From assembly GCF_015040615.1 (NCBI RefSeq), contig NZ_CP060402.1, forward strand, positions 868,001-932,000: a stretch of 64,000 nt of DNA, written 5' to 3'. The notes beneath the pieces are model-generated. The model did no database searches. It was not told the DNA's origin and saw only the letters and a program-made list of their open reading frames with translations. Shown piece after piece: positions 1 through 64,000 of the stretch; positions within the stretch are counted from its first letter, which is position 1; each line of letters begins with the position of its first letter. A program made the position numbers and the translations under genes. The stretch is from Microbacterium sp. YJN-G. GTDB lineage: Bacteria; Actinomycetota; Actinomycetes; Actinomycetales; Microbacteriaceae.

Positions 1-831
1 ATGGCGCAGATCGCTCCCGGTGAGGCGTTCCTGGCATGGGGCTGGCGCGTTCCCTTCCTGCTCTCGATCGTGCTGATCGGCGTCGGCTACTGGGTGCGCC
101 GACGCGTCTCGGAGAGCCCGGTGTTCACCGAGATCGCCGAGCGCAAGGAGGAGTCGCGGATGCCGATCGTGCAGCTGCTGCGCCACCACCTGCCGCTCGT
201 GATCGTCGCCGCCCTCGTGTTCGCCGGCAACAACGCTGTGGGCTACATGACCACCGGCGGCTACATGCAGCGGTACGCCACCGCCACGCCCGGCCCGATC
301 GAGCTCGACACCTCGGCGGTGTTCTGGGTGGTCGCGCTCTCGGGTGTGACCTGGCTGATCTCCACCTGGTTCGGCGGCTGGCTCTCCGACAAGCTCGGGC
401 GTCGCAACACCTACATCCTCGGCTGGGTGCTGCAGCTGATCGGCGTGTTCCTGCTGTTCCCGCTGACCAACATCGGCACGGTGGGCTCGCTCGCCGCGGC
501 CCTGATCATCCTCACGATCGGCCTCGGCCTCACCTACGGCCCGCAGTCCGCGCTGTACTCCGAGCTGTTCCCGGCATCCATCCGGTTCTCGGGCGTCTCG
601 ATCTCGTACGCGATCGGCGCGATCCTCGGTGGCGCCTTCTCGCCGATGATCGCGCAGGCGATCTTCCAGGCGACCGGGGCCACCACTGGCATCACCTGGT
701 ACCTCGCCGGCATGACCGTCATCGGCCTGATCGGCACGCTGCTGCTGCGCGACCGCACCGGTATCCCGCTCGGGCCCGAGCACGAGGCCGAGCAGGCCAA
801 GAGCCCGATCTACGGGCTGTCGAAGGCCTGA
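1..831 (+). CDS. MHS-family MFS transporter, C-terminal part (cut by window edge)
   Basis: This is the C-terminal part (276 residues visible) of a metabolite:H+ symporter of the MFS, in the ProP/ShiA/PcaK-like MHS group. The stretch WGWRVPFL followed by a hydrophobic helix and RRRVSESPVF matches the conserved middle of MHS proteins (end of the N-terminal bundle plus the central loop), so the first five or so helices lie upstream of base 1 and the ATG at base 1 is probably internal. The GGWLSDKLGRR loop is the second MFS signature. Its position next to an IclR regulator and an aromatic hydroxylase suggests uptake of an aromatic acid. The family is clear; the substrate is inferred. Confidence 0.85.
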   Translation: MAQIAPGEAFLAWGWRVPFLLSIVLIGVGYWVRRRVSESPVFTEIAERKEESRMPIVQLLRHHLPLVIVAALVFAGNNAVGYMTTGGYMQRYATATPGPIELDTSAVFWVVALSGVTWLISTWFGGWLSDKLGRRNTYILGWVLQLIGVFLLFPLTNIGTVGSLAAALIILTIGLGLTYGPQSALYSELFPASIRFSGVSISYAIGAILGGAFSPMIAQAIFQATGATTGITWYLAGMTVIGLIGTLLLRDRTGIPLGPEHEAEQAKSPIYGLSKA

Positions 832-864
832 CCCCGCTGCAGCTCTGAAGGACATCTGCAGGTC

Positions 865-895
865 TGAAGGATGATCCCCGCCGGATCATCCTTCA
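865..895. terminator. Bidirectional hairpin terminator between convergent genes
   Basis: Perfect 13-bp inverted repeat (TGAAGGATGATCC at 865-877 and its complement at 883-895) with a 5-nt loop, between the stops of the MHS transporter and the convergent iclR gene. There is no long T tract, as is common in high-GC actinobacteria. Confidence 0.75.
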
Positions 896-927
896 TATCT
901 GCATTCCTCCTGCATTCCCGAGGCCGC

Positions 928-1617
928 TCAGCCCTCCAGCGACTCGCGGATCGCGCGCGCCGAGCGCTGCAGGCGGGCGGCGATCTCGGCATCCTCGAAC
1001 CGGGATGCCGCATGCACGACGGCCAGCGTCGCAGGGCGCTTGCCCCGCAGCACCAGGGGGACGGCGACCGAGCGCACGGTGGGGATCACCTCGTCGTGGC
1101 TGGTCGCGAAGCCGCGCTCGCGCACGACGGCGATCTCGGCGCGCAGCGCCTCGGAGACCTCGGGCCACTCGGCATCCGGCAGCTGGGCGAGGATCGCCTT
1201 GCCCGGTGCGCCGACGGTGACCGGATGCCGAGCGCCGGGGCGCTGGGCGACGTTCGCGACCGCATGCCGCGGCTCGACGCTCGAGAGGGTGATGCACTCG
1301 TCGCCGTCGAGCACGGCCAGCAGCGCTGTGAGCCCGAACTCGTTGGCGACGGCCGTGAGCTCGGGGAGCGCCTCGGCCTGCAGATCGTGGGCGACGCCGG
1401 CGGCGAGGGCCGCCATGCGCGGCCCGAGCGACGCGAGCCCCGCCGCGTCGCGTGCGACGAGGCGGTGATCCTCGAGCGTGCGCAGCAGCCGGTAGGCGAT
1501 CGAGCGGTGCACCTCGAGCCGGGTGGCGACCTCGTCGATCGAGAGCGGCCCGTCGGCCAGGATCTCGAGGATCCGGATGCCGCGGCTCAGCGTCTGCGAG
1601 GCGGGGGCGGCGACCAT
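928..1617 (-). CDS. IclR-family transcriptional regulator
   Basis: A 229-residue IclR-family regulator. Residues about 9-70 form the winged helix-turn-helix (SIDEVATRLEVHRSIAYRLL is the HTH) and the rest is the IclR effector-binding domain, with the typical VGAPGKAILAQLP segment. The start at 1617 (MVAAPASQT) is preceded by AGAAGGAG at good spacing; an upstream in-frame extension has no ribosome site. It is transcribed divergently from the flavin hydroxylase at 1800, and the shared spacer holds phased GTTC-N7-GAAC palindromes that are plausible binding sites. It probably controls the hydroxylase, and possibly the transporter, in response to an aromatic acid. Confidence 0.9.
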   Translation of the reverse strand: MVAAPASQTLSRGIRILEILADGPLSIDEVATRLEVHRSIAYRLLRTLEDHRLVARDAAGLASLGPRMAALAAGVAHDLQAEALPELTAVANEFGLTALLAVLDGDECITLSSVEPRHAVANVAQRPGARHPVTVGAPGKAILAQLPDAEWPEVSEALRAEIAVVRERGFATSHDEVIPTVRSVAVPLVLRGKRPATLAVVHAASRFEDAEIAARLQRSARAIRESLEG

Positions 1618-1696
1618 GCAGCTCCTTCTGTGCGCGATCCGCGCGCGTCCGTGCGCGGGCGGTCTTGTCACCGCATCCGCTCTTCGTATACGATCT

Positions 1697-1731
1697 GTTC
1701 AATAGTAGAACGTCGCGTTCGAATATAGAAC
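1697..1731. promoter_or_regulatory. Two phased GTTC-N7-GAAC operators (IclR-type)
   Basis: GTTCAATAGTAGAAC (1697-1711) and GTTCGAATATAGAAC (1717-1731) start exactly 20 bp apart, about two helical turns. A third GTTC begins at 1737, again 20 bp on, but its GAAC half is not kept. The sites lie in the iclR/hydroxylase divergent spacer and are likely operators for the adjacent IclR protein. Confidence 0.7.
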
Positions 1732-1799
1732 ACGCCGTTCCTTGTGAGCAACACCTCGCGAGCAACACCTGACGATGCTGTCCAGGGAAGGACCCGACG

Positions 1800-3668
1800 A
1801 TGCAGTTCCACCACCACGGCTACGTATCCGGCGAGCCCCGCGTGCTCCCCGCCGAAGGCGTCGGCGTCGACCGGCCCGCCGAGCTTCCCGACGAGACCGA
1901 CGTGCTCATCGTCGGCTCGGGACCGGCCGGCATGCTCCTCGCCGCGCAGATGTCGCAGTTCCCCGATGTCACCACCCGCATCATCGAGCGCCGCGACGGA
2001 CGGCTCGTGCTCGGCCAGGCCGACGGCATCCAGCCCCGCAGCGTCGAGACGTTCCAGGCGTTCGGCTTCGCCGAGCGCATCATCGCCGAGGCGTACAACA
2101 TCGGCTGGATGAACTTCTGGGGCCCCGACCCCGAGAACCCCGACAACATCATCCGCACCTCGCGCACCGAGGACTACGGGCTCAAGATCAGCGAGTTCCC
2201 GCACCTCATCGTCAATCAGGCGCGCGTGCTGGACTACTTCGCCGAGGCCGCCGCCTACGGACCGGGACGGATCGAGCCGGACTACGGCATCGAGTTCGCC
2301 GGCCTCACCGTGCACGAGGACGGCGAGCACCCCGTCGAGGTGCGGGTACGGCACACCGCCGGCCCCCGCGCGGGGGAGGAGCGCACGATCCGCGCGAAGT
2401 ACGTGGTCGGCTGCGACGGCGCCCGCAGCGGGGTGCGCGAGGCGATCGGCCGCAAGCACGTCGGCGCCATGGCCGCGCACGCCTGGGGCGTCATGGACGT
2501 GCTCGTGAACACCGACTTCCCCGACTGGCGCATCAAGTGCGCGATCAACGCCGAGGCGGGGAACATCCTGCACATCCCGCGCGAGGGCGGCTACCTCAGC
2601 CGCGTCTACGTCGACCTCGGCGAGGTGGCGGCCGATGACAACCGGCAGGTCAAGCACACGCCCATCGAAGACATCATCCGCAAGGCCAACGAGATCCTGC
2701 ACCCCTACACGCTCGACGTGAAGGAGGTCGCCTGGCACAGCGTCTACGAGGTCGGCCACCGGGTCACCGACGGCTTCGACGATGCGCTCGACGCCGACCG
2801 CCACCCGCGCGTGTTCCTCACCGGAGACGCCTGCCACACGCACAGCGCCAAGGCCGGGCAGGGCATGAACGTCTCGATGCAGGACGGCTTCAACCTGGGC
2901 TGGAAGCTCGGCCACGTGCTCTCGGGCCGCGCCCCTGACGAGCTGCTGTCGACCTACGCCGCCGAGCGCCGCCCGGTCGCGCAGCAGCTGATCGACTTCG
3001 ACCGCGAGTGGTCCTCGCTGATGGCGCGCAAGCCCGAGGAGATCTCCGACCCGCAGGACCTGGCGACCTACTATCTGGCCACGGCCGAGTTCCCCTCCGG
3101 CTTCATGACGCAGTACGCCGAGTCGATGATCACCGGCACCGACGCGCACCAGGCGCTGGCCGCGGGTTTCCCGCTGGGCAAGCGGTTCAAGTCGGCCGAG
3201 GTCACCCGCGTCTCGGACGGCAACGTCGTGCACCTGGGCCACCACGCCCACGCCGACGGACGCTGGCGCGTATACGCGTTCGCCGACCCGGATGCGTCGA
3301 AGCTCGCGTCCTGGGCGGAGGAGGCGGCACCGCTGTTCGCCCGCTTCACGCCCGCGGACGGCGACTCGGACGCCGTGATCGACGCGAAGGCGATCTACCA
3401 GCAGCGCTTCGACGAGTTCGAGGTCACGCACGCACCCGAGCTGTTCCAGCCCAGAACCGGCCCGTTCGGGCTGACCGACTGGGAGAAGGTTTACGCGGCG
3501 GCGCCGTCGGCGTGGTGCGCCACCGACATCTTCGACGAGCGCGAGCTGTCCCGCGACGGCGTGGTGATCGTGGTGCGACCCGACCAGTACGTCGCCGCGA
3601 TCCTGCCGCTGGATGCGGTCGACGAGCTGGGTGCCTTCCTCGACGGGGCGCTGCTGCCGGCATCCTGA
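1800..3668 (+). CDS. FAD-dependent aromatic hydroxylase (3-hydroxybenzoate 4-monooxygenase / phenol 2-monooxygenase family)
   Basis: A 622-residue single-component flavoprotein aromatic hydroxylase, which inserts one oxygen atom into a phenolic ring using NAD(P)H and O2. Visible features: the FAD dinucleotide motif GSGPAG (about residues 39-44), the FAD-ribityl motif LTGDACHTHSAKAGQGMN (about 340-357), and a C-terminal thioredoxin-like domain (GVVIVVRPDQYVAAI) found in phenol hydroxylase and MobA-type enzymes but absent from shorter p-hydroxybenzoate hydroxylases. The length fits the MobA class (about 640 residues). With an MHS transporter and IclR regulator beside it, conversion of 3-hydroxybenzoate to protocatechuate is the best guess; a phenol or resorcinol substrate cannot be excluded. 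Confidence 0.82.
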   Translation: MQFHHHGYVSGEPRVLPAEGVGVDRPAELPDETDVLIVGSGPAGMLLAAQMSQFPDVTTRIIERRDGRLVLGQADGIQPRSVETFQAFGFAERIIAEAYNIGWMNFWGPDPENPDNIIRTSRTEDYGLKISEFPHLIVNQARVLDYFAEAAAYGPGRIEPDYGIEFAGLTVHEDGEHPVEVRVRHTAGPRAGEERTIRAKYVVGCDGARSGVREAIGRKHVGAMAAHAWGVMDVLVNTDFPDWRIKCAINAEAGNILHIPREGGYLSRVYVDLGEVAADDNRQVKHTPIEDIIRKANEILHPYTLDVKEVAWHSVYEVGHRVTDGFDDALDADRHPRVFLTGDACHTHSAKAGQGMNVSMQDGFNLGWKLGHVLSGRAPDELLSTYAAERRPVAQQLIDFDREWSSLMARKPEEISDPQDLATYYLATAEFPSGFMTQYAESMITGTDAHQALAAGFPLGKRFKSAEVTRVSDGNVVHLGHHAHADGRWRVYAFADPDASKLASWAEEAAPLFARFTPADGDSDAVIDAKAIYQQRFDEFEVTHAPELFQPRTGPFGLTDWEKVYAAAPSAWCATDIFDERELSRDGVVIVVRPDQYVAAILPLDAVDELGAFLDGALLPAS

Positions 3669-3681
3669 CGGGTAGGGAGCC

Positions 3682-3709
3682 GGCCCCTGCCGGGCCGACC
3701 CGCCGGCCC
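3682..3709 (+). terminator. GC-rich overlapping hairpins after the hydroxylase gene
   Basis: Overlapping inverted repeats (GGCCC at 3682-3686 with GGGCC at 3692-3696, and GGGCC with GGCCC at 3705-3709) start 14 bp after the hydroxylase stop. They form a candidate terminator without a T tract. Confidence 0.4.
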
Positions 3710-3741
3710 GCGCCGACCCGTGCCGGGCCCCGCCGAGCCCG

Positions 3742-3761
3742 GGCATGACAGATGTCATGCC
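3742..3761. promoter_or_regulatory. 20-bp palindrome upstream of ABC exporter / two-component operon
   Basis: GGCATGACA-GA-TGTCATGCC has perfect 9-bp arms and lies 56 bp before the ATP-binding gene. A further TGACATC follows at 3770. This TGACA-N2-TGTCA form is usual for NarL/LuxR-type response regulators, and such a regulator is encoded at the end of this operon, so autoregulation is likely. Confidence 0.6.
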
Positions 3762-3816
3762 GAACGGGTGACATCGGCCCCCGGCGCAGGCGGCATCACG
3801 CGGCCAGGCTGGGGGT

Positions 3817-4773
3817 ATGCAGACCACAGCCGAATTGCAGACGCGGGTAGCGCCCGCACCCACCGAGCGCGGCGTCGTCATCGAACTGCGCGGTGTCAGC
3901 CGCCGGTTCGGTGTCGGCGACCGCCGCGTGCGGGCCGTCGACGGAGTCGATCTCAGCATCTGCCGCGGCGAGGTCGTCGCGCTGCTCGGACCGAACGGGG
4001 CCGGCAAGACGACGACGCTCGACATGCTGCTGGGCCTCACCGACCCCAGCGACGGGACCGTGCAGGTGCTCGGCGGCACGCCGATGCACGCGGCCAAGAG
4101 CGGCTCCATCGCCGCCGTGCTGCAGACCGGCGGCCTGCTCTCGGATCTCACCGTCGGCGAGACCGTGCGGCTCGTCGCGTCGCTGCACGGCCGGGCCGCC
4201 CTCGCACGGGTGCCCGAGATCCTCGAGCGCACCGACCTCACCCGCCTCGCCCGCCGTCGCGTGGCGAAGTGCTCGGGCGGTGAGCAGCAGCGCGTGAAGT
4301 TCGCGCTCGCGCTCACCGCCGACCCCGACATCCTCGTGCTCGACGAGCCCACGGCCGGTATGGACGTCACCGCCCGCCGCCGCTTCTGGGACGTCATGCG
4401 CGCGGATGCCGATGCCGGCCGCACCATCGTGTTCGCGACCCACTACCTCGAAGAGGCCGAGCAGTTCGCCCGCAGGACGGTCGTCATGAACCACGGGCGG
4501 GTCGTCGCCGACGCCCCGACCGCGGAACTGCGCGCCGGGCTCGGCGCGCGCAGGGTCGCGGCGACGCTGCCCGACGCGGGCGCCGATCACATCGTGGCGG
4601 CTCTGCGACAGCATCCGGCCGTCTCCGACGTGCGCCTCGACGCCGCCCGCCTCACCCTGCGCAGCACCGACTCGGATGCCGTTGCAGCCGTGCTGCTGGC
4701 CGAGCGCGCCCGCGATCTCGAGATCACCGCACCCACCCTTGAGACCGCCTTCACCACCCTGACGGAGGACTGA
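3817..4773 (+). CDS. ABC-2 type exporter, ATP-binding protein
   Basis: A 318-residue ABC ATPase of the DrrA/CcmA drug and antibiotic exporter group. Walker A is GPNGAGKT (about 58-65), the signature is CSGGEQQ (about 152), and Walker B with D-loop is ILVLDEPTAGMD (about 168-179). The switch region is ATHYLEEAEQFA. It is followed at once by a permease gene (1-nt gap) and by a kinase and response regulator, forming an exporter plus two-component unit, an arrangement often linked to export of, or resistance to, membrane-active compounds. Confidence 0.92.
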   Translation: MQTTAELQTRVAPAPTERGVVIELRGVSRRFGVGDRRVRAVDGVDLSICRGEVVALLGPNGAGKTTTLDMLLGLTDPSDGTVQVLGGTPMHAAKSGSIAAVLQTGGLLSDLTVGETVRLVASLHGRAALARVPEILERTDLTRLARRRVAKCSGGEQQRVKFALALTADPDILVLDEPTAGMDVTARRRFWDVMRADADAGRTIVFATHYLEEAEQFARRTVVMNHGRVVADAPTAELRAGLGARRVAATLPDAGADHIVAALRQHPAVSDVRLDAARLTLRSTDSDAVAAVLLAERARDLEITAPTLETAFTTLTED

Positions 4774-4774
4774 G

Positions 4775-5530
4775 ATGATGACGACGACCACCATGCTGCG
4801 GATCGAGGGCGTCCGCCAGCTGCGCAATCCCTACACGCTCGCCTTCACCCTCGCGATGCCCGTGGTGATGTACCTGCTGTTCGGCGCGAGCGCCGGCTAC
4901 GGCAGCATGTCGGCCGGGCACGGCAACGTCGCCTTCTACGTGATGGTGTCGATGGCCGCCTACGGCACGGCCGTGGCGATGAGCTCGCTGACCTCGCTCG
5001 CCGCGGCCGAGTCGAAGCAGGGCTGGGGTCGGCAGCTGGCGATGACCCCGCTGAGCACAGCGGGGTACGCGCTCACCAAGCTGCTCACCGCCTTCACCTT
5101 CGCCGTCCTCGCCCTCCTGGCGGTCTTCATCGCCGGTGCCGTCACCGGGGCGCAGGCCACCGACCTGTGGCGCTGGTTCGCGACGGCCGGGATCATCCTC
5201 GGCATCGGGCTCATCTACGGGCTGTACGGCCTCGGGGTCGGACTGTTCTTCAACGCCGACTCATCGGCTGCGCTGGCCTCGATCTCGATGACGTTCTTCG
5301 CGTTCTTCGGCAATGTGTTCATGCCGCTGGACGGTGTGATGCTCGACATTGCGCGGTTCACGCCGCTCTACGGATTCGTGGCGCTCTCACGCTGGCCGCT
5401 GACAGACGGCGTGCTCACCACAGGTCAGACCGACCCGCTGTGGATGGTGCTGCTGAACATCGTCGTGTGGGTGCTGCTGTTCACCGCGCTCGTCGTCGCC
5501 GGTGTGAAGCGCTCGCGCCGCCGTCAGTAG
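4775..5530 (+). CDS. ABC-2 type exporter, permease protein
   Basis: A 251-residue integral membrane protein with six predicted hydrophobic helices, of the ABC-2 permease family (an inner-membrane exporter half-transporter that pairs with the ATPase encoded just upstream). The segment FFAFFGNVFMPLDGVMLDIARFTPLYG is typical of the family just before the last helix pair. It is translationally close to the ATPase gene (stop, one base, ATG). Confidence 0.88.
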   Translation: MMTTTTMLRIEGVRQLRNPYTLAFTLAMPVVMYLLFGASAGYGSMSAGHGNVAFYVMVSMAAYGTAVAMSSLTSLAAAESKQGWGRQLAMTPLSTAGYALTKLLTAFTFAVLALLAVFIAGAVTGAQATDLWRWFATAGIILGIGLIYGLYGLGVGLFFNADSSAALASISMTFFAFFGNVFMPLDGVMLDIARFTPLYGFVALSRWPLTDGVLTTGQTDPLWMVLLNIVVWVLLFTALVVAGVKRSRRRQ

Positions 5531-5539
5531 GGTGAGACG

Positions 5540-6649
5540 GTGACCAGCCAGTACCGCACCGCCGCGCGCCCCGAGCCGAAGAGTCATTGGGACCGGTACG
5601 GCTGGCTGATGGCGGTCATCTGGCTGTTCTTCCTGATCTACCCGGCGATCGCGCTGATCGAATCGACCGCAGCCCCGATCTGGATCGCCATCGGCTGGAC
5701 GGCACTGGCCGCCTTCGTGGTGCTCTACGTCGGCGGCTTCATCCGGGGGCTGCGCCGGGGAGACGGACTCGGGCGGCCGGTGTCGGCAGGGCAGTGGTGG
5801 ATCTTCGGCGGTCTGATCGCCTGTGCGCTCGTGTCGATCCCGGCCGAGCGGGCGAATGCACTCAGTTTCCTGCCGTTCATCATGTCATTCGCCTCGTACG
5901 GCCTGACCCGGGCGGCGCACTGGATCACCACGATCGGCGGGGTCGTGATCACCGCGGCGTGCGTGCTGCTCATCCCCGGCTGGTTCGCCTTCGCGACGAT
6001 CCTGGTGATCGTGGTGCTGATGGGCGTGGTGAACACCGTGTCGACGTGGCTGATCATCCGCTCATCCGAGGCCGAGCAGCTGGGGCGCGAGCTGGCCACC
6101 AGCGAGGGACGCGAGGCCGTCGCCCGCGATGTGCACGACCTGATCGGTCACTCGCTGACCGTCGTGCAGCTGAAGGCGCAGCTGGCGCAGCGGCTCATCG
6201 ACACCGATCCCGGACGAGCCAGGGCAGAGCTCGCCGACATCACCGCGCTGACGGCCGAGGCGATCGCCGGGGTGCGGGCCACGGTCGCGGGGGCGCGGGC
6301 GACGACGCTGATCGAGCAGCTGGCATCGGGGCGCGACGCGCTGCGATCGGCCGGCATCTCGATGCACGTCGACGGCGAACCTGCCGCGCTCTCTCCCGTG
6401 CAGTCGCTGACGGCCAGCTGGGTGCTGCGCGAGGCGATCACCAACGTGCTGCGTCACGCGCACGCGACGGTGGTCGCCGTGACCATCGCCGCGGGCCGGC
6501 TCGTCGTGGTCGACGACGGACGCGGCCCTGCCGGCACGGGCGAGGGCAACGGGGTGCGCGGCATGCGCGAGCGCGCCGCCGCCGCCGGCGCCACACTCGA
6601 ATTCGGCGCGGGGACGGAGGCGGGGACTCGAGTGGAGATCAGATGGTGA
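5540..6649 (+). CDS. Two-component sensor histidine kinase (NarL-system, HisKA_3 type)
   Basis: A 369-residue sensor kinase with a GTG start. Residues about 22-175 contain five to six membrane helices and no large extracellular domain, as in intramembrane-sensing kinases such as DesK and LiaS. The phosphoacceptor is His199 in ARDVHDLIGHSLT, followed by the HisKA_3 dimerisation helices and an HATPase domain (EAITNVLRHA, VVDDGRG, GNGVRGMRERAAAAG). It lies 9 bp after the permease gene and overlaps the response regulator by 7 bp, so it probably senses the substrate of the exporter or the membrane stress it relieves. Confidence 0.92.
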   Translation: MTSQYRTAARPEPKSHWDRYGWLMAVIWLFFLIYPAIALIESTAAPIWIAIGWTALAAFVVLYVGGFIRGLRRGDGLGRPVSAGQWWIFGGLIACALVSIPAERANALSFLPFIMSFASYGLTRAAHWITTIGGVVITAACVLLIPGWFAFATILVIVVLMGVVNTVSTWLIIRSSEAEQLGRELATSEGREAVARDVHDLIGHSLTVVQLKAQLAQRLIDTDPGRARAELADITALTAEAIAGVRATVAGARATTLIEQLASGRDALRSAGISMHVDGEPAALSPVQSLTASWVLREAITNVLRHAHATVVAVTIAAGRLVVVDDGRGPAGTGEGNGVRGMRERAAAAGATLEFGAGTEAGTRVEIRW

Positions 6650-7287
6650 ATCGGATGCCGCAACCCGGGCGTTCAGGGCAACGCATCCGCCTGGTGATCG
6701 CCGACGACCAGGCGCTGGTGCGCGGCGCGCTCGCCGCCCTGCTCGAACTCGAGGGCGATCTCGAGATCGCCGGCGTCGCCGCCGACGGCGAGCAGGCGGT
6801 GCGATCGGTCGCCGAACTGCGGCCGGATGTCTGCCTGATGGACATCCAGATGCCCGATCTCGACGGCATCGATGCGACCCGGCGGGTGCGGGCGGCCAAC
6901 CCCGGCACGCGCGTGCTCATCGTCACGACGTTCGCCAGACCCGGGTATCTGCGCGCGGCGCTGGATGCCGGAGCGAGCGGCTTCATCGTCAAGGACACTC
7001 CTGCCGAACAGCTCGCCGACGCCGTGCGCCGCGTGCACGCGGGGCTGCGCGTGCTGGATCCGGCGCTCGCCGAGGAGAGCCTGTTCGACGGCGCGAATCC
7101 GCTCACCGACCGCGAGCAGCAGGTGCTGCGGCTGGCTGCCGACGGCCGGTCGGCCGGCGCGATAGCATCCGAGGTCTTCCTCTCGGCCGGCACCGTGCGC
7201 AACCATCTCTCCTCGGCGATCGGCAAGACCGGCGCCGCCAACCGCACCCAGGCCGTGCGCATCGCGCAGGACAAGGGATGGATCTGA
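6643..7287 (+). CDS. LuxR/NarL-family response regulator
   Basis: A 214-residue response regulator. The receiver domain has acidic residues at DD (about 21-22), phosphoacceptor Asp67 (CLMDIQMPD) and the conserved Lys in GFIVKDT. The C-terminal LuxR helix-turn-helix is LTDREQQVLRLAADGRSAGA followed by GTVRNHLSSAIGKTG. The start overlaps the kinase stop (ATGGTGA), which indicates translational coupling. The perfect palindrome at 3742-3761, upstream of the ABC genes, is the likely target. Confidence 0.93.
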   Translation: MVNRMPQPGRSGQRIRLVIADDQALVRGALAALLELEGDLEIAGVAADGEQAVRSVAELRPDVCLMDIQMPDLDGIDATRRVRAANPGTRVLIVTTFARPGYLRAALDAGASGFIVKDTPAEQLADAVRRVHAGLRVLDPALAEESLFDGANPLTDREQQVLRLAADGRSAGAIASEVFLSAGTVRNHLSSAIGKTGAANRTQAVRIAQDKGWI

Positions 7288-7288
7288 C

Positions 7289-7304
7289 CGGCGACTGATC
7301 GCCG
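7289..7304. terminator. Short hairpin between convergent genes
   Basis: CGGCGA-CTGA-TCGCCG immediately follows the response regulator stop and lies 10 bp before the stop of the convergent ThDP enzyme gene. It is a candidate bidirectional terminator with short arms. Confidence 0.45.
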
Positions 7305-7313
7305 CGGGTGCGA

Positions 7314-9038
7314 TCAGGAGTTCACGCGGATGATCTCCTGCTGGTACGGGGCGATCACCTTGCCCGAGATACGCAGGTCGAGCACGAGGAAGCGGCGCTC
7401 ATCGGGGTTCTCGGCGGCCCAGGTGCGCAGACGCTCGAGGTCGTCGAGGGTGCGCACGACCACGCCCTCGGCGCCGACGGCCGTGCCGAAGGCGGCGAAG
7501 TCGACCTCGGGGATCAGCATCGGCGCCTCGGCCAGGCCCTTCAGCCCGTACAGGTTCACCTCGGCACCGTAGGCGGCGTCGTTCCAGATCACCGCGATGC
7601 CGTGCCCGCCGGCCGCTCGCACGGCGGATTCCAGGTCGGCGATCGCCATGAGCCCGCCGCCGTCGCCCGAGGTCAGCACCACGGTGGACTCCGGCCGCGC
7701 CCGGGTCGCGCCGACCACGCTCGGCCAGCCCTGCCCGATGGACTGGAACGCGGTGCCGATCATCATCATCCGGTCGGGGGCGGCGACCGGCCAGTACATG
7801 TTCGCCCAGCCGATGAAATGCCCGCCGTCCGAGACGACGACGCGGTCCTCGGGCAGCAGCTCGGCGATGCGGCGCGCGGCGGAGCGCGGGTCGAGGCGGC
7901 CGTCGTCGGCGAGGTCGTCACCCGCGGCGTACGCGCGGGCGGCGGTGAGGTCCACGCTCTCGCGCCACGGGGTGTGCGCTTCGCGCGGGGATGTGCGCTT
8001 CGCGCGGACGGATTCCGCGGATTCGTCCGCGGCAGGCGCATTTTCCCGCGCGGAGTGCGCGGCGGAGAGGCGGGAGACGAGTTCGGATGCCGCGATGCGG
8101 GCGTCCGCGCGCACGAATCCGCCGATGTGGGCGTGCGTGGCAGCCGGCGCCACATCGACCTGGAACACCCGGGTGCCGGGGGCGAACAGCTCGCCGAAGC
8201 GCATCGTGAACTGGTTCAGTGACGCGCCGAAGACCACCGCGACATCGGCCTCGCGGATCAGGCCCATCGCCCCGTCCGCGCCGAAACCGCCGGTCACGCC
8301 CAGGTCATAGCGGCTGTCGGGGAAGATCCCGCGGCCCAGGGCGGTCGTGGCGGTCAGTGCGCCGGTGGCATCCGCGAGCGCGCCCAGCGCCTCGCCGGCG
8401 CCGGCCAGCCACGCACCTCGTCCTGCCAGCAGGAAGGGACGCTCGGAGGTGCGCAGCGCCTCGGCGATCTCATCCAGCATCCCCTCGGCGAACTCGCCGC
8501 GTGCGACCAGCGGCTCCGGGATGCGGGGGGCGGGCGCCTCGGGTACGGGGCCCGCTTCGAGCGCGGCCACGTCGTAGGGGATCGCGAGCACGACGGGCAC
8601 CCGGTAGGTGAGGGCGTGCTCGACGGCGATGACGGTGGTGGCGGCAGCATCCGCCCGCCCCGTCGTATAGGTGCGCGCGCCGACCGCGGAGGCCATGGCG
8701 ATCTGATCGACGTCCCAGGGGCGAGGGCCCGAGGTGGGCTCGTCGCCGACGACGAGCACGAGCGGCACGTGCGCCTGCACCGCCTCGGCGAGGGCGGTCA
8801 GGGTGTTGGTGAACCCGGCGCCGTAGGTCGAGGTCGCCGCGGCGATCCGTCCCGAGGCACGGAAGTGCGCGTCGGCGGCGACGACGGCTCCCTGCTCGTG
8901 GCGGACGGCTGTGAAGATGGCATCCGTGTGCGTCTCGATGGCGTCGAGGAAGTAGGCGTTGCCGTTGCCCATGACGCCGAAGACGTGATCGACGTGCTGG
9001 GCGAGGGTGAGGGCGACGTGGGCGGAGACGGTGGGCAT
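7314..9038 (-). CDS. Thiamine diphosphate-dependent enzyme, acetolactate synthase / decarboxylase superfamily
   Basis: A 574-residue ThDP enzyme with the usual three-domain order. The N-terminal PYR domain has the catalytic Glu48 (VRHEQGA) and the GAGFTNTLTALAEA turn; the C-terminal PP domain has the cofactor motif GDGGG (about 458-462) and Asn about 28 residues later. It resembles acetolactate-synthase-like and sulfoacetaldehyde or benzoylformate-type homologues, but no substrate can be assigned. The start at 9038 has AAAGG upstream. The linker before the PP domain contains a charged insertion (RENAPAADESAESVRAKRTS region) encoded by a 19-bp direct repeat. It probably acts with no close operon partner. 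Confidence 0.8.
   Translation of the reverse strand: MPTVSAHVALTLAQHVDHVFGVMGNGNAYFLDAIETHTDAIFTAVRHEQGAVVAADAHFRASGRIAAATSTYGAGFTNTLTALAEAVQAHVPLVLVVGDEPTSGPRPWDVDQIAMASAVGARTYTTGRADAAATTVIAVEHALTYRVPVVLAIPYDVAALEAGPVPEAPAPRIPEPLVARGEFAEGMLDEIAEALRTSERPFLLAGRGAWLAGAGEALGALADATGALTATTALGRGIFPDSRYDLGVTGGFGADGAMGLIREADVAVVFGASLNQFTMRFGELFAPGTRVFQVDVAPAATHAHIGGFVRADARIAASELVSRLSAAHSARENAPAADESAESVRAKRTSPREAHTPWRESVDLTAARAYAAGDDLADDGRLDPRSAARRIAELLPEDRVVVSDGGHFIGWANMYWPVAAPDRMMMIGTAFQSIGQGWPSVVGATRARPESTVVLTSGDGGGLMAIADLESAVRAAGGHGIAVIWNDAAYGAEVNLYGLKGLAEAPMLIPEVDFAAFGTAVGAEGVVVRTLDDLERLRTWAAENPDERRFLVLDLRISGKVIAPYQQEIIRVNS
7973..8007. repeat. Direct repeat inside the ThDP enzyme gene
   Basis: TGTGCGCTTCGCGCGG occurs at 7973-7988 and again at 7992-8007 (19-bp period), in frame, within the interdomain linker. 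CCGCGGATTCGTCCGCGG, an inverted repeat, follows just after. Confidence 0.7.
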
Positions 9039-9184
9039 GGCGAAGCCTTTCAAGACGGGAACGGAGGGGATCCGTATATGTCTCGCCGCTCGCGCGTCAT
9101 CGCGCGGACCATCGGGTCTCAGAGTGCTTCGTGCCCCTTTTTCGGGCACCGGCCGCAGCCGGACGATTCGATTCTAGCGTCCGA

Positions 9185-9997
9185 TCAGCCGTGTGCCGCG
9201 GCCACAGGCGCCAGTTCGAGCGTCGATGTCGACCGGTCGGCGAGGTCGATCGCGGTCACCGACTCGGCCGGCAGCGCCTGCCACTCGGCCGCGGCGACGC
9301 CCGTCGAGCCGATCAGGATCGTCCCGTCGTCCACATGGCTCCAGCGCAGCGCGAAGTAGTCCTCGTTGTGCTCATCGGGCAGCTGGGGATGCTCGCCGAT
9401 CACGTGCAGGTCGGCGTCGGAGAGGATGCTGCGCGCGCTGGCGTGCACGACGATCAGCTGAGTGCGATCGAGCAGGATGGCGTTGAGACTGGCACGCGGG
9501 AACACCTCGCGCAGCCGGCGGGCGACCGTGGTGGTCGCCTCGAGCAGCGGGGTGCCGAGGGCGAGCTGCTCGCGGATGAGCGCGAAGTACATCTCGCTGT
9601 CGGTGTCGCCGGTCAGCGACGCACGGCTCTCGTCCGTCAGCAGCGCGGCCACGTCGCCGATGGGCTTCAGCGACCCGTTGTGCTCGAAGGCGAGGTCGCC
9701 GAACCTGAAGGGATGCGCGTTGCGCTCGATCACCGGAAGCCCCGACGTCGCCCACCTCAGGTGCACCATCGCGGCACGCGCGGGCACTGCGAGCGCCGCG
9801 TCGAACACGGGATCGGTCGCCGCCGAGATCGCCGAGCGCTTGACCACCGGGGCATCGCCCGGATGCCGCACGCCCGCCCAGCCCCATCCGTCGCCGTGCA
9901 GCCGCGCCAGCGACAGCAGGCTCTCCTTGCCGTCCGGCCCGAGCTCACCGCCCGCGGTGGCGGGTTCGGGGGAGACGTAGGCGAACAGACGACACAT
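9185..9997 (-). CDS. Class II glutamine amidotransferase (YafJ/EgtC-like)
   Basis: A 270-residue Ntn-type amidotransferase. After Met removal Cys2 (MCRLFAYV) is the N-terminal nucleophile, and the start at 9997 is fixed by this. GDGWGWAG, MVHLRWATSG and FEHNGSL match the YafJ/EgtC (DUF153) glutaminase fold. The protein hydrolyses either glutamine or a gamma-glutamyl bond. No EgtA, EgtB or EgtD genes are adjacent, so ergothioneine synthesis is not supported and the role is open. Confidence 0.82.
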   Translation of the reverse strand: MCRLFAYVSPEPATAGGELGPDGKESLLSLARLHGDGWGWAGVRHPGDAPVVKRSAISAATDPVFDAALAVPARAAMVHLRWATSGLPVIERNAHPFRFGDLAFEHNGSLKPIGDVAALLTDESRASLTGDTDSEMYFALIREQLALGTPLLEATTTVARRLREVFPRASLNAILLDRTQLIVVHASARSILSDADLHVIGEHPQLPDEHNEDYFALRWSHVDDGTILIGSTGVAAAEWQALPAESVTAIDLADRSTSTLELAPVAAAHG

Positions 9998-10160
9998 GAA
10001 AGGACCTCGGACGGATATCGGGATGCAGCCGTGCATTCATCCGCGTGACGAATGCACTCTTCGTTTGTACCCCATCCACAGCGCGTGAGGGCCGTCGGTT
10101 TACGGCGGATGACGCGCCGGATGTTCAATGCCTGGAGTCGTTGTGGGTTGCCGTGATCGC

Positions 10161-11252
10161 TCATCCCGCTATGGCGTCGTTGATGACAGGTTCGGATGAC
10201 GCTGGCTTGGGGGAGTCTGCGCGCTTGTTCCCGCCGGCGGTGACCTGGGAACGAACTCGTGGGTCAGTGCATGCGATCACGATGTCGACGGCGACGTACG
10301 CGAACAGGAGGGTGGTGGCGATGATGAGGACGAATCCTTGGATCACCGGGATGTCGACTTGGAGAATGCCGGTCAGTGCCCACGTGCCGATCCCGGGCCA
10401 GGAGAACACCGTCTCCAGGATCACTGCACCGCTGAGCGCGGCACCGCTCAGGATCACAAGGAAAGTGAGCAAGGTGCGACGAATGTCGCCCATCGCGTAC
10501 CGGAAGACCATCCACTCACTCAGCCCGCAAGCTCTCGCGAACTCAACCTGCGGAGACAGGAGCGCAGCGGTCAGGCCTGTTCGAACGACTCGGGCGAAGA
10601 ATGCCGAGAAGAAGATTCCTAGGGTGATGATCGGCAGCACCGCCCGAGCGATGGCGCTGCCGATCGTCTCCCAGGAACCCGCCAGCGCAGCGTCGATGAG
10701 CACCGATCCGGTGACCGCCGGTGGAATCGGGTCGAGAGGGGACAACATGCCAAGTGGGGGAGGCGCGATGCGCAGTATCTGAAAGAAGACATAGATGACG
10801 ATGAGGGCCAGCGCGAACTCCGGCAGCGCAAGGGTGGCGGATGTGTACCCGGACAGCACGCGATCAACCCGTCCCCCACGCCGATAGGCGCTGAGGGCGC
10901 CGATGGCGGTCCCCAGAACCACCGCCAGCAGGATTCCCGGTATCACGAGCAGCAAGCTGGGGACCAGTCGCACCAGAATCTCCTCCGTGACAGGTGTTCC
11001 GGAGAAGTATGACGTACCGAGATCGCCAGAAAGCGCCGATGTCAAGTAGTTCCACCACTGGACATGAAAAGGCTGGTCGAGCCCGAGCTGGGCATTCAGC
11101 GTCGCAACCTGCTCCGGCGTAGCGAATTCGCCGAGGACAGCCAGCGCTGGGTCACCGGGGATGAGGGAGACCAAGGCGAAACTCGCGGAGATGACGACTA
11201 TGAGCAGAAAGCCCGCCAGTAGGACACGTCCGAGGACGAAGCGGATCATCAT
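10161..11252 (-). CDS. Oligopeptide-type ABC transporter, permease (DppB family)
   Basis: A 363-residue permease of the DppB/OppB family. The N-terminal MMIRFVLGRVLLAG helix, the periplasmic-side loop LGLDQPFHVQWWNYL and the later EAA-type cytoplasmic loop (SPQVEFARACGLSEWMVFRYAM) are standard, and the last helices contain SWPGIGTWALTGI. It overlaps the ATPase gene upstream by 4 bp (ATGA) and is the last gene of the operon, whereas B is normally the first permease. The C-terminal tail is about 30 residues longer than usual and hydrophilic. Confidence 0.88.
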   Translation of the reverse strand: MMIRFVLGRVLLAGFLLIVVISASFALVSLIPGDPALAVLGEFATPEQVATLNAQLGLDQPFHVQWWNYLTSALSGDLGTSYFSGTPVTEEILVRLVPSLLLVIPGILLAVVLGTAIGALSAYRRGGRVDRVLSGYTSATLALPEFALALIVIYVFFQILRIAPPPLGMLSPLDPIPPAVTGSVLIDAALAGSWETIGSAIARAVLPIITLGIFFSAFFARVVRTGLTAALLSPQVEFARACGLSEWMVFRYAMGDIRRTLLTFLVILSGAALSGAVILETVFSWPGIGTWALTGILQVDIPVIQGFVLIIATTLLFAYVAVDIVIACTDPRVRSQVTAGGNKRADSPKPASSEPVINDAIAG

Positions 11253-12190
11253 CTGCTCCTCTCACCGGTGAGGTGCAGCGCCTCGACCTGCAGCTCACAA
11301 GCATCATCCGGCATGTCACACTTTCGGCCTGAGGACGATATGGCAGTCGTCGGGTGGTCGTCGGTGTTCCCTCCGCGCGTGGACTCTCCGGGGGTGAGGG
11401 AGAGAACTGCCGAAAGCAACTTCTTGGTGTACGGGTGTTGTGGGCGTTCCATGATGTTCTCCGTTGGGCCGATCTCCACGATGTTCCCCAGATGCATCAC
11501 CGCTGTGCGGTTGCAGAGTCTCCTGACCGTGTGGATGTCATGGGAGATGAAGACGAATGTGAGCGACTTGGTCCGCTGAAGGTGGACGAGCAGCTGGAGG
11601 ATGCTGGCTCGTACTGTCTGGTCGAGAGACGAGGTCGGTTCGTCCAGCACGACGAAGGTAGGTTCGCTGATGAGGGCGCGGGCAATTCCCACGCGCTGCT
11701 GCTGTCCGCCGCTCAGGGCACCGGGTTTCCGTGAGATGAACTCTCGGGGCAAGCCAACATCGTCCAGCATCGCCAGCACGCGTTCGCGGCGCTCCTTTGC
11801 CGACTTCACGATCTTGGTCGCGACCAGCGGCTCCTCGATGATCTGGAGGACCGTCATCCGAGGGTCGAGGGAGGCGTAGGGTTCCTGGAAGACCACCTGG
11901 AACCGCGATCGCGCACGTCGTAGTGCCCGGCCGCGCAGCGACGTGAGGTCTGTGCCTTCGAGGACCACCGTCCCGTCATCGGGGTCGATGAGTCGGGCCA
12001 GCAGCCGGCCGAGGGTGGACTTTCCTGAACCGCTTTCGCCCACGAGGCCGAGAGTGTCACCGCGTTGCAAGGTGAGGCTGACGTCGTTGACCGCGACAAC
12101 GCTCCCTCGCTTTCCTCGGGAGGCGAATGTCTTGCTCAGATTTCGAGCGGTGACGATCGGCATATCCGTAACACCCGTTTCCTTGTCCAT
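11249..12190 (-). CDS. Oligopeptide-type ABC transporter, ATPase (DppF/OppF family)
   Basis: A 313-residue ATPase that energises import. Walker A is GESGSGKSTLGRLLA, the signature is LSGGQQQRVGIARAL and Walker B is FVVLDEPTSSLDQ. A C-terminal oligo/dipeptide extension (PQHPYTKKLLSAV) marks the DppF/OppF group. The start at 12190 (MDKETGVTDM) directly follows the stop of the partner ATPase gene (TGATATGG); an in-frame start further upstream would overlap it heavily. Confidence 0.88.
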   Translation of the reverse strand: MDKETGVTDMPIVTARNLSKTFASRGKRGSVVAVNDVSLTLQRGDTLGLVGESGSGKSTLGRLLARLIDPDDGTVVLEGTDLTSLRGRALRRARSRFQVVFQEPYASLDPRMTVLQIIEEPLVATKIVKSAKERRERVLAMLDDVGLPREFISRKPGALSGGQQQRVGIARALISEPTFVVLDEPTSSLDQTVRASILQLLVHLQRTKSLTFVFISHDIHTVRRLCNRTAVMHLGNIVEIGPTENIMERPQHPYTKKLLSAVLSLTPGESTRGGNTDDHPTTAISSSGRKCDMPDDACELQVEALHLTGERSR

Positions 12191-12191
12191 A

Positions 12192-13040
12192 TCACGCTGC
12201 TCCGGTCCTGGAGGTCGACTGCCGGAGGGCGTGGTCACGTTCCTCGATCAGCCCCTTGCCAGAGGCAGCGTCCAGCAGCGCACGCGTGTATTCGTGCTGG
12301 GGTGAAGTGAAGACACTCGAGACTTCGCCGATCTCGAGAATGTCGCCGCGATACATGACCGCGACTCGATCGCAATATGTGGCGACGACCGTCAGGTCGT
12401 GGGTGACCAACAGCATTGATCGACCGGAAGACACGATGAGGTCCCGCATCAGGTCGAGGACCTGTCGCTGCACCGTCATGTCGAGCGCCGTTGTCGGCTC
12501 GTCGGCGATGAGGAGTTTCGGATCGAGGCTCAGCGCGATCGCGATCACTACTCGCTGAGCCATGCCGCCGCTCAGCTCGTGGGCGTGTCCGGCGAGCACA
12601 CGATCCGCGTCGGTGATGCCGACAGAGTGCAGAAGTGCAGCTGCACGCGCTCGCGCCGTCTTCCGGCTGATCTTCTCGTGTGCACGCATGACGTTGAAGA
12701 ACTGATCTTCGATCGACAGGATCGGATTGAGCGCATCGAATGGATTTTGGGCCACAAATCCGATCTGCGTACCTCGGATCGAACGAATCCTCCTCGGCGA
12801 CAGCGTGCTGATCTCAGCGCCATCGAACGCGATGCTCCCGAAGCTCCGACCGGTGGGCGGCAACAGCCCGATGATCGACCGCGCGGTCGTGGACTTTCCT
12901 GAACCTGATTCGCCGACGAGTCCGATGATCTCGTTGCGTTCGACTGTGAACGAAATGCCGTTGAGGATCTGGCGGGTCTGACCGTGCAGGCCGAACTCAA
13001 CGCTGAGATCCGAGATCTCCAAGAGTGGTCTGGTGCTCAT
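12192..13040 (-). CDS. Oligopeptide-type ABC transporter, ATPase (DppD/OppD family)
   Basis: A 282-residue ATPase, the second nucleotide-binding subunit of the importer. It has GLVGESGSGKSTTARSI (Walker A), HELSGGMAQRVVIAIAL (signature), LLIADEPTTALDMT (Walker B) and the C-terminal PQHEYTRALLDA extension. The start overlaps the permease stop by ATGA. The C-terminus is somewhat short for OppD, which usually carries a longer cysteine-containing tail. Confidence 0.88.
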   Translation of the reverse strand: MSTRPLLEISDLSVEFGLHGQTRQILNGISFTVERNEIIGLVGESGSGKSTTARSIIGLLPPTGRSFGSIAFDGAEISTLSPRRIRSIRGTQIGFVAQNPFDALNPILSIEDQFFNVMRAHEKISRKTARARAAALLHSVGITDADRVLAGHAHELSGGMAQRVVIAIALSLDPKLLIADEPTTALDMTVQRQVLDLMRDLIVSSGRSMLLVTHDLTVVATYCDRVAVMYRGDILEIGEVSSVFTSPQHEYTRALLDAASGKGLIEERDHALRQSTSRTGAA

Positions 13041-13963
13041 GAGTTGCCTCCTGTTGCTTCAGCGCGAGTCTCAATGCCGTCGGCGATTGCATTGAAAGAG
13101 ACCACTACGAGGAAGATGGCCAGGGTCGGGAAAGCCGCCGCCCACCACTTGCCGTCGATGAGGAGCGTCATCCCGTCACGAATCATGCCGCCCCACGTCG
13201 GAGTGGGCGGGTTGATACCGACACCGAGGAAGTTGAGCGCTGCGATGACCCCGATAGCGTTCGCTGCGGCGAGGGTCGTTTGCACAAGCGCAATCCCGTA
13301 ACTGTTACGGAAGATGTGCTGCACCGCGATGCGCAACGGAGAGCATCCGGCTGCTACAGCGGCTTCGACGAATCTCATCGAGCGCAGCGCCACTGCTTCT
13401 GCACGCACCAGACGGGCGAAGCGCGGGGTGTTCACGATCGCGATGGCGATGATGATGTCAAAGGCAGTCCCGCCCATGAGCTTGATCGCGACGATCACGA
13501 GAATGAGGATCGGGAGGGCCGAGAAGCCGTCCAATCCGCGCATGAAGATGTCGCCGGCTCTTCCGCCGGATGCCGCGAGGCCGACCGGCACGCCGAGCCC
13601 CAAAGCCACCAGAGCACCCGCTATGGCGATCGGGATGTCGCGGGTTGCGGCGTCGAGCACCCGAGAGAACACATCGAAGCCATATCCGTCTGTCCCGAAA
13701 AGGTGAGTAGCGCTCGGCGGCAACGCGATCGAACTGACATCTGGCTTTGTCGGAAGATGCGGGAGGTCGATCACTACGCTCGAGAGGATGAACGCACCGA
13801 GGAACACAAGTGCGAGGACGATCGTGATGTCACTCTTGTGTTTGAGTGCGGCCAACTGTGCGCGCTTGAGCCGCGGGAATCTGCTGGCTGCGACGAGCGA
13901 GGATGTCGTTGCGCCGACGACCACCGCAGAAGTGGGAGTTGAACTGTACTCCGCGAATTTCAT
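13037..13963 (-). CDS. Oligopeptide-type ABC transporter, permease (DppC family)
   Basis: A 308-residue DppC/OppC-type permease. The N-terminal 45 residues are cytoplasmic, followed by a first helix (ITIVLALVFLGAFILSSVVI), the HLFGTDGYGFDVFSRVLDA segment characteristic of DppC, and the EAA loop (VEAAVAAGCSPLRIAVQHI). Together with the DppB-type protein it forms the membrane channel. The gene is separated from the binding-protein gene by 97 bp containing a strong hairpin. Confidence 0.88.
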   Translation of the reverse strand: MKFAEYSSTPTSAVVVGATTSSLVAASRFPRLKRAQLAALKHKSDITIVLALVFLGAFILSSVVIDLPHLPTKPDVSSIALPPSATHLFGTDGYGFDVFSRVLDAATRDIPIAIAGALVALGLGVPVGLAASGGRAGDIFMRGLDGFSALPILILVIVAIKLMGGTAFDIIIAIAIVNTPRFARLVRAEAVALRSMRFVEAAVAAGCSPLRIAVQHIFRNSYGIALVQTTLAAANAIGVIAALNFLGVGINPPTPTWGGMIRDGMTLLIDGKWWAAAFPTLAIFLVVVSFNAIADGIETRAEATGGNS

Positions 13964-14020
13964 GGTTCACCGTGGCTTTCGGGTAGGTGCTTGATCACAG
14001 TGCGGTGAGTCCGGAGGCCT

Positions 14021-14054
14021 GCCGGGAAGCGACTTCCATCAGTCGCCTCCCGGC
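14021..14054 (-). terminator. Intra-operon hairpin after the solute-binding protein gene
   Basis: A 14-bp stem with one mismatch (GCCGGGAAGCGACT at 14021-14034, 6-nt loop, AGTCGCCTCCCGGC at 14041-14054) begins a few bases after the binding-protein stop. Such hairpins usually act as partial terminators or 3' stabilisers that give excess binding protein over membrane subunits. Confidence 0.65.
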
Positions 14055-14060
14055 CGTGCA

Positions 14061-15668
14061 TCACTTGCCGAACGACGACCAGGCCAGCTGCCCGTTGGGC
14101 ATCGGAATGCCGGTGGTCATGCCGTTCGTCGCGATCACATAAGGCGTCTCGACCAGTTCGATGAGGGGGACCTCGGTGTCGCCGATCTCAGCGATCCGCT
14201 GGAACAGAGTGTCTCGCTTCTCCTTGTTGTCCGCCGGGGTAGACGACGCCTCGGCGAGTAGCTCAAGCAGTTCGGGGCTCGTCCAGAACGTGCCGCTATT
14301 GTTCGGCGACTCCCCGAACTTGACGTAGGTGAGCCATGCAGGATCCGCCATCGCGACCGGCTCGCCATATAGGGCACTCTGATAGAGGTGCGTCTGATAC
14401 ATGATGTCCGTCATCTGAGTCGGGCTCGTGATCAGCTCCAACTTCACGTCGACACCGATTTCGGCGAGCATGGACTGGACGAGCACGGAACTCTTCGCGG
14501 TGACGGGGCCCGGCCGGGTGGGACTGTAAGTCAGAACCAACTCGAAACCGTCGGGGTAACCGGCCTCTGCGAGGAGTTGCTTCGCCTTTTCAGGATCGTA
14601 CGTGTAGGCGTCGCCATACTCGCCGAAGCCGAACGCCTTGTTGAAGGACGACACAGCCGGAGTCGCGTAGTCCGAGTACGCGCCCTTGACGAGCTCCTCG
14701 CGATTGATCGCCATCGAAAGTGCGGTACGGACCCGCACATCGTCCAGCGGGGCCTCGCGAGTCGAGAACATCAGGTTGTCCATGTTCAGGCTGGCGCATT
14801 CGAGGATGTCGATCCCGGGCTTCTCGGAGAGGGCGCGGAACTGACTGGGCTGGAACCCGACCGCGACCTGGGCTTCGCCGGTCTCCAGCAGCTGCTGGCG
14901 GGTGGTGTCGTCCGGGACGCTCTGCACGGCGACCTTGGACACGACGCGGTCTCCGCCGCCCCAATCCGGATCAGCGGTGACGGTGAGAGATTCGCCGGGA
15001 CTGAAGCTGCTCAACTCCCAGCCGCTGTAGTCGGCCAGATTCGTGAACAACCACTTCTGGGCTACGGGGTCCTCAGCGGTCGCATGCGACATCGCTTCGG
15101 TCGAGTCGTAGATGTACGCGAGTGGATTCTGCAGGGCATCCAGCGCGTTGGACTGGAACGACTTGAGATTGAACCTGAACGTGCTGTCGTCGATCTTGGT
15201 GATGAGATTGTCGACGTCGTAGCCGGAGCGCGCGAAGGAGGACTTCAGCACCGGCTGTACGACGAAACCGTATTCGGTGAAACTCCAGATCACGTCATCA
15301 GTGCTGAGAGTGTTGCCGGCCTGACTCTTGAGGGGGCGCAGCTTCACCTCGATCGACTTCAGGTCGTCACTGAGCTCGATGCTCTCGGCGAGCTTCCCAG
15401 CAACCTTGCCGGGAACGGGGTTCTCACAGGCCACCTCGTAATTGGCCAGTTGAGAGCCCAGACCCGTGAGAACCGCCTGTGACGCGTTTCCCCCGTACGG
15501 GAATATCGTCAGATTGTCCGGAAGACTGGGTAGGACCATCACGGCGGTGTCAGGAACCGCCGCGTCGCCCTCGGGAGAACCTGCCTGGCTTGCGCCGCAT
15601 CCGGACAATCCGAGGACTGCGGCGATTCCGGCGGCTGTTACGCCGAACATTCGATTTGACTTGATCAT
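14061..15668 (-). CDS. Extracellular solute-binding lipoprotein, family 5 (oligopeptide-type)
   Basis: A 535-residue secreted lipoprotein: basic N-terminus, hydrophobic stretch, lipobox LSGC with Cys24 as the lipidated residue, then a family 5 (DppA/OppA/NikA type) binding domain. LRPLKSQAGNTLSTDDVIWSF and DDVRVRTALSMAINREELVKGAY are hallmark segments. It captures the substrate outside the cell and delivers it to the permease subunits encoded downstream. Family 5 proteins bind peptides but also opines, metal chelates and other amides. A TTGACA promoter and an island operator precede it, tying import to the catabolic genes. Confidence 0.9.
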   Translation of the reverse strand: MIKSNRMFGVTAAGIAAVLGLSGCGASQAGSPEGDAAVPDTAVMVLPSLPDNLTIFPYGGNASQAVLTGLGSQLANYEVACENPVPGKVAGKLAESIELSDDLKSIEVKLRPLKSQAGNTLSTDDVIWSFTEYGFVVQPVLKSSFARSGYDVDNLITKIDDSTFRFNLKSFQSNALDALQNPLAYIYDSTEAMSHATAEDPVAQKWLFTNLADYSGWELSSFSPGESLTVTADPDWGGGDRVVSKVAVQSVPDDTTRQQLLETGEAQVAVGFQPSQFRALSEKPGIDILECASLNMDNLMFSTREAPLDDVRVRTALSMAINREELVKGAYSDYATPAVSSFNKAFGFGEYGDAYTYDPEKAKQLLAEAGYPDGFELVLTYSPTRPGPVTAKSSVLVQSMLAEIGVDVKLELITSPTQMTDIMYQTHLYQSALYGEPVAMADPAWLTYVKFGESPNNSGTFWTSPELLELLAEASSTPADNKEKRDTLFQRIAEIGDTEVPLIELVETPYVIATNGMTTGIPMPNGQLAWSSFGK

Positions 15669-15722
15669 GCTGCCCCTTATTCAGGGTGCTTCGATAGCGA
15701 GCACCACGCTGTGACTCAGTGG

Positions 15723-15738
15723 CTTCACTGTACTGAAG
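15723..15738. promoter_or_regulatory. Island operator 1 (importer)
   Basis: CTTCACTGTACTGAAG, with perfect CTTCA/TGAAG arms; one of eight sites matching CTTCAYTATARTGAAG. It lies 55 bp before the binding-protein start and covers the -10 hexamer. Confidence 0.7.
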
Positions 15739-15756
15739 ATGCCATCAATATGTCAA
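15727..15756 (-). promoter_or_regulatory. Promoter of the ABC importer operon
   Basis: On the minus strand, a perfect -35 TTGACA (15756-15751), an 18-bp spacer and TACAGT (15732-15727). The -10 hexamer lies inside the island operator, so a bound repressor would block RNA polymerase. Confidence 0.6.
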
Positions 15757-15968
15757 GAGAATCGATGCTTGGATGAAGTGGTCGTGCTGGATGGCTGGTT
15801 TCGCGTGCGCCAAGGCCAGCCTAGTTGGTTTGCGTCCGCGTAAGTCGGCTGTTGACGCAGGTGTGCGGGTCGAGGGTGTCAGGGGGTGCCGCTGTCGCAT
15901 CCGGGGTTCAGGTGGGGCGCGGGTAATGCATCCGACTTCGCGACGTGCCCCTCGGTCTACGCGTGTGT

Positions 15969-16003
15969 CCACACTATAGTGAAGCTAGCTCATCATGATG
16001 AAG
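15969..16003. promoter_or_regulatory. Island operators 2a and 2b (sulfatase), tandem
   Basis: CCACACTATAGTGAAG at 15969-15984 (14 of 16 match, with a TATAGT -10-like core) and GCTCATCATGATGAAG at 15988-16003 (12 of 16). Their starts are 19 bp apart, the same spacing as the tandem pair at 32012/32031. Confidence 0.65.
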
Positions 16004-16091
16004 ATCCGTGTCGGCGGAAAACATACGGCCTCACGGAGATCGCGCACTCCCTGGGGTGACGCGGTCATCGACACGAAGTGGAGGGACCCTG

Positions 16092-18410
16092 GTGGACACA
16101 ATGGCACATGCCTATCCCGACGGAGCACGCGGCTATGAGACCTTCTCCGGTGTGGTCGATGAACTGGCTTCCCGGTCCACACCGAGTTGGCCGCCGCTGA
16201 CCGAGGCGGCGGATGGCTCTCCAAATGTCATCCTGGTGTTGGTGGACGATCTTGGATTCAGCGACATCTCTCCGTTCGGGGCCGAGATCGAGACCCCGAC
16301 GTTGCGCGAGATCGCTGAGGCGGGGTATCTCTTCACCAACTACCACACATCGACGGTCTGTGCGCCGGCGAGGGCGTCGTTGCTAACTGGCCTGAACCCG
16401 CACCGCGCGGGCTTTGCCACGGTCGCTGGATCCAGCCCGGGGTACCCTGCGTTCACGGCCGAGCTGCCTCCGGACGCGCCGACACTCGCGGAGTCCTTTC
16501 GCGCGGCGGGGTACGCGACGTTCATGGTCGGAAAATGGCACCTCACGCCGTCGAACAGGCTGCACGACGCCGCGGAGAAGTCATCGTGGCCGACCCAGCG
16601 GGGATTCGACCGCTACTACGGGTGCATGGACGCGTACACGACGATGTTCCAGCCGCATCGCCTGATGCGGGACAACAGTCCGGTCACGGTGGACGAGTAC
16701 GACAGCTCGTTCTATCTCACGGATGCACTGACCGACGAAGCGCGTTCGATGATCGCCGGCTTGCGGGCAAACGATCCGAGCAAGCCGTTCTTTCTGTATT
16801 TCGCGCATCAGGCGGTGCATGCGCCGTTGCAGGCAAGACCCGAAGACATCGAGAAGTACCGGGGTAAGTATGAGGCCGGCTGGGACGTCGTGCGCAGAAA
16901 CAGGGAAGCGCGCCAGCGGGCAGACGGACTCTTTCCGAAGGGATGTACGGCGGCCGCGCCGGATGAAGAGTTGACTCCATGGGCGGATCTCTCTCTGCCA
17001 CAACGTGCCTGGTTTGCGCGTTGCATGGAGGTCTACGCCGCGATGGTCGACAGCGTCGACCAGAGTCTGGGGAGGCTCCTGGCTCAGCTGCGTTCGATGG
17101 GCGAGTATGACAACACGATCGTTGCGTTCACCTCCGACAACGGCGCCAGTGGTGAAGGCGGCGTTCACGGTACCAGCGCTTACTTCGCATCGATGGGAGC
17201 GCCGACCGAACTGGGGCTGGCGACCTCGGACTCGGAGCTGAGTCTGGACGAGGTCGGCGGACCTCGACTCATGATGCACTATCCACGCGGTTGGGCTGCA
17301 GTATCGAATGCGCCCTTCGCCAAGTACAAGCGATACATGACAGAGGGGGGCATCCGTGCCCCACTGATCGTTTCGTGGCCCAAGGGGCTGCCGCGTGACG
17401 TCGAGGATGCTGGGTTGCGCACGCAATACGTCTACGTCTCCGACCTCGGTCAGACCCTGCTCGCGCTCGCTGGAGTCGAGCCGCTCAAGCGACTGAACGG
17501 CCAGAAGGTGAAGGCGGTCGACGGCATCCCGTTCGACGAGGTGCTTCGTGATCCGGAGGCTGACTGCACCCGCACCGAGCAGTATTCGGAATTCGGCGGC
17601 AGCCGGGCCCTCAGCAGTGGCCGATGGAAGATCTTGACCTCGCACCGTCAGGGCGACGAATTCTCCGACTCGCAGTGGCAACTGTTCGATATGGAGAACG
17701 ACCCGTGCGAGACGAGGGATCTGGCACAGGAACTCCCTGAGGTCGTCTCGCGACTTGCACGCCGATGGAATCAACAGGCGTGGCACAACACTGTGTTCCC
17801 GCTCAATGATGATGGGACGCTTACCCGTACCCGACCCTCCTCGGATCTGATTCTGGAGCAGCCGACTGTACTGACGCCGGAATCGCCGACGCTGGAGCGT
17901 TTCCGCTCGAACCGGTTGATACGTTTGCGGTCCTTCGAAGTCGTGGTGCGGCTCGTGCCGGATCGAGTTCAGCGGGGAGTGCTCTTCGCCCACGGTGATC
18001 AGGGAGGTGGCTACGTCGCTTTCCTCGAAGATGGTCGCCTCTGCTTCAGCTACAACGAATACGGCCGGATGCACCGGGAGACTGTGCCGCTCGGGTCGTG
18101 CGACCCGGAGGTCATCGCGTTCTCGTTCTCGGCGCTCGCGGACATCCGATGGCAGATCGACGTGAGCATTGACGATGAGCCGGTGCTTGCGATGGGGCCT
18201 GTTGTGCAGCTCACCGGTGCGGCGCCCTTCACCGGAATCAGCGTCGGCATTGACCGCGGAAGCCCGGTCGATTGGGAACTGCACGACCGAAGAGGGCCCT
18301 TCCGGTATTCGGGGCCGCTTGAAGTTGAGTACCGACCAGGGAACCGCGCGGACTACAACACAGAGATCATCGCGGACATCGATCGCACGGCCGCTGCGCG
18401 AACCGATTGA
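16092..18410 (+). CDS. Arylsulfatase-family sulfatase, cytoplasmic type
   Basis: A 772-residue type I sulfatase that would hydrolyse a sulfate ester. The formylglycine precursor is Cys90 in VCAPARASLLTG (C-x-P-x-R signature), the metal-binding VLVDDLGF is near the N-terminus, and VGKWHLTPS and FAKYKRYMTEGGIRAPLIVSWPKG are further family motifs. The length fits the approximately 780-residue arylsulfatase subgroup, whose last 150-170 residues form a beta-rich accessory domain. No signal peptide is visible, so the sulfate is removed inside the cell after import. I chose the GTG at 16092 because AGTGGAGGGA precedes it at good spacing; ATG at 16101 and GTG at 16008 are alternatives. Two island operators lie just upstream. 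Confidence 0.88.
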   Translation: MDTMAHAYPDGARGYETFSGVVDELASRSTPSWPPLTEAADGSPNVILVLVDDLGFSDISPFGAEIETPTLREIAEAGYLFTNYHTSTVCAPARASLLTGLNPHRAGFATVAGSSPGYPAFTAELPPDAPTLAESFRAAGYATFMVGKWHLTPSNRLHDAAEKSSWPTQRGFDRYYGCMDAYTTMFQPHRLMRDNSPVTVDEYDSSFYLTDALTDEARSMIAGLRANDPSKPFFLYFAHQAVHAPLQARPEDIEKYRGKYEAGWDVVRRNREARQRADGLFPKGCTAAAPDEELTPWADLSLPQRAWFARCMEVYAAMVDSVDQSLGRLLAQLRSMGEYDNTIVAFTSDNGASGEGGVHGTSAYFASMGAPTELGLATSDSELSLDEVGGPRLMMHYPRGWAAVSNAPFAKYKRYMTEGGIRAPLIVSWPKGLPRDVEDAGLRTQYVYVSDLGQTLLALAGVEPLKRLNGQKVKAVDGIPFDEVLRDPEADCTRTEQYSEFGGSRALSSGRWKILTSHRQGDEFSDSQWQLFDMENDPCETRDLAQELPEVVSRLARRWNQQAWHNTVFPLNDDGTLTRTRPSSDLILEQPTVLTPESPTLERFRSNRLIRLRSFEVVVRLVPDRVQRGVLFAHGDQGGGYVAFLEDGRLCFSYNEYGRMHRETVPLGSCDPEVIAFSFSALADIRWQIDVSIDDEPVLAMGPVVQLTGAAPFTGISVGIDRGSPVDWELHDRRGPFRYSGPLEVEYRPGNRADYNTEIIADIDRTAAARTD

Positions 18411-18462
18411 GCCGACTCGGAGCTCGCGACGACTCGTGTCGGAGAGCGGCGGTCCGCGGTTC

Positions 18463-19944
18463 CTACTCCGCGAGAGGATGCCGCTCGAGCAGCGCGATCA
18501 TCACCATGGCGGCGACAGCGAGTGGCACCAACGCCAAGAAGAGGGGGGACAACGCTGCCGCGTAAGCTTCGGCGATAGCAGAACGCAGCTGCGGGTCGAG
18601 CAGGGCGAGTCGATCTGGAGAGACCGTCGCCAGCGGCAGATCATCTTGAGCCGCTATACCGCGGCGGTCCAGCGCGGCGGCGAGCGTGTCTTGCAGGCGC
18701 CCGGCGAATGCGACCCCGACCAATGAGATCCCCATCGTGGCGCCGGCCTGACGGAAGAAGTTGTTCGCAGCGGTGGCGACACCGACGTTGTGTGCGGGTA
18801 GCGCATTCTGCGCGAGCAAAGTCAACAGGAGCACGTTGGTGCCGATCCCGGCACCGAGTAACGCTGCTGATAGCGCCAGGCGCATCGGAGTCGTGTCGGC
18901 GCCGAGAGTTCCCAACAGAACGAGGCCGGCCGCGACGGCACCGGCACCGACTGTGGGAATGAGGATATACCGCCCGGTGCGTGACACGGCGAACCCCGTG
19001 AGAGCGGATGCGATCACGGTGGTGAGGATCATCGGGAGCAGCAACAGCCCAGCTTGGAGGGCGGACAGGCCGAGCACCATCTGGGCGAACGACGGAAGAT
19101 ACGAAAGCACGACGAACGAGGCCACTCCACTGCAGATCATGCCGGCAGCGGTAGCCAGAACGAACGTGCGACTGCGGAAGAGGATGCCCGGCAGCACGGG
19201 CTGCTCGGCCCGGCGCTCCGCAGGCAACAGCGCGAAGCAGGTTGCGGCGGCGATCACTCCAAGAAACCAGGACCACTCAGCAGAGAGCGATCCTGAGGCT
19301 GCGGTCACCAGCGCCGTCGTTCCGATGCAAAGCAGGAGCATGCCCCCGATGTCGGGTGCGACGCGGCTTGAGCCTGGACCGCTCGCCGCGATGTATCGCG
19401 CACTGAGCGCCAAGGCCATGACGAGCAGTGGAAGGGTCCCCCAGAACACCCAGCGCCACCCGGGGCCGTCGGTAAGCCATCCTCCGATGAGTACTCCGCT
19501 GATCGTGGCCACTGCCCAGACCGAACCGAATGCGCCTGCGTACTTCGCTCGTTCACGTGAAGGAACGGCCGCCGCCATGATCGTCTGCGTCAGCACCATG
19601 ACCGCACCGCCACCGATCCCTTGTGCAAGACGAGCGATGATGAGCACGTCGAGATTCCAGGAAGAAGCCCCCAGCAGGGTGCCGGCGCCGAACACGACGC
19701 TTGCTCCGAGCAACAGCCTCTTGCGATCGACGACATCGGCCAAAGCGCCAGCCAGCGGCATGCTGAGAGTGGCAGTGAGCACGAACGCTGCGACGATCCA
19801 GCCGATACGATCCAGACCTCCGAGCTCGGCGATGACGGTGGGCAACGCGGTGTTCAGTACGGTCTGGTTGAAGGAGACGACCAGCATCGAGGCCATCAGC
19901 GTCACCACGAGCATGCGCACCGACACCGGCGGCGACGCGGTCAT
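18463..19944 (-). CDS. MFS transporter, DHA2 (14-helix EmrB/QacA) family
   Basis: A 493-residue membrane protein with about 14 hydrophobic segments. Motif A (LAGALADVVDRKRLLL) and the early NTALPTVIAELGG segment mark the drug:H+ antiporter-2 family. It is the last gene of the aminotransferase-acetamidase-hydantoinase operon (9 bp after the hydantoinase stop), so it may export a pathway product or toxic intermediate rather than a drug. It faces the sulfatase gene end to end. Confidence 0.85.
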   Translation of the reverse strand: MTASPPVSVRMLVVTLMASMLVVSFNQTVLNTALPTVIAELGGLDRIGWIVAAFVLTATLSMPLAGALADVVDRKRLLLGASVVFGAGTLLGASSWNLDVLIIARLAQGIGGGAVMVLTQTIMAAAVPSRERAKYAGAFGSVWAVATISGVLIGGWLTDGPGWRWVFWGTLPLLVMALALSARYIAASGPGSSRVAPDIGGMLLLCIGTTALVTAASGSLSAEWSWFLGVIAAATCFALLPAERRAEQPVLPGILFRSRTFVLATAAGMICSGVASFVVLSYLPSFAQMVLGLSALQAGLLLLPMILTTVIASALTGFAVSRTGRYILIPTVGAGAVAAGLVLLGTLGADTTPMRLALSAALLGAGIGTNVLLLTLLAQNALPAHNVGVATAANNFFRQAGATMGISLVGVAFAGRLQDTLAAALDRRGIAAQDDLPLATVSPDRLALLDPQLRSAIAEAYAAALSPLFLALVPLAVAAMVMIALLERHPLAE

Positions 19945-19953
19945 CTCAGCGAC

Positions 19954-21378
19954 TCAGCAGGCCGGGCGGCTGAGCACGTCAGACGACACGCGCTGCGACT
20001 GGATCTCTCCGACGGGGCTGGCGACCAGCCGACGATCGTCCACCATCACGCGACCGCGCAGCAGTGTCATCGTGTTCCACGCGCGCGTGCGGTACCCCTC
20101 CCACGGCGTGTAGTCGGCCTCGTGCAGATCGGCTGCTGTCACACGGCGGTCCACATCGATGTCGAGTATGGCGAGATCGGCGTCGCTGCCGACGGCGATG
20201 GCGCCCTTGCGAGGGTAGAGGCCGAGGATCTTCGCCGCGTTCGCCGAGGTGAGGTCGACGAAACGGGTGAGCTCGAGGCCGCGGCCGACCACGCCCTCGG
20301 TGTAGGCCACGGCCATGCGCATCTCCACCCCAGCGTGACCGCCGGTAGCGTCGTAGATCGTCTTGCCGCGCGTCTTCACGTCGAAGTCGGTGCACACGCC
20401 GTCGGTCGCGAGGGTGCTCAGCGTGCCGTCGATCAGGGCAGGCCACATGTCGTCGCGGTCGTCGGCATCCTTTAGCGAGGGATACGTGTGATAGATGGCG
20501 CCGTGCGGCTCGCGGTAGTTCTCGGCAGAGAAGTACGCGTAGTGCGGGAGTATCTCGCCGTAGATGGGGGCGCCAGCGCCTCGAGCCTGACGGATCGCGT
20601 CGATGCCGACGTTGGCGCTCACGTGCATGAGGTAGATCGCGGCGCCCACGTGGCGGGCGAGCGTGATCGCGCGCTGGAACGAGAGCTGCTCGGAGAGTAC
20701 GTTGTGCGCGTGGTGCATGTTCTCGAGTCCGATCGCGCCCTGGTGCTTGAGGCGGCGGTACGAGTACATGACGATGTCGTCGTCCTCGGCGTGCACGGCG
20801 AGCATGGCACCGGCCGCAGCGGTCTGCTCCATGATCCCCCACATGTTGCCGAGATCGGTTTTCTGATGCGGGCGCGTGGGAGTGGTGTTCGTCATCCACA
20901 CCTTCCAGCTGCCGTGTCCGTTGCGCACTGCATCCGGGATCTGCTCCAGAACGCTGAACGGGATCTCAGGCTCTTTGAAGGTGCCGTGCAGGGCGAAGTC
21001 CGTGTAGCTCTGCCCAGTCCACTCGGCGGCCTTACGCGCGAACGATTCGGTGAGTTCGTCGCCCGGCTTCCAGTGGGCGAAGTCGACAAGCGTGGTGGTG
21101 CCGCCGTAGATTGCGCCCTCACTGACACGGTCGGCGCCGAAGCACATGATGCCGCTCTCCGCTGCGGTGGGCAGGACCGAGTTGGTGTGCACGTGCGGGT
21201 CGACGCCGCCGGGGACCACGAGCTTGCCGCCCACGTCGATCACGCGGTGCGCGGCGTCGGTCGGCGTGGTTCCTGCGAAGGCGAGCGCCGCGATGCGTCC
21301 GTCGGCGATCGCGATGTCCAGTGGCTCCGCACCGGATGGGGTGACGACGAGGCCGCCGGTGATGAGGAGGTCGTACAT
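19954..21378 (-). CDS. Hydantoinase/dihydropyrimidinase-family cyclic amidohydrolase
   Basis: A 474-residue member of the D-hydantoinase/dihydropyrimidinase group, which opens cyclic ureides or amides at a binuclear metal site. Visible metal ligands: the HVH pair in VPGGVDPHVH (about 60-64), a candidate carboxylated Lys in SWKVWMTNT (about 158), AVHAEDD, YLMHVSA and ATDG. The length is right for the family. It starts two bases after the acetamidase stop. Expected products are N-carbamoyl or half-amide acids, which could go to the cysteine hydrolase, acetamidase or amidase of the same island. The true ring substrate is unknown. Confidence 0.88.
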   Translation of the reverse strand: MYDLLITGGLVVTPSGAEPLDIAIADGRIAALAFAGTTPTDAAHRVIDVGGKLVVPGGVDPHVHTNSVLPTAAESGIMCFGADRVSEGAIYGGTTTLVDFAHWKPGDELTESFARKAAEWTGQSYTDFALHGTFKEPEIPFSVLEQIPDAVRNGHGSWKVWMTNTTPTRPHQKTDLGNMWGIMEQTAAAGAMLAVHAEDDDIVMYSYRRLKHQGAIGLENMHHAHNVLSEQLSFQRAITLARHVGAAIYLMHVSANVGIDAIRQARGAGAPIYGEILPHYAYFSAENYREPHGAIYHTYPSLKDADDRDDMWPALIDGTLSTLATDGVCTDFDVKTRGKTIYDATGGHAGVEMRMAVAYTEGVVGRGLELTRFVDLTSANAAKILGLYPRKGAIAVGSDADLAILDIDVDRRVTAADLHEADYTPWEGYRTRAWNTMTLLRGRVMVDDRRLVASPVGEIQSQRVSSDVLSRPAC

Positions 21379-21379
21379 G

Positions 21380-22282
21380 TCAGTCCTCTTTCGTCTCGAA
21401 GGGGGCGGTGAGCAGATAGCGCGTGTCGAGCGAGACCTTCACGCTCTTGCGGGCGTTGACGAGCTGCGACACTGAGACGTCGGCGGCGGCGGACAGCAGC
21501 ATCGCAGTGTGCTCCCTCGACCAGCCCCGGTCGGCCCGGACGATCGCCATGGTCTCGTCGAGGGCGACGGTCGCCGCCTCGTCGAGGTCCTCGCCGTCGC
21601 CGAGCACGATCATGCGGTCCTCTGAGAAGACGACCGGGCCGCGCACCGGAGCGGGGCGCACGACCCGGCAGGAGAGCTCGACCGAACCCTCCATCTCGAC
21701 GGCGGTGAGCGAGCACTCGCCGTCGCCCTGCACCGCATGCAGATCACCGGCGTAGAGGCTGCCACCGTCGACCTGAGCGGTCACGAACAGTGATGAGCCG
21801 GCGATGATGTCGCGGCAGTCCATGTTGCCGCCGTAGCGGCCGACGGTCGACGAGTTCGGGCTCTCGCCCGCAGGGGCGAGCCCGATCTTGCCGACCATGG
21901 GCCGGATCGGCACGCGCACGCCATCGGGGAAGTGCGCGTGACCGTCGTGCACGGGGATCACCAGTCCGTGCATGGCGAGCGGTTCGCCGAAGCCACCGCG
22001 CCCCGGCATGGTCACCATACCGCCGCGGTCGGCGATGCTGATCTCGTGCACGTCGATGCGCACGAGATCGCCTGGCCGGACACCCTCGATCCTCACCGGT
22101 CCCGTCACGGGGATCGAGAAGATCGAGAAGTCCTCGGCGGTCTCGAATCGGGGGTCTGTGAGCACGCTGCGAGTCTCGAGGACGAAGTGCTGCCCCTGTG
22201 CGACGGTCAGCACCGGCGGGGCTTCGGGGGCGAACTCGCTCCGGGCATGCAGGAAGTCGGCGTGTGCCGTCGCGCCGGTCAT
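21380..22282 (-). CDS. Acetamidase/formamidase (FmdA/AmdA) family amidase
   Basis: A 300-residue protein of the FmdA_AmdA family, hydrolysing short amides such as formamide or acetamide to the acid and ammonia. PGDLVRIDVHEISI, the PMVGKIGLAPAG segment, GGNMDCRDI and GDLHAVQGDGE (a metal-site region) are typical. The start at 22282 overlaps the aminotransferase stop by ATGA; longer upstream extensions have no support. In this operon it probably releases ammonia from a small amide formed after ring opening. Confidence 0.88.
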   Translation of the reverse strand: MTGATAHADFLHARSEFAPEAPPVLTVAQGQHFVLETRSVLTDPRFETAEDFSIFSIPVTGPVRIEGVRPGDLVRIDVHEISIADRGGMVTMPGRGGFGEPLAMHGLVIPVHDGHAHFPDGVRVPIRPMVGKIGLAPAGESPNSSTVGRYGGNMDCRDIIAGSSLFVTAQVDGGSLYAGDLHAVQGDGECSLTAVEMEGSVELSCRVVRPAPVRGPVVFSEDRMIVLGDGEDLDEAATVALDETMAIVRADRGWSREHTAMLLSAAADVSVSQLVNARKSVKVSLDTRYLLTAPFETKED

Positions 22283-23274
22283 GCTCCTGCGGAATCGTAG
22301 AGGACTTCTGCACCGCCGCTTTCCGCGGAGCCGGGTTCTGCCGTGCCGTAGACGGGGGTGACCCAGTGGGCGAAGTCGGTGACGCGCCCGCGCACCGCGT
22401 CCTGATAGAGCTCCTGGAGACCTGCCGTGATCGGGCCCGCCGTGGCGCCGTCGCCGATCAGGGTGCGGTCCACCGACGTGACGTGGTTCACCTCGGCGGC
22501 GCTGCCGCACACGAAGATCTCGTCGGCGGAGTACAGCTCGGTGCGGTCGATCGGTCGGATGTCCACGTCAAGGCCGAGCTGTGTGGTCGCCAGCTGCAGC
22601 ACGGAGTCGCGGGTGATGCCTTCGAGGATGCTCTCGGTCGACGGCGGCGTGCACAGACGGCCCTGGCGGACCATGAAGACGTTGTAGCCGGCGCCTTCGG
22701 CGACGTGGCCGGTCTCGGTGAGCAGGAGCGCCGCGCTGTAGCCGTTGCGCTTGGCCTCGAGCAGAGCGAGGCGGCCGTTCTGGTAGTTCGCGATCGACTT
22801 CACCCGGGGCGGCATCGCACGATCGGAGAGCCGGGCCCAGCTCGAGATCTGCACATCGAGGCCGGTGGCGCCGAAGTAGTTGCCCATGGGGATCGCGGCC
22901 ATGAACACTGTGGCGGGGCCGGTGTCATCAGGCTTGCCGTCAGGTGAGTCGACGAACACCTGGGTGCGCATGTGCAGATTCGAGCGCAGGTCGTTCGCGC
23001 GGATGAGTCCCAGCAGTTGCTCGGACAGCGCTGCTGTGTCTGTAGGGCCGTCGATCTCGACGACGCGCATGGAGTCGATGAGTCGGCGCATGTGGTCCTC
23101 GACGCGGAAGGCATACAGTTCGCCGTCCTCTTCGCTCCAGTAGGCACGGAAGCCCTCGAACACGCCGACGCCGTACTTGGTGCTCGTGCTGAGCACGTGC
23201 AGACGCGCATCGGCATAGTCGATGAGTTCACCGTCGTGCAGCAGGTAACGGACTGGGGAGGAAATGGGGGACAT
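22279..23274 (-). CDS. PLP fold-type IV aminotransferase (branched-chain aminotransferase-like)
   Basis: A 331-residue class IV aminotransferase, first gene of the minus-strand operon. FEGFRAYWSEEDG, the PLP-lysine segment RVKSIANYQNGR, GHVAEGAGYNVF and GSAAEVNHVTSVDRTLIGDG resemble BCAT more than D-alanine aminotransferase, but the catabolic context argues against a housekeeping IlvE. The likely role is to deaminate an amino acid released from the ring compound, or to supply a keto acid. The start at 23274 is preceded by AGGATGG; an island operator lies 39-54 bp upstream. Confidence 0.85.
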   Translation of the reverse strand: MSPISSPVRYLLHDGELIDYADARLHVLSTSTKYGVGVFEGFRAYWSEEDGELYAFRVEDHMRRLIDSMRVVEIDGPTDTAALSEQLLGLIRANDLRSNLHMRTQVFVDSPDGKPDDTGPATVFMAAIPMGNYFGATGLDVQISSWARLSDRAMPPRVKSIANYQNGRLALLEAKRNGYSAALLLTETGHVAEGAGYNVFMVRQGRLCTPPSTESILEGITRDSVLQLATTQLGLDVDIRPIDRTELYSADEIFVCGSAAEVNHVTSVDRTLIGDGATAGPITAGLQELYQDAVRGRVTDFAHWVTPVYGTAEPGSAESGGAEVLYDSAGA

Positions 23275-23312
23275 CAGCGCACACCATCCTGTCTTCAATC
23301 GATGCGTATGTT

Positions 23313-23328
23313 CATCACCATAATGAAG
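23313..23328. promoter_or_regulatory. Island operator 3 (aminotransferase operon)
   Basis: CATCACCATAATGAAG matches CTTCAYTATARTGAAG at 14 of 16 positions and overlaps the -10 of the minus-strand operon. Confidence 0.65.
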
Positions 23329-23349
23329 ATCGATCGCAGGTGTTGTCAA
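23320..23349 (-). promoter_or_regulatory. Promoter of the aminotransferase-hydantoinase operon
   Basis: Minus strand: TTGACA (23349-23344), 18-bp spacer, CATTAT (23325-23320). The -10 hexamer is inside the island operator at 23313-23328. Confidence 0.55.
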
Positions 23350-23532
23350 CCATGCTCATGGCGCGTGCACTGTCGTCATCGGTGGTGACCGGGAATGTGC
23401 GGTCGAGGCCCGGAGCATCCGTGGCTTCCGCAGAATAGGGTGGAGGGTGGGGTCCGCAGGCGGTTGGCCAGTCGGGATCCGGCACTGTGGTCGATGTCGC
23501 GCTGAACCTGGGGTGATCCGCCGTTTCGGTGG

Positions 23533-23561
23533 TTGACACGGATGCTTAGTTTCAATAGATT
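23533..23561 (+). promoter_or_regulatory. Promoter of the MBL-fold operon, probably leaderless
   Basis: TTGACA (23533-23538), 17-bp spacer, TAGATT (23556-23561). The A of the ATG at 23568 is 7 nt after the -10, where +1 is expected, and no ribosome-binding site is present, so the mRNA is probably leaderless. Confidence 0.6.
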
Positions 23562-23565
23562 GAAG
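23550..23565. promoter_or_regulatory. Island operator 4 (MBL-fold operon)
   Basis: TTTCAATAGATTGAAG: perfect TTCAAT/ATTGAA arms, 12 of 16 positions match the island consensus, and it covers the -10 of the leaderless promoter. Confidence 0.6.
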
Positions 23566-23567
23566 TC

Positions 23568-24392
23568 ATGTTCAATACGCTATCCGACGACTTGGCGGTC
23601 CTTGGCGGAGCATATGCGCTGGGCGACAACGTGAGTTGGGTGCCCCGTGGCTCGACTGGATACCAGGCCTCCAACTGCTATCTCCTCACGGAAGGTGACG
23701 CTCACCTGCTCATCGACTCAGGCATGGCTGTGCACAGCATGCAGGTGCTCGATGACCTCGCCGCGTTGATCGGCGAGGGCGGAGGAGTCTCGATATTCTT
23801 CACTCGCCCCGAGATGGACTGCGTGTCGAATCTCGAGTCCATTGCCCACCGGTTCGATGTGTTGCGTCTGTTCACCGGCGGGGTGATCAATCCGTTCGAC
23901 GCGTTCGATGATGTCAGCCGTTTCGCGCTTCGCGGCCGGCGGCAGCAGATCGACGGCACTCGCACTGCCACGGGTGATGCACTGGAGCGTTCGATGAGCA
24001 TCGAGATTGCTCCCGGTCGTATCCTGGACGTCCAGTCCCCTCTGCTTCGACTGCTGCCGACCTTCTGGGGTTGGGACGCGAAGACCGGTGCGCTTTTCAC
24101 GTCCGACACATTCACGCATGGCGTCATGGATGGTCCGGACGGGTATCGATTCATCGACGACACGGTGGAGGACGACACGACGCCCGCGCAGGTCGCAGCG
24201 CATCTGTTCGCCAAGTACGAATGGCTCCCTCGCGCCACCAAGCATCCGTTGCGGGACTGGCTCGCGGAGACATTCGACAGATTTGAACCCGAGATCATCG
24301 CCCCCTCGCGGGGCGCGGTGATCCGTGGGCGGGCGACTGTTCGTCGCCACCTCGATCTCATGCTGGCCGCATTGGCCGACGAAGCGGCATAG
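23568..24392 (+). CDS. Degenerate metallo-beta-lactamase-fold protein, pair 1 member A
   Basis: A 274-residue protein of the MBL fold. LLIDSGMAV is the usual first strand-turn Asp-Ser-Gly. Where active homologues have an HxExxH-type metal loop, this has FTRPEMDCVSN (Arg80, Glu82, Asp84, Cys85), and the last ligand His is Arg248 (APSRGAV). Asp180 (FTSDTF) is kept. So most ligand histidines are gone and it is unlikely to hold the normal two-metal site. It is most similar to the protein at 26037 and sits 11 bp before the better-preserved partner at 24404. It may be a structural or regulatory half of a heteromer. Function unknown. Confidence 0.75.
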   Translation: MFNTLSDDLAVLGGAYALGDNVSWVPRGSTGYQASNCYLLTEGDAHLLIDSGMAVHSMQVLDDLAALIGEGGGVSIFFTRPEMDCVSNLESIAHRFDVLRLFTGGVINPFDAFDDVSRFALRGRRQQIDGTRTATGDALERSMSIEIAPGRILDVQSPLLRLLPTFWGWDAKTGALFTSDTFTHGVMDGPDGYRFIDDTVEDDTTPAQVAAHLFAKYEWLPRATKHPLRDWLAETFDRFEPEIIAPSRGAVIRGRATVRRHLDLMLAALADEAA

Positions 24393-24403
24393 GAGGAGCT
24401 GCA

Positions 24404-25222
24404 TTGGAGAACATCATCACTGAGACGATGGCTGCAGAGTTTCCGCGCGAGATCCGGCCGGGTGTGTTCTGGATGGGGGCGTGTCTGCCTTTCCATCTCG
24501 CCGACCGGGTGATCCACGGGCATAATTCCGCGTACGTGGTCAAGGGCGACACTGCGTCGATGATCATCGATACGGGCAATCCGTCGAGTTGGAACACGAT
24601 CTCCAAGAAGCTCGACGAGATTCTTGGAGACGAGCCGCTGACCTATGTCTTCCCCACGCACCCGGAACTGCCTCATACAGGAAATCTGCCGCGCCTGGTG
24701 GAGAAGTATCCCGACGTGAAGGTGGTGGGTGATATGCACGATTACCACCTGTTCTATCCGCAGATCGTCCCGAACCTGAATTCCCGCGATCCAGGCGAGG
24801 TGATCGACCTCGGTGGGGGACAGGAGGTCCTCATCGCAGAGGCGATGATTCGTGATCTGCCGAACACCCAGTGGGCCTTCGCCCGGCGCGAGAAGGTGCT
24901 GTTCACCGCCGACGGCTTCTGCTATATGCACCGGCCGGAGCTCGATGACGAGGATCCTCTGCATCTCCCGGGTGAATGCGCTCTCACCACCGATGAACTC
25001 GCACAGCCGATCGCGGTGGAGAATGCTGAGTTCTTCACCGGCAGCGCGCTGTACTGGGCGCGGTTCAAGAACGACGCCGATCAGGTGTATGACCGTGTGC
25101 TCGCGCTGGTCGATGAACTGGGCGTCGAAGTCGTCGCACCCACGCACGGAAACGTCATCACCAATGTCCGCGAAGTGGAACCGATCATCCGTGAGGGGCA
25201 CAAGCGGGCTTATCGCTACTAA
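24404..25222 (+). CDS. MBL-fold hydrolase-like protein, pair 1 member B
   Basis: A 272-residue MBL-fold protein starting with TTG; AGGAGGAG lies at ideal distance, so I prefer this over ATG at 24428. Metal-loop residues are PTHPELPHTGN (His86, Glu88, His91), with IIDTG, Asp170 (FTADGF) and the last His248 (PTHGNV). The H-x-E-x-x-H pattern resembles flavodiiron/ROO-type MBL domains with the usual Asp changed to Pro90. There is no flavodoxin domain. It could be a hydrolase, oxidoreductase or dioxygenase-like enzyme acting with the degenerate member A. Its closest relative in the window is at 26738. Confidence 0.75.
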   Translation: MENIITETMAAEFPREIRPGVFWMGACLPFHLADRVIHGHNSAYVVKGDTASMIIDTGNPSSWNTISKKLDEILGDEPLTYVFPTHPELPHTGNLPRLVEKYPDVKVVGDMHDYHLFYPQIVPNLNSRDPGEVIDLGGGQEVLIAEAMIRDLPNTQWAFARREKVLFTADGFCYMHRPELDDEDPLHLPGECALTTDELAQPIAVENAEFFTGSALYWARFKNDADQVYDRVLALVDELGVEVVAPTHGNVITNVREVEPIIREGHKRAYRY

Positions 25223-25243
25223 CGCGGTAGTCACCGCACAGCC

Positions 25244-25289
25244 GACGACGAGGTCCGGCCCGCACCGCGTCTGGCACGCGCTCGTCGTC
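25244..25289 (+). terminator. Hairpin between MBL pair 1 and the cysteine hydrolase gene
   Basis: GACGACGAG (25244-25252) and CTCGTCGTC (25281-25289) are perfect 9-bp arms within the 123-bp gap. It may be an attenuator or mRNA processing site; no T tract follows. Confidence 0.4.
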
Positions 25290-25345
25290 CCCAATCTCCG
25301 GTTCCGGCGCTTCCGCCGCAGTCCGGGCTCGAAAGGAACAGAATC

Positions 25346-26017
25346 ATGATCGAGATCTGCGGCAAGCAGGTGCGAGACACACTCGAGGAGCTCCTCGACC
25401 CGGCCACGACAGCACTCGTCGTGATCGACATGCAGAAGGGCGCCGTGTCGCACGGTGGTGCGATCGGCGACTCCGGGCATGACCTGAGCATGATGCCGCG
25501 CGTCGCGGATCAGTGCGGTCGCGCAATCCAGGCGGCTCGCGCCAACGGGGTGCCGATCTTCCACATCCGTGTCGAGAACCTTCCCGATGGGAAGAGCTCG
25601 CCGGCGGCGTGGTTGCGGGCCCTCTACACGGCAGCGAATGGTCGTCCTATCGATCTCGGCCGGCTCAGCCTCAAGGGGGATCCGGCCACTGACTTCTGCG
25701 AGCAGTGCGAGCCCGAGGGGGATGAGATGGTCATCACCAAGCGCCGCCCGAGTGCTTTCGTGAGCACCGAGCTCGAGCTGCTGCTGCGTAGCCAGGGCAT
25801 CGAGTCGGTTGCGCTGGTCGGCGTCTCTACCGGCGGATGCGTGGAGGCCACTCTGCGCGATGCCGTGCACAACGACTTCTACGCGGTGCTCATCGATGAT
25901 GCCGTCGGCGCGTACGACGAAGTCGTGCACGACGCAGCACTGACCGTGATGCGCGCGCGTCACGACCACTGCTCGCTCGACGAGGCCATCGCGGTCTGGG
26001 AGGGCGCCGCTCGCTGA
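25346..26017 (+). CDS. Isochorismatase-family cysteine hydrolase (carbamoylase / maleamate amidase-like)
   Basis: A 223-residue cysteine hydrolase of the isochorismatase fold. The catalytic triad is visible: Asp28 (VVIDMQ), Lys132 (ITKRRPSAF) and Cys165 (VSTGGCVEAT), with the cis-peptide region before the Cys. This family includes N-carbamoylsarcosine amidohydrolase, ureidoacrylate, biuret and maleamate amidases. Beside a hydantoinase-like and PuuE-type ring hydrolases, it most likely removes the carbamoyl or amide group of the opened ring. A long insert between Asp and Lys (about 80-125, with FCEQCEP) makes a single family assignment unsafe. A GAAAGGA site precedes the ATG. Confidence 0.85.
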   Translation: MIEICGKQVRDTLEELLDPATTALVVIDMQKGAVSHGGAIGDSGHDLSMMPRVADQCGRAIQAARANGVPIFHIRVENLPDGKSSPAAWLRALYTAANGRPIDLGRLSLKGDPATDFCEQCEPEGDEMVITKRRPSAFVSTELELLLRSQGIESVALVGVSTGGCVEATLRDAVHNDFYAVLIDDAVGAYDEVVHDAALTVMRARHDHCSLDEAIAVWEGAAR

Positions 26018-26036
26018 GCGGCGTCTGGTAACTCGG

Positions 26037-26741
26037 ATGTCCTCCGTCACCGTTCACCGCATCGGCGGTGAGATCGAACTGGACGATCGCGTCAGCTGGT
26101 GCCCGCCGGGTGTGCGCGCGTCGCAGCCGGTGAGCTGCTACCTCATCGTGGGCGAGACCGGGATGCTTCTGGTCGACACCGGCATCCGCGCACACGAGAT
26201 CGAAGTCCTCGCCGCGCTGCGCGAGCTGTATGACGATGCACTGCCGCTGTCGATGCTGCTCACCCGCACCGAGATGGAATGCTGTCTCAACCTCCCGGCC
26301 ATCGAGAAGCGGTTCCCGATCGAGGCGGTGTATTACACCGGTGGCATCACCGTGCCCCGCTCTCGTGCGGAGGTCAGGCGCGTGAGCGTGGAGCCGGGCA
26401 GCTCCCAGTGGATCGAACCGCACCCGGGGATGCGCATCGAGCTGATCTCGCCGCTGATGCGACTGCTTCCCACGCTGTGGGTGCACGAGCCCGAGACCGG
26501 GACGCTGCTGACCTCGGATGCCTTCACCCACGGCGATGGTCCCGCCGAGAACGGTCTGGCCAAGTTCCGCTGGTTCTCACGCGCCGAGACCGGAGGGATC
26601 GCGGCGCATGTGCGCGAGGTCGTCGCCGATCGCAGGATCGTCGCCATCGGCCCGGGCTACGGGCGACCGTTCCAGGGTGAGGAGGTGGCGGTGCAGGCCG
26701 CCGCCCTCGCCGACGCGATCGAGAGGATCGGACTGTCATGA
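26037..26741 (+). CDS. Degenerate metallo-beta-lactamase-fold protein, pair 2 member A
   Basis: A 234-residue MBL-fold protein related to the 23568 product. LLVDTGI is kept. The metal loop reads TRTEMECCLN (Arg77, Glu79, Glu81, Cys82), Asp161 is kept (LTSDAFTHG, shared with the 23568 protein as TSDTFTHG), and the last His is replaced by Tyr208 (GPGYGRP). It is shorter than its paralogue because the region after residue 165 is reduced. It overlaps its partner at 26738 by 4 bp (ATGA), so the two are translationally coupled, consistent with a heteromeric complex. Catalysis with the standard metal site is unlikely. Confidence 0.75.
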   Translation: MSSVTVHRIGGEIELDDRVSWCPPGVRASQPVSCYLIVGETGMLLVDTGIRAHEIEVLAALRELYDDALPLSMLLTRTEMECCLNLPAIEKRFPIEAVYYTGGITVPRSRAEVRRVSVEPGSSQWIEPHPGMRIELISPLMRLLPTLWVHEPETGTLLTSDAFTHGDGPAENGLAKFRWFSRAETGGIAAHVREVVADRRIVAIGPGYGRPFQGEEVAVQAAALADAIERIGLS

Positions 26742-27565
26742 GCACGGGAACCACTTCGGCCAGGCGCATCGCGGATGGCGTGTTCTGGCTGGGCGGATGC
26801 CTGTCGGCCTTCGGCCACGGCGAAGAGGTGCACTACCACGTCAACGCCTACCTGGTGATCGGCGAGCAGCGCACAGCACTCGTCGACACGGGTGATCCCG
26901 CGCATCGGGACGTCGTGCTCGCGCAGCTCGACGAAGCCCTCGGCGGGCGCAAGCTCGACTACCTCGTGCCCACGCACCCCGAGATCCCGCACGCCGGAAA
27001 CCTTCCGGCGCTGATCGAGCGTCATCCCGAGGCCGTCGTCGTCGGCGAGACCCGCGACTATCACTTGCACCTCCCGGAGTTCGCGGACCGACTTACCCCG
27101 CTCGGACCCGGCGCATCCCTCGATCTCGGCGGGCGCGAGCTCGTTCTCATGCCTGCGCACATCCGCGATCTGGAGAACACGACGTGGGCCTGGGACTCCG
27201 GTGCGGGTGTGCTCTTCGTGTCGGACGGCTTCTCGTACATCCACGACGTGCCGGCGCCCGACGACGAAGAGGACGAGCCGGTGCACCGCCCCGGTCAGTG
27301 CCGCCTGCTCTCCGGGGAGATGCCCGAGCCGCCGACGGTCGAGCAGGCCGCCTACGGCACCGGACGGGCGCTGTACTGGACGAAGTTCGTCGATGTCAGT
27401 GATGCCTTCACGGCCATCGAGGAACTGCTTGACGCGCACCCGACGCGGTTCATCGGTCCCGCACACGGGAATGTGATCGACGACGTCGACGGGATGCTGC
27501 GTACCTCGCTGGCCGCGCATCGCGCGGTGTATCAGAATCGACCGGTCGGCAATGATTCACTATAA
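26738..27565 (+). CDS. MBL-fold hydrolase-like protein, pair 2 member B
   Basis: A 275-residue MBL-fold protein, paralogue of the 24404 product. ALVDTGD, metal loop PTHPEIPHAGN (His80, Glu82, His85), Asp163 (FVSDGFSYIHD) and His243 (PAHGNV) are the ligand candidates. GETRDYHLHLPEF corresponds to GDMHDYHLFYPQ in the paralogue. The matching motifs in both B members, against degenerate motifs in both A members, show an A+B unit duplicated on either side of the cysteine hydrolase gene. The last 11 bases overlap an island operator that serves the next transcription unit. Confidence 0.75.
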   Translation: MSTGTTSARRIADGVFWLGGCLSAFGHGEEVHYHVNAYLVIGEQRTALVDTGDPAHRDVVLAQLDEALGGRKLDYLVPTHPEIPHAGNLPALIERHPEAVVVGETRDYHLHLPEFADRLTPLGPGASLDLGGRELVLMPAHIRDLENTTWAWDSGAGVLFVSDGFSYIHDVPAPDDEEDEPVHRPGQCRLLSGEMPEPPTVEQAAYGTGRALYWTKFVDVSDAFTAIEELLDAHPTRFIGPAHGNVIDDVDGMLRTSLAAHRAVYQNRPVGNDSL

Positions 27566-27570
27566 TGAAG
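27555..27570 (+). promoter_or_regulatory. Island operator 5 with perfect TATAAT (PuuE operon)
   Basis: ATTCACTATAATGAAG matches the consensus at 15 of 16 positions, the best copy. It contains TATAAT at 27561-27566, with TCGACC 17 bp upstream (27538-27543). It overlaps the end of the preceding gene and drives the operon starting at 27628. Confidence 0.75.
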
Positions 27571-27627
27571 ATGCACTCGCCGGAGTGAACGCGACGAGGC
27601 GTCCGCCCGGTCTCGAAGGAAAGAGCA

Positions 27628-28554
27628 GTGACCATGCGTGATCTCATCGGCTACGGAGAGAACCCGCCCGTCGTGGGCTGGCCGAACGGCGCGCGAGTCG
27701 CCGTGTCGCTCGTGCTCAACTTCGAAGAGGGCGCGGAGCGCTCGATCGAAGCCGGAGACGACAAGGACGAGGACATCTCGATCTTCGGCGGCTGGTCCGC
27801 CGACCCCTCTCGCCGCAGCCTGATGAAGGAGTCGTTCTTCGAATACGGCAGCCGCGTCGGGATCTGGCGCTACCTCGGGCTGTTCCGCGAGTTCGGCGTC
27901 CGATCCACCGTGATGGCCTGCGGCATCGCTCTCGAGCGCAACCCCGAGGCGGCGCTGGCGATCGCCAGGGATGGTCATGAGATCTGCGGTCACGGCTACA
28001 AGTGGCAGGGCCTGGTCGACATGACTCCCGAGGAACAGCGGGCGGAGATCCGTCGCTGCGTCGCCGCGATCGAGTCCACCGCCGGTGTGCGGCCCACGGG
28101 TTGGTACGCCCGTGAGGGCATCACCGAGGAGACCAGGGACGTGCTCGTACAGGAAGGCTTCCTGTACGACTCCAACTCGTACTCCGACGACCTGCCGTAC
28201 TACGTCGACACCGCCGAAGGCGCGCATCTGGTGGTGCCCTATGCGGGCGACACCAATGACGCCCGATTCTGGGGTCATGGCAGTCTTGGCAGCCCCGACG
28301 ACTTCTTCGCCGTGCTGCGCGACTCGCTTGACTGCCTGCTGATCGAAGGCGCCGAGACTCCGAAAATGATGTCCGTCGGTATTCATCTGCGCATCGGCGG
28401 CCGCCCCAGTGTGGCGATGGCGGTGCGCCGGTTCCTCGCGTACGCCAGCGCGCAGGAGGGCGTCTGGTTCGCCACGCGCGAGGAGATCGCGCGCTGGTGG
28501 CTTGCGAACGCTCCAGCTATAGCGACGCAGCAGCTCGAAGAGGTCGGCCGATGA
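27628..28554 (+). CDS. PuuE-type polysaccharide-deacetylase-family protein (allantoinase / cyclic imide hydrolase-like), copy 1
   Basis: A 308-residue NodB-fold protein of the PuuE group. The opening RDLIGYGENPPVVGWPNGARVAVSLVLNFEEGAE is the family signature (shown here as its parts RDLIGYG, GWPNGARVAVS and LNFEEGAE), followed by RDGHEICGHGYKW, YAGDTND and SVGIHLRIGGRP. Members open small amide rings (allantoin in PuuE, cyclic imides in imidases) rather than deacetylating sugars. GTG 27628 follows AAGGA at 7 nt; ATG 27634 is an alternative. It is first in an operon with cupin, aldolase, XRE-cupin and racemase-family genes. Confidence 0.85.
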   Translation: MTMRDLIGYGENPPVVGWPNGARVAVSLVLNFEEGAERSIEAGDDKDEDISIFGGWSADPSRRSLMKESFFEYGSRVGIWRYLGLFREFGVRSTVMACGIALERNPEAALAIARDGHEICGHGYKWQGLVDMTPEEQRAEIRRCVAAIESTAGVRPTGWYAREGITEETRDVLVQEGFLYDSNSYSDDLPYYVDTAEGAHLVVPYAGDTNDARFWGHGSLGSPDDFFAVLRDSLDCLLIEGAETPKMMSVGIHLRIGGRPSVAMAVRRFLAYASAQEGVWFATREEIARWWLANAPAIATQQLEEVGR

Positions 28555-28964
28555 GCGTCCGTCCCGCGGCGGATCTCGAGCGCCTGGTCCATAACGCGTA
28601 CGACATCGGCTTCACCGACCTCGCCAAGGTCGGGCTGAAGGGGCAGCGCGATCAGGGACAGGTTTGCAACCTCATCTCGCGTGATCTGAGCGGTTCCGAC
28701 GATCTCAACGTCAGCCTCGGTCGCATCCTGCCCGGCCAGCACCACCTGTGTCATCACCATCCAGACGCTTCCGAGTTCTACGTAGTGATAGCCGGAACGC
28801 CGCTCGTTCACCTCGACGGCACCGACTACCGCGCACGTCCCGGTGACGGCATCTACATCCCGCGCGGGACGAGCCACGGCATCACCAACGACACCGATGA
28901 GAACGTCGAACTGGTGGTGGGCATGAGCAAGCCCGCCGACTGGGAGTTCGTGTCAGACGAATGA
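28551..28964 (+). CDS. Small cupin-domain protein
   Basis: A 137-residue single-domain cupin. The first cupin motif, GQHHLCHHHPDASEFYVVIAG, supplies probable metal ligands (the histidines near 70-73 and Glu of SEFYVV), and GDGIYIPRGTSHGI is the second motif with its His. It overlaps the deacetylase stop (ATGA) and the aldolase start (ATGA), so three proteins are translated together. It could be a small-molecule isomerase, a sugar-acid enzyme or a metabolite-binding accessory. Confidence 0.8.
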   Translation: MSVRPAADLERLVHNAYDIGFTDLAKVGLKGQRDQGQVCNLISRDLSGSDDLNVSLGRILPGQHHLCHHHPDASEFYVVIAGTPLVHLDGTDYRARPGDGIYIPRGTSHGITNDTDENVELVVGMSKPADWEFVSDE

Positions 28965-29716
28965 GCGCGCACAACGGCATCCGCAACGAGGTCGGCCTGA
29001 TCACGGCGGACCCGACTCCCACGCTGCTCGGGCTGCTTGAGGTGACCGGCGTCGATTCGATCGTGATCGACGCCGAGCAGACCGGGCTCACCGTCGCCGC
29101 CTGCCTCGATGCTGTGCAGCGGCTGCGCGGCAGCGGGGTGCGCGTCGGCATCCGGATCCCGTCGCTCGACGATGACTGCGTGCTCGCGTTCGCGAACACC
29201 GGCGCAGACGAACTTGTCCTGCCTCGTGTGCGCCGGATCGACGAGCTTGAGCGAGCGTACCGCGCAACGCGCTTCCCGCCTGCTGGGGAGCGTCCGCGGC
29301 AGGTCTCGCCCGCGTCGCGCTACGGCACCGCGTACCTGCATGTCCCGGTGCTCTCGGTGCTCGTGGAGACGGTGGATGCGGTGGATGCGATCGAAGACTT
29401 CGCCGCGCACCCGCTCTTCCAGGGTGCGTGGATCGGCCCAACCGACCTCGCCGACGACCTGGTCCGCTTCGGCCGGGGTGACGAGCTGAACGCCGCTGTG
29501 CAGAGGGTCATTGACGTGGTGGCCGCTGCCGGGCATCCCGTCGGGCTCCCCGCGCCGTCGGCGGCCCGCGCCGGCGAGGTGCATCGCCGTGGCGCCAACC
29601 GTGCGGCGATCTATTGGGAGCGCGAAGTGACAGCGACCCTGCGCTCCCTAGTTTCGGCGCGAGAAGCCGAGGACACGCTATCGTCTCGATACAACGACGC
29701 ACCGTCAATGAGCTGA
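28961..29716 (+). CDS. HpcH/HpaI-family aldolase-like protein
   Basis: A 251-residue TIM-barrel protein of the HpcH/HpaI aldolase / citrate-lyase beta family, which cleaves hydroxy-oxo acids to pyruvate and an aldehyde. GIRIPSL holds the usual substrate Arg, VLVET the metal Glu and WIGPTDLADDL the metal Asp. The usual catalytic His of the D-x-E-H loop is Gln here (IDAEQTGLT), which may change the reaction. The start overlaps the cupin stop (ATGA). It may process the carbon skeleton after nitrogen removal. Confidence 0.82.
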   Translation: MSAHNGIRNEVGLITADPTPTLLGLLEVTGVDSIVIDAEQTGLTVAACLDAVQRLRGSGVRVGIRIPSLDDDCVLAFANTGADELVLPRVRRIDELERAYRATRFPPAGERPRQVSPASRYGTAYLHVPVLSVLVETVDAVDAIEDFAAHPLFQGAWIGPTDLADDLVRFGRGDELNAAVQRVIDVVAAAGHPVGLPAPSAARAGEVHRRGANRAAIYWEREVTATLRSLVSAREAEDTLSSRYNDAPSMS

Positions 29717-29726
29717 AGGGCTGAAC

Positions 29727-30344
29727 GTGAGTACCACCTCTACGCCGAAATCGATCCCCGAGGAAAGCCTCGACCGCAACTTCTGGATCACTCATCTCGG
29801 TGCGCAGCTGCGCGAGCAGCGATCGGGCCGCTACACCGTCGAGGAACTCGCCGAGCGTGCAGGCGTGAGCGCGGGGCTCATCAGTCAGATCGAGCGAGGC
29901 ATCGGGAACCCGTCGTTCGCGACATTGCTGCGGCTCGCGAACTCCCTCGACCTGCCACTCGCCAGCATGTTCGCCGATCCGGGGTCGGGGGACGATCAGA
30001 TGCTCGTGCGGCGCGCGGACCGCCGGCGCATCGAGATCCCATCTCAGGGTGTCATCATGGAACTGATCGTGCCGGATGCCGAACGCAAACTCGGCGTCGT
30101 GAGCATGACGATTCCCGCCCGATTCGACGGCTCGGCCGCCCCGCATTCCCACGAGGGCGAGGAGGTCGTGCTGGTGAGTGCCGGAAGGCTGGTCGCCACC
30201 GTCGCGGGAAAGGACTTCGAACTCGAGGCGGGCGACAGCCTCACCTACGATGCATCGCTGCCGCACTGGTGGAGCAACCGCACCGACTCTGCCGCTGTGA
30301 TGCTCGCGATCTCGACTCCGCCATCGCTCGGTCGCGCGCACTGA
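29727..30344 (+). CDS. XRE-family regulator with C-terminal cupin (PuuR-like); candidate island repressor
   Basis: A 205-residue transcription factor: an XRE helix-turn-helix at about 24-80 (YTVEELAERAGVSAGLISQI) joined to a cupin effector domain at about 115-195 (PHSHEGEEVVLVSAG and YDASLPHWWSN). This HTH-cupin layout is that of PuuR and related repressors of amine and amide catabolism. A GTG start follows GAAGGG. It is the only DNA-binding protein encoded inside the island and lies in an operon preceded by the best island operator, so autoregulated control of all eight sites is the simplest model. Binding is inferred, not shown. Confidence 0.85.
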   Translation: MSTTSTPKSIPEESLDRNFWITHLGAQLREQRSGRYTVEELAERAGVSAGLISQIERGIGNPSFATLLRLANSLDLPLASMFADPGSGDDQMLVRRADRRRIEIPSQGVIMELIVPDAERKLGVVSMTIPARFDGSAAPHSHEGEEVVLVSAGRLVATVAGKDFELEAGDSLTYDASLPHWWSNRTDSAAVMLAISTPPSLGRAH

Positions 30345-30375
30345 TCGCGGACTCCACGCCCTCACGAGGAGGATC

Positions 30376-31101
30376 ATGACCACGACCGCCCCGGGTCCTT
30401 CCGTGCGCCTGGGCGTGCTCGCACCGTCGTCGAACTCCAACGCCGAGTCGTCCATGCAACGGATGCTCGCGGACGAGGCCGACGTCGGCGTGCATTTCAG
30501 CCGCTTTCGTCTGCCGCCGTCGCTCGGCGATCGGATCGATGCCGCCGTCCTAGGTGATGCGCCGGCGCTGCTCGCCGACGTGGAGCCGGATGCTGTGGCC
30601 TTCCACGGCACGTCCGGATCGTGGACCGGGTTCGACGGAGACCGCGAGCTCTGCGCGCAGCTCACGGACGTCATCGGCTCGCCGGCGACGACGGCGTCGC
30701 TGGCTGTGCGCGCCGCGCTAGACGTGCTCGGCCTGCGTCGCGTCGGGCTGCTCTTCCCCGGGCCGCGTCCGATCGCCGAGCAGATCGCCGCGCAGTACGG
30801 CGCGGACGGCGTCGACGTCCCCGTGCTCTCGGCTCCGGAGGCCGAACTCACCAACGCGCAGATCGCCCGTGTGGGCGCGGACTGGATTGATGCGCTCGCC
30901 GGGCCCGCATTCGACGGCGACGTGGACGGCGTCGTCTGCATCGGAACCAACCTGCGCAGTGCCTATCGCGTCACGAAGCTCGAGGCCGAGTACGGCATCC
31001 CCGTCATCGACAGTGCGACGGCCACACTCTGGCAGCTGATGCGGCTCGCCCGCGCACCCAGGTCGATCCGCGGATGGGGGCGGCTGCTCGCCGAGGGGTG
31101 A
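30376..31101 (+). CDS. Asp/Glu racemase-superfamily protein (maleate isomerase / arylmalonate decarboxylase-like) lacking both cysteines
   Basis: A 241-residue protein of the Asp/Glu/hydantoin racemase superfamily, closest to maleate cis-trans isomerase and arylmalonate decarboxylase proteins. LGVLAPSSNSNAE and the two half-site loops are recognisable, but the loops read HGTSGS (Gly78) and IGTNLRS (Gly190), where family members have CTSGS and CTNLR with catalytic cysteines. Cys188 is two residues before the second position. The protein may thus use a different mechanism (decarboxylation or hydrolysis without Cys) or act as a binding protein. It ends the PuuE operon. Confidence 0.82.
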   Translation: MTTTAPGPSVRLGVLAPSSNSNAESSMQRMLADEADVGVHFSRFRLPPSLGDRIDAAVLGDAPALLADVEPDAVAFHGTSGSWTGFDGDRELCAQLTDVIGSPATTASLAVRAALDVLGLRRVGLLFPGPRPIAEQIAAQYGADGVDVPVLSAPEAELTNAQIARVGADWIDALAGPAFDGDVDGVVCIGTNLRSAYRVTKLEAEYGIPVIDSATATLWQLMRLARAPRSIRGWGRLLAEG

Positions 31102-31110
31102 CCTTGGCTG

Positions 31111-32004
31111 TCAGGCCGAGATCGCAGATGTCCAATGCGCCAGGATCTGCTCGCGCGTCGCGATCCAGGCTCCCTTCTCCCGCGCCTGCTGCAGCAGGGC
31201 CTCCAGCGCCCCGATGTGAGCGGGGCGGCCGATCAGGCGCGGATGCAGCCCGACGCTGAGCACCGACGGACCTTCGCGCGGATCGTCCGCCAGCATGTCC
31301 AGCGCATCGCACAGGTGCGCGGCGAAGGATGCTGCGGTCGGATACTGCCGCAGCAGCGCCGAGTCATTGGTGTCGCCGGCGTAGGGCAGCACCGGCAGCG
31401 GCAGGCCGTCGACGCCGGGGTGCGGGAGATCGTCGTTGAAGCTGTTGGCGTCGTATGAGAACCCCTCCGCGAGCATGGACGCCCGGGAGTGCTCGGTGAG
31501 GCCATCTCGGGAATACCACGTGGTGGCACGCCGCCCGGTCAGCTGCTCGATCTGCTCGCGGGAGCGGAGCATGCGATCGCGCTCCTCGGCCGGGTCGAGC
31601 AGGGTGTGCGGCTCCCACAGAAGGCCGTGATCTGCGACCTCATGTCCGTCACGCACGAGGGCGGACGCGACGAGCGGGTTGGCCTGCAGTGCGGCTGCGC
31701 AGCAGAACGCTGTCGCGGGTGCGTCGTAACGCCGCAGCAGCCGGAGCAGGCGCCAGATCCCCGCACGGCCGCCGTACTCGAACGCGGACTCGAGGTCGAG
31801 GTTGCGGTGATCGGGGCGCACCGGATGCGCCAGCCAGTGCGCGCCGAGATCGTCCGCGCCATCTCCGCGTGAGACGCTGCGCTCGGCACCGTCCTCGATG
31901 TTGATCACGAGCGAGATCGCGACGCGGGCGTCGCCGGGCCAGCGCACCTGCGGTGGGTGCTCGCCGTAGCCGCGCAGATCGCGCGGCAGGGTATGAGCAG
32001 TCAT
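31111..32004 (-). CDS. PuuE-type polysaccharide-deacetylase-family protein, copy 2
   Basis: A 297-residue PuuE-group protein, a divergent paralogue of the one at 27628. RDLRGYGEHPPQVRWPGDAR, SLVINIEDGAE, RDGHEVADHGLLW, PYAGDTND and GLHPRLIGRPA align with the same landmarks. AGGAG precedes ATG 32004 at 5 nt. It is convergent with the racemase-family gene (9-bp gap) and divergent from the amidohydrolase; the shared spacer has two island operators. Two such ring hydrolases may serve two successive ring or imide steps, or two stereoisomers. Confidence 0.83.
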   Translation of the reverse strand: MTAHTLPRDLRGYGEHPPQVRWPGDARVAISLVINIEDGAERSVSRGDGADDLGAHWLAHPVRPDHRNLDLESAFEYGGRAGIWRLLRLLRRYDAPATAFCCAAALQANPLVASALVRDGHEVADHGLLWEPHTLLDPAEERDRMLRSREQIEQLTGRRATTWYSRDGLTEHSRASMLAEGFSYDANSFNDDLPHPGVDGLPLPVLPYAGDTNDSALLRQYPTAASFAAHLCDALDMLADDPREGPSVLSVGLHPRLIGRPAHIGALEALLQQAREKGAWIATREQILAHWTSAISA

Positions 32005-32011
32005 GACCACT

Positions 32012-32046
32012 CCTGGTTATAGTGAAGCGACTTCGATATGATGAAT
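32012..32046. promoter_or_regulatory. Island operators 6a and 6b, tandem, between divergent genes
   Basis: CCTGGTTATAGTGAAG (32012-32027, 13 of 16) and CTTCGATATGATGAAT (32031-32046, 12 of 16) start 19 bp apart, as in the sulfatase pair. TATAGT at 32018-32023 is a possible plus-strand -10 for the amidohydrolase gene. Confidence 0.6.
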
Positions 32047-32083
32047 CTACCGGCGAAGAGGCCGGACGTCGAGAGGAAGAGCG

Positions 32084-33463
32084 ATGCCGACGCTGATTCG
32101 CGCGGGAGTGGTCGTACCGGCCACCGGCGGGATGGTCTTCGAAGGCGGCGCCGTCGTCATCGACAGGGGCCGCATCGTCGAGGTGCTCGACGCGCTCGGC
32201 TCCCACCGGGCCGCTGGCGCGTTCTCCGGTGACATCGTCGACGAACCGGACAGCATCCTCATGCCGGGCCTGGTGAACATCCACACACACGGGGTCAGCC
32301 CGTCGCCGCTCTTCCCCAGCGGGTCGGCAGCGTTGCCGGAGGAGCGCTGGCTGGGAAACCTCGACAGGCATGCCGCGGCGGGGACCACCACCGTGCTCAG
32401 CACCTGCGGGCTCGGGAGCATGGATGAGATCCGCGAAGCCGACCGCCGGCACGCCGTGCATGTGCGCGGGTCCACCGCCCACACTCCGGGCGCGCTGCAG
32501 GCTGCGCTCGCCGCAGACGGAGCGGGTCTGACCGAGCGGCATCGCGCGCTGACGATCGAGCGGATGCTGGATGACGGCGCGGTCGCGATCGGCGAGCTCG
32601 CCGGCGGGCAGACGCTGGGGGGAGGAGGTCAGGACCTCGTCTTCCTCCCCGCCGCCATCCGGGCGCGCACCGGGATCGTCGTGACGCAGGCACAGGCTCG
32701 CGGCCTCAAGGAGGCCGTGCTCGGGCGCTTCATGGACGAGCGCCGTCATGATGCGGCGCTGCTGGCCGCGCGCGCGCAGCAGGCGGGCCTGGAAGGCCTC
32801 GGGCTTGAGGAGCTCCGTCAGCTCATCGTCGACACCGTCCTGCCGTCCGTCGCAGCCGCGCGATCGGGGATCCGCGAGGGTGTCGAGGCCGCGCGCAGGC
32901 TGGGCGTGCCCGCCCTCGTGCACAGCGCCTCGGCATCCGCCGACCTCATCCGCGAGCTGCAGGGTTCCAAAGATCGCCGTCCCGCGACGATCATCGCCGG
33001 TCATGTGAACCACACCTCGCACACGGTCGACGAGGCGGTCCGGCTCGCAGAATCCGGACGTGATGCGGGCTGGTACGGCGAGGCGAGCGTGTTCGATCTG
33101 CTCGAGGGGCGTGAGACCGTGCAGACCAGGGAGCACTGGGATGCTCTGCTCGCCGGGGTCGATCTCGTCGACGTGCTCGCCACCGACTACGGTCACGACG
33201 GGCGGCACGATCCGCTCATCTCCGCCCTGCAGGATGTCATCGCCACCGGTCAGCGCGGGCTCGCCGAGGCCGTCGAGATGGTCACATCCGTACCAGCCGG
33301 GCTCATCCCCGGGCTCGTGGACGGCGGGGCGATGCTGCGACGGGGCGCGCCTGCCGACCTCGTCCTCGCGGATCGGGACGACCTGCGGATCGTCCGAAGG
33401 GTGTACATCGACGGGGTCCCCGTCGCGGAGCACGGGCGGATGCTTGCACAGGTGGGTGCATGA
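32084..33463 (+). CDS. Amidohydrolase-superfamily protein (metal-dependent, possibly enamidase-like)
   Basis: A 459-residue amidohydrolase. Metal ligands: His-x-His in LVNIHTHG (about 64-69), Glu in AIGELAGG, HSASAS, AGHVNHTSH and Asp in LATDYGHDG. The C-terminal strand VDGGAMLRRGAPADLVLADRDDLRIV is the small beta-sandwich usual for deaminase and enamidase-like members. No closer subgroup is certain; enamidase, dihydroorotase-like and phosphonate-type members all share these motifs. It is the first gene of the operon that ends with the AtzG-like protein and amidase, so it probably makes the amide that the amidase hydrolyses. Confidence 0.82.
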   Translation: MPTLIRAGVVVPATGGMVFEGGAVVIDRGRIVEVLDALGSHRAAGAFSGDIVDEPDSILMPGLVNIHTHGVSPSPLFPSGSAALPEERWLGNLDRHAAAGTTTVLSTCGLGSMDEIREADRRHAVHVRGSTAHTPGALQAALAADGAGLTERHRALTIERMLDDGAVAIGELAGGQTLGGGGQDLVFLPAAIRARTGIVVTQAQARGLKEAVLGRFMDERRHDAALLAARAQQAGLEGLGLEELRQLIVDTVLPSVAAARSGIREGVEAARRLGVPALVHSASASADLIRELQGSKDRRPATIIAGHVNHTSHTVDEAVRLAESGRDAGWYGEASVFDLLEGRETVQTREHWDALLAGVDLVDVLATDYGHDGRHDPLISALQDVIATGQRGLAEAVEMVTSVPAGLIPGLVDGGAMLRRGAPADLVLADRDDLRIVRRVYIDGVPVAEHGRMLAQVGA

Positions 33464-33633
33464 GCGCGCTCAGCCCGGCCGATCTGGCGACGGTCTCCGA
33501 ACTTCTCGGCGCCGACATCGCACAGGAGGATGCCCCCGGGATCGCGGCATCCATCGCCGACCTCCGCGACGCGCTGCCGGAGTTCCGCCGGGTCTCGGGG
33601 GAGTTGCTGGCCACGGAAGGTCAGGATGACTGA
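33460..33633 (+). CDS. Small AtzG/GatC-like amidase partner protein
   Basis: A 57-residue protein starting at ATG 33460, overlapping the amidohydrolase stop (ATGA) and overlapping the amidase start by 8 bp. LATVSELLGADIAQEDAPGI then ASIADLRDALPEF fits the two-helix pattern of AtzG (DUF4089), the small subunit that wraps around AtzE-type amidases, itself related to GatC. Both the position next to an amidase and the double overlap support the call; sequence similarity over so short a protein is weak. Without it the amidase may be unstable. Confidence 0.62.
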   Translation: MSALSPADLATVSELLGADIAQEDAPGIAASIADLRDALPEFRRVSGELLATEGQDD

Positions 33634-35056
33634 GGCGTGGCGACTCGGGGTCGAACAGGCCGCCGCGGCCCTCGCCGACGGCTCCCTGACCAGCGCCGAG
33701 CTGGTGGCGGCGAGCGTCGAGCGCATCGACGTCACCGAGCCTCACGTGCATGCCTGGGCGTTCGTCGACGCCGAAGCCGCTCTCGCCCAGGCGCGGCAGA
33801 GCGATGCACGCAGGCGCGCGGGTCGTGCCCGCGGACCGATGGACGGCATCCCGGTCGGTGTCAAAGACGTCATCGACGTGGCCGGCATGCCGACCAGGGG
33901 CGGGTCCGTCTCGCTCGCGGATGCCGCGCCGGCGGCGCGGGATGCGGCATCCGTCGCCCTGCTCCGGCGGGCCGGCGGCGTGCTGCTCGGCAAAGCCCAC
34001 ACCTACGAGTTCGCCTTCGGACAAGGGCAGCCGCCGACGCGCAACCCGCGCGACCCCGATCGCTATGCCGGCGGATCCAGCATCGGCTCGGGCGTTGCGG
34101 TGGCGGTCGGGGACGCCCCGGCGATGCTGGGCACCGACACGGGCGGGTCGATCCGCAATCCCGCATCCATCAACGGCATCGTCGGCCTCAAGCCCAGCGC
34201 GGGTCTCGTGCCCACCGACGGGGCGATCACGATCAGCCGCACCATGGACGCGATCGGTCCGCTCACCGCATCAGCGCTCGGCAGTGCCCTCGTGCTCGAC
34301 GCCATCACCGATCCGGTCATCCGTGATCGGGCGTTCGCGGGGACGGTGGCCGATCGCGCGCGGGAGGTGCTTGCCGGCACGCGTGCGAGGATCGGCGTAG
34401 ATCGGGCGCTCTGGCGCACCTGGGGTGTGGCGGAGCCCGTCTGCGCAGCCGTCGACGAGTCCCTCGCGCAGCTCGCCGGCAGCGGCGTGGAGATCGTCGA
34501 GCTCGATCTCTCGTTCCTCGACTCGGCGCTCACGGCGGGTCTTGTGATCTCGCTCTCCGAGTCGGTGCCCGAGCATCGCTCGCGGCTGCGCGCCGGCGCA
34601 TCGGACTACCTTCCGGGCACGCGCATCATGATCGCCACCGGTGCGCTCATCGGGCAGGCCGACATCGAACTCGCCCATCGGATGCGGCACGCGTTGCGTG
34701 CCCGGATCGAGCTGACGCTGCGCGAGCACAGGCTCAGGGCGATCGCCGCCCCGACACTGCCGGCCGGCGCGCCTCTGCTGGCGACGATGGCCAGCGAGCT
34801 GACCGACTCGGCGGGGGAGGAGTCGCTCGGCAGCGCGCTGCGGATGCTCAGCGCCGCGAACCTTACCGGTCTGCCCGGCCTCGGAATTCCGAGTGGCGAA
34901 CCCGGCGGCCGACCGGTCGGCCTGCACCTGCTCGGCCGGATGCACGGGGACGCGGAGCTGATCGCGCTCGGCATGAGGCACGAGGCGATGTCGCCCTGGC
35001 GGGTGCGCATCCCGGTCGACCCGCGAGCCGGATCGCCGCAGGATGCACGACAATGA
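33626..35056 (+). CDS. Amidase-signature-family amidase (AtzE-like)
   Basis: A 476-residue serine amidase. The Ser-cisSer-Lys triad is visible: Lys80 (VGVKDVID), cis-Ser151 (YAGGSSIGSG) and Ser175 (GTDTGGSIRNPA), with the spacings usual for the family. ATG 33626 is inside the end of the small upstream gene, which sets the start. The pairing with an AtzG-like protein points to AtzE-type hydrolysis of a carboxylated or half-amide substrate. In this island it may take the linear half-amide produced by the ring hydrolases to the dicarboxylate and ammonia. Confidence 0.88.
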   Translation: MTEAWRLGVEQAAAALADGSLTSAELVAASVERIDVTEPHVHAWAFVDAEAALAQARQSDARRRAGRARGPMDGIPVGVKDVIDVAGMPTRGGSVSLADAAPAARDAASVALLRRAGGVLLGKAHTYEFAFGQGQPPTRNPRDPDRYAGGSSIGSGVAVAVGDAPAMLGTDTGGSIRNPASINGIVGLKPSAGLVPTDGAITISRTMDAIGPLTASALGSALVLDAITDPVIRDRAFAGTVADRAREVLAGTRARIGVDRALWRTWGVAEPVCAAVDESLAQLAGSGVEIVELDLSFLDSALTAGLVISLSESVPEHRSRLRAGASDYLPGTRIMIATGALIGQADIELAHRMRHALRARIELTLREHRLRAIAAPTLPAGAPLLATMASELTDSAGEESLGSALRMLSAANLTGLPGLGIPSGEPGGRPVGLHLLGRMHGDAELIALGMRHEAMSPWRVRIPVDPRAGSPQDARQ

Positions 35057-35060
35057 GCAG

Positions 35061-35570
35061 ATGACGGATGCACCGATCGAGCGCGAGACGCTCACCTGGG
35101 ACGGGTTCGGCGCGGCGACCAGGTCGCTGGCCAGGACGATCATCGACAGCGGCTTCGCCCCCGAGGTGGTCGTCGCGATCGCGCGCGGCGGGCTGCTGCC
35201 GGCGGGCGCCATCGCCTATGGGCTGGGCGCGAAGAACTGCGGCGCCATCAACGTCGAGTTCTACACCGGGATCGGCACCGTGCTCGACGCACCCGAGGTG
35301 CTCCCACCCGAGCTCGACATGGCCTATCTCGACGGGCGTCGCGTGCTGCTCGTCGACGACGTGGCCGATTCCGGCCGCACCCTCGCGCTCGCCGTGCAAC
35401 TGCTGAAGGACAAGGGCGCCGACGTGCGCTCGGTCACGATCTACACCAAGCCGACCACGATCATCCAGCCCGACTATGCCTGGAAGGACACCGATCTGTG
35501 GATCGACTTCCCGTGGTCGTACAAGGGCACGGTCGTCGAAGAGGATCAGGGGCTCGCGCCGACGGCGTGA
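35061..35570 (+). CDS. Phosphoribosyltransferase (purine/xanthine type)
   Basis: A 169-residue type I phosphoribosyltransferase, transferring PRPP to a purine or related base. The PRPP loop is VLLVDDVADSGRTLA, and REVxTW-like RETLTWDGFG at the N-terminus with PWSYKG at the C-terminus is typical of the actinobacterial Gpt/Hpt-like group. ATG 35061 is preferred because homologues begin just before the TLTW motif; ATG 35043 is possible. It follows the amidase by 4 bp but is probably a housekeeping gene rather than part of the island pathway. Confidence 0.87.
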   Translation: MTDAPIERETLTWDGFGAATRSLARTIIDSGFAPEVVVAIARGGLLPAGAIAYGLGAKNCGAINVEFYTGIGTVLDAPEVLPPELDMAYLDGRRVLLVDDVADSGRTLALAVQLLKDKGADVRSVTIYTKPTTIIQPDYAWKDTDLWIDFPWSYKGTVVEEDQGLAPTA

Positions 35571-35586
35571 GCCCGCCGGCGGCTCC
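35570..35586. terminator. Weak hairpin between convergent genes
   Basis: GAGCC...GGCTC with a CGCCGGC centre lies between the stops of the phosphoribosyltransferase and DNA ligase genes. Short arms, so only a tentative terminator. Confidence 0.3.
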
Positions 35587-35597
35587 GCCCGCACGGG

Positions 35598-37121
35598 TCA
35601 GCCGCGCAGCAGCGCCCGCAGAGCCTGGATCGTGTCCGCCTCGGCAGGGCGCTTGTCGGGCCGGTACCCCTTCACACGCGCGAACCGCAGTGCGATGCCG
35701 CCCGGATAACGGGGCGAGCGCTGCACGCCGTCGATCGCGATCTCGACGACCAGTTCGGGGCGCACGAAGACGGCCTGCGCAGTGCGGTGACTCTCGATCT
35801 CGGGGAACGTCTCGGTCTGCCACCGCAGCAGTTCGTCCGTGAGCCCTTTGAAGGTCTTGCCGACCATCACGAGCCCGCCCGGATCGCCGAACTCGCCGAC
35901 AGGGTCGAGCGCGCCGAGATGCAGGTTCGACAGCATCCCGCGCCGACGCCCCGAACCCCACTCCGCGGCGATCACGACCAGGTCGAAGGTGAGCACGGGC
36001 TTCACCTTCACCCAGGACTTTCCGCGTCGGCCGGCGGTGTAGGGCGAGTCGATCGCCTTCACGAGCACGCCCTCGTGGCCGGCCGCCAGCGCCTCGCGGG
36101 AGAGCTGCTCGGCGGCATCCGGGTCGTCGGTGACGATGCCGGGCATCCGCCATTCGCGGGCGATACGATCGAGTTCCGCCAGGCGCGACGACAGCGGCTC
36201 ATCGGTCAGGTCGCGGCCGTCCAGGTGCAGCACGTCGAAGAACCAGGGGCGCAGAGCCAGTTCGCGCGAGGCGTCCGCGCCGAAGCGGGACATGGTCTCC
36301 TGGAACGGGCGCGGCCCGCCGTCCTCGTCGAGCAAGAGAGTCTCGCCGTCGAGGATCACGTCGTGCACGGGCAGCGCACGCACGATCTCGACGATCTCGG
36401 GCACGCGGTGAGTGATGTCGGCGAGACTGCGGGTGTAGACGCCGACCACGTCACCACGCCGGTGCACCTGGATGCGGGCGCCGTCGAGCTTGTACTCCAC
36501 CGAGGCCCGGCCGGTGACCTCCAGCGCCGCGGTCGGCGTCGCCGCGCTCGCCGCGAGCATCGGCATCACGGCCCGGCCCACCTGCAGGCCCACAGCGTCG
36601 AGGTCGGCCTCGGTTCCCGTCAGGGCGAGGCGGGCGGTCTCGCCGAGGTCGCCGGAGAGCATCGCGGCACGGCGGACGGATGCCGGTGCCCGGCCGGATG
36701 CGCGCGCGATCGCATCCAGCAGCACGCCGGCCAGCGCCCCGGTGCGCAGCTCTCCCAGCATCGCGCGGGCGAGCAGATTCCATTCCGGTGCGGTGGCGCG
36801 CTCGGCCAGTGTGGCGAGCAGGTCATGCCGCGCCGCGGTGGAGCCCGAACCGGATGCCGCGGCCAGGGCATCCAGCATCCGATCCACGTCGGCGACGGTC
36901 AGCGCGGGCTCGACCGCGTGCGTGACGTCGAGCGCGGTCAGCGTGCGCCATCCGACTCCCAGCCGGCCCTGCCGTGGTGCAGCCAGCAGAAGCCCGATCA
37001 GCGGCGCGATCTCGTCGGGCTCGGCGCGCGCGAGCAGTCGCGCGAGCGCGTCGATCTTGGCCAGCCGGGATGACGTCGCCGCGACCTCGTCCGTCGTCGT
37101 GACCAGCTCCGAGAGCATCAT
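35598..37121 (-). CDS. ligB: ATP-dependent DNA ligase (actinobacterial LigB type)
   Basis: A 507-residue ATP-dependent DNA ligase. The nucleotidyl-acceptor is Lys211 in VEYKLDGARI (motif I), followed by motif III (FFDVLHLDG), motif IV (EGVLVKAIDSPYTAG) and motif V (WVKVKP), then an OB-fold with RFARVKGYRPDK. The N-terminal 200 residues are the DNA-binding domain. It seals nicks using ATP as a supplement to the essential NAD-dependent LigA. It is convergent with the phosphoribosyltransferase and stands alone. Confidence 0.92.
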   Translation of the reverse strand: MMLSELVTTTDEVAATSSRLAKIDALARLLARAEPDEIAPLIGLLLAAPRQGRLGVGWRTLTALDVTHAVEPALTVADVDRMLDALAAASGSGSTAARHDLLATLAERATAPEWNLLARAMLGELRTGALAGVLLDAIARASGRAPASVRRAAMLSGDLGETARLALTGTEADLDAVGLQVGRAVMPMLAASAATPTAALEVTGRASVEYKLDGARIQVHRRGDVVGVYTRSLADITHRVPEIVEIVRALPVHDVILDGETLLLDEDGGPRPFQETMSRFGADASRELALRPWFFDVLHLDGRDLTDEPLSSRLAELDRIAREWRMPGIVTDDPDAAEQLSREALAAGHEGVLVKAIDSPYTAGRRGKSWVKVKPVLTFDLVVIAAEWGSGRRRGMLSNLHLGALDPVGEFGDPGGLVMVGKTFKGLTDELLRWQTETFPEIESHRTAQAVFVRPELVVEIAIDGVQRSPRYPGGIALRFARVKGYRPDKRPAEADTIQALRALLRG

Positions 37122-37202
37122 CCCGGCATTGTCGCACCCGCCGCCGACATCTGGGAGCGACGGTTCCTACCTTCTGGCGCAGCCGCGGCGCCGAGCCGCT
37201 GC

Positions 37203-37973
37203 TCAGCGGCCGCGGAACTCGGGCCTGCGCTTCTGCTGGAAGGCGGCGAAGCCCTCGCGGTAGTCGTCGGTGTCGCACAGGGCCGCCTGGGCGGCGTTCT
37301 CGATCTCCACGGCCTCCCACAGTGCCAGCCGTTCGTCACGGATGCGGGCGACCAGCTGCTTGCTGGCCAGGAACGCCGCCGTCGCGCCACGGGATGCCGC
37401 CGCCGCGGCATCCTCGGTCGCCTGGGCCACCTCGTCGTCGGGGAAGACGCGCGAGAACAGACCGGATGCCACGGCCTCGGCGCCCGACATCAGCCGGCCC
37501 GTGTAGATGAGGTCGAGCGTGCGATGCGCGCCCAGCCGATCCAGGAACAGGGCGTGCCCGCCGGAATCGAGCGTCGCACCGAGCGCCGCGAAAGGCGAAC
37601 CGATCTTCGCCGACTCGGCGACATACACCACGTCGGTGGCGATCAGCAGCCCGAGGCCGACGCCCAGACACGCGCCGTGGGCGACCGCGAACGTCGGGGC
37701 GGGAAACGCCGCCATCTGCTTAAGCAGCGGCGTGACGAGGCCACCCAGGTAGCCGATCACATCGTCGTCGCGCGGGTCGACGTCCGAGATGTCGCGCCCC
37801 GCGCAGAACGCGCGGCCCTCGCCGTGCAGCACCAGAGCGCGCACACCGGCGTGCTCTGCCTGCTCGTAGGCCGAGTGCAGCTCATTCAGTGCCTGCTCGT
37901 CGAGCGCGTTGAGCTTGGCCGGTGCGTTCAGCGTGACGTGCGCGATGTGGTCGGCGATGGCGAGGTCGATCAT
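37203..37973 (-). CDS. paaG: Enoyl-CoA hydratase/isomerase, probable 1,2-epoxyphenylacetyl-CoA isomerase (PaaG)
   Basis: A 256-residue crotonase-fold protein. Normal hydratase glutamates are not kept (oxyanion region CLGVGLGLL), while LGATLDSGG resembles the PDSGG of PaaG, whose Asp performs isomerisation of the ring epoxide to the oxepin. The ending YREGFAAFQQKRRPEF also matches PaaG. It follows paaE by 74 bp in the same direction, in the order expected for the upper phenylacetate pathway. A plain hydratase remains possible. Confidence 0.8.
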   Translation of the reverse strand: MIDLAIADHIAHVTLNAPAKLNALDEQALNELHSAYEQAEHAGVRALVLHGEGRAFCAGRDISDVDPRDDDVIGYLGGLVTPLLKQMAAFPAPTFAVAHGACLGVGLGLLIATDVVYVAESAKIGSPFAALGATLDSGGHALFLDRLGAHRTLDLIYTGRLMSGAEAVASGLFSRVFPDDEVAQATEDAAAAASRGATAAFLASKQLVARIRDERLALWEAVEIENAAQAALCDTDDYREGFAAFQQKRRPEFRGR

Positions 37974-37999
37974 GCGTGCTCCTTCGTGAAGCCGGGGCG

Positions 38000-38014
38000 C
38001 TTCGACAAGCTCAG
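38000..38014. repeat. REP-like element between paaG and paaE
   Basis: CTTCGACAAGCTCAG, on the complement CTGAGCTTGTCGAAG, shares the core CTGAGCYYGTCGAAG with a copy inside paaZ at 47900-47914. This kind of short palindromic sequence is common between genes in related actinobacteria. Confidence 0.6.
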
Positions 38015-38047
38015 CGACCCAGTGGATGCAGGCTCAGGATCCCAGTG

Positions 38048-39211
38048 TCAGACGTCGTAGTCCACGACGACGCGGTCACTGGTCGGGTGCGACTGGCAGG
38101 TCAGCACGTAACCGCGCTCGATCTCGTCGGGTTCGAGCGCGTAGTTCTCGGTCATCGTCACGCTGCCCTCCAGCACCCGCGCGCGGCAGGTGCCGCACAC
38201 GCCGCCCGAGCAGGCGAACGGCGCGTCGGGCCGCACCCGCAAGGCGGCGTTCAGCACCGACTCGTGTGCGTCGACGGGGCTCTCGACGGTCGACGAGACG
38301 CCGTCGAGGTTGATCTCGAGCCGGTATGCCTTCTCGCCACGGCGCACCTCGACCTGGCGGGGTCCGCGCTCGGCGGGCGCGTCGCCGGTGGTGAACAGCT
38401 CGAACCGGATGTGCTCGCGCGGCACCCCGACGTCCGCGAGCACCTCGCGGCACAGATCCACGAGCGCGAACGGTCCGCACAGGAACCATTCGTCGACGGT
38501 CGACGGGTGGATCAGCGCCGACAGGATCGTGCGCAGCCGCTGCTCGTCGATGCGGCCCGAAAGCACCGGCGCGGTGCGCTGCTCGCGGGAGAGCACATGG
38601 TGCAGCACCAGGCGGGTCGGGTAGCGATCCTTGAGATCTGCGAGGTCTTCGAGGAACATCACGTCACTCGTGGACCGGTTGGTGTACAGCAGCGTGAACC
38701 GCGTGGTCGCTGATGCCGACAGCAGGTTGCGCGCCAGCGCCATCATCGGGGTGATGCCCGAGCCGGCGGCGATGCCCACGACATGCGTGCCCTCGAGCTC
38801 TTCGAGCCCGGAGGTGAATGTGCCCTGCGGGCTCATCACGTCGATCTCGAAACCCGGGGTCAGCTCGGTTTGCGCCCAGGTGGAGAACAGCCCGCCCTCG
38901 TCGCGCTTGACCGCGACGCTCAGGCTGGTGGCGCCGTCGCGCACGGGTGCGGGCGGCCGGCACAGCGAGTACGAGCGACGCACTTCGGTGCCGTCGAGGT
39001 GCACGCGAAGGGCGACGTACTGCCCGGGCAGGTAGGCGTAGTCGTCGGCCAGGTCGGCGGGCACCGTGAAGCTCACCTCGATGGCGTCATCGGTGAGCCG
39101 GCGCACGTCCGAGACGGTCAGGGTGTGGAACCGCGCACGGTGGCGGTCGCCCGCCGGGTGCGGCGCGGTGGAGGTCGGGGTGGATGCCGAGGGCAGGCGG
39201 AACAGTGACAT
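38048..39211 (-). CDS. paaE: Phenylacetyl-CoA epoxidase reductase, PaaE
   Basis: A 387-residue NADPH:2Fe-2S reductase that feeds electrons to the PaaABCE epoxidase. An FNR-type FAD domain (LPGQYVALRV, RRSYSLCRP), NAD(P) domain (GIAAGSGITPMMA, LCGPFALVDL) and C-terminal plant-type ferredoxin domain (FACSGGVCGTCRARV, LTCQSHP) are in order. The start overlaps paaD by one base (TGATG). Full length for the family. Confidence 0.93.
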   Translation of the reverse strand: MSLFRLPSASTPTSTAPHPAGDRHRARFHTLTVSDVRRLTDDAIEVSFTVPADLADDYAYLPGQYVALRVHLDGTEVRRSYSLCRPPAPVRDGATSLSVAVKRDEGGLFSTWAQTELTPGFEIDVMSPQGTFTSGLEELEGTHVVGIAAGSGITPMMALARNLLSASATTRFTLLYTNRSTSDVMFLEDLADLKDRYPTRLVLHHVLSREQRTAPVLSGRIDEQRLRTILSALIHPSTVDEWFLCGPFALVDLCREVLADVGVPREHIRFELFTTGDAPAERGPRQVEVRRGEKAYRLEINLDGVSSTVESPVDAHESVLNAALRVRPDAPFACSGGVCGTCRARVLEGSVTMTENYALEPDEIERGYVLTCQSHPTSDRVVVDYDV

Positions 39212-39723
39212 CAGATCACCTTGAAGTGGTCGAAGGGCTCCAGGCAGGCGCGGCACTCGTACAGCGCCTTGCAGGAGGTGGAGCCGAAGCGGGAGACTTC
39301 GCGGGTGTCGAGCGAGCCGCACTGCGGGCACTTGACCGCGAGCTGCAGCCGGATGGGTCCCTGTCGAGCGGCTGCGCTGCCCGAGGGCGGGGCGATGCCG
39401 TACTCGGTGAGCTTGCGCTTGCCGTCCTCGCTCATCCAGTCGGTCGTCCACGCGGGGGAGAGCACCAGCCGCACCTCGACGTCGTCGAACCCGTCGGCGG
39501 TGAGGGCCAGCACGATGTCGTCGCGGATCGCATCCATGGCCGGGCATCCGCTGTATGTCGGCGTGATGTCGACGGTGATGCGGCCCTCGGCATCCGCTCT
39601 CACCTCGCGCAGCACACCGAGGTCCTCGATGGTCAGCACGGGGATCTCCGGGTCGGCGACGCGCGCCGCGACCTCGCGCGCGCGTGTCGCGCGTGCCTCG
39701 GTCGTCGGGTGCGGTGCGGTCAT
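39211..39723 (-). CDS. paaD: Phenylacetate pathway maturation protein PaaD
   Basis: A 170-residue PaaD, a SufT-like (MIP18 domain) protein thought to help assemble the epoxidase metal site. The N-terminal half has the DUF59-type TPTYSGCPAMDAI motif; the C-terminal half has a CPQCGS...CKALYECRAC zinc ribbon. It lies between paaC (26 bp away) and paaE (1-bp overlap), the usual position. Confidence 0.92.
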   Translation of the reverse strand: MTAPHPTTEARATRAREVAARVADPEIPVLTIEDLGVLREVRADAEGRITVDITPTYSGCPAMDAIRDDIVLALTADGFDDVEVRLVLSPAWTTDWMSEDGKRKLTEYGIAPPSGSAAARQGPIRLQLAVKCPQCGSLDTREVSRFGSTSCKALYECRACLEPFDHFKVI

Positions 39724-39749
39724 GATGGGTCCCTGAGCGAATCGAACGG

Positions 39750-40649
39750 TCACCAGGTCGCCCCCGGATGCCGTCGGGCGAGCACCTGCATCTCGGCGAG
39801 CAGGTGCCCGAAGGGCGTGGCGTGCGCGCCGCGTCGGCCGCCGCCGGACGACTGACCGCCCTTCGCTTCGCCTCGCTGGCGCTCGCTCAGTACAGGCGGC
39901 AGGGTCGGCGACCCAGCGCCTTCTTCGAACCCGGCCTCGGCGAACACGGTGTCGATGACGGCGTCGAAGCCCGGGCGCAGCGCCGAGGGCCGTGCGGCCG
40001 CATCCCCGAGCCGGTCGGTCAGCGGCTCGTCGCGGAACAGCTCGTCGACGTACGGCCAGACGTCGCCGAGAGCACGGATCATGCGCCGGCGTGACTCGTC
40101 GGTGCCGCCGGCCAGGCGCAGCACCCACTGCACGGCGTGATCCCGGTGGTAGTCGACCTCTTTGAGCGACTTCGCCGCGATCGCCGCGAGCGTCGCGTCG
40201 CTCGACGTGCGAAGTGCGGAGTACAGCTCGAACATGTAGGTCGAGGCGATGAGCTGACGGGCGATCGTCTGTGCGAAGTCGCCGTTGGGCTGCTCCATGA
40301 TCCAGGCGCTGCGGAACTCGGGTTCGTCACGGAAGTAGGCGAGGTCGTCCTCGCTGCGGCCGTCCCACGAGCCGGCGTAGCGCAGCAGCGAACGGGCGTG
40401 GCCGAGCAGATCGAGGGCGATGTTCGCCAGCGCGACGTCCTCCTCCAGCTCGGGGGCGCGCGAGATCCACGCACCCAGCTGCTGCGAGAGGATCAGCGCG
40501 TCGTCACCCAGCCACAGTGCGTACTCGGCGACGTCGGCCGAGGTGGCCTTGGTCTCGCCGCCGGAGAGCTCGGATGCCAGCTGCAGCTCCTCGACCGAGA
40601 CGTCGCCATGCCCTTCTGAAATGGGTTCCTGAGGTTCTCGAAGGGTCAC
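39750..40649 (-). CDS. paaC: Phenylacetyl-CoA epoxidase structural subunit PaaC
   Basis: A 299-residue ferritin-like protein that forms a stable, non-catalytic partner with PaaA. EYALWLGDDALILSQQLGAW and LKEVDYHRDHAVQWVLRLAGG are the family hallmarks. The start is GTG at 40649, overlapping the paaB stop as GTGA. Near the C-terminus, about 30 residues (from AGSPTLPPVLSERQRGEAK to RRGAHATP) are not typical of PaaC and are encoded by a repeat-like insertion at 39861-39890. Confidence 0.92.
   Translation of the reverse strand: MTLREPQEPISEGHGDVSVEELQLASELSGGETKATSADVAEYALWLGDDALILSQQLGAWISRAPELEEDVALANIALDLLGHARSLLRYAGSWDGRSEDDLAYFRDEPEFRSAWIMEQPNGDFAQTIARQLIASTYMFELYSALRTSSDATLAAIAAKSLKEVDYHRDHAVQWVLRLAGGTDESRRRMIRALGDVWPYVDELFRDEPLTDRLGDAAARPSALRPGFDAVIDTVFAEAGFEEGAGSPTLPPVLSERQRGEAKGGQSSGGGRRGAHATPFGHLLAEMQVLARRHPGATW
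39861..39890. repeat. Repeat-like insertion inside paaC
   Basis: The complement, CTGAGCGAGCGCCAGCGAGG followed by CGAAG, encodes LSERQRGEAK and is in frame in the C-terminal part of PaaC. It resembles short G+C palindromic repeats often seen between genes in this group. Confidence 0.55.
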
Positions 40650-40972
40650 AGGTGAGGCACCCCCTCGGACGCCGTGTAGTACACGGCGTGCCGGTAGTTC
40701 TTGCCTGCCGGGCTCTCGAAGAACGCGCCCTTGTCGTCGGGGTCGCTGGTGGTGATGGCGTCAGCCGGCGCCACCCAGATCGACACGCCTTCGCCGCGCC
40801 GCGTGTAGAGGTCGCGCGCGTTGCGCACCGCCATGCTCGCGTCGGGCGCGTGCAGCGAGCCCACGTGCACGTGGCTCAGGCCGCGGTTCGCGCGGACGAA
40901 GACCTCCCACAGGGGCCAGGTCTCCTGCCCTTCACCTGCTGACTCCTTCGAAGGGCCGCCGGGAGTCGTCAT
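40646..40972 (-). CDS. paaB: Phenylacetyl-CoA epoxidase subunit PaaB
   Basis: A 108-residue PaaB, the small structural subunit required for the active complex. LWEVFVRANRGLSHVHVGSLHAPDASMAVRNARDLY is represented by its parts (LWEVFVRAN, HVGSLHAPDA, NARDLYTRR), plus WVAPADAIT. The start at 40972 overlaps the paaA stop by one base (TGATG). A 17-residue N-terminal lead (about TTPGGPSKESAGEGQET) is longer than usual. Confidence 0.93.
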   Translation of the reverse strand: MTTPGGPSKESAGEGQETWPLWEVFVRANRGLSHVHVGSLHAPDASMAVRNARDLYTRRGEGVSIWVAPADAITTSDPDDKGAFFESPAGKNYRHAVYYTASEGVPHL

Positions 40973-41946
40973 CACGCCACCTGCCCTTCGACGCGGAGGG
41001 ACTGCTTGCGCGCGTACTCGGCCGCCGCCTCGCGTACCCACGCGCCCTCTTCATGTGCCGTGCGCCGGCGCTCGATCCGCTCGGCGTTGCACGGTCCGTT
41101 GCCTCGGAGCACCTCGAAGAACTCGTCCCAGTCGATCTCGCCCATGTCGTACGCGCCCGTCTCCTCGTTCCAGCGAAGCTCGGGATCCGGCAGGGTGACG
41201 CCGAGGATCTCGGCCTGCGGCACGAGCATCCCGACGAAGCGCTGACGCAGGTCATCGTTCGAGAACCGCTTGATCTTCCACTGCATCGACTGGGCGGAGT
41301 TGGGCGACTGGTCATCCGGCGGGCCGAACATGGCCAGGCTCGGCCAGTACCAGCGGTTCACGGCATCCTGCGCCATCTCGCGCTGCTCGTCGGTGCCCTG
41401 CATGAGTGTCAGCAGGATCTCGAAACCCTGTCGCTGGTGGAACGACTCCTCTTTGCAGACGCGCACCATCGCCCGCCCGTAGGGGCCGTACGAGGCGCGG
41501 CACAGCGGCACCTGGTTCACGATCGCTGCGCCGTCGACCAGCCACCCGATCGCACCCATGTCGGCCCAGGTCGGGGTGGGGTAGTTGAAGATCGACGAGT
41601 ACTTGGCCCGTCCGTCGATGAGCTGCTGCATCATCTCGTCACGGGTGATGCCCAGGGTCTGCGCGGCCGAATAGAGGTAGAGCCCGTGGCCGGCCTCGTC
41701 CTGCACCTTCGCCATCAGGATCGCCTTGCGCTTCAGGCTCGGAGCGCGGGTGATCCAGTTGCCCTCGGGCTGCATGCCGATGATCTCGGAGTGCGCGTGC
41801 TGCGAGATCTGGCGGATCAGCGTCCTGCGGTACGCGTCGGGCATCCAGTCGCGGGGCTCGATGCGCCGTTCTTCGGCGATGAGCGCCTCGAAGTGGGCAA
41901 GAGCATCGGTGTCGTCCACGAGGGACAGGTCGGAGGGGGTGGTCAT
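40972..41946 (-). CDS. paaA: Phenylacetyl-CoA 1,2-epoxidase catalytic subunit PaaA
   Basis: A 324-residue diiron monooxygenase subunit that epoxidises the ring of phenylacetyl-CoA. Ferritin-like diiron ligands are in [22 protein letters not shown] (Glu and His of the site) and [13 protein letters not shown]. The start at 41946 has GAGGAG 8 nt away; earlier in-frame Met codons lack this. It is the first gene of the paaABCDE run and carries a PaaR-like operator at 41968-41991. Confidence 0.95.
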
Positions 41947-41967
41947 CGTCGACTCCTCGGCGTGCAT

Positions 41968-41991
41968 CTTTACTGACCGATCGTTAGGTAA
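41968..41991. promoter_or_regulatory. PaaR-type (TetR) operator before paaA
   Basis: The sequence TTTACTGACCGATCGTTAGG, centred on CGATCG with TGACC/TTAGGTAA flanks, matches the WWACCGA-CG-TCGGTWW style of PaaR/TetR operators at an imperfect level. No paaR gene is in the window. Confidence 0.6.
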
Positions 41992-42031
41992 TCCTCTCAT
42001 GCGGCGACGGGCCGGGCAAGTTCACTGCCGG

Positions 42032-42451
42032 TCAGCGGGTGCGGGAGATGAGCTCGAGCAGAGCGCGACCGTACGCCTCCGAAGGCTCGGGATGCTCGAA
42101 GCGCAGCGACTCGCCGGCGATCTCGACCTCCACGGCGTAGGTGTCGGGCAGGCGCACGAGACGGCGGAAGGTGCCGCGCAGCAGCTCTCTGAGCTGGTCC
42201 TCGCGGGGCAGCCAGACGGCATCCGCGAGCTGCACGGCATCCAGCGCCCATTCGGTCGTGCCGTTGAACGCGAGGTCGGTGCCGCTCGGTGTGCGGCGTG
42301 CTTCGATCGTCATCTCACTGACGGTGAAGACGTCGGCCTCCGCCTCCATCTCGACCTCGTCCGGCAGGTCGAGCTGGAACCGGTCGCCGCTGGCGGGATG
42401 CCACACCAGACCGAGGTCGCGCAGGGCGACGGCGAGCTCACGGCTGATCAC
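42032..42451 (-). CDS. Conserved hypothetical protein
   Basis: A 139-residue soluble protein with GTG or ATG start at 42451 (ATG, MISRELAVALRDLGLVW). It has no catalytic motif I recognise. Alternating acidic and hydrophobic stretches and a conserved look (WHPASGDRFQLDLPDE, WLPREDQLRELL) suggest a real gene; codon use is like the neighbours. It is divergent from the helicase gene and downstream of nothing obvious, so no function can be proposed. Confidence 0.7.
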   Translation of the reverse strand: MISRELAVALRDLGLVWHPASGDRFQLDLPDEVEMEAEADVFTVSEMTIEARRTPSGTDLAFNGTTEWALDAVQLADAVWLPREDQLRELLRGTFRRLVRLPDTYAVEVEIAGESLRFEHPEPSEAYGRALLELISRTR

Positions 42452-42545
42452 CCCTCCACGCTAGACGACCTGAGCCGAGTGCGGATCGATCGTGCCTGTG
42501 GATGACGCCGGACGGCTGTCAGTGGGGTGCGGCAGAGTGGAGGCC

Positions 42546-44657
42546 ATGACTTCCACGACGTCGACCGAGGTGCGGGATGCCGCGATCGGGGCGCTGCGCG
42601 AACTGGTCGGGCGACCGGATGCGCAGTTCCACGAGGGGCAGTACGAGGCCATCGAGGCGCTGGTCGAGGGGCGCCGCCGGGCTCTGGTCGTGCAGCGCAC
42701 GGGCTGGGGCAAGTCGGCGGTGTACTTCGTCGCGACATTGCTGCTGCGCAGGCGGGGCGCAGGACCGACCGTGCTGGTCTCGCCGCTGCTGGCGCTGATG
42801 CGCGATCAGATCGCCGCTGCCGAGCGAGCTGGTGTGCGCGCTGTCGCGATCAACTCCACGAACGCGCACGAGTGGGACGAGGTGATCGCACGGCTCGACC
42901 GCGACGAGGTCGATGTACTGCTGGTCTCGCCCGAGCGGCTGAACAACCCCGCTTTCCGGGAACAGCAGCTGCCGGCTCTGGTGCAGCGGATCGGGATGCT
43001 GGTCGTCGACGAGGCGCACTGCATCAGCGACTGGGGGCATGACTTCCGGCCCGACTACCGTCGGCTGCGCGACCTGATCGCCGGCATGCCCGACGGCGTG
43101 CCGGTGCTGGCTACCACGGCCACGGCGAACAGCCGGGTGGTGGCGGATGTGGCCGAGCAGCTCGGTGGGGGAGACGGACGGGGACCGGAGGTCGTGACGA
43201 TCCGCGGGCCGCTCGCGCGGGCGTCGCTGCGGCTCGGTGTTCTCGAGCTGCCGGGCTCTGCTCAGCGCCTCGCCTGGCTGCTCAGTCACCTCGACGACCT
43301 GCCCGGATCGGGCATCATCTATACGCTCACCGTCTCGGCGGCCGTCGACACCGCGCGTCTGCTGCGTGAGCACGGGCACGAGGTGCGCGCTTACACCGGG
43401 CAGACGGATGCCGACGAGCGCGAGGAGTCGGAGGGGATGCTCAAGCGCAACGAGGTGAAGGCGCTGGTCGCCACGAGCGCACTGGGCATGGGTTTCGACA
43501 AGCCCGACCTCGGGTTCGTCATCCACCTGGGCGCTCCTTCGTCTCCGGTGGCGTACTACCAGCAGGTGGGCCGTGCCGGCCGTGCCAGCGAGAGCGCCGA
43601 TGTGCTGCTGCTTCCCGGTCCGGAGGACCGCGACATCTGGCACTACTTCGCGACTGCATCGATGCCGGACCGGGAGCGCGCCGAGCGCGTCATCGCCGCG
43701 CTGGGTGATGCGCCGATGTCGACCCCCGCGCTGGAAGCGGTTGTCGACATCCGCCGCACTCCGCTGGAGCTGCTGCTGAAGGTGCTCGACGTCGACGGCG
43801 CGGTGCGCCGTGTGCAGGGCGGCTGGGTCGCCACCGGCCGGCCCTGGACCTACGACGCCGAGCGCTACGAGCGCATCGCCGCCGAGCGTCGTGCCGAGCA
43901 GCAGCACATGATCGAGTACGAGCGCACCGACCGCTGCCGGATGGAGTTCCTGCAGCGTTCGCTCGACGACGACACGGCAGCGCCGTGCGGCCGGTGCGAC
44001 AACTGCGCCGGTGCGTGGTTCCCGCGCGATATCGGAACGGATGCCGGCTCCGCAGCATCCGAGTCGCTCGACCGTGTCGGTGTGCCGATCGAGGCCCGTC
44101 GGCAGTGGCCGACCGGTGCCGATCGCGTCGGCGTGCCCGTGAAGGGCCGCATTCCGGCGGACGAGCAGGCGAGCGAAGGCAGGGCGCTGGCGCGACTCAC
44201 CGACCTCGGCTGGGGTGGCACGCTGCGCGAGCTGTTCGCGGCGGGTACGGCCGATGCACTCGTGCCGCCGCAGGTGCTGGCCGCCTGCGTGCGCGTGCTC
44301 GCCGGGTGGGGCTGGGCGCAGCGACCGGTGGCGGTCATCGGCATGCCGTCGCGGTCACACCCGCAGCTGGTGGACTCCCTGGCGCGCGGCATCGCCGAGG
44401 TCGGCAGGCTGCCGTATCTGGGCTCGCTGTCGTTCGCCGGCGGTGGTCCGACCGGCCAGCCCGGCGGGAACAGTGTCTTCCGTCTGGCCGGTCTCTGGGA
44501 TCGGTTCACCGCCGAAGGGCTGGTTGTGCCGGCAGGGCCCGTGCTGCTCGTCGACGACCAGGCCGACAGCCGCTGGACCCTCACGGTCGCCGCTCGCGAA
44601 CTGCGGCGGGCTGGGGCGAGTGAGGTTCTGCCTTTCGTGCTCGCGCTGCGGGGGTGA
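42546..44657 (+). CDS. RecQ-like DEAH-box helicase with C-terminal phosphoribosyltransferase-like domain
   Basis: A 703-residue superfamily 2 helicase. Walker A is RTGWGKSA (about 51-58), DEAH is Asp155-His158 (VVDEAHCISDWGHDFRPDYR), motif VI is QQVGRAGRA, and a zinc-binding cysteine cluster (CRMEFL...CGRCDNC) is the RecQ-Ct feature. There is no HRDC domain; instead the last 200 residues resemble a nucleoside-phosphoribosyltransferase domain (VLLVDDQADSRWTLTVAAREL). This helicase-PRTase fusion occurs in actinobacteria. ATG 42546 is preferred; GTG 42537 is an alternative. Confidence 0.88.
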   Translation: MTSTTSTEVRDAAIGALRELVGRPDAQFHEGQYEAIEALVEGRRRALVVQRTGWGKSAVYFVATLLLRRRGAGPTVLVSPLLALMRDQIAAAERAGVRAVAINSTNAHEWDEVIARLDRDEVDVLLVSPERLNNPAFREQQLPALVQRIGMLVVDEAHCISDWGHDFRPDYRRLRDLIAGMPDGVPVLATTATANSRVVADVAEQLGGGDGRGPEVVTIRGPLARASLRLGVLELPGSAQRLAWLLSHLDDLPGSGIIYTLTVSAAVDTARLLREHGHEVRAYTGQTDADEREESEGMLKRNEVKALVATSALGMGFDKPDLGFVIHLGAPSSPVAYYQQVGRAGRASESADVLLLPGPEDRDIWHYFATASMPDRERAERVIAALGDAPMSTPALEAVVDIRRTPLELLLKVLDVDGAVRRVQGGWVATGRPWTYDAERYERIAAERRAEQQHMIEYERTDRCRMEFLQRSLDDDTAAPCGRCDNCAGAWFPRDIGTDAGSAASESLDRVGVPIEARRQWPTGADRVGVPVKGRIPADEQASEGRALARLTDLGWGGTLRELFAAGTADALVPPQVLAACVRVLAGWGWAQRPVAVIGMPSRSHPQLVDSLARGIAEVGRLPYLGSLSFAGGGPTGQPGGNSVFRLAGLWDRFTAEGLVVPAGPVLLVDDQADSRWTLTVAARELRRAGASEVLPFVLALRG

Positions 44658-44674
44658 CGCATCGTTGATGCGAT

Positions 44675-44704
44675 GCATTGTGCAATGCTGTCGTACATGT
44701 GTAC
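44675..44704. promoter_or_regulatory. Two inverted repeats before the toxin-antitoxin operon
   Basis: GCATTG-TG-CAATGC (44675-44688) and GTACA-TG-TGTAC (44693-44704) lie 30-59 bp before the antitoxin ATG. They are likely autoregulatory sites for the antitoxin or toxin-antitoxin complex. Confidence 0.6.
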
Positions 44705-44733
44705 ACAACTGCGCTAAATGCTACTATTGCCAC

Positions 44734-44997
44734 ATGGGATCGATGGAACGTGAGGTCACGACTCGCGAGTTGCGCAGTCAGCTCTCTGACGTACTCGGCC
44801 GCACGATGTATGCCGGAGAGCGCATCGGCGTGACCCGAAACGGAAAGCTCGCCGCAGTGATCGTCAGTGTGGCTGATCTCGAAACGTTGGAAGAGTTCGA
44901 GATGGCACAGGACGTGGCGGCATATCGTGAGGCCAAGCGGTCTGATGACGGCGCCCGTGTCTCGCTTGATGAGTTGCGGGCCGAACTGGCCTCATGA
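44734..44997 (+). CDS. Antitoxin, Phd/YefM (RelB-type) family
   Basis: An 87-residue antitoxin: TTRELRSQLSDVLGRTMYAGERIGVTRNGKLAAVIVS (key parts TTRELRSQL and ITVTRNGKLA-like) is the Phd/YefM DNA-binding domain, followed by a C-terminal tail that binds the toxin. Start at ATG 44734; ATG 44743 is an alternative. It overlaps the toxin gene by 4 bp (ATGA). The pair stands between the helicase and paa genes. Confidence 0.88.
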   Translation: MGSMEREVTTRELRSQLSDVLGRTMYAGERIGVTRNGKLAAVIVSVADLETLEEFEMAQDVAAYREAKRSDDGARVSLDELRAELAS

Positions 44998-45254
44998 GCT
45001 ACCGCGTCGAGTTCACTGCAGCTGCGGCTCGGCAGGTCAAGAAGCTCCCGCGACCGGCCCGCGATCGCGTACTCGAAATGGTCGCGGTGCTGGCGGAAGA
45101 CCCCAGACCCCATGGGGCCAAGAAGCTTGTGGGTGAGCAGACCGCGTGGCGCATCCGCATCGGCGAATACCGAGTGATCTATGACGTGTTCGACGCCGAG
45201 CTGACCGTCACCGTCGTTCGAGCTGCACACCGCAGGGAAGCGTACGACCGCTGA
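44994..45254 (+). CDS. RelE/ParE-family toxin
   Basis: An 86-residue RelE-superfamily toxin, probably a ribosome-dependent mRNA endonuclease. VEFTAAAARQVKKLPR, GAKKLVGEQTAWRIRIGEYRVIYDVFDAELTV and the terminal HRREAYDR are characteristic. The basic residues RIR, RVIY and HRR are those used for RNA cleavage. ATGA overlap with the antitoxin. Confidence 0.9.
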   Translation: MSYRVEFTAAAARQVKKLPRPARDRVLEMVAVLAEDPRPHGAKKLVGEQTAWRIRIGEYRVIYDVFDAELTVTVVRAAHRREAYDR

Positions 45255-45413
45255 GGCGAACACCTGGCACTCGTTCAACGAGCGGCCTGCCGACGAGAGT
45301 GACCATCGGAGTCCACCGCAAACGATCAGAGGTCGAGAACACCTGGATCGAGCGCGGCTGACGTCGCGTCGTCGTGGCTTGCTCGAAAGCGGTGACGGGA
45401 TCGAGGTTGGCTG

Positions 45414-45821
45414 TCAGCCCATCCCGCGGTTGGTGATCATCGACCTTCCCCGGAACTCGGCGACGACGGCACCGGTCTCGTCGATGATCGTCACGTCGTA
45501 CAGGCCGGTGCGGCCGCTGACCACCCGCCGGACGGCCGTCGCGGTCAGGGTCTGGCCGGCGGTCGTCGACTTCAGGAAGGTGATGTCGGCGCCGGCGGCC
45601 ACGGTGACCCGCTCGTCCTCGTTGCACGCGATCGCGAATGCGGTGTCGGCGAGGGCGAACACCAGGCCGCCGTGCGTGATGCGGAAGCCGTTGAGCATGT
45701 CCTCGCGCACGGGCATCGACACCACGGCGCGGCCGGGCTCGTCCACCTCGACGACCATGCCGAGCATCGCCGAGGCTGCGTCGCGCCGCATCATCTCCCT
45801 CATGCCGATCCTCTCGCTCAT
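45414..45821 (-). CDS. paaI: Hydroxyphenylacetyl-CoA thioesterase PaaI
   Basis: A 135-residue hotdog-fold thioesterase. LNGFRITHGGLVFALADTAFAIACN contains the catalytic Asp and HGG helix of PaaI. It overlaps paaZ by 4 bp (ATGA) and is last in the phenylacetate operon, where it frees CoA trapped in dead-end pathway intermediates. Confidence 0.9.
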   Translation of the reverse strand: MSERIGMREMMRRDAASAMLGMVVEVDEPGRAVVSMPVREDMLNGFRITHGGLVFALADTAFAIACNEDERVTVAAGADITFLKSTTAGQTLTATAVRRVVSGRTGLYDVTIIDETGAVVAEFRGRSMITNRGMG

Positions 45822-48013
45822 ACGGGCACCGTTGCGCCGGACTGATATGCGCCGGCCTGAGTTGCGCCGGACTGAGCCGCACCGGCGCCCGGCTCCTCGC
45901 CGGTCGGCTCCTTGCTCACCAGCGTCAGCACGTCGTACGTCGCGACGGTCTCGTCGTCCTGGTTGCGGATGACGGCGTCCCAGCGCACCTCGCCGTACTC
46001 ATCGGTCTCGCGGGGCGTGATCTGCTTGGCGGTCAGCTCGACCCGGATGCTGTCGCCCGGCGACACCGGCGTGATGAACCGCAGGTTCTCCAGCCCGTAG
46101 TTGGCCAGCACAGGCCCGGGCTCGGGGTCGACGAACAGGCCGGCCGCCCACGACACGAGCAGGTAGCCGTGCGCCACCCGGCCGGGGAAGAACGGGTTCG
46201 CGGCCGCGGACTCCTCGTCCATGTGCGCATAGAACGTGTCGCCGGTGAAGTGCGCGAACGTCTCGATGTCATCCAGGGTCACCTCGCGCGAGGCCGAGAC
46301 GACCTGGTCGCCCAGGCGCAGCTCGGCGAGCGACTTGCGGAACGGATGCCGTCCGTCGCTGTTCGTCGCCGCACCCGCATGCCACACTCCAGTCAGCGCC
46401 GTCAGCATCTCGGGCGAGCCCTGCACCGCCGTGCGCTGCATGTGGTGCAGCACGGCGCGGATGCCGCCCAGCTCCTCGCCACCGCCCGCGCGCCCGGGGC
46501 CGCCGTGCACCAGGTTCGGCAACGGCGAGCCGTGTCCGGTGGACGAACGCGCGTCGTCGCGGTCGAGCAGCAGCATCCGACCGTTGAACGGAGCGATGCG
46601 GGTGGCGAGCTCGACGGCCTGCGCCGGGTCATGCGTCGCGATGCTCGTGACCAGTGACCCGCCACCGCGGGCGACGAGCGCGGCAGCCTCGGCGGTGGTG
46701 CGGTACGTCAGCAGTGATGAGACCGGTCCGAACGCCTCGACGTCGTGCACGGCATCCGCCTGCGCGTCGTCGAAGCGCAGCAGCACGGGCGAGACGAACG
46801 CGCCGTCGGGCGCCGCGCCGGTCGAGCCGTCGGCGTGACGCACGTCGGGGGCGTCCGTGGATCCGACCACGACCTGCCCGCCGGCATCCTGCAGCTTCTG
46901 CACCTGCCGCAGCACCTCGTCGCGCTGGGCGGTCGAGGCGAGCGGCCCCATCGTGACACCCTCGGCGCGCGGGTCGCCCAGCACCGTCTTCTCGGCGATG
47001 CGGGCGCGGACGGCGTCGATCACGTCGTCGGCGGCATCCGCGGGGACGATCGCCCGGCGGATGGCGGTGCACTTCTGGCCGGCCTTCGTCGTCATCTCCA
47101 CGACGAGCTGGCGCACGTAGGCATCGAATTCGGGGGTGCCGGCGACGGCATCCGTTCCCAGCACCGAGGCGTTGATCGAGTCGGTCTCGGCGGTGAAGCG
47201 CACCCCGCCGGTCTGCACAGCCGGATGCTGCCGCAGGCTCTCGGCGGTCGACGCGCTGCCGGTGAACCCGACCAGGTCGCCCAGCCGCAGGTGCTCGAAC
47301 AGGCCGGGCACGCTTCCGCTGATCAGCTGCAGCGACCCCGCGGGAAGCAGCCCGGAGTCGACGAGTATGCGCACCATCGCCTCGGCGAGATAGCCGGTCG
47401 GGGTGGCCGGCTTGACGACGGTCGGCATGCCGGCGAGGAAGGCGGGTGCGAACTTCTCGAGCGAGCCCCAGACCGGGAAGTTGAAGGCGTTGATCTGCAC
47501 GGCCACACCGGGGAGCGTCGTGTACACGTGCCGTCCCAGGAACGAGCCGTCCTTCGACAGCGGCTCGACCGGGCCGTCGACGTGCACGGTGCTGTTGGGC
47601 AGCTCGCGGCGCCCCTTGCCGGAGTACGAGAACAGTACGCCGATGCCGCCGTCGATGTCGACCCACGAGTCGGTCTTCGTCGCGCCGGTGCGCGCGGACA
47701 GTGCGTACAGCTCGTCCTTGCGCTCGGTCAGCGCGAGCGCGAACTGCTTGAGCAGCACGGCGCGCTGGTGAAAGGTGAGGGCGGCCAGGCTCGCGTGCCC
47801 GACGGTGCGCGCGTACTCGAGCGCACCGGCGAGGTCGAGACCCTCCGTCGACACGCGCGTGACCACCTCACCGGTGGAGGCGTCGCGCACCTCGGTTCCC
47901 TTCGACGGGCTCAGGGGCCCAGAGGCGCCGGCTACCGCGCCCGGCTCGGCAACCCGGTCCTGCGCCGGCGTCCACCATGCGCCCTGCACGTAGCTCGGCA
48001 GATATCCGGTCAT
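45818..48013 (-). CDS. paaZ: Bifunctional oxepin-CoA hydrolase / 3-oxo-5,6-didehydrosuberyl-CoA semialdehyde dehydrogenase PaaZ
   Basis: A 731-residue PaaZ. The N-terminal aldehyde dehydrogenase domain has TTKAGQKCTAIRR (Cys315) and Glu276, spaced as in the E. coli enzyme; the C-terminal MaoC-type hydratase domain (GDTFYAHMDEESA, GRVAHGYLLVSWAAGLF) opens the oxepin ring. The N-terminus has about 20 extra residues (near 23-43, GAVAGASGPLSPSKGTE) encoded by a REP-like element. The C-terminus ends in a repetitive Ala/Gly/Ser tail. The start overlaps paaH by ATGA. Confidence 0.93.
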   Translation of the reverse strand: MTGYLPSYVQGAWWTPAQDRVAEPGAVAGASGPLSPSKGTEVRDASTGEVVTRVSTEGLDLAGALEYARTVGHASLAALTFHQRAVLLKQFALALTERKDELYALSARTGATKTDSWVDIDGGIGVLFSYSGKGRRELPNSTVHVDGPVEPLSKDGSFLGRHVYTTLPGVAVQINAFNFPVWGSLEKFAPAFLAGMPTVVKPATPTGYLAEAMVRILVDSGLLPAGSLQLISGSVPGLFEHLRLGDLVGFTGSASTAESLRQHPAVQTGGVRFTAETDSINASVLGTDAVAGTPEFDAYVRQLVVEMTTKAGQKCTAIRRAIVPADAADDVIDAVRARIAEKTVLGDPRAEGVTMGPLASTAQRDEVLRQVQKLQDAGGQVVVGSTDAPDVRHADGSTGAAPDGAFVSPVLLRFDDAQADAVHDVEAFGPVSSLLTYRTTAEAAALVARGGGSLVTSIATHDPAQAVELATRIAPFNGRMLLLDRDDARSSTGHGSPLPNLVHGGPGRAGGGEELGGIRAVLHHMQRTAVQGSPEMLTALTGVWHAGAATNSDGRHPFRKSLAELRLGDQVVSASREVTLDDIETFAHFTGDTFYAHMDEESAAANPFFPGRVAHGYLLVSWAAGLFVDPEPGPVLANYGLENLRFITPVSPGDSIRVELTAKQITPRETDEYGEVRWDAVIRNQDDETVATYDVLTLVSKEPTGEEPGAGAAQSGATQAGAYQSGATVPV
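45834..45878. repeat. 15-bp tandem repeat at the end of paaZ
   Basis: Three copies of a GCGCCGG-A/C-CTGA-NNN 15-bp unit, in frame, encode the degenerate QSGAT/QAGAY tail of PaaZ. A partial fourth unit follows. Confidence 0.65.
47900..47914. repeat. REP-like element inside paaZ
   Basis: CTTCGACGGGCTCAG, on the coding strand CTGAGCCCGTCGAAG, is in frame and encodes LSPSK in a 20-residue N-terminal insertion. It shares the core with the intergenic copy at 38000-38014. Confidence 0.6.
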
Positions 48014-48864
48014 CTCTCCTCGTTCCATACGTAGAATCCCTCGCCGCTCTTGCGGCCCAGCTTCCCCTCGGCCACCATCCGCCGCAAGAGCTCCGGCGGC
48101 TCGAACCGCGGACCCAGCTCGCGGGCGAGCTCCTCCGCGATCCCCAGCCGCACATCGAGGCCGACGACATCGGTGGTGCGCAGCGGCCCCATCGGGTGCC
48201 GGTAACCGAGCTCCATCGCGGCGTCGATATCGGCGGCATCCGCGACGTTCTCCTCGAGCATCCGGATGGCCTCCAGCGCCAGCATCACCCCGAGCCGGCT
48301 CGATGCGAAACCGGGGGAGTCGCGCACCACCACGGGTGTCTTGCGCAGCGTGGTCACCCATTCGCGGGCGGACGCGACGACATCGCGGCCGGTGCGGTCG
48401 CCGACGACGATCTCGACCAGCTTCGATGCGGGCACCGGGTTGAAGAAGTGCAGCCCGATGAGCCGGTCGGGGCGGGAGAGGGATGCCGCCAGTGCGTCGA
48501 TCGAGATCGACGAGGTGTTGGTGGCCAGCACGGCATCCGCCGCGACGACGTCCTCGATCCGTGCCAGGGCCCCGGCTTTGAGGTCGCGATCCTCGGGCAC
48601 GGCCTCGACGACGAGCGATGCGACGGCGAACGCGTCGAAATCGACGCCGACGGAGAGGGATGCCGTGGCGTGATCGGCATCCGCGAGGTCACCGCGCTGC
48701 ACCGAGGCGGCGATGCTCGCCAGCACGCGCTCGCGTGCCGCGGCCGCCGACTGCTCATCCCGCTCGACCAGGCGCACGCGCGCGCCGGCGAGCAGGAAGG
48801 CGTGCGCGATGCCGGCGCCCATACGGCCGCCGCCGAGCAGCCCGACGGTTCCGGGAACGGTCAT
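48010..48864 (-). CDS. paaH: 3-hydroxyacyl-CoA dehydrogenase PaaH
   Basis: A 284-residue NAD-dependent dehydrogenase of the lower phenylacetate pathway. GGGRMGAGIAHAFL is the NAD fold; TNTSSISIDALAA, HFFNPVPASKLVEI (catalytic His) and DSPGFASSRLG are conserved. Both ends overlap neighbours by 4 bp (paaF upstream, paaZ downstream). Confidence 0.93.
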   Translation of the reverse strand: MTVPGTVGLLGGGRMGAGIAHAFLLAGARVRLVERDEQSAAAARERVLASIAASVQRGDLADADHATASLSVGVDFDAFAVASLVVEAVPEDRDLKAGALARIEDVVAADAVLATNTSSISIDALAASLSRPDRLIGLHFFNPVPASKLVEIVVGDRTGRDVVASAREWVTTLRKTPVVVRDSPGFASSRLGVMLALEAIRMLEENVADAADIDAAMELGYRHPMGPLRTTDVVGLDVRLGIAEELARELGPRFEPPELLRRMVAEGKLGRKSGEGFYVWNEER

Positions 48865-49628
48865 GGCGTCTTCACCTCGCCGGCACGCGCGCGGTCCGCG
48901 CGGCGCTCGAGGAAGGCGGTCATGCGGCGGTGCTTCTCGTCGCTCTCGAACAGCTCGGCCTGCACCTCGAGCTCGATGCCGGGATGCTGGTCGGCGGGGG
49001 CGAGCAGCACGAGCTTGGTCAGCGCTGTGGCCCGGGGACCGTTGGCGCAGATGCGATCGGTCAGCGCATGCGCCGCCGCCATAAGGTCGCCGGGTTCGTG
49101 CAGCGCGGAGAGCAGGCCCCAGGCCAGTGCCTCCTCGCCGTCGATGATGCGGCCGGTGAGCAGCAGTTCGCTCGCGCGCGCATGGCCGATGATCTCGGGC
49201 AGCCGCCAGGTCGCTCCCGCGGCGGCGATGATGCCCAGCCCGGTCTCGGGGTTGCCGAAGCGCACCCGGGGCGTGCCGATGCGGATGTCCGCGGCGTAGG
49301 CGAGTTCGGCGCCGCCGCCCAGCGCGTAGCCGTCGACGGCGGCGATGACGGGCATCGGCAGGGCGCGGATGCGGCGGAACGCCGTCGTGTTGACGCCGCG
49401 CCTGGCATCGGCCGCGTCACGGTCGCGCAGCTGCCCGATGTCGGCGCCCGACGCGAAGACCCCGTCGGAGCCGGTGAGGATCAGCACACGCGGGTTCTCT
49501 TCGAGCTCCTCGCACAGCGCGTGCAGCTCGTCGATCACGGCCTGGTCGATGGCGTTGCGCACCTCCGGCCGGTTCAGGGCGGCGACGACGCGATCGTCGC
49601 GTCGCTCGATCTGCAGCATCTCAGCCAT
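48861..49628 (-). CDS. paaF: Enoyl-CoA hydratase PaaF
   Basis: A 255-residue crotonase that hydrates the dehydroadipyl-CoA of the pathway. Unlike the paralogue at 37203 it keeps both acid-base glutamates (YALGGGAELAYA and NPETGLG). It overlaps the thiolase stop by 8 bp and the paaH start by 4 bp. Confidence 0.92.
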   Translation of the reverse strand: MAEMLQIERRDDRVVAALNRPEVRNAIDQAVIDELHALCEELEENPRVLILTGSDGVFASGADIGQLRDRDAADARRGVNTTAFRRIRALPMPVIAAVDGYALGGGAELAYAADIRIGTPRVRFGNPETGLGIIAAAGATWRLPEIIGHARASELLLTGRIIDGEEALAWGLLSALHEPGDLMAAAHALTDRICANGPRATALTKLVLLAPADQHPGIELEVQAELFESDEKHRRMTAFLERRADRARAGEVKTP

Positions 49629-50811
49629 CGATCCGCTCCACGATCATCGCCGTGCCCTGGCCGACGCCCACGCACATGGTCGCCAGGCCGTAGCGGGCGC
49701 CGGAGTCCTCGAGACGGCGCAGCAGCGTGACCACCAGCCGGGATCCGCTGGAGCCCAGCGGATGCCCCAGCGCGATCGCACCGCCGTCGGTGTTGACGAT
49801 CTCAGGGTCGAGCCCGAGGCGGCGGATGCTGGCGAGCGACTGCGTCGCGAACGCCTCGTTCAGTTCGACGGCGCCGAGATCGTCGACGGTGAGCCCGGCA
49901 CGGCGCAGCGCCTTCTCGGTCGCGGGAACCGGCCCCAGGCCCATGATCTCGGGTGCCAGCGCGGCGCTCGCGGACGCGACGATGCGGGCGCGGGCGCGCA
50001 GGCCGTGCCGCTGCACGGCATCCGCGCTCGCCACGACGATGGCCGAGGCGCCGTCGTTGAGCGAGCTGGCGTTGCCTGCGGTGACGACGTGCCCGCCGGC
50101 GACGACGGGACGCAGCTTCGCCAGCGCCTCCGGCGACGTCTCCCGGCGCGGGCCCTCATCCACCTCGACCACGCCGCGCGGCGTCTGGACCGCGACGATC
50201 TCGCGCGCCAGCCGCCCGGCGTCGATCGCGGCCAGGGCGCGCTGATGGCTGAGCAGGGCGAAGGCATCGGCATCCTCGCGGCTGATCCCGTCGACGCGGG
50301 CGACCTCCTCAGCGGTCTCGGGCATCGAGAAGGTGGCCTTGTCGCGGGCGAGCAGTCGTGGATTCGCGAACCGCCAGCCGATCGACGTGTCGTACGCCGC
50401 GCCCGGTTTCGCCCACGCCCGCTCGGGCTTGGCCTGCACCCAGGGTGCCCGGGTCATCGACTCGACACCGCCCGCGACGATCACCTCCGCGTCGCCTGAG
50501 CGGATCGCCTGCGACGCCATCGCGATCGCCGACATGCCCGAGGCGCACAGCCGGTTCACGGTGATGCCGGGCAGGGTGTCGGGCAGTCCCGCCAGCAGCA
50601 CGGCCATGCGTGCGACGTTGCGGTTGTCCTCGCCTGCCTGGTTGGCAGCGCCCAGGATGACCTCGTCGATCGCCTCGTGCGGCACACCCGACCTGGCGAC
50701 CGTCTCACCGACGACGAGCGCCGCCAGGTCGTCGGGACGTACGCCGGCCAGCGCACCGCCGTAGCGGCTGACGGGGGTGCGGATGCCGTCGACGAGATAC
50801 GCCTCCGCCAT
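49621..50811 (-). CDS. paaJ: 3-oxoadipyl-CoA / acyl-CoA thiolase PaaJ
   Basis: A 396-residue thiolase. Acyl-acceptor Cys89 (NRLCASGMSAI), GGVESMTRAP, NEAFATQSL, GHPLGSSGSR and CVGVGQGTA contain all four active-site loops. It cleaves 3-oxoadipyl-CoA to succinyl-CoA and acetyl-CoA. It starts 2 bp after the E2 gene, so the lower phenylacetate genes and the dehydrogenase complex share an operon. Confidence 0.93.
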   Translation of the reverse strand: MAEAYLVDGIRTPVSRYGGALAGVRPDDLAALVVGETVARSGVPHEAIDEVILGAANQAGEDNRNVARMAVLLAGLPDTLPGITVNRLCASGMSAIAMASQAIRSGDAEVIVAGGVESMTRAPWVQAKPERAWAKPGAAYDTSIGWRFANPRLLARDKATFSMPETAEEVARVDGISREDADAFALLSHQRALAAIDAGRLAREIVAVQTPRGVVEVDEGPRRETSPEALAKLRPVVAGGHVVTAGNASSLNDGASAIVVASADAVQRHGLRARARIVASASAALAPEIMGLGPVPATEKALRRAGLTVDDLGAVELNEAFATQSLASIRRLGLDPEIVNTDGGAIALGHPLGSSGSRLVVTLLRRLEDSGARYGLATMCVGVGQGTAMIVERIDG

Positions 50812-50813
50812 GG

Positions 50814-52364
50814 TCAGACCCTCCCGTAGGCGCGCAGCGGATGCTCGATGAGCTCGACCACGCGGCGCAGGAACCCGGAGGCGTAGCCGCCGTCGCACAC
50901 CCGGTGGTCGAACACCAGCGAGAGCTGGGCGATCCGGCGGACCACGATCGCCCCGTCGACCACCCAGGGACGCTCGATCATCCGGCCGATACCGAGGATC
51001 GCCACGTCGGGATGATTGATGATCGCGGCCGATCCGTCGACCCCGAAGCCGCCGTAGTTGTTCAGCGTGAACGTCGATCCGCGCAGCCGCTCGGGCGGCA
51101 TGGATCCGGCGCGTGCGGTCTCGGCCAGTTCGCGCAGCGCGGCATCCAGCTGCTCGACGGTGAGCTCGTGGGCGCGCGGGACGACGGGCACGAGCAACCC
51201 GCGCGCGGTGTCGGCGGCGATGCCGAGGTTCACGCCCTCGAACGAGATGATCTCCTCGCCGTCCTCGCTGAGGCGTGAGGCGAGCAGCGGGTAGTCGGCG
51301 AGGGCCAGCAGTGCGAAGCGGGCCACGAGCGCGGTCAGCGACGGCGCCTTCGCGCCCTCGGTGGCCATGTCGGCACGCAGCTCCCACAGTCGGGTGGCGT
51401 CCACATCGACCCACACGGTCGCCTCGGGGATCTCGGAACGGCTGCGGCTGAGCTTGGCGCTGACGGCCTTGCGCAGCGGCCCCATCCGCTCCCGCGAGCG
51501 CACGGCGAGCCCGTCGATCGCACCCGCGTGCGGCGTTGCCGACGAGCCGGTCGATACGGCGACGCCGTCCACCGCGCTGTCGACGGCCGCACGCAGCACG
51601 TCACCGCGGGTGATCGCCCCATCGGGGCCGGTCGCGACGACCGTGCGCACATCGACGCCGAGGTCGCGGGCGAGGCGGCGCACGAGAGGGGAGCGCACCG
51701 CGACCGGGCGGGACGACGGGCCATCCGATCGCTCGGCCGGCGCCGCGGCGCCGGGCGCCGGGGCGCCGGGCGCCGGGGCGTGTTCCTGGGGAGCATCGAC
51801 GGCCGGCGCGGATGCCGTCGTCGCGGTGGAGGTGGATGGCGCAGGGGAGGCGGATGCCTTCGCCGCAACGGGGACGGCTGCCGACGCAACGGAGGCGGGT
51901 GCCGCCGCGCGTGCACGGCGCCGGCCGGAGCCGGCGCGTTCGCTGGTGCCGTAGCCGATCAGTACGTTCCCCGACCCTGCGCGCTCCTCGGAGCGGTAGG
52001 CGTCCTTCTCGGTCGTGCCGGAGCTTCTCGCGCGAACGGCATCCCTGCTCGCGACGGCATCCGCGCTCGCCGCAGCATCCGGGTCGCCGACGGCATCCGC
52101 TGTCCGCGGCGCCGGGGCGCCGTCGACCTCGAGGACGGGTGCTCCGACCAGGATCGTGTCGCCAGGGGCGCCGTGCAGCGCCGTGATCACTCCCGAGAAC
52201 GGCGAGGGCAGTTCGACGATGCTCTTCGCGGTCTCGACCTCGGCGACGGCCTGGTCGGTCGCGATGGTGTCGCCGACCGCGACGAGCCACTGCACGAGAC
52301 CTGCCTCGGTGAGCCCCTCGCCGAGATCGGGCAGACGGAAGACGCGAGCGGTCGCGGTCGTCAT
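50814..52364 (-). CDS. bkdC: Branched-chain 2-oxo acid dehydrogenase, E2 (dihydrolipoyl transacylase)
   Basis: A 516-residue E2. One N-terminal lipoyl domain (VETAKSIVELPSP with the lipoyl Lys), a long Ala/Pro linker of about 140 residues, an E1/E3-binding domain (RSPLVRRLARDLGVDV... GPDGAITRGDVL), and a catalytic acyltransferase domain ending in DHRVCDGGYAS (His and Asp of catalysis). It carries acyl groups from E1 to CoA. No lpd gene (E3) is adjacent. Confidence 0.92.
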   Translation of the reverse strand: MTTATARVFRLPDLGEGLTEAGLVQWLVAVGDTIATDQAVAEVETAKSIVELPSPFSGVITALHGAPGDTILVGAPVLEVDGAPAPRTADAVGDPDAAASADAVASRDAVRARSSGTTEKDAYRSEERAGSGNVLIGYGTSERAGSGRRRARAAAPASVASAAVPVAAKASASPAPSTSTATTASAPAVDAPQEHAPAPGAPAPGAAAPAERSDGPSSRPVAVRSPLVRRLARDLGVDVRTVVATGPDGAITRGDVLRAAVDSAVDGVAVSTGSSATPHAGAIDGLAVRSRERMGPLRKAVSAKLSRSRSEIPEATVWVDVDATRLWELRADMATEGAKAPSLTALVARFALLALADYPLLASRLSEDGEEIISFEGVNLGIAADTARGLLVPVVPRAHELTVEQLDAALRELAETARAGSMPPERLRGSTFTLNNYGGFGVDGSAAIINHPDVAILGIGRMIERPWVVDGAIVVRRIAQLSLVFDHRVCDGGYASGFLRRVVELIEHPLRAYGRV

Positions 52365-53407
52365 CGTGCAGCCCCCTCGGCGGGCTCGTCGTCCCAGTGC
52401 AGCGAGTCGATGGCATCGAGGATGCGATCGGCATCCGGCAGGTACCAGTGCTCGAGCTTCGGGGGAGCGAAGGGCGTGTCGAATCCGGTGACCCGGCGCA
52501 CGGGCGCCTCGAGGTACTCGAAGCAGCGCTCGAAGACCCGGGCCTGGATCTCGCCGGCCACGCTCACGTATCCGGGTGCCTCGGCCACCACCACTGCTCG
52601 TCCGGTGCCGCGGACGGCGGCGGTCACCGTCGCGTCGTCGAACGGCGAGAGGCTGCGCACATCGATCACCTGCACGCTGCGGCCCTCGGATGCGGCGATC
52701 TCGGCCGCCTCCAGGGCGACGGGCACCATGGCCGCGTACGCGAGCACGGTGACGTCGGTTCCCTCGCGGACGACACGCGCGGTGCCCAGATCGGCGGTGA
52801 TGGAGGTGTCGACCTCGCCCTTGGACCAGTACAGCTTCTTCGGCTCGAGGAACACGACCGGGTCGGGCGAGGCGATCGCCGCCCGCAGCAGCGAATACGC
52901 ATCCTGCGGGGTCGACGGCGCGACCACGGTCAGCCCGGGAGTGTGCGCGTAGTACGCCTCGGACGAGTCGCAGTGATGCTCCACCCCGCCGATGCCGCCG
53001 CCGAACGGGATGCGGATGACGATCGGCATCCGCACGCCGCCGCGGGTGCGGTTGCCGAGCTTGGCGACGTGGCTGACGACCTGCTCGAACGCGGGCAGCG
53101 CGAACGCGTCGAACTGCATCTCGACCACCGGGCGCATGCCGTTCATGGCCATGCCCACGGCGGTGCCGATGATGCCGGACTCGGCCAGCGGGGTGTCGAA
53201 GCAGCGGTCCTCGCCGAACCGCTCCGCGAGTCCGTCGGTGATGCGGAACACGCCGCCGAGCGCCCCGACGTCCTCCCCGAAGACGACCACACCGGGGTCC
53301 TCCTGGATGGCGTCGGCGAGGGCACGGTTCAGCGCGGCGGCCATGGTCATGGTGCCCACCACGTGGCGGTTGGTGTCGATGTTGATGTCGTCGTGTGCGA
53401 TCGTCAT
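52361..53407 (-). CDS. bkdB: Branched-chain 2-oxo acid dehydrogenase, E1 beta
   Basis: A 348-residue E1 beta subunit: a transketolase pyrimidine-type domain (GEDVGALGGVFRIT, DTPLAESGIIGTAVGMAMNG, IPFGGGIGGVEHHCDSSEAY as short motifs) and a C-terminal transketolase domain. It pairs with E1 alpha to decarboxylate the branched keto acids of leucine, isoleucine and valine. Both ends overlap neighbours as ATGA. Confidence 0.93.
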   Translation of the reverse strand: MTIAHDDINIDTNRHVVGTMTMAAALNRALADAIQEDPGVVVFGEDVGALGGVFRITDGLAERFGEDRCFDTPLAESGIIGTAVGMAMNGMRPVVEMQFDAFALPAFEQVVSHVAKLGNRTRGGVRMPIVIRIPFGGGIGGVEHHCDSSEAYYAHTPGLTVVAPSTPQDAYSLLRAAIASPDPVVFLEPKKLYWSKGEVDTSITADLGTARVVREGTDVTVLAYAAMVPVALEAAEIAASEGRSVQVIDVRSLSPFDDATVTAAVRGTGRAVVVAEAPGYVSVAGEIQARVFERCFEYLEAPVRRVTGFDTPFAPPKLEHWYLPDADRILDAIDSLHWDDEPAEGAAR

Positions 53408-54507
53408 CGGTGGCCTCCGGCGTCGGTGAGGGATGAGCGCTCGATCTCGCCACGCAGCAGCTGCCATTGCTCCTCGAGCTGCGTCGAGCGGTCGGCGGTG
53501 ACGAAGCGGAACAGGTCTTCGGGGTCGAGGTCGGCATCCGTGTTGAGCGCGTCGCGCAGTGCGGATGCGATGCTCTCCGCGCCGGCGGCGAGGCGCTCTT
53601 CTGCCGCGTCGTCGAGCAGGCCGCGTGAGAGCAAGTGAGCTCGCATGCGGCTGAGCGGATCGCGCGCGACCCACGCCTTCACCTCGTCGCGCTCGCGGTA
53701 GCGGGTGTCGTCGTCGGCGTTGGTGTGCGCCTGCATCCGGTAGGTGTGCGCCTCGATGAGGGAGGGGCCGCCGCCGGAGCGGGCGCGCTCGACGGCCTCA
53801 CCGAGCACCGCGAGCACGGCGGCGACGTCGTTGCCGTCGACCCGCTGCCCGGGCATGCCGTACCCGATCGCCTTGTGCGCCAGCGACGGCGCCGCGGTCT
53901 GCCGCGACAGCGGCACCGAGATCGCGAACTCGTTGTTCTGCACGAAGAAGACCACCGGCACGTGGAAGACCGCCGCGAAGTTCATCGCCTCGTGGAAGTC
54001 CCCCTCGCTGGTCGCGCCATCGCCGCACAGCGCGAGCACGACCGTGTCCTCACCGCGGTGCTTCGCGGCCTGCGCGAATCCGACTGCGTGCAGCAGCTGC
54101 GTGGCCAGGGGCGTGGCCTGCGGGGCGACGCGGTGCTCGGCTGGGTCGTAGCCGGAGTGCCAGTCGCCCTTCAGCAGCACCATGGCATCGGCCGGGCTCA
54201 CGCCGCATCCGATCACGGCGACGGAATCACGGTAGGTCGGGAACAGCCAGTCGTGCTCACCGAGCACGAGCGAGGCTCCCACCTGGCACGCCTCCTGTCC
54301 GTGCGAGGACGGGTAGACGGCCAGGCGTCCCTGACGCACCAGTGCGTACGCCTGGTCGTTGATGCGGCGTCCCTCGACGAGGCCGCGGTATGCGCGCAGC
54401 AGGGTGTCGTCGTCCGGCATCGCGTAGCGCTCGTCGGCGACGGCCGCACCGTGCTCGTCGATGAGTGCGACGGGTGTGTCGCGGGGGAGCAGGTCATCAT
54501 GCTGCAT
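53404..54507 (-). CDS. bkdA: Branched-chain 2-oxo acid dehydrogenase, E1 alpha
   Basis: A 367-residue ThDP-binding E1 alpha. ThDP motif GDGATSEGDFHEAMNFAA (GDG... with Asn 27 residues on: VQNN) and HSGYDPAEHRVAP are conserved. The start at 54507 has AAGGAGGGCG at 7 nt. It is the first gene of the long bkd-paa operon and is divergent from an Lrp-type regulator; the spacer has a dyad that suits such a protein. Confidence 0.93.
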   Translation of the reverse strand: MQHDDLLPRDTPVALIDEHGAAVADERYAMPDDDTLLRAYRGLVEGRRINDQAYALVRQGRLAVYPSSHGQEACQVGASLVLGEHDWLFPTYRDSVAVIGCGVSPADAMVLLKGDWHSGYDPAEHRVAPQATPLATQLLHAVGFAQAAKHRGEDTVVLALCGDGATSEGDFHEAMNFAAVFHVPVVFFVQNNEFAISVPLSRQTAAPSLAHKAIGYGMPGQRVDGNDVAAVLAVLGEAVERARSGGGPSLIEAHTYRMQAHTNADDDTRYRERDEVKAWVARDPLSRMRAHLLSRGLLDDAAEERLAAGAESIASALRDALNTDADLDPEDLFRFVTADRSTQLEEQWQLLRGEIERSSLTDAGGHR

Positions 54508-54560
54508 CGGTTCGCCCTCCTTGCCGAACGTGGTGTGGCCAGTCTGGCCCTCGCGTGTCA

Positions 54561-54601
54561 ATCGTCCAATCAACCTCAGAAAGATCTGGATGATTGGCGA
54601 T
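54561..54601. promoter_or_regulatory. Candidate Lrp/AsnC operator in the bkd divergent spacer
   Basis: ATCGTCCAATCA (54561-54572) and TGATTGGCGAT (54591-54601) form inverted near-repeats with centres about 30 bp apart, suitable for an Lrp octamer. It lies between the E1 alpha start and the regulator. Confidence 0.6.
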
Positions 54602-54671
54602 AGTCTCGGTCTTCAGGAAGCGAACTGTCAGAGCCCGCTGACGGAACGACGCCGAGGACGAAGGGGTTCAT

Positions 54672-55109
54672 ATGACGCTGCTGGATGCCACCGACCGTGC
54701 GATCCTCGACCAGCTGCGCCGCGATGCGCGCACCTCGATGACGGCCATCGCGGATGCCGTGCACATCTCGCGCGCCGGTGCCCACGCCCGCATCAAGCGG
54801 CTCACGGATGCGGGGGTCATCACCGGGTACACGGTGCGCACCGACCCGGTGCAGCTCGGGCACCACGCCTCGGCCTACGTCATGCTCGCCATCGAGCAGG
54901 CCACCTGGCAGGACGTGCAGGCTCGGCTGCGGGCGATTCCCGAGGTTGAGCACATGGCACTGGTGGGCGGGGACTTCGACGTCATCCTGCTCGTGCGTGC
55001 CAGCGACGCGCGCGACCTGCGGCGCATCGTGCTGGAGGACATCCAGGCGATTCCGTCGATCCGCTCGACCCGCACCACGCTGATCTTCGAGGACTTCACG
55101 CGCGAGTGA
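54672..55109 (+). CDS. Lrp/AsnC-family regulator (BkdR-like)
   Basis: A 145-residue regulator with N-terminal HTH (MTAIADAVHISRAGAHARIKRL) and a C-terminal RAM effector domain (VEHMALVGGDFDVILLVRA). Divergent from bkdABC, as BkdR is in other bacteria, so it probably senses a branched-chain amino acid and controls the operon. Confidence 0.9.
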   Translation: MTLLDATDRAILDQLRRDARTSMTAIADAVHISRAGAHARIKRLTDAGVITGYTVRTDPVQLGHHASAYVMLAIEQATWQDVQARLRAIPEVEHMALVGGDFDVILLVRASDARDLRRIVLEDIQAIPSIRSTRTTLIFEDFTRE

Positions 55110-55146
55110 GCCGCGGCATCCGGTGACAGCATCCGGATGCCGCGGC
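55110..55146. terminator. Bidirectional hairpin terminator, 14-bp arms
   Basis: GCCGCGGCATCCGG (55110-55123) and its exact complement at 55133-55146, with a 9-nt loop, lie between the Lrp stop and the MFS stop (convergent). Strong GC stem, no T tract. Confidence 0.75.
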
Positions 55147-55164
55147 CGCAGGCTCTCCCCGCGG

Positions 55165-56568
55165 TCAGGCTGACTGGCGCGGGGCGCGCAGCAGCGCGAC
55201 GCCGGCGACGAGCCCGGCCAGGGCGATGATCGCGGCGCCGGTGAACGCGGCGCCGTATCCCGCCTCGGCGCCCGCGGAGGCCGCGATCGGCGCGGAGATC
55301 GCCGCCAGCGCGGCCAGGCCCAGCGCCGAGCCGATCTGGTAGCTGGTGTTCACCAGTCCCGACGCCACGCCGGCGTCGGCCGGGGGAGCGCTGGCGATCG
55401 CGGTGCTCAGCGAGGGCACGAAGGCCAGCGCCATGCCCGCCGCGGCGACCAGCGAGGCGGGGAGCACGTGGCCCGCGTAACCGCCATCTGCGGGTGCGAG
55501 CGCCAGCCATCCGATGCCGGCGGCGAGGGCTGCGAAGCCGCCGATGAGCATCGCGCGGGTGCCGAAGCGCGCAGCCAGGCGCGGGGCGACCAGCGTCATA
55601 CCGAGCACGATCAGCAGGGTCATCGGGATCAGTGCCGCACCGGCCGCGAACGCGGTCGCGCCGAGCACGTTCTGCAGGTGCAGGTTCAGGAAGAACCACA
55701 TCGGGATCCAGGCGGCGCCGAGGAGCAGCTGGGCGACGTTGGCACCGGCTAGCTGGGGCAGGCGCAGCATGCGCGGTCGCAGCAGCGGCTCGGCGGCCCG
55801 CGCCTGCCGCACTCCGAAGCCGATCAGCAGCAGGATGCCGGCGCCGATCGCCACGAGAGTCGTGGTGCTCGCCCATCCGGTCTCGGGCGCCTGCACGACA
55901 CCGAAGACGGTGGCGGCGAGTCCGAGCGTGCCGGTCACGGCGCCGAGGACGTCGACGCGGCCGGCGCTGCGCGCTCCGGCCGGGAATGCGGCGGGCGTGA
56001 GCAGCAGGATGGCGAGTGCGATCGGGACGGTGACGTAGAACACCCACGGCCAGCCGAGGTACTCGGTGAGCACGCCGCCGAGGAACACACCCGCGGTGCC
56101 GCCGATCGGTGCCGCGGCGCCGTATACGGCGAACGCACGCGGCAGCTGCGGCGTGCCGCCGAAGACGGCCATCAGCAGACTGAGGGCGGCGGGGGCGATG
56201 AGTGCGGCTCCTGCGCCCTGCACGGCGCGAGCGGTGATCTCGATCCACGGTGCGGTGGCCACTCCGGCGCCGATCGAGCCGATGAGCAGCACGGCCCATC
56301 CCAGTGCGAACATGCGGCGTGCGCCGAGCAGGTCGGCGAGACGGCCGCCGAGCAGCAGCAGCCCGCCGAAGGCGATCACATAGGCGTTGAAGATCCAGGT
56401 GAGCGTGTCGGGTGTGAAGCCGACGTCCCTCTGGATGTCGGGCAGGGCGACCCCGATGATCGAGGTGTCCATGATGACGACGAACTGCGCGGCCGCGATC
56501 AGCGTGAGAGCGAGGCCCTTGCGTGATCGAGCCGTCGTCGCCGCGGCTGGCATGGTCTGAGTGGACAC
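55165..56568 (-). CDS. MFS transporter, DHA2 (14-helix) family
   Basis: A 467-residue drug:H+ antiporter-2 type exporter with about 14 hydrophobic helices. VVIMDTSIIGVALPDIQRDVG, GGRLADLLGARRMFALG (motif A) and AVQGAGAALIAPAALSL (motif C region) are diagnostic. GTG start at 56568 with AAGGGA upstream. A CsoR-type operator lies 63-79 bp upstream, unusual for this family, and suggests metal or sulfur control. Confidence 0.88.
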   Translation of the reverse strand: MSTQTMPAAATTARSRKGLALTLIAAAQFVVIMDTSIIGVALPDIQRDVGFTPDTLTWIFNAYVIAFGGLLLLGGRLADLLGARRMFALGWAVLLIGSIGAGVATAPWIEITARAVQGAGAALIAPAALSLLMAVFGGTPQLPRAFAVYGAAAPIGGTAGVFLGGVLTEYLGWPWVFYVTVPIALAILLLTPAAFPAGARSAGRVDVLGAVTGTLGLAATVFGVVQAPETGWASTTTLVAIGAGILLLIGFGVRQARAAEPLLRPRMLRLPQLAGANVAQLLLGAAWIPMWFFLNLHLQNVLGATAFAAGAALIPMTLLIVLGMTLVAPRLAARFGTRAMLIGGFAALAAGIGWLALAPADGGYAGHVLPASLVAAAGMALAFVPSLSTAIASAPPADAGVASGLVNTSYQIGSALGLAALAAISAPIAASAGAEAGYGAAFTGAAIIALAGLVAGVALLRAPRQSA

Positions 56569-56589
56569 GGTGAGTCCCTTCGTGGGTGC

Positions 56590-56610
56590 GGATGCCGTGA
56601 ATCGGCATCC
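56590..56610. repeat. Perfect inverted repeat in the 5' leader of the DHA2 gene
   Basis: GGATGCCG-TGAAT-CGGCATCC, 8-bp arms, lies between the CsoR-like site and the GTG start. It could be an mRNA hairpin or a second protein site. Confidence 0.6.
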
Positions 56611-56626
56611 ATCAATGGGACCCAAC

Positions 56627-56651
56627 GGGTATACCCCAGGGGGGTATTCCC
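56627..56651. promoter_or_regulatory. CsoR/RcnR-family-like operator
   Basis: ATACCCC-AGG-GGGGTAT (core 56631-56647), within GGGTATACCCCAGGGGGGTA followed by TTCCC, has the AT-G-tract-CC pattern of CsoR-family operators. No csoR gene is in the window. Confidence 0.6.
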
Positions 56652-56744
56652 GATTCGAGTTGTTTGCGACGCGGCGTGCGGTCGGTGGCGCAACGTGGGA
56701 GCGGGCCCGAGTCCGGCACCAAGGGGGCGGCGGTCAGCCGGAGG

Positions 56745-57395
56745 TCAGGGCAGAACGATCTCGATGCCGTCGTCGAACACCGAGATGCTCACCTGCGTGA
56801 GGTCGTCGACGACGTGAGTCGCGCCGTGGGCTGCGGCGTGGGCGCCGACCCCGATCACCCGCATCCCGGCTGCGAGTCCTGCCGCCACGCCCGCCTCGGA
56901 ATCCTCGAACACCACGCAGTCGGCGGGGTCGATGCCCAGCGCTTCGGCTCCCTTTAGGAAGCCTTCCGGGTCGGGCTTGGAAGCCGACACGCTCTCGGCC
57001 GTGACGGTCAGAGCGGGAACGGTGAGGCCTGCGGCCCCCATCCGCGCGGTCATCAGCGCGATGTCGGCCGAGGTCACGATCGCGTGCGGTGCGTCTCGCA
57101 GCGCCGCCAGCAGAACGCCCGCTCCGGGGATCTCGATGACGCCGTCGACATCCGCGCTCTCGCGCGCGAGCATCTCGGCGTTCTCGACGACGTTGATCGC
57201 GTGGTCGCGGTCGGGGAGCAGGATCGCCATGCTCTGATGTCCCTGCCGCCCGTGCACGACGCTGAGCACGTGCTGCGGGTCGATTCCATGCGGCTCGGCC
57301 CACTCGAGCCAGAGCTTCTCGACGACGGCTGTCGAGTCGACGAGCGTGCCGTCCATGTCGAGCAGGACGGCACGGGCGAGGAGGCGCTGAGTCAT
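56745..57395 (-). CDS. HAD-superfamily phosphatase (sugar-phosphatase-like)
   Basis: A 216-residue HAD hydrolase: Asp13 and Asp15 in LLDMDGTLVDS (nucleophile and acid/base), Thr in IVTSAD, Lys in SASKPDPEGFL, and DCVVFEDSEAG for Mg. The helical cap is of the beta-phosphoglucomutase or sugar-phosphatase type. It resembles DOG/glycerol-phosphatase-like enzymes, but substrate is open. It is divergent from gap. Confidence 0.87.
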   Translation of the reverse strand: MTQRLLARAVLLDMDGTLVDSTAVVEKLWLEWAEPHGIDPQHVLSVVHGRQGHQSMAILLPDRDHAINVVENAEMLARESADVDGVIEIPGAGVLLAALRDAPHAIVTSADIALMTARMGAAGLTVPALTVTAESVSASKPDPEGFLKGAEALGIDPADCVVFEDSEAGVAAGLAAGMRVIGVGAHAAAHGATHVVDDLTQVSISVFDDGIEIVLP

Positions 57396-57491
57396 GCATT
57401 CAGGCTATCCGCCGCACGCGTTCCGGCCCGGGGCGTCACTCGAGCGCGTGATTTCCGCCGTTGTGCACGCCGCTTCGTGACGCGAATCTTC

Positions 57492-57511
57492 GCAGCGGTT
57501 AAGAACGCTGC
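57492..57511. repeat. Inverted repeat in the HAD/gap divergent spacer
   Basis: GCAGCG-GTTAAGAA-CGCTGC, followed by CTTTTC on the plus strand, is either a regulatory palindrome or a small hairpin. The rest of this 250-bp spacer shows nothing I recognise. Confidence 0.4.
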
Positions 57512-57645
57512 TTTTCGGCATCCGGAATCGCCTGAAACCGCAGGCCGGGCGGATTCGCGCGGATAGCCTGGTCTGCGGGCGGATCCGCCCCATTCCACGC
57601 CGCGCCGCACCCCGATGGCGCGCGCCGACGCACGCAAGGACGCAC

Positions 57646-59094
57646 ATGTACGATGTCGTGACCGCCCACGATGACTGGCGCATCAAGGAAGAGCTGGCAG
57701 AGCGGATGATCCCCCTCATCGGCGGCCTGAACCGCGAGCGCGACGTCGTCACGTCGTTGCACGGGCATCGCCTGCTGGGGCTGTCGACGACCGGCATCCT
57801 CGAGGTGCACGAGCGCGTCGCGCAGCTGGGCCACAGTCAGATGGCGCTCACCGACACCCTCGCCGTGCTCGAGGCGCTGCGCGAGATCCGCCCGGGGGCG
57901 TCGTCGCTCGACCTCGCCCGCCTCGCCGAGGGGCACGCGGCCAGCGGACAGGACCTCGCCGACTACCTGCGCGCCGAACTGGCGCCGGCACTGGGCGCCG
58001 AACTGGCAGCCCCCGTGAATGTCGTCCTGTACGGCTTCGGCCGCATCGGCCGCCTGCTCGCCCGGATCATCATCGCCCACAAGGGCGGTGGCAGCGGCCT
58101 GCGCCTGCGTGCGATCGTGGTGCGCCGCGGATCCGACAACGACCTCGTCAAGCGTGCCTCGCTGCTGCTGCGCGACTCGGTGCACGGCCGGTTCGAGGGA
58201 ACCGTCGACGTCGACGAGGAGAAGTCGCAGATCATCGCCAACGGCACCCGCATCCAGCTGATCTACTCCGACGACCCGGCCACCGTCGACTACACCGCCT
58301 ACGGCATCGACGACGCGATCATCGTCGACAACACCGGCCGCTGGCGCGACGAGGCGGGCCTGAGCCGTCACCTGCAGGCGAAAGGCGCCGGTCGCGTGCT
58401 GCTGACGGCCCCCGGCAAGGGCGAGCTGAAGAACATCGTCCACGGCATCAACGACTCGACCATCACCGCCGATGACCGCATCCTCTCGGCGGCATCCTGC
58501 ACGACCAACGCGATCACCCCGGTGCTCGCCGCGATGGACGAGGCGTACGGCATCGTGCGCGGTCATGTCGAGACGGTGCACTCGTTCACCAACGATCAGA
58601 ACCTGATCGACAACTTCCACAAGGGCGACCGGCGCGGCCGCTCGGCGGTGCTGAACATGGTGATCACCGAGACCGGTGCCGCCAAGGCCGTCGCCCGCGC
58701 GCTGCCGCAGCTGGCGGGCAAGCTGACCGGTTCGGCGATCCGGGTGCCCACCCCCGACGTGTCGCTGGCCGTGCTGCACCTGACGCTGGAGAACCCGGCG
58801 ACCAGGGACGAGTTGAACGACTACCTGCGCCGCGCCTCGCTGCACTCGAAGCTGCGCCAGCAGATCGACTACGTCGAGAGCCCCGAAGTGGTCTCCACCG
58901 ACTTCGTCGGTTCGCACCGCGCCGGCATCGTCGACGGCCTGGCCACGATCGCCAACGACCGCGATGTCGTGCTCTACGTCTGGTACGACAACGAGTACGG
59001 GTACTCGTGCCAGGTGGTGCGCGTGCTCGAGGTCATGGCCGGCTCGCACCCCGTCGTGCTGCCCGCGCGCCGCGAGGTCACGCTGTACGCCTGA
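57646..59094 (+). CDS. gap: Glyceraldehyde-3-phosphate dehydrogenase, long GapB-like form
   Basis: A 482-residue GAPDH. The NAD(P) fold starts only at VVLYGFGRIGR (about 126-135), so there is an N-terminal extension of about 122 residues, as in the actinobacterial GapB/GapX group, often NADP-linked and gluconeogenic. Catalytic Cys285 is in SAASCTTNAITP, and His of ETVHSFTNDQ and the Arg of GSAIRVPTPD are conserved. It probably works with pckG at the right end of the window in the gluconeogenic direction. Confidence 0.9.
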   Translation: MYDVVTAHDDWRIKEELAERMIPLIGGLNRERDVVTSLHGHRLLGLSTTGILEVHERVAQLGHSQMALTDTLAVLEALREIRPGASSLDLARLAEGHAASGQDLADYLRAELAPALGAELAAPVNVVLYGFGRIGRLLARIIIAHKGGGSGLRLRAIVVRRGSDNDLVKRASLLLRDSVHGRFEGTVDVDEEKSQIIANGTRIQLIYSDDPATVDYTAYGIDDAIIVDNTGRWRDEAGLSRHLQAKGAGRVLLTAPGKGELKNIVHGINDSTITADDRILSAASCTTNAITPVLAAMDEAYGIVRGHVETVHSFTNDQNLIDNFHKGDRRGRSAVLNMVITETGAAKAVARALPQLAGKLTGSAIRVPTPDVSLAVLHLTLENPATRDELNDYLRRASLHSKLRQQIDYVESPEVVSTDFVGSHRAGIVDGLATIANDRDVVLYVWYDNEYGYSCQVVRVLEVMAGSHPVVLPARREVTLYA

Positions 59095-59128
59095 GTCCGG
59101 CATGGCCGAGCCCGGGCCGCCGGGTGTG

Positions 59129-59210
59129 CCGGATCACTGACGGGATGCCGTGCCGCCGGCGTGTCGGGCGGACGACACGCCGTTGTGCGGCCTGTGCATC
59201 AGTGATCCGG
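59129..59210. repeat. Nested inverted-repeat element after gap
   Basis: Outer arms CCGGATCACTGA (59129-59140) and TCAGTGATCCGG (59199-59210) are perfect 12-bp complements; inner arms CGTGTCG (59160-59166) and CGACACG (59173-59179) are perfect too, and GCCGC/GCGGC at 59152 and 59187 pair between. It begins 34 bp after the gap stop. It may be a terminator, an RNA structure or a small repeat insertion. Confidence 0.65.
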
Positions 59211-59264
59211 GACGGCCGGATGTCGGTCCGGGACGATGTCGGAGGCGAGCGTCATCATGGGACG

Positions 59265-60326
59265 ATGAGCGACCTGCTGACGCACCGGCTCCGCGCCCAC
59301 CGGCTGACCGCGCCGGCAGGGACGGTGACGGATGCCGCACGGCACATGCTCGCCGTGCAGAGCCAGGACCTGCTGGCGGGCCGGTGGGCGCTCGGCGTCC
59401 GCACCCGGGCGTCGGCGCGAAGGGGTGAGCCCACGCTCGCCCACGTCGACGCGGCGTTCGCGCGCGGCGACCTCGTGCGCGCCTGGACCATGCGCGGCAC
59501 GCTGCACATCATCGCCGCGACCGACCTGCGCTGGGTGCTGTCGGTGACGGCGGATCGGCAGCGTCAGCAGGCGGCGGGCCGGCATCGCGACCTCGGGGTC
59601 GACGAGCGGATGCTGACCAGCGCCGCCACCGCGCTGCGCCCGGCCCTGCGCGACGGCGGGTGCACGCGCGCCGAGGCCTTCACCCTCTTGGAGGGCGCGG
59701 GTATCGACCCGCGCGGGCAGCGCGGCATCCACCTGCTGTTCGCGCTGACGATCGCGGGGGAGATCTGCCAGGGGCCGATCGACCCGGCTCGCAACGGCGG
59801 GGTCGCCCGCGAGCAGCGTTTCGTGCTCACCGAGGACTGGGTGCGTGACTCGCACCAGCCGGACGATCCTCTCGCCGAGCTCTTCGTGCGCTACATCGAC
59901 GGTCACGGCCCGGCAGGTGTCGCCGACTTCGCCTGGTGGTCGGGGCTCACGAAGGCCGCCGCGCGCGAGGCATGCGAGCGCGCGCAGGACCGGGTGACCG
60001 AGGTGTCGGAGGGTCTGTACGCGGCGCAGAGAGCCCCACGGCGCTCGCCGGAGGCTGCGGATGCCTTCGCCCTCCCGGCCTTCGACGAGTACTACATCTC
60101 GTACGCCGACCGCACGCCGGTCTGCCCACCCCAGCATCAGACTGCGGTGGGGCCGGGTTCCAACGGCATGGTGCGTCCGACGCTCATCCACGATGGCCGG
60201 GTCGTCGGGACCTGGGCGCATGCCGATGCCACCCGGCACGAGCCCCCGGTGTTGTTCGACGACGACCACGACCCGGATGCCGCGGCATCCGCGTTCGCCC
60301 GCTTCGCACGGTTCACCGGCGGCTGA
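59265..60326 (+). CDS. Winged-helix DNA-binding-domain protein (HTH_42, AlkX/YcaQ-like family)
   Basis: A 353-residue protein of the HTH_42 (DUF1006) family, related to YcaQ and AlkX-type proteins, which include DNA glycosylases acting on cross-links. LAVQSQDLLAGRWALGVR, RAWTMRGTLHIIAATDLRW and LPAFDEYYISYADR are the hallmark segments. Start at ATG 59265. DNA repair glycosylase activity is possible, but the exact substrate cannot be read. Confidence 0.82.
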   Translation: MSDLLTHRLRAHRLTAPAGTVTDAARHMLAVQSQDLLAGRWALGVRTRASARRGEPTLAHVDAAFARGDLVRAWTMRGTLHIIAATDLRWVLSVTADRQRQQAAGRHRDLGVDERMLTSAATALRPALRDGGCTRAEAFTLLEGAGIDPRGQRGIHLLFALTIAGEICQGPIDPARNGGVAREQRFVLTEDWVRDSHQPDDPLAELFVRYIDGHGPAGVADFAWWSGLTKAAAREACERAQDRVTEVSEGLYAAQRAPRRSPEAADAFALPAFDEYYISYADRTPVCPPQHQTAVGPGSNGMVRPTLIHDGRVVGTWAHADATRHEPPVLFDDDHDPDAAASAFARFARFTGG

Positions 60327-60342
60327 GCGGCAGAATGGTGAC

Positions 60343-61119
60343 GTGTCGAGCTACTTCCGCCGCCTGTCCGAGACCGCCTTCGAGCCGACCGAGCACGTCG
60401 GCGGGGCATGGAATCCCGACGAACAGCACATCGCCCCCGTGCTGGGCCTGCTGGCACATCTCGTCGAGGTCGACCACGCCGCCCGCAGGCCCGAGGCGCC
60501 ACTCGTGCTCGCGCGGGCGAGCTACGACATCCTCGGCGTGCTGCCGATGGAGCGCTTCGAGGTCGCCACGCGGGTCGTGCGCCCCGGGCGCACGATCGAG
60601 CTCGTCGAGGCGACGCTGAGCCACGACGGACGGCCCGCGGTCACGCTGCGCGGCTGGATGCTGCAGCGCAGCGACACCTCCGCGATCGCCGGAGACCCGC
60701 TGCCGACGATGCCCGACATCGTGAGCCTGCCGACATGGGCGCCGGCCGACCTGTGGCCGGGCGGCGCCATCCGGTCGATCGACGTGCATCGCGAGTACGT
60801 GGGCCCGGGCCGGTCGAGATGCTGGATCCGCCCGCGGCATCCGCTTCTCGAGTCCGAGCCGGTCTCATCCCGTGCGCGAGTGCTCGGCATGCTCGACTTC
60901 GCGAACGGCATCGCGACCCGGGTGGCGCCCGAGGAGGCGCTCTACCCGAACGTCGATCTCACGGCGAGCCTGTTCCGCGAGCCGGCCGGCGAGTGGTTCG
61001 GCCTCGACACCTCGGTGTCGTTCGGCGCCGACGGGATCGGCCTCACCGAATCCGTGGTCAGCGACCTGGCCGGCCCGCTGGGCACCTCGTCTCAGACGCT
61101 CACGGTCCGGCCGCGGTGA
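60343..61119 (+). CDS. Acyl-CoA thioesterase-like protein (double hotdog, TesB-type)
   Basis: A 258-residue protein with a hotdog thioesterase fold in both halves (4HBT_3-like); GGAWNPDEQHIAPVLGLLAHLVEV is near the N-terminus and MLDFANGIATRV in the second half. GTG start. It may hydrolyse acyl-CoAs made by nearby catabolic operons. It follows the winged-helix gene by 16 bp. Confidence 0.8.
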   Translation: MSSYFRRLSETAFEPTEHVGGAWNPDEQHIAPVLGLLAHLVEVDHAARRPEAPLVLARASYDILGVLPMERFEVATRVVRPGRTIELVEATLSHDGRPAVTLRGWMLQRSDTSAIAGDPLPTMPDIVSLPTWAPADLWPGGAIRSIDVHREYVGPGRSRCWIRPRHPLLESEPVSSRARVLGMLDFANGIATRVAPEEALYPNVDLTASLFREPAGEWFGLDTSVSFGADGIGLTESVVSDLAGPLGTSSQTLTVRPR

Positions 61120-61143
61120 GACGGCGCCCGGACGGGGCCCGCT

Positions 61144-61163
61144 GGTCCGGTTCGCGCCGGACC
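61144..61163. terminator. Hairpin between convergent thioesterase and ramB genes
   Basis: GGTCCGG-TTCGCG-CCGGACC, 7-bp arms, between the stops of two convergent genes. Candidate terminator without T tract. Confidence 0.5.
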
Positions 61164-61171
61164 GGATGCCG

Positions 61172-62614
61172 TCACTCGCCGGCGTGCCGGTCGAGGAACG
61201 AGTACACCTCGCTGTCGTCGACGCCCGGGAAGGCGCCACGGGGGAGCGGGCGGAACATGTGCGTGTGCACGCGGGCGCTCGGCCAGGCGCGGCCCTCCCA
61301 GCGCTGCGAGATCGTGGCCGGAGCCCGGCGGCAGCAGGTCTCGTCGGGGCAGGTCGACTGCGCGCGGTGCGAGGTCTCGCGGCCACGCCACCAGCGCGCG
61401 TCGTCGAAGGGCACGCCGACCGTGATCGAGAACCCGCCGTCGCTGGCCGAGCCGGTCTGGGTCGCGCACCAGAACGTGCCCGAGGGCGTGTCGGTGTACT
61501 GGTAGTGCTCGGTGGTGCGGTTGCGCTGCTCGAACGCCGCCCGTGCCGAGAACTTGCGGCAGGCGGGCTGGCCCTCGACGGCTCCGGTCACATCCATCGG
61601 CAGCGGCAGGTCGTCGTTCTCGTACACGCGCGTGATCGCGCCGTTCTCGTCGACGCGCAGGAAGTGCAGGCGCATGTCGAGGTGGTGCGTCATGAGGTTC
61701 GTCATGCGCATCGCGGCCGCTTCGTGGGTCACACCGAACGCATCGCGGAAGTCCTCGACGGCGAGGTTGCGATCCTTCTTCGCCTGCTGCAGGAATGCGA
61801 CGCCGGCCGTCTCGGGGATCAGGCAGCAGGCGGCGAAGTAGTTGATCTCCAGACGCTGCTGCAGGAAGTCGGCGTAATCGGTGGGCTTGGTGTGGCCGAG
61901 CAGGCGGTGCGCCATGGCCTGCAGTGCCATCGACCGCAGACCGTGCCCGCCCGGGATGGAAGCCGGGGGCAGGTAGATGCGGCCGTTCTCGAGGTCGGTG
62001 ATCGAGCGGGTCGAGTGCGGCAGGTCGGCGACGTAGATGAGCTCGAAGCCGAGCTTCTCGGCCATGATGCTCACCGTGCGGTGCGTGAGCGCGCCCGACA
62101 CGTGGCCGGCCGACTTGAGCTGCTTCTCGGCGAGGGCCTCGATCTCGGGCAGGTAGTTGCCCCGGGCGCGCATGGTCAGGCGCATCTCGGTGTTCGCGCG
62201 GCGCGCCTCTTCGGGCGTGGCGATCGCCTCGCTCTCGCGGCGGTGCAGCTCGCGGTGCAGACCCAGCACCGATTCGATCGTCTCGTCGCTCATGCCCTTC
62301 GTCACGCGCACCGGCGCGATGCCGAGCTGGCGGAACACCGGACTCGCCTGCGCGCGGTCGAGTTCGATCTCCAGCGCCGCCCGCCGGTTCGGCGGCTCGC
62401 CCGAGATGAGGTCGGCGACATCCGTGCTGCACGCCTGGGCGATCGCCTGCAGCAGCGACAGCTTCGGCTCGCGCTTGCCGTTCTCGATCAGGCTCAGCTG
62501 CGAACCGGCGATTCCGACCAGCGCGCCGAGCTCATCGAGGGTGAGTCCCTTGCGGGTGCGGTGATGCCGGATGCGATGTCCGAGGGTGCTGAGCTCGAGT
62601 CCACTTGACGCCAT
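61172..62614 (-). CDS. ramB: RamB-type short-chain acyl regulator (XRE family)
   Basis: A 480-residue regulator with an N-terminal XRE HTH ([24 protein letters not shown]) and a long C-terminal domain with a conserved Cys cluster ([11 protein letters not shown]), as in actinobacterial RamB, which controls acetate and gluconeogenic genes such as ack-pta and pck. It is divergent from pckG. The start at 62614 has no good ribosome site; a TATACT -10 sits 6 nt before it, so the transcript is probably leaderless. Confidence 0.88.
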
Positions 62615-62620
62615 TCCTTG

Positions 62621-62626
62621 AGTATA
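62621..62626 (-). promoter_or_regulatory. -10 element of a probable leaderless ramB transcript
   Basis: TATACT on the minus strand, 6 nt before the ATG at 62614, puts +1 at the start codon. Confidence 0.5.
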
Positions 62627-62668
62627 TCCGAAAGAATCATCCTTCTTTCCCGCCAATTGCGTCGAAAG

Positions 62669-62685
62669 TGCGAGAAAAGCTCGCA
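62669..62685. promoter_or_regulatory. Inverted repeat in the ramB-pckG divergent spacer
   Basis: TGCGAG-AAAAG-CTCGCA (6-bp arms) lies midway between the two divergent genes. It is a candidate operator for RamB or another carbon regulator. Confidence 0.5.
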
Positions 62686-62724
62686 GAAGATGGGTGTAAC
62701 GCATCCCCTTCAGAAGGAGCAGAC

Positions 62725-64000
62725 ATGGCCATGGTCGACACGTACGACGCACGAATCCCCTCGGTGGCGCCGGTGCGCAACTACGGTGCCGTGCCGTCGT
62801 ACGACACCCCGGCGATGGCTGAGCTGCGCGAGTGGGTCGACGGCATCGCCGCGCTGACCCAGCCCGAGCGCATCCACTGGATCGACGGGTCGCGCGCCGA
62901 GAACGACATGATCCTGCACGAGCTCGTCGACGAGGGCAAGCTCATCAAGCTCAACCCCGAGTGGCGTCCCGGCTCGTACCTCGCCCGCTCGCACCCGAGC
63001 GATGTCGCCCGCACCGAGGCGCGCACCTTCATCGCCTCCGAGCGCGAAGAGGATGCCGGCCCCACGAACAACTGGGCCGATCCTGCCGAGATGCGCGAGA
63101 CCATGGACCGCGTGTTCGAGGGTTCGATGCGCGGACGCACCATGTACGTCATCCCGTTCTCGATGGGTCCTGTCGGCGGCAAGCTCTCGCACATCGGCGT
63201 CCAGGTCACCGACAGCGCCTACGCGGTCGCCTCGATCGGCATCATGACCCGCGTCGGCGACGCGGTCACCCGTCGCATCGCGGAGGGTGCGCCGTGGGTG
63301 CGCACCGTGCACTCGGTCGGCGCTCCGCTCGAGCCGGGTCAGGCCGACGTCGAGTGGCCGTGCAACGACGAGAAGTACATCGTGCACTTCCCCGAGACTC
63401 TCGAGGTCTACTCGTACGGCTCGGGTTACGGCGGCAACGCCATCCTGGCGAAGAAGTGCTTCGCGCTGCGCATCGCCTCGGTCATCGCCCGCGACGAGGG
63501 CTGGCTCGCCGAGCACATGCTGCTGATCCGCGTCACCGACCCGAAGGGTAAGGCCTACCACGTCGCCGCCGCCTTCCCGTCGGCCTGCGGCAAGACGAAC
63601 CTCGCCATGCTGCGCCCGACCATCCCGGGCTGGAGCGTCGAGACGCTCGGCGACGACATCGTCTGGATCCGTCCCGGCGAAGACGGACGCATGTACGCGA
63701 TGAACCCCGAGGCTGGCTTCTTCGGCGTCGCACCCGGCACCGGCGAGTCGACCAACGTCACCGCGGTCGAGACCCTGTGGGGCAACACGATCTTCACGAA
63801 CGTCGCGCTGCGCCCCGACGGCGACGTCTGGTGGGAGGGTCTGACCGAGACCCCGCCGGCGAACCTCATCGACTGGGAGGGCAAGCCCTGGACGCCCGAC
63901 TCCGGACGCCCCGCCGCGCACCCGAACTCGCGCTTCACCGTCTCGGCGGCGCAGTGCCCGCAGATCTCCGCGGACTGGGAAGACCCCGAGGGCGTCGCCC
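62725..64000 (+). CDS. pckG: Phosphoenolpyruvate carboxykinase (GTP), 5' part (cut by window end)
   Basis: The first 425 residues of GTP-dependent PEPCK, which converts oxaloacetate and GTP to PEP for gluconeogenesis. The kinase motif is [10 protein letters not shown] with the hyperreactive Cys288; [10 protein letters not shown] and [12 protein letters not shown] (substrate site) are present. The reading frame remains open to base 64000. SD GAAGGAGC precedes ATG 62725. Regulated probably by RamB encoded divergently. Confidence 0.95.

Follow-up and report, generated by a model that had tools for sequence, protein, structure and literature searches.

A candidate local XRE-cupin regulon with palindromic, often tandem operators across a catabolic gene island of Microbacterium sp. 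YJN-G

The 64,000-nucleotide stretch of Microbacterium sp. YJN-G DNA analyzed here (the window) raises the question of whether the palindromic sequences found across its catabolic island are operators of one regulator, and whether that regulator is the XRE-cupin protein encoded inside the island. A preliminary description had listed eight sites sharing a 16-bp palindrome, and all eight are present at 15723, 15969, 15988, 23313, 23550, 27555, 32012 and 32031. The common palindrome is shorter than claimed: the full 16-mer CTTCAYTATARTGAAG, with 0.05 matches expected by shuffling at ≤3 mismatches, fits five of the eight at this tolerance, whereas the 14-mer core TTCAYTATARTGAA fits all of them. 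Likewise, the eight sequences are real, but they are arranged as six operators, mostly tandem, and not as eight independent sites. A symmetrised position weight matrix (PWM) of 18 columns built on the eight sites scored them at 20.6–28.9 bits (15.7–27.4 in leave-one-out), and the highest score elsewhere in the 64-kb window was 11.9 bits. The consensus was picked from the sites themselves and is therefore circular, which is what an explanation by chance or base composition has in its favor; the leave-one-out scores, together with the orthologous loci, the dyad count and the 366-genome scan reported below, make that explanation extremely improbable.

A random frequency of the motif throughout the genome had been named as the result that would speak against a regulon. 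The scan was run and gave a different picture: in the 3.62-Mb genome the 14-mer core with ≤3 mismatches matched 34 places, compared with 9 for the reversed pattern. The lowest core score within the island, 17.1, was reached by 12 places, namely the eight of the island and 4 of the 26 outside it. Genomic context was examined for 10 of these 26, and the remaining 16 all score lower. A wide regulon was rejected: of the four top off-island places, two lie within long ORFs, a third is ambiguous, with ORFs overlapping it on either strand, and the fourth is a possible promoter where a short ORF begins. From the distribution of matches, the regulon looks local to the island. The place at the short ORF start (G000:C1:1976401, in L071) has a high core score and could be a promoter site.

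The sites were found where they had been described, before the importer, the sulfatase, the aminotransferase-hydantoinase operon, the MBL-fold operon, the PuuE operon and the divergent PuuE2/amidohydrolase pair. Operator 1 (15722..15759) consists of the site 15723–15738 (PWM 23.0) and a weak partner at +20 bp (2.8 bits), and lies upstream of a minus-strand ABC importer operon (10161..15668; solute-binding protein at 14061–15668, permeases and ATPases; Pfam SBP_bac_5, BPD_transp_1 and ABC_tran). Its site covers the −10 hexamer TACAGT, with TTGACA 18 bp upstream. Operator 2 (15968..16004) is formed by tandem sites at 15969 and 15988, 19 bp apart (PWM 22.8 and 20.6), upstream of a plus-strand sulfatase ORF (16008..18410; Pfam Sulfatase), whose true start, judged by eye, may be at ∼16092. 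Operator 3 (23292..23329), with the site 23313 (PWM 25.8) and a weak partner at −20 (1.4 bits), covers the −10 hexamer CATTAT of a minus-strand promoter with TTGACA 18 bp upstream. The presumed operon on this strand (18463..23349) encodes, by Pfam, a class IV aminotransferase (22279), an FmdA/AmdA-type amidase (21380), an Amidohydro_1 protein (19954) and an MFS transporter (18463); the true start of the aminotransferase gene is probably downstream of operator 3. For this aminotransferase (22279–23349), the nearest solved relatives were branched-chain aminotransferases, with (R)-amine transaminases further down.

Operator 4 (23549..23586) has its site at 23550 (PWM 21.9) over the −10 hexamer TAGATT, with TTGACA at 17 bp, and a partner at +20, within the opening codons, that scores −1.8 bits in the window and more in several orthologues. 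It precedes a presumed plus-strand operon (23568..27565) of four MBL-fold genes (23568, 24404, 26037 and 26738) and an isochorismatase-like amidase gene (25346). Operator 5 (27554..27591; site 27555, PWM 28.9) contains TATAAT, has a very weak best neighbor at +20 (−0.2 bits) and lies upstream of the plus-strand PuuE-like 1 operon (27628..31101), which by Pfam and NCBIfam encodes PuuE-like 1 (27628), a cupin protein (28497), an HpcH/HpaI-like protein (28961), the XRE-cupin regulator (29727) and an AMDase/maleate-isomerase-like protein (30376). Operator 6 (32011..32047), with tandem sites at 32012 and 32031, 19 bp apart (PWM 20.6 and 21.8), lies between PuuE-like 2 (31111..32010, minus strand; Polysacc_deac_1) and the divergent plus-strand genes for amidohydrolase 32084 and amidase 33530 (32084..35056; Pfam), which are syntenic in 13/13 orthologous loci. 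A relic site of 7.5 bits (29683..29700) stands directly upstream of the regulator gene.

The genes under these operators suggest a function for the island. Both PuuE-like proteins match the allantoinase model TIGR03212 in part, with 305.8 bits for PuuE-like 1 and 238.6 bits for PuuE-like 2; identity as PuuE allantoinases was rejected for both because the cutoff of 424.6 bits was not reached. We take the name PuuE in this island as an allantoinase-type name and not as a reference to the E. coli Puu pathway. PuuE-like 1 also matches a solved PuuE allantoinase (3cl6). The isochorismatase-like protein 25346 is nearest to the biuret hydrolase and RutB types. The AMDase/maleate-isomerase-like protein (30376–31101) has cysteines at positions 93 and 188; we read Cys 188 as catalytic and the other usual cysteine place as lost, and presumably the retention of one of two catalytic cysteines points to a decarboxylase and not to a racemase or isomerase. 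The MBL-fold proteins 23568 and 26037 gave no Pfam match, and their fold was recognized from their sequences, pairwise BLAST and PDB relatives; by eye, the metal-binding His positions are not kept in either, and 24404 and 26738 are flavodiiron-type MBL-fold proteins. The four are encoded as two pairs (23568–24392 with 24404–25222, and 26037–26741 with 26738–27565), the metal-poor member coming before the flavodiiron-type one, which carries THPELPH or THPEIPH at the place expected for the metal motif. The paired MBL proteins possibly form heteromers. This combination with isochorismatase-like, AMDase-like and flavodiiron-type MBL proteins matches no pathway known to us or found in the search. 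The PuuE-like proteins group with allantoinase and with hydrolases of cyclic imides such as HxnM, as far as the accessible text of PMC9304392 describes the latter. Opening of a cyclic imide or ureide ring is a possible role for them. The island apparently breaks down a ring-shaped nitrogen compound, and a substrate of the cyclic imide, hydantoin or barbiturate type would fit its predicted enzymes.

The relation of the sites to the promoters bears on how they might act. The −10-like hexamers claimed for them (TACAGT, TATAGT, CATTAT, TAGATT and TATAAT) do overlap them, and TTGACA was confirmed at 17–18 bp before TACAGT, CATTAT and TAGATT. TTGACA occurs in these three of the six window promoters only; the other three have weaker −35 matches. 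Protein bound at the sites would sit on the predicted −10 hexamer and so block RNA polymerase, which suggests repression as the mode of action. At operator 4 the ATG follows 6 nucleotides after TAGATT, so the start is probably leaderless. This layout is kept in 13/13 orthologous loci with the −35 box at 16–18 bp by our count, and the box is TTGACA in 12 of them and TTGACT in L035. The transcript from 23568 is therefore probably leaderless and under a conserved predicted operator-promoter.

Tandem spacing was assessed with one anchor per promoter, giving 34 anchors from eight loci. For 21 of the 34, a partner of at least 5 bits was located at exactly 19 or 20 bp, compared with 0.26 on average and at most 2 in flank shuffles. 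All six window anchors have their best neighbor at 19 or 20 bp, four of these being weak (−1.8 to 2.8 bits). We infer that at tandem sites two dimers would occupy one face of the DNA helix. The −10-like hexamers in or overlapping the sites could also mean that the motif belongs to the promoter itself, as an unusual −10 region, and is no protein operator at all. However, the motif is a dyad that tends to pair at 19–20 bp, its partners can fall in first codons, and the place of the −10 hexamer within it varies from promoter to promoter; we regard this explanation as highly improbable.

To follow the sites in other species, one genome per species was scanned, which yielded 30 loci. Thirteen of them, from Microbacterium, Arthrobacter and Sinomonas, are orthologous, with regulators 73–91% identical, and the other 17 (regulators 30–35% identical) were left out of the footprinting. 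A 13-gene core with the regulator in the same place is kept in order in 13/13 loci, in agreement with the claim that the XRE-cupin gene at 29727 sits inside the island; the presence of the regulator in every locus is by construction, the XRE-cupin protein itself having been the query. A binding-protein gene between the MBL pair and the isochorismatase-like gene was present in 12/13 loci, and in neither the window nor L035. The PWM found 66 matches of at least 13 bits in the 13 loci. Sites were conserved in 13/13 loci both before the MBL operon and in the spacer between the PuuE-like 2 and amidohydrolase genes, and before PuuE-like 1 in 12/13, the PWM scan finding no site of at least 13 bits there in L033. 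Directly before the regulator gene, such a site occurs in 8/13 loci; in the window, where palindromic sites adjoin the operon of the regulator, only the 7.5-bit relic stands at this place. Alignments showed the divergent operator 6 block to be conserved while its flanks drift. Nine of the 66 matches were not counted as operators, being coding or stray (seven in PuuE-like 1 coding sequence, L034 4812 and L036 3458). The seven form an operator-like site within the PuuE-like 1 coding region, before the cupin gene, of seven Arthrobacter loci (L036 8446; L038–L043, ∼8420–8533).

Three controls bear on these counts. Column-permuted PWMs gave a mean of 4.9 matches over 200 permutations and up to 42, compared with the 66 observed; we think this control only partly clean, because permuted columns still resemble the motif. 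When all four-letter palindromic dyads with gaps of 0–12 were counted in nine loci, TTCA-N6-TGAA ranked first of 3,328, with 20 observed versus 0.38 expected. Other dyads also exceeded expectation (e.g. AGAA with gap 7, 16 versus 0.28), a consequence of the coding sequence that related loci have in common, and as the Arthrobacter loci are in many cases closely related, the counts are not independent. The dyad count, though made on related loci, and the genome scan are nevertheless better controls than the permuted matrices. In the AT-rich Bacillus-type loci (low GC, L045–L060) the PWM gave 4–27 matches per locus and was uninformative.

Which protein binds the sites was approached through the 29727 gene (29727..30344, plus strand). 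Its product combines an N-terminal XRE/HTH_3 domain (PF01381, 44.3 bits, cutoff 23) with a C-terminal Cupin_2 domain (PF07883, 57.3 bits, cutoff 27.2). Another factor, encoded elsewhere in the genome, might be the true reader of the sites and the XRE-cupin protein a bystander: binding by the 29727 protein is inferred, its gene occurs in all 13 loci by design of the search, and the flanks carry other regulators, such as a two-component pair in L038 and an MmyB-like protein in L036. The XRE-cupin protein is, however, the only member of the 13-gene core with a DNA-binding Pfam domain, as judged from the window copies, and the two-component genes of the flanks recurred in 5/13 and 3/13 loci, in an incomplete clustering that recovered the regulator itself in 6/13 and so tests weakly for additional conserved regulators.

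Further evidence against such a factor came from the genus. Relatives of the regulator at E 1e−40 or better were present in 7/366 genomes, six of them 83–100% identical and one 43%. An isochorismatase-like island marker, chosen independently of the regulator, was found at E 1e−60 or better in 6/366 genomes, which are the same six that have the regulator orthologue. The exact 15-mer form of the operator had eight matches in the 366 genomes, in five of the six genomes with island and regulator, all at most 8 kb from the regulator gene, and none in the 360 genomes without marker and regulator orthologue. This co-occurrence links the motif to the whole island and not to the regulator alone. An order-wide search detected the marker in 2/396 genomes, both of the genus, in a sample without known islands of other families.

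Some distant XRE-cupin loci have a site of the same kind in other gene contexts. Thirty loci with 33–45% identity were tested (29 from 43 non-self matches, 14 of which were not in the test, plus L067). A site of at least 15 bits within ∼220 bp upstream of the XRE-cupin gene was present in 10/30, several of which are close relatives, compared with a mean of 0.13 and a maximum of 2 over 300 shuffles; at the other 20 no site of this strength was found upstream of the gene. In L003, the XRE-cupin gene and an HpcH/HpaI gene are divergent and separated by a spacer that has two sites at a distance of 20 bp; in L067, a solute-binding-protein gene is preceded by a strong site. The site-bearing L003 and L023 have helices very like that of the window regulator, SAGLISQIERGIGNPSF, and most other site-bearing loci have SPAIVSQIERG-type helices. 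The helices of the site-less L004–L006, L015, L017 and L018 are as similar to that of the window regulator, and in this comparison helix similarity is an incomplete predictor of sites. The SPAIVSQIERG-type helix marks a second XRE-cupin subgroup (L014, L016, L019, L020, L022, L024, L025, L026 and L028) with sites such as CTTCAATATACTAAA beside the own gene; in L020 the own-gene site adjoins an NMT1-type binding protein. With the genus-wide and distant-locus results added, a factor from elsewhere in the genome is an unlikely reader of the sites.

The matrix, the synteny and footprinting of the orthologous islands, the co-occurrence in 366 genomes and the sites at 10/30 distant loci support the local, repression-type regulon first proposed, and make the 29727 XRE-cupin protein the likely binder. 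It would recognize the dyad TTCA-N6-TGAA, often as two dimers at tandem sites 19–20 bp, or about two helical turns, apart. As the promoter positions are consensus predictions, the protein might also bind the sites and activate, or act both ways. The overlap of the sites with the predicted −10 hexamers fits blockage instead, and the characterized P. aeruginosa XRE-cupins are, in the accessible text of PMC7901475, inhibitors of transcription that bind beside their own gene; activation is very unlikely. For the repressor reading, the cupin domain would sense a metabolite of the island substrate and the protein would be released, which would turn on importer and hydrolases jointly, including the operon of the regulator itself. 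The window regulator gene is probably part of the PuuE-like 1 operon, so that operator 5 would provide autoregulation. We hold it to be highly probable that the sites function as operators within a local regulon and that the 29727 protein binds TTCA-N6-TGAA and represses until a metabolite releases it. A wider proposal is tentative, and we would sooner doubt than assert it as a whole: that the island encodes a novel cyclic imide/ureide route of import, ring opening by the PuuE-like proteins and amidohydrolase, amide/ureide removal by the isochorismatase-like protein and amidase, and decarboxylation by the AMDase-like protein, with the paired metal-poor and flavodiiron-type MBL proteins as helpers, and that it is switched by an XRE-cupin protein that reads tandem 19–20-bp operators as dimer pairs, one of these operators extending into the opening codons of a leaderless gene.

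A literature search with limited reach into subscription papers found no paper on the regulon or the island among the matches listed. The XRE-cupin kind of repressor is already known; the local actinobacterial case, on a pathway for which no description was found, is new. It gives actinobacterial XRE-cupin proteins a concrete, testable candidate operator code and spacing rule, and joins unassigned hydrolases of Microbacterium, Arthrobacter and Sinomonas into one candidate regulon. A search for the substrate becomes practical, as whatever induces these promoters is likely to be the substrate itself or one of its metabolites. The operator over a leaderless start would, if confirmed, be a compact inducible promoter.

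Among known systems, E. coli PuuR recognizes targets with a TATAATGA-like core. The preliminary description had likened the sites to those of PuuR, and the likeness holds for the style: PuuR has the same XRE-cupin architecture and is the best NCBIfam match of the 29727 protein. It does not extend to identity. The 29727 protein was rejected as a PuuR on its score of 86.3 bits against the NF007408 cutoff of 211 and on gene content, since none of the 30 ORFs scanned with Pfam is a gamma-glutamyl-putrescine gene. PMC9951944, in its accessible part, describes a single intergenic spacer with four PuuR binding motifs. The Pseudomonas XRE-cupins, as covered by the accessible text of PMC7901475, differ from the 29727 system, which is actinobacterial, has partners 19–20 bp apart and has other gene content, the motifs themselves not having been compared. 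In the same text, sensing of a pathway metabolite by the cupin domain is reported for PuuR and supposed for PsdR, and the P. aeruginosa motifs are palindromic wherever a motif could be made. PsdR, PauR and ErfA share with the 29727 protein the XRE helix-turn-helix plus cupin, the palindromes and the own-gene site, and, like it, the Pseudomonas proteins mostly have few targets (PauR, with 29 genes, excepted), among genes for the uptake and processing of small molecules (PMC7901475, accessible text).
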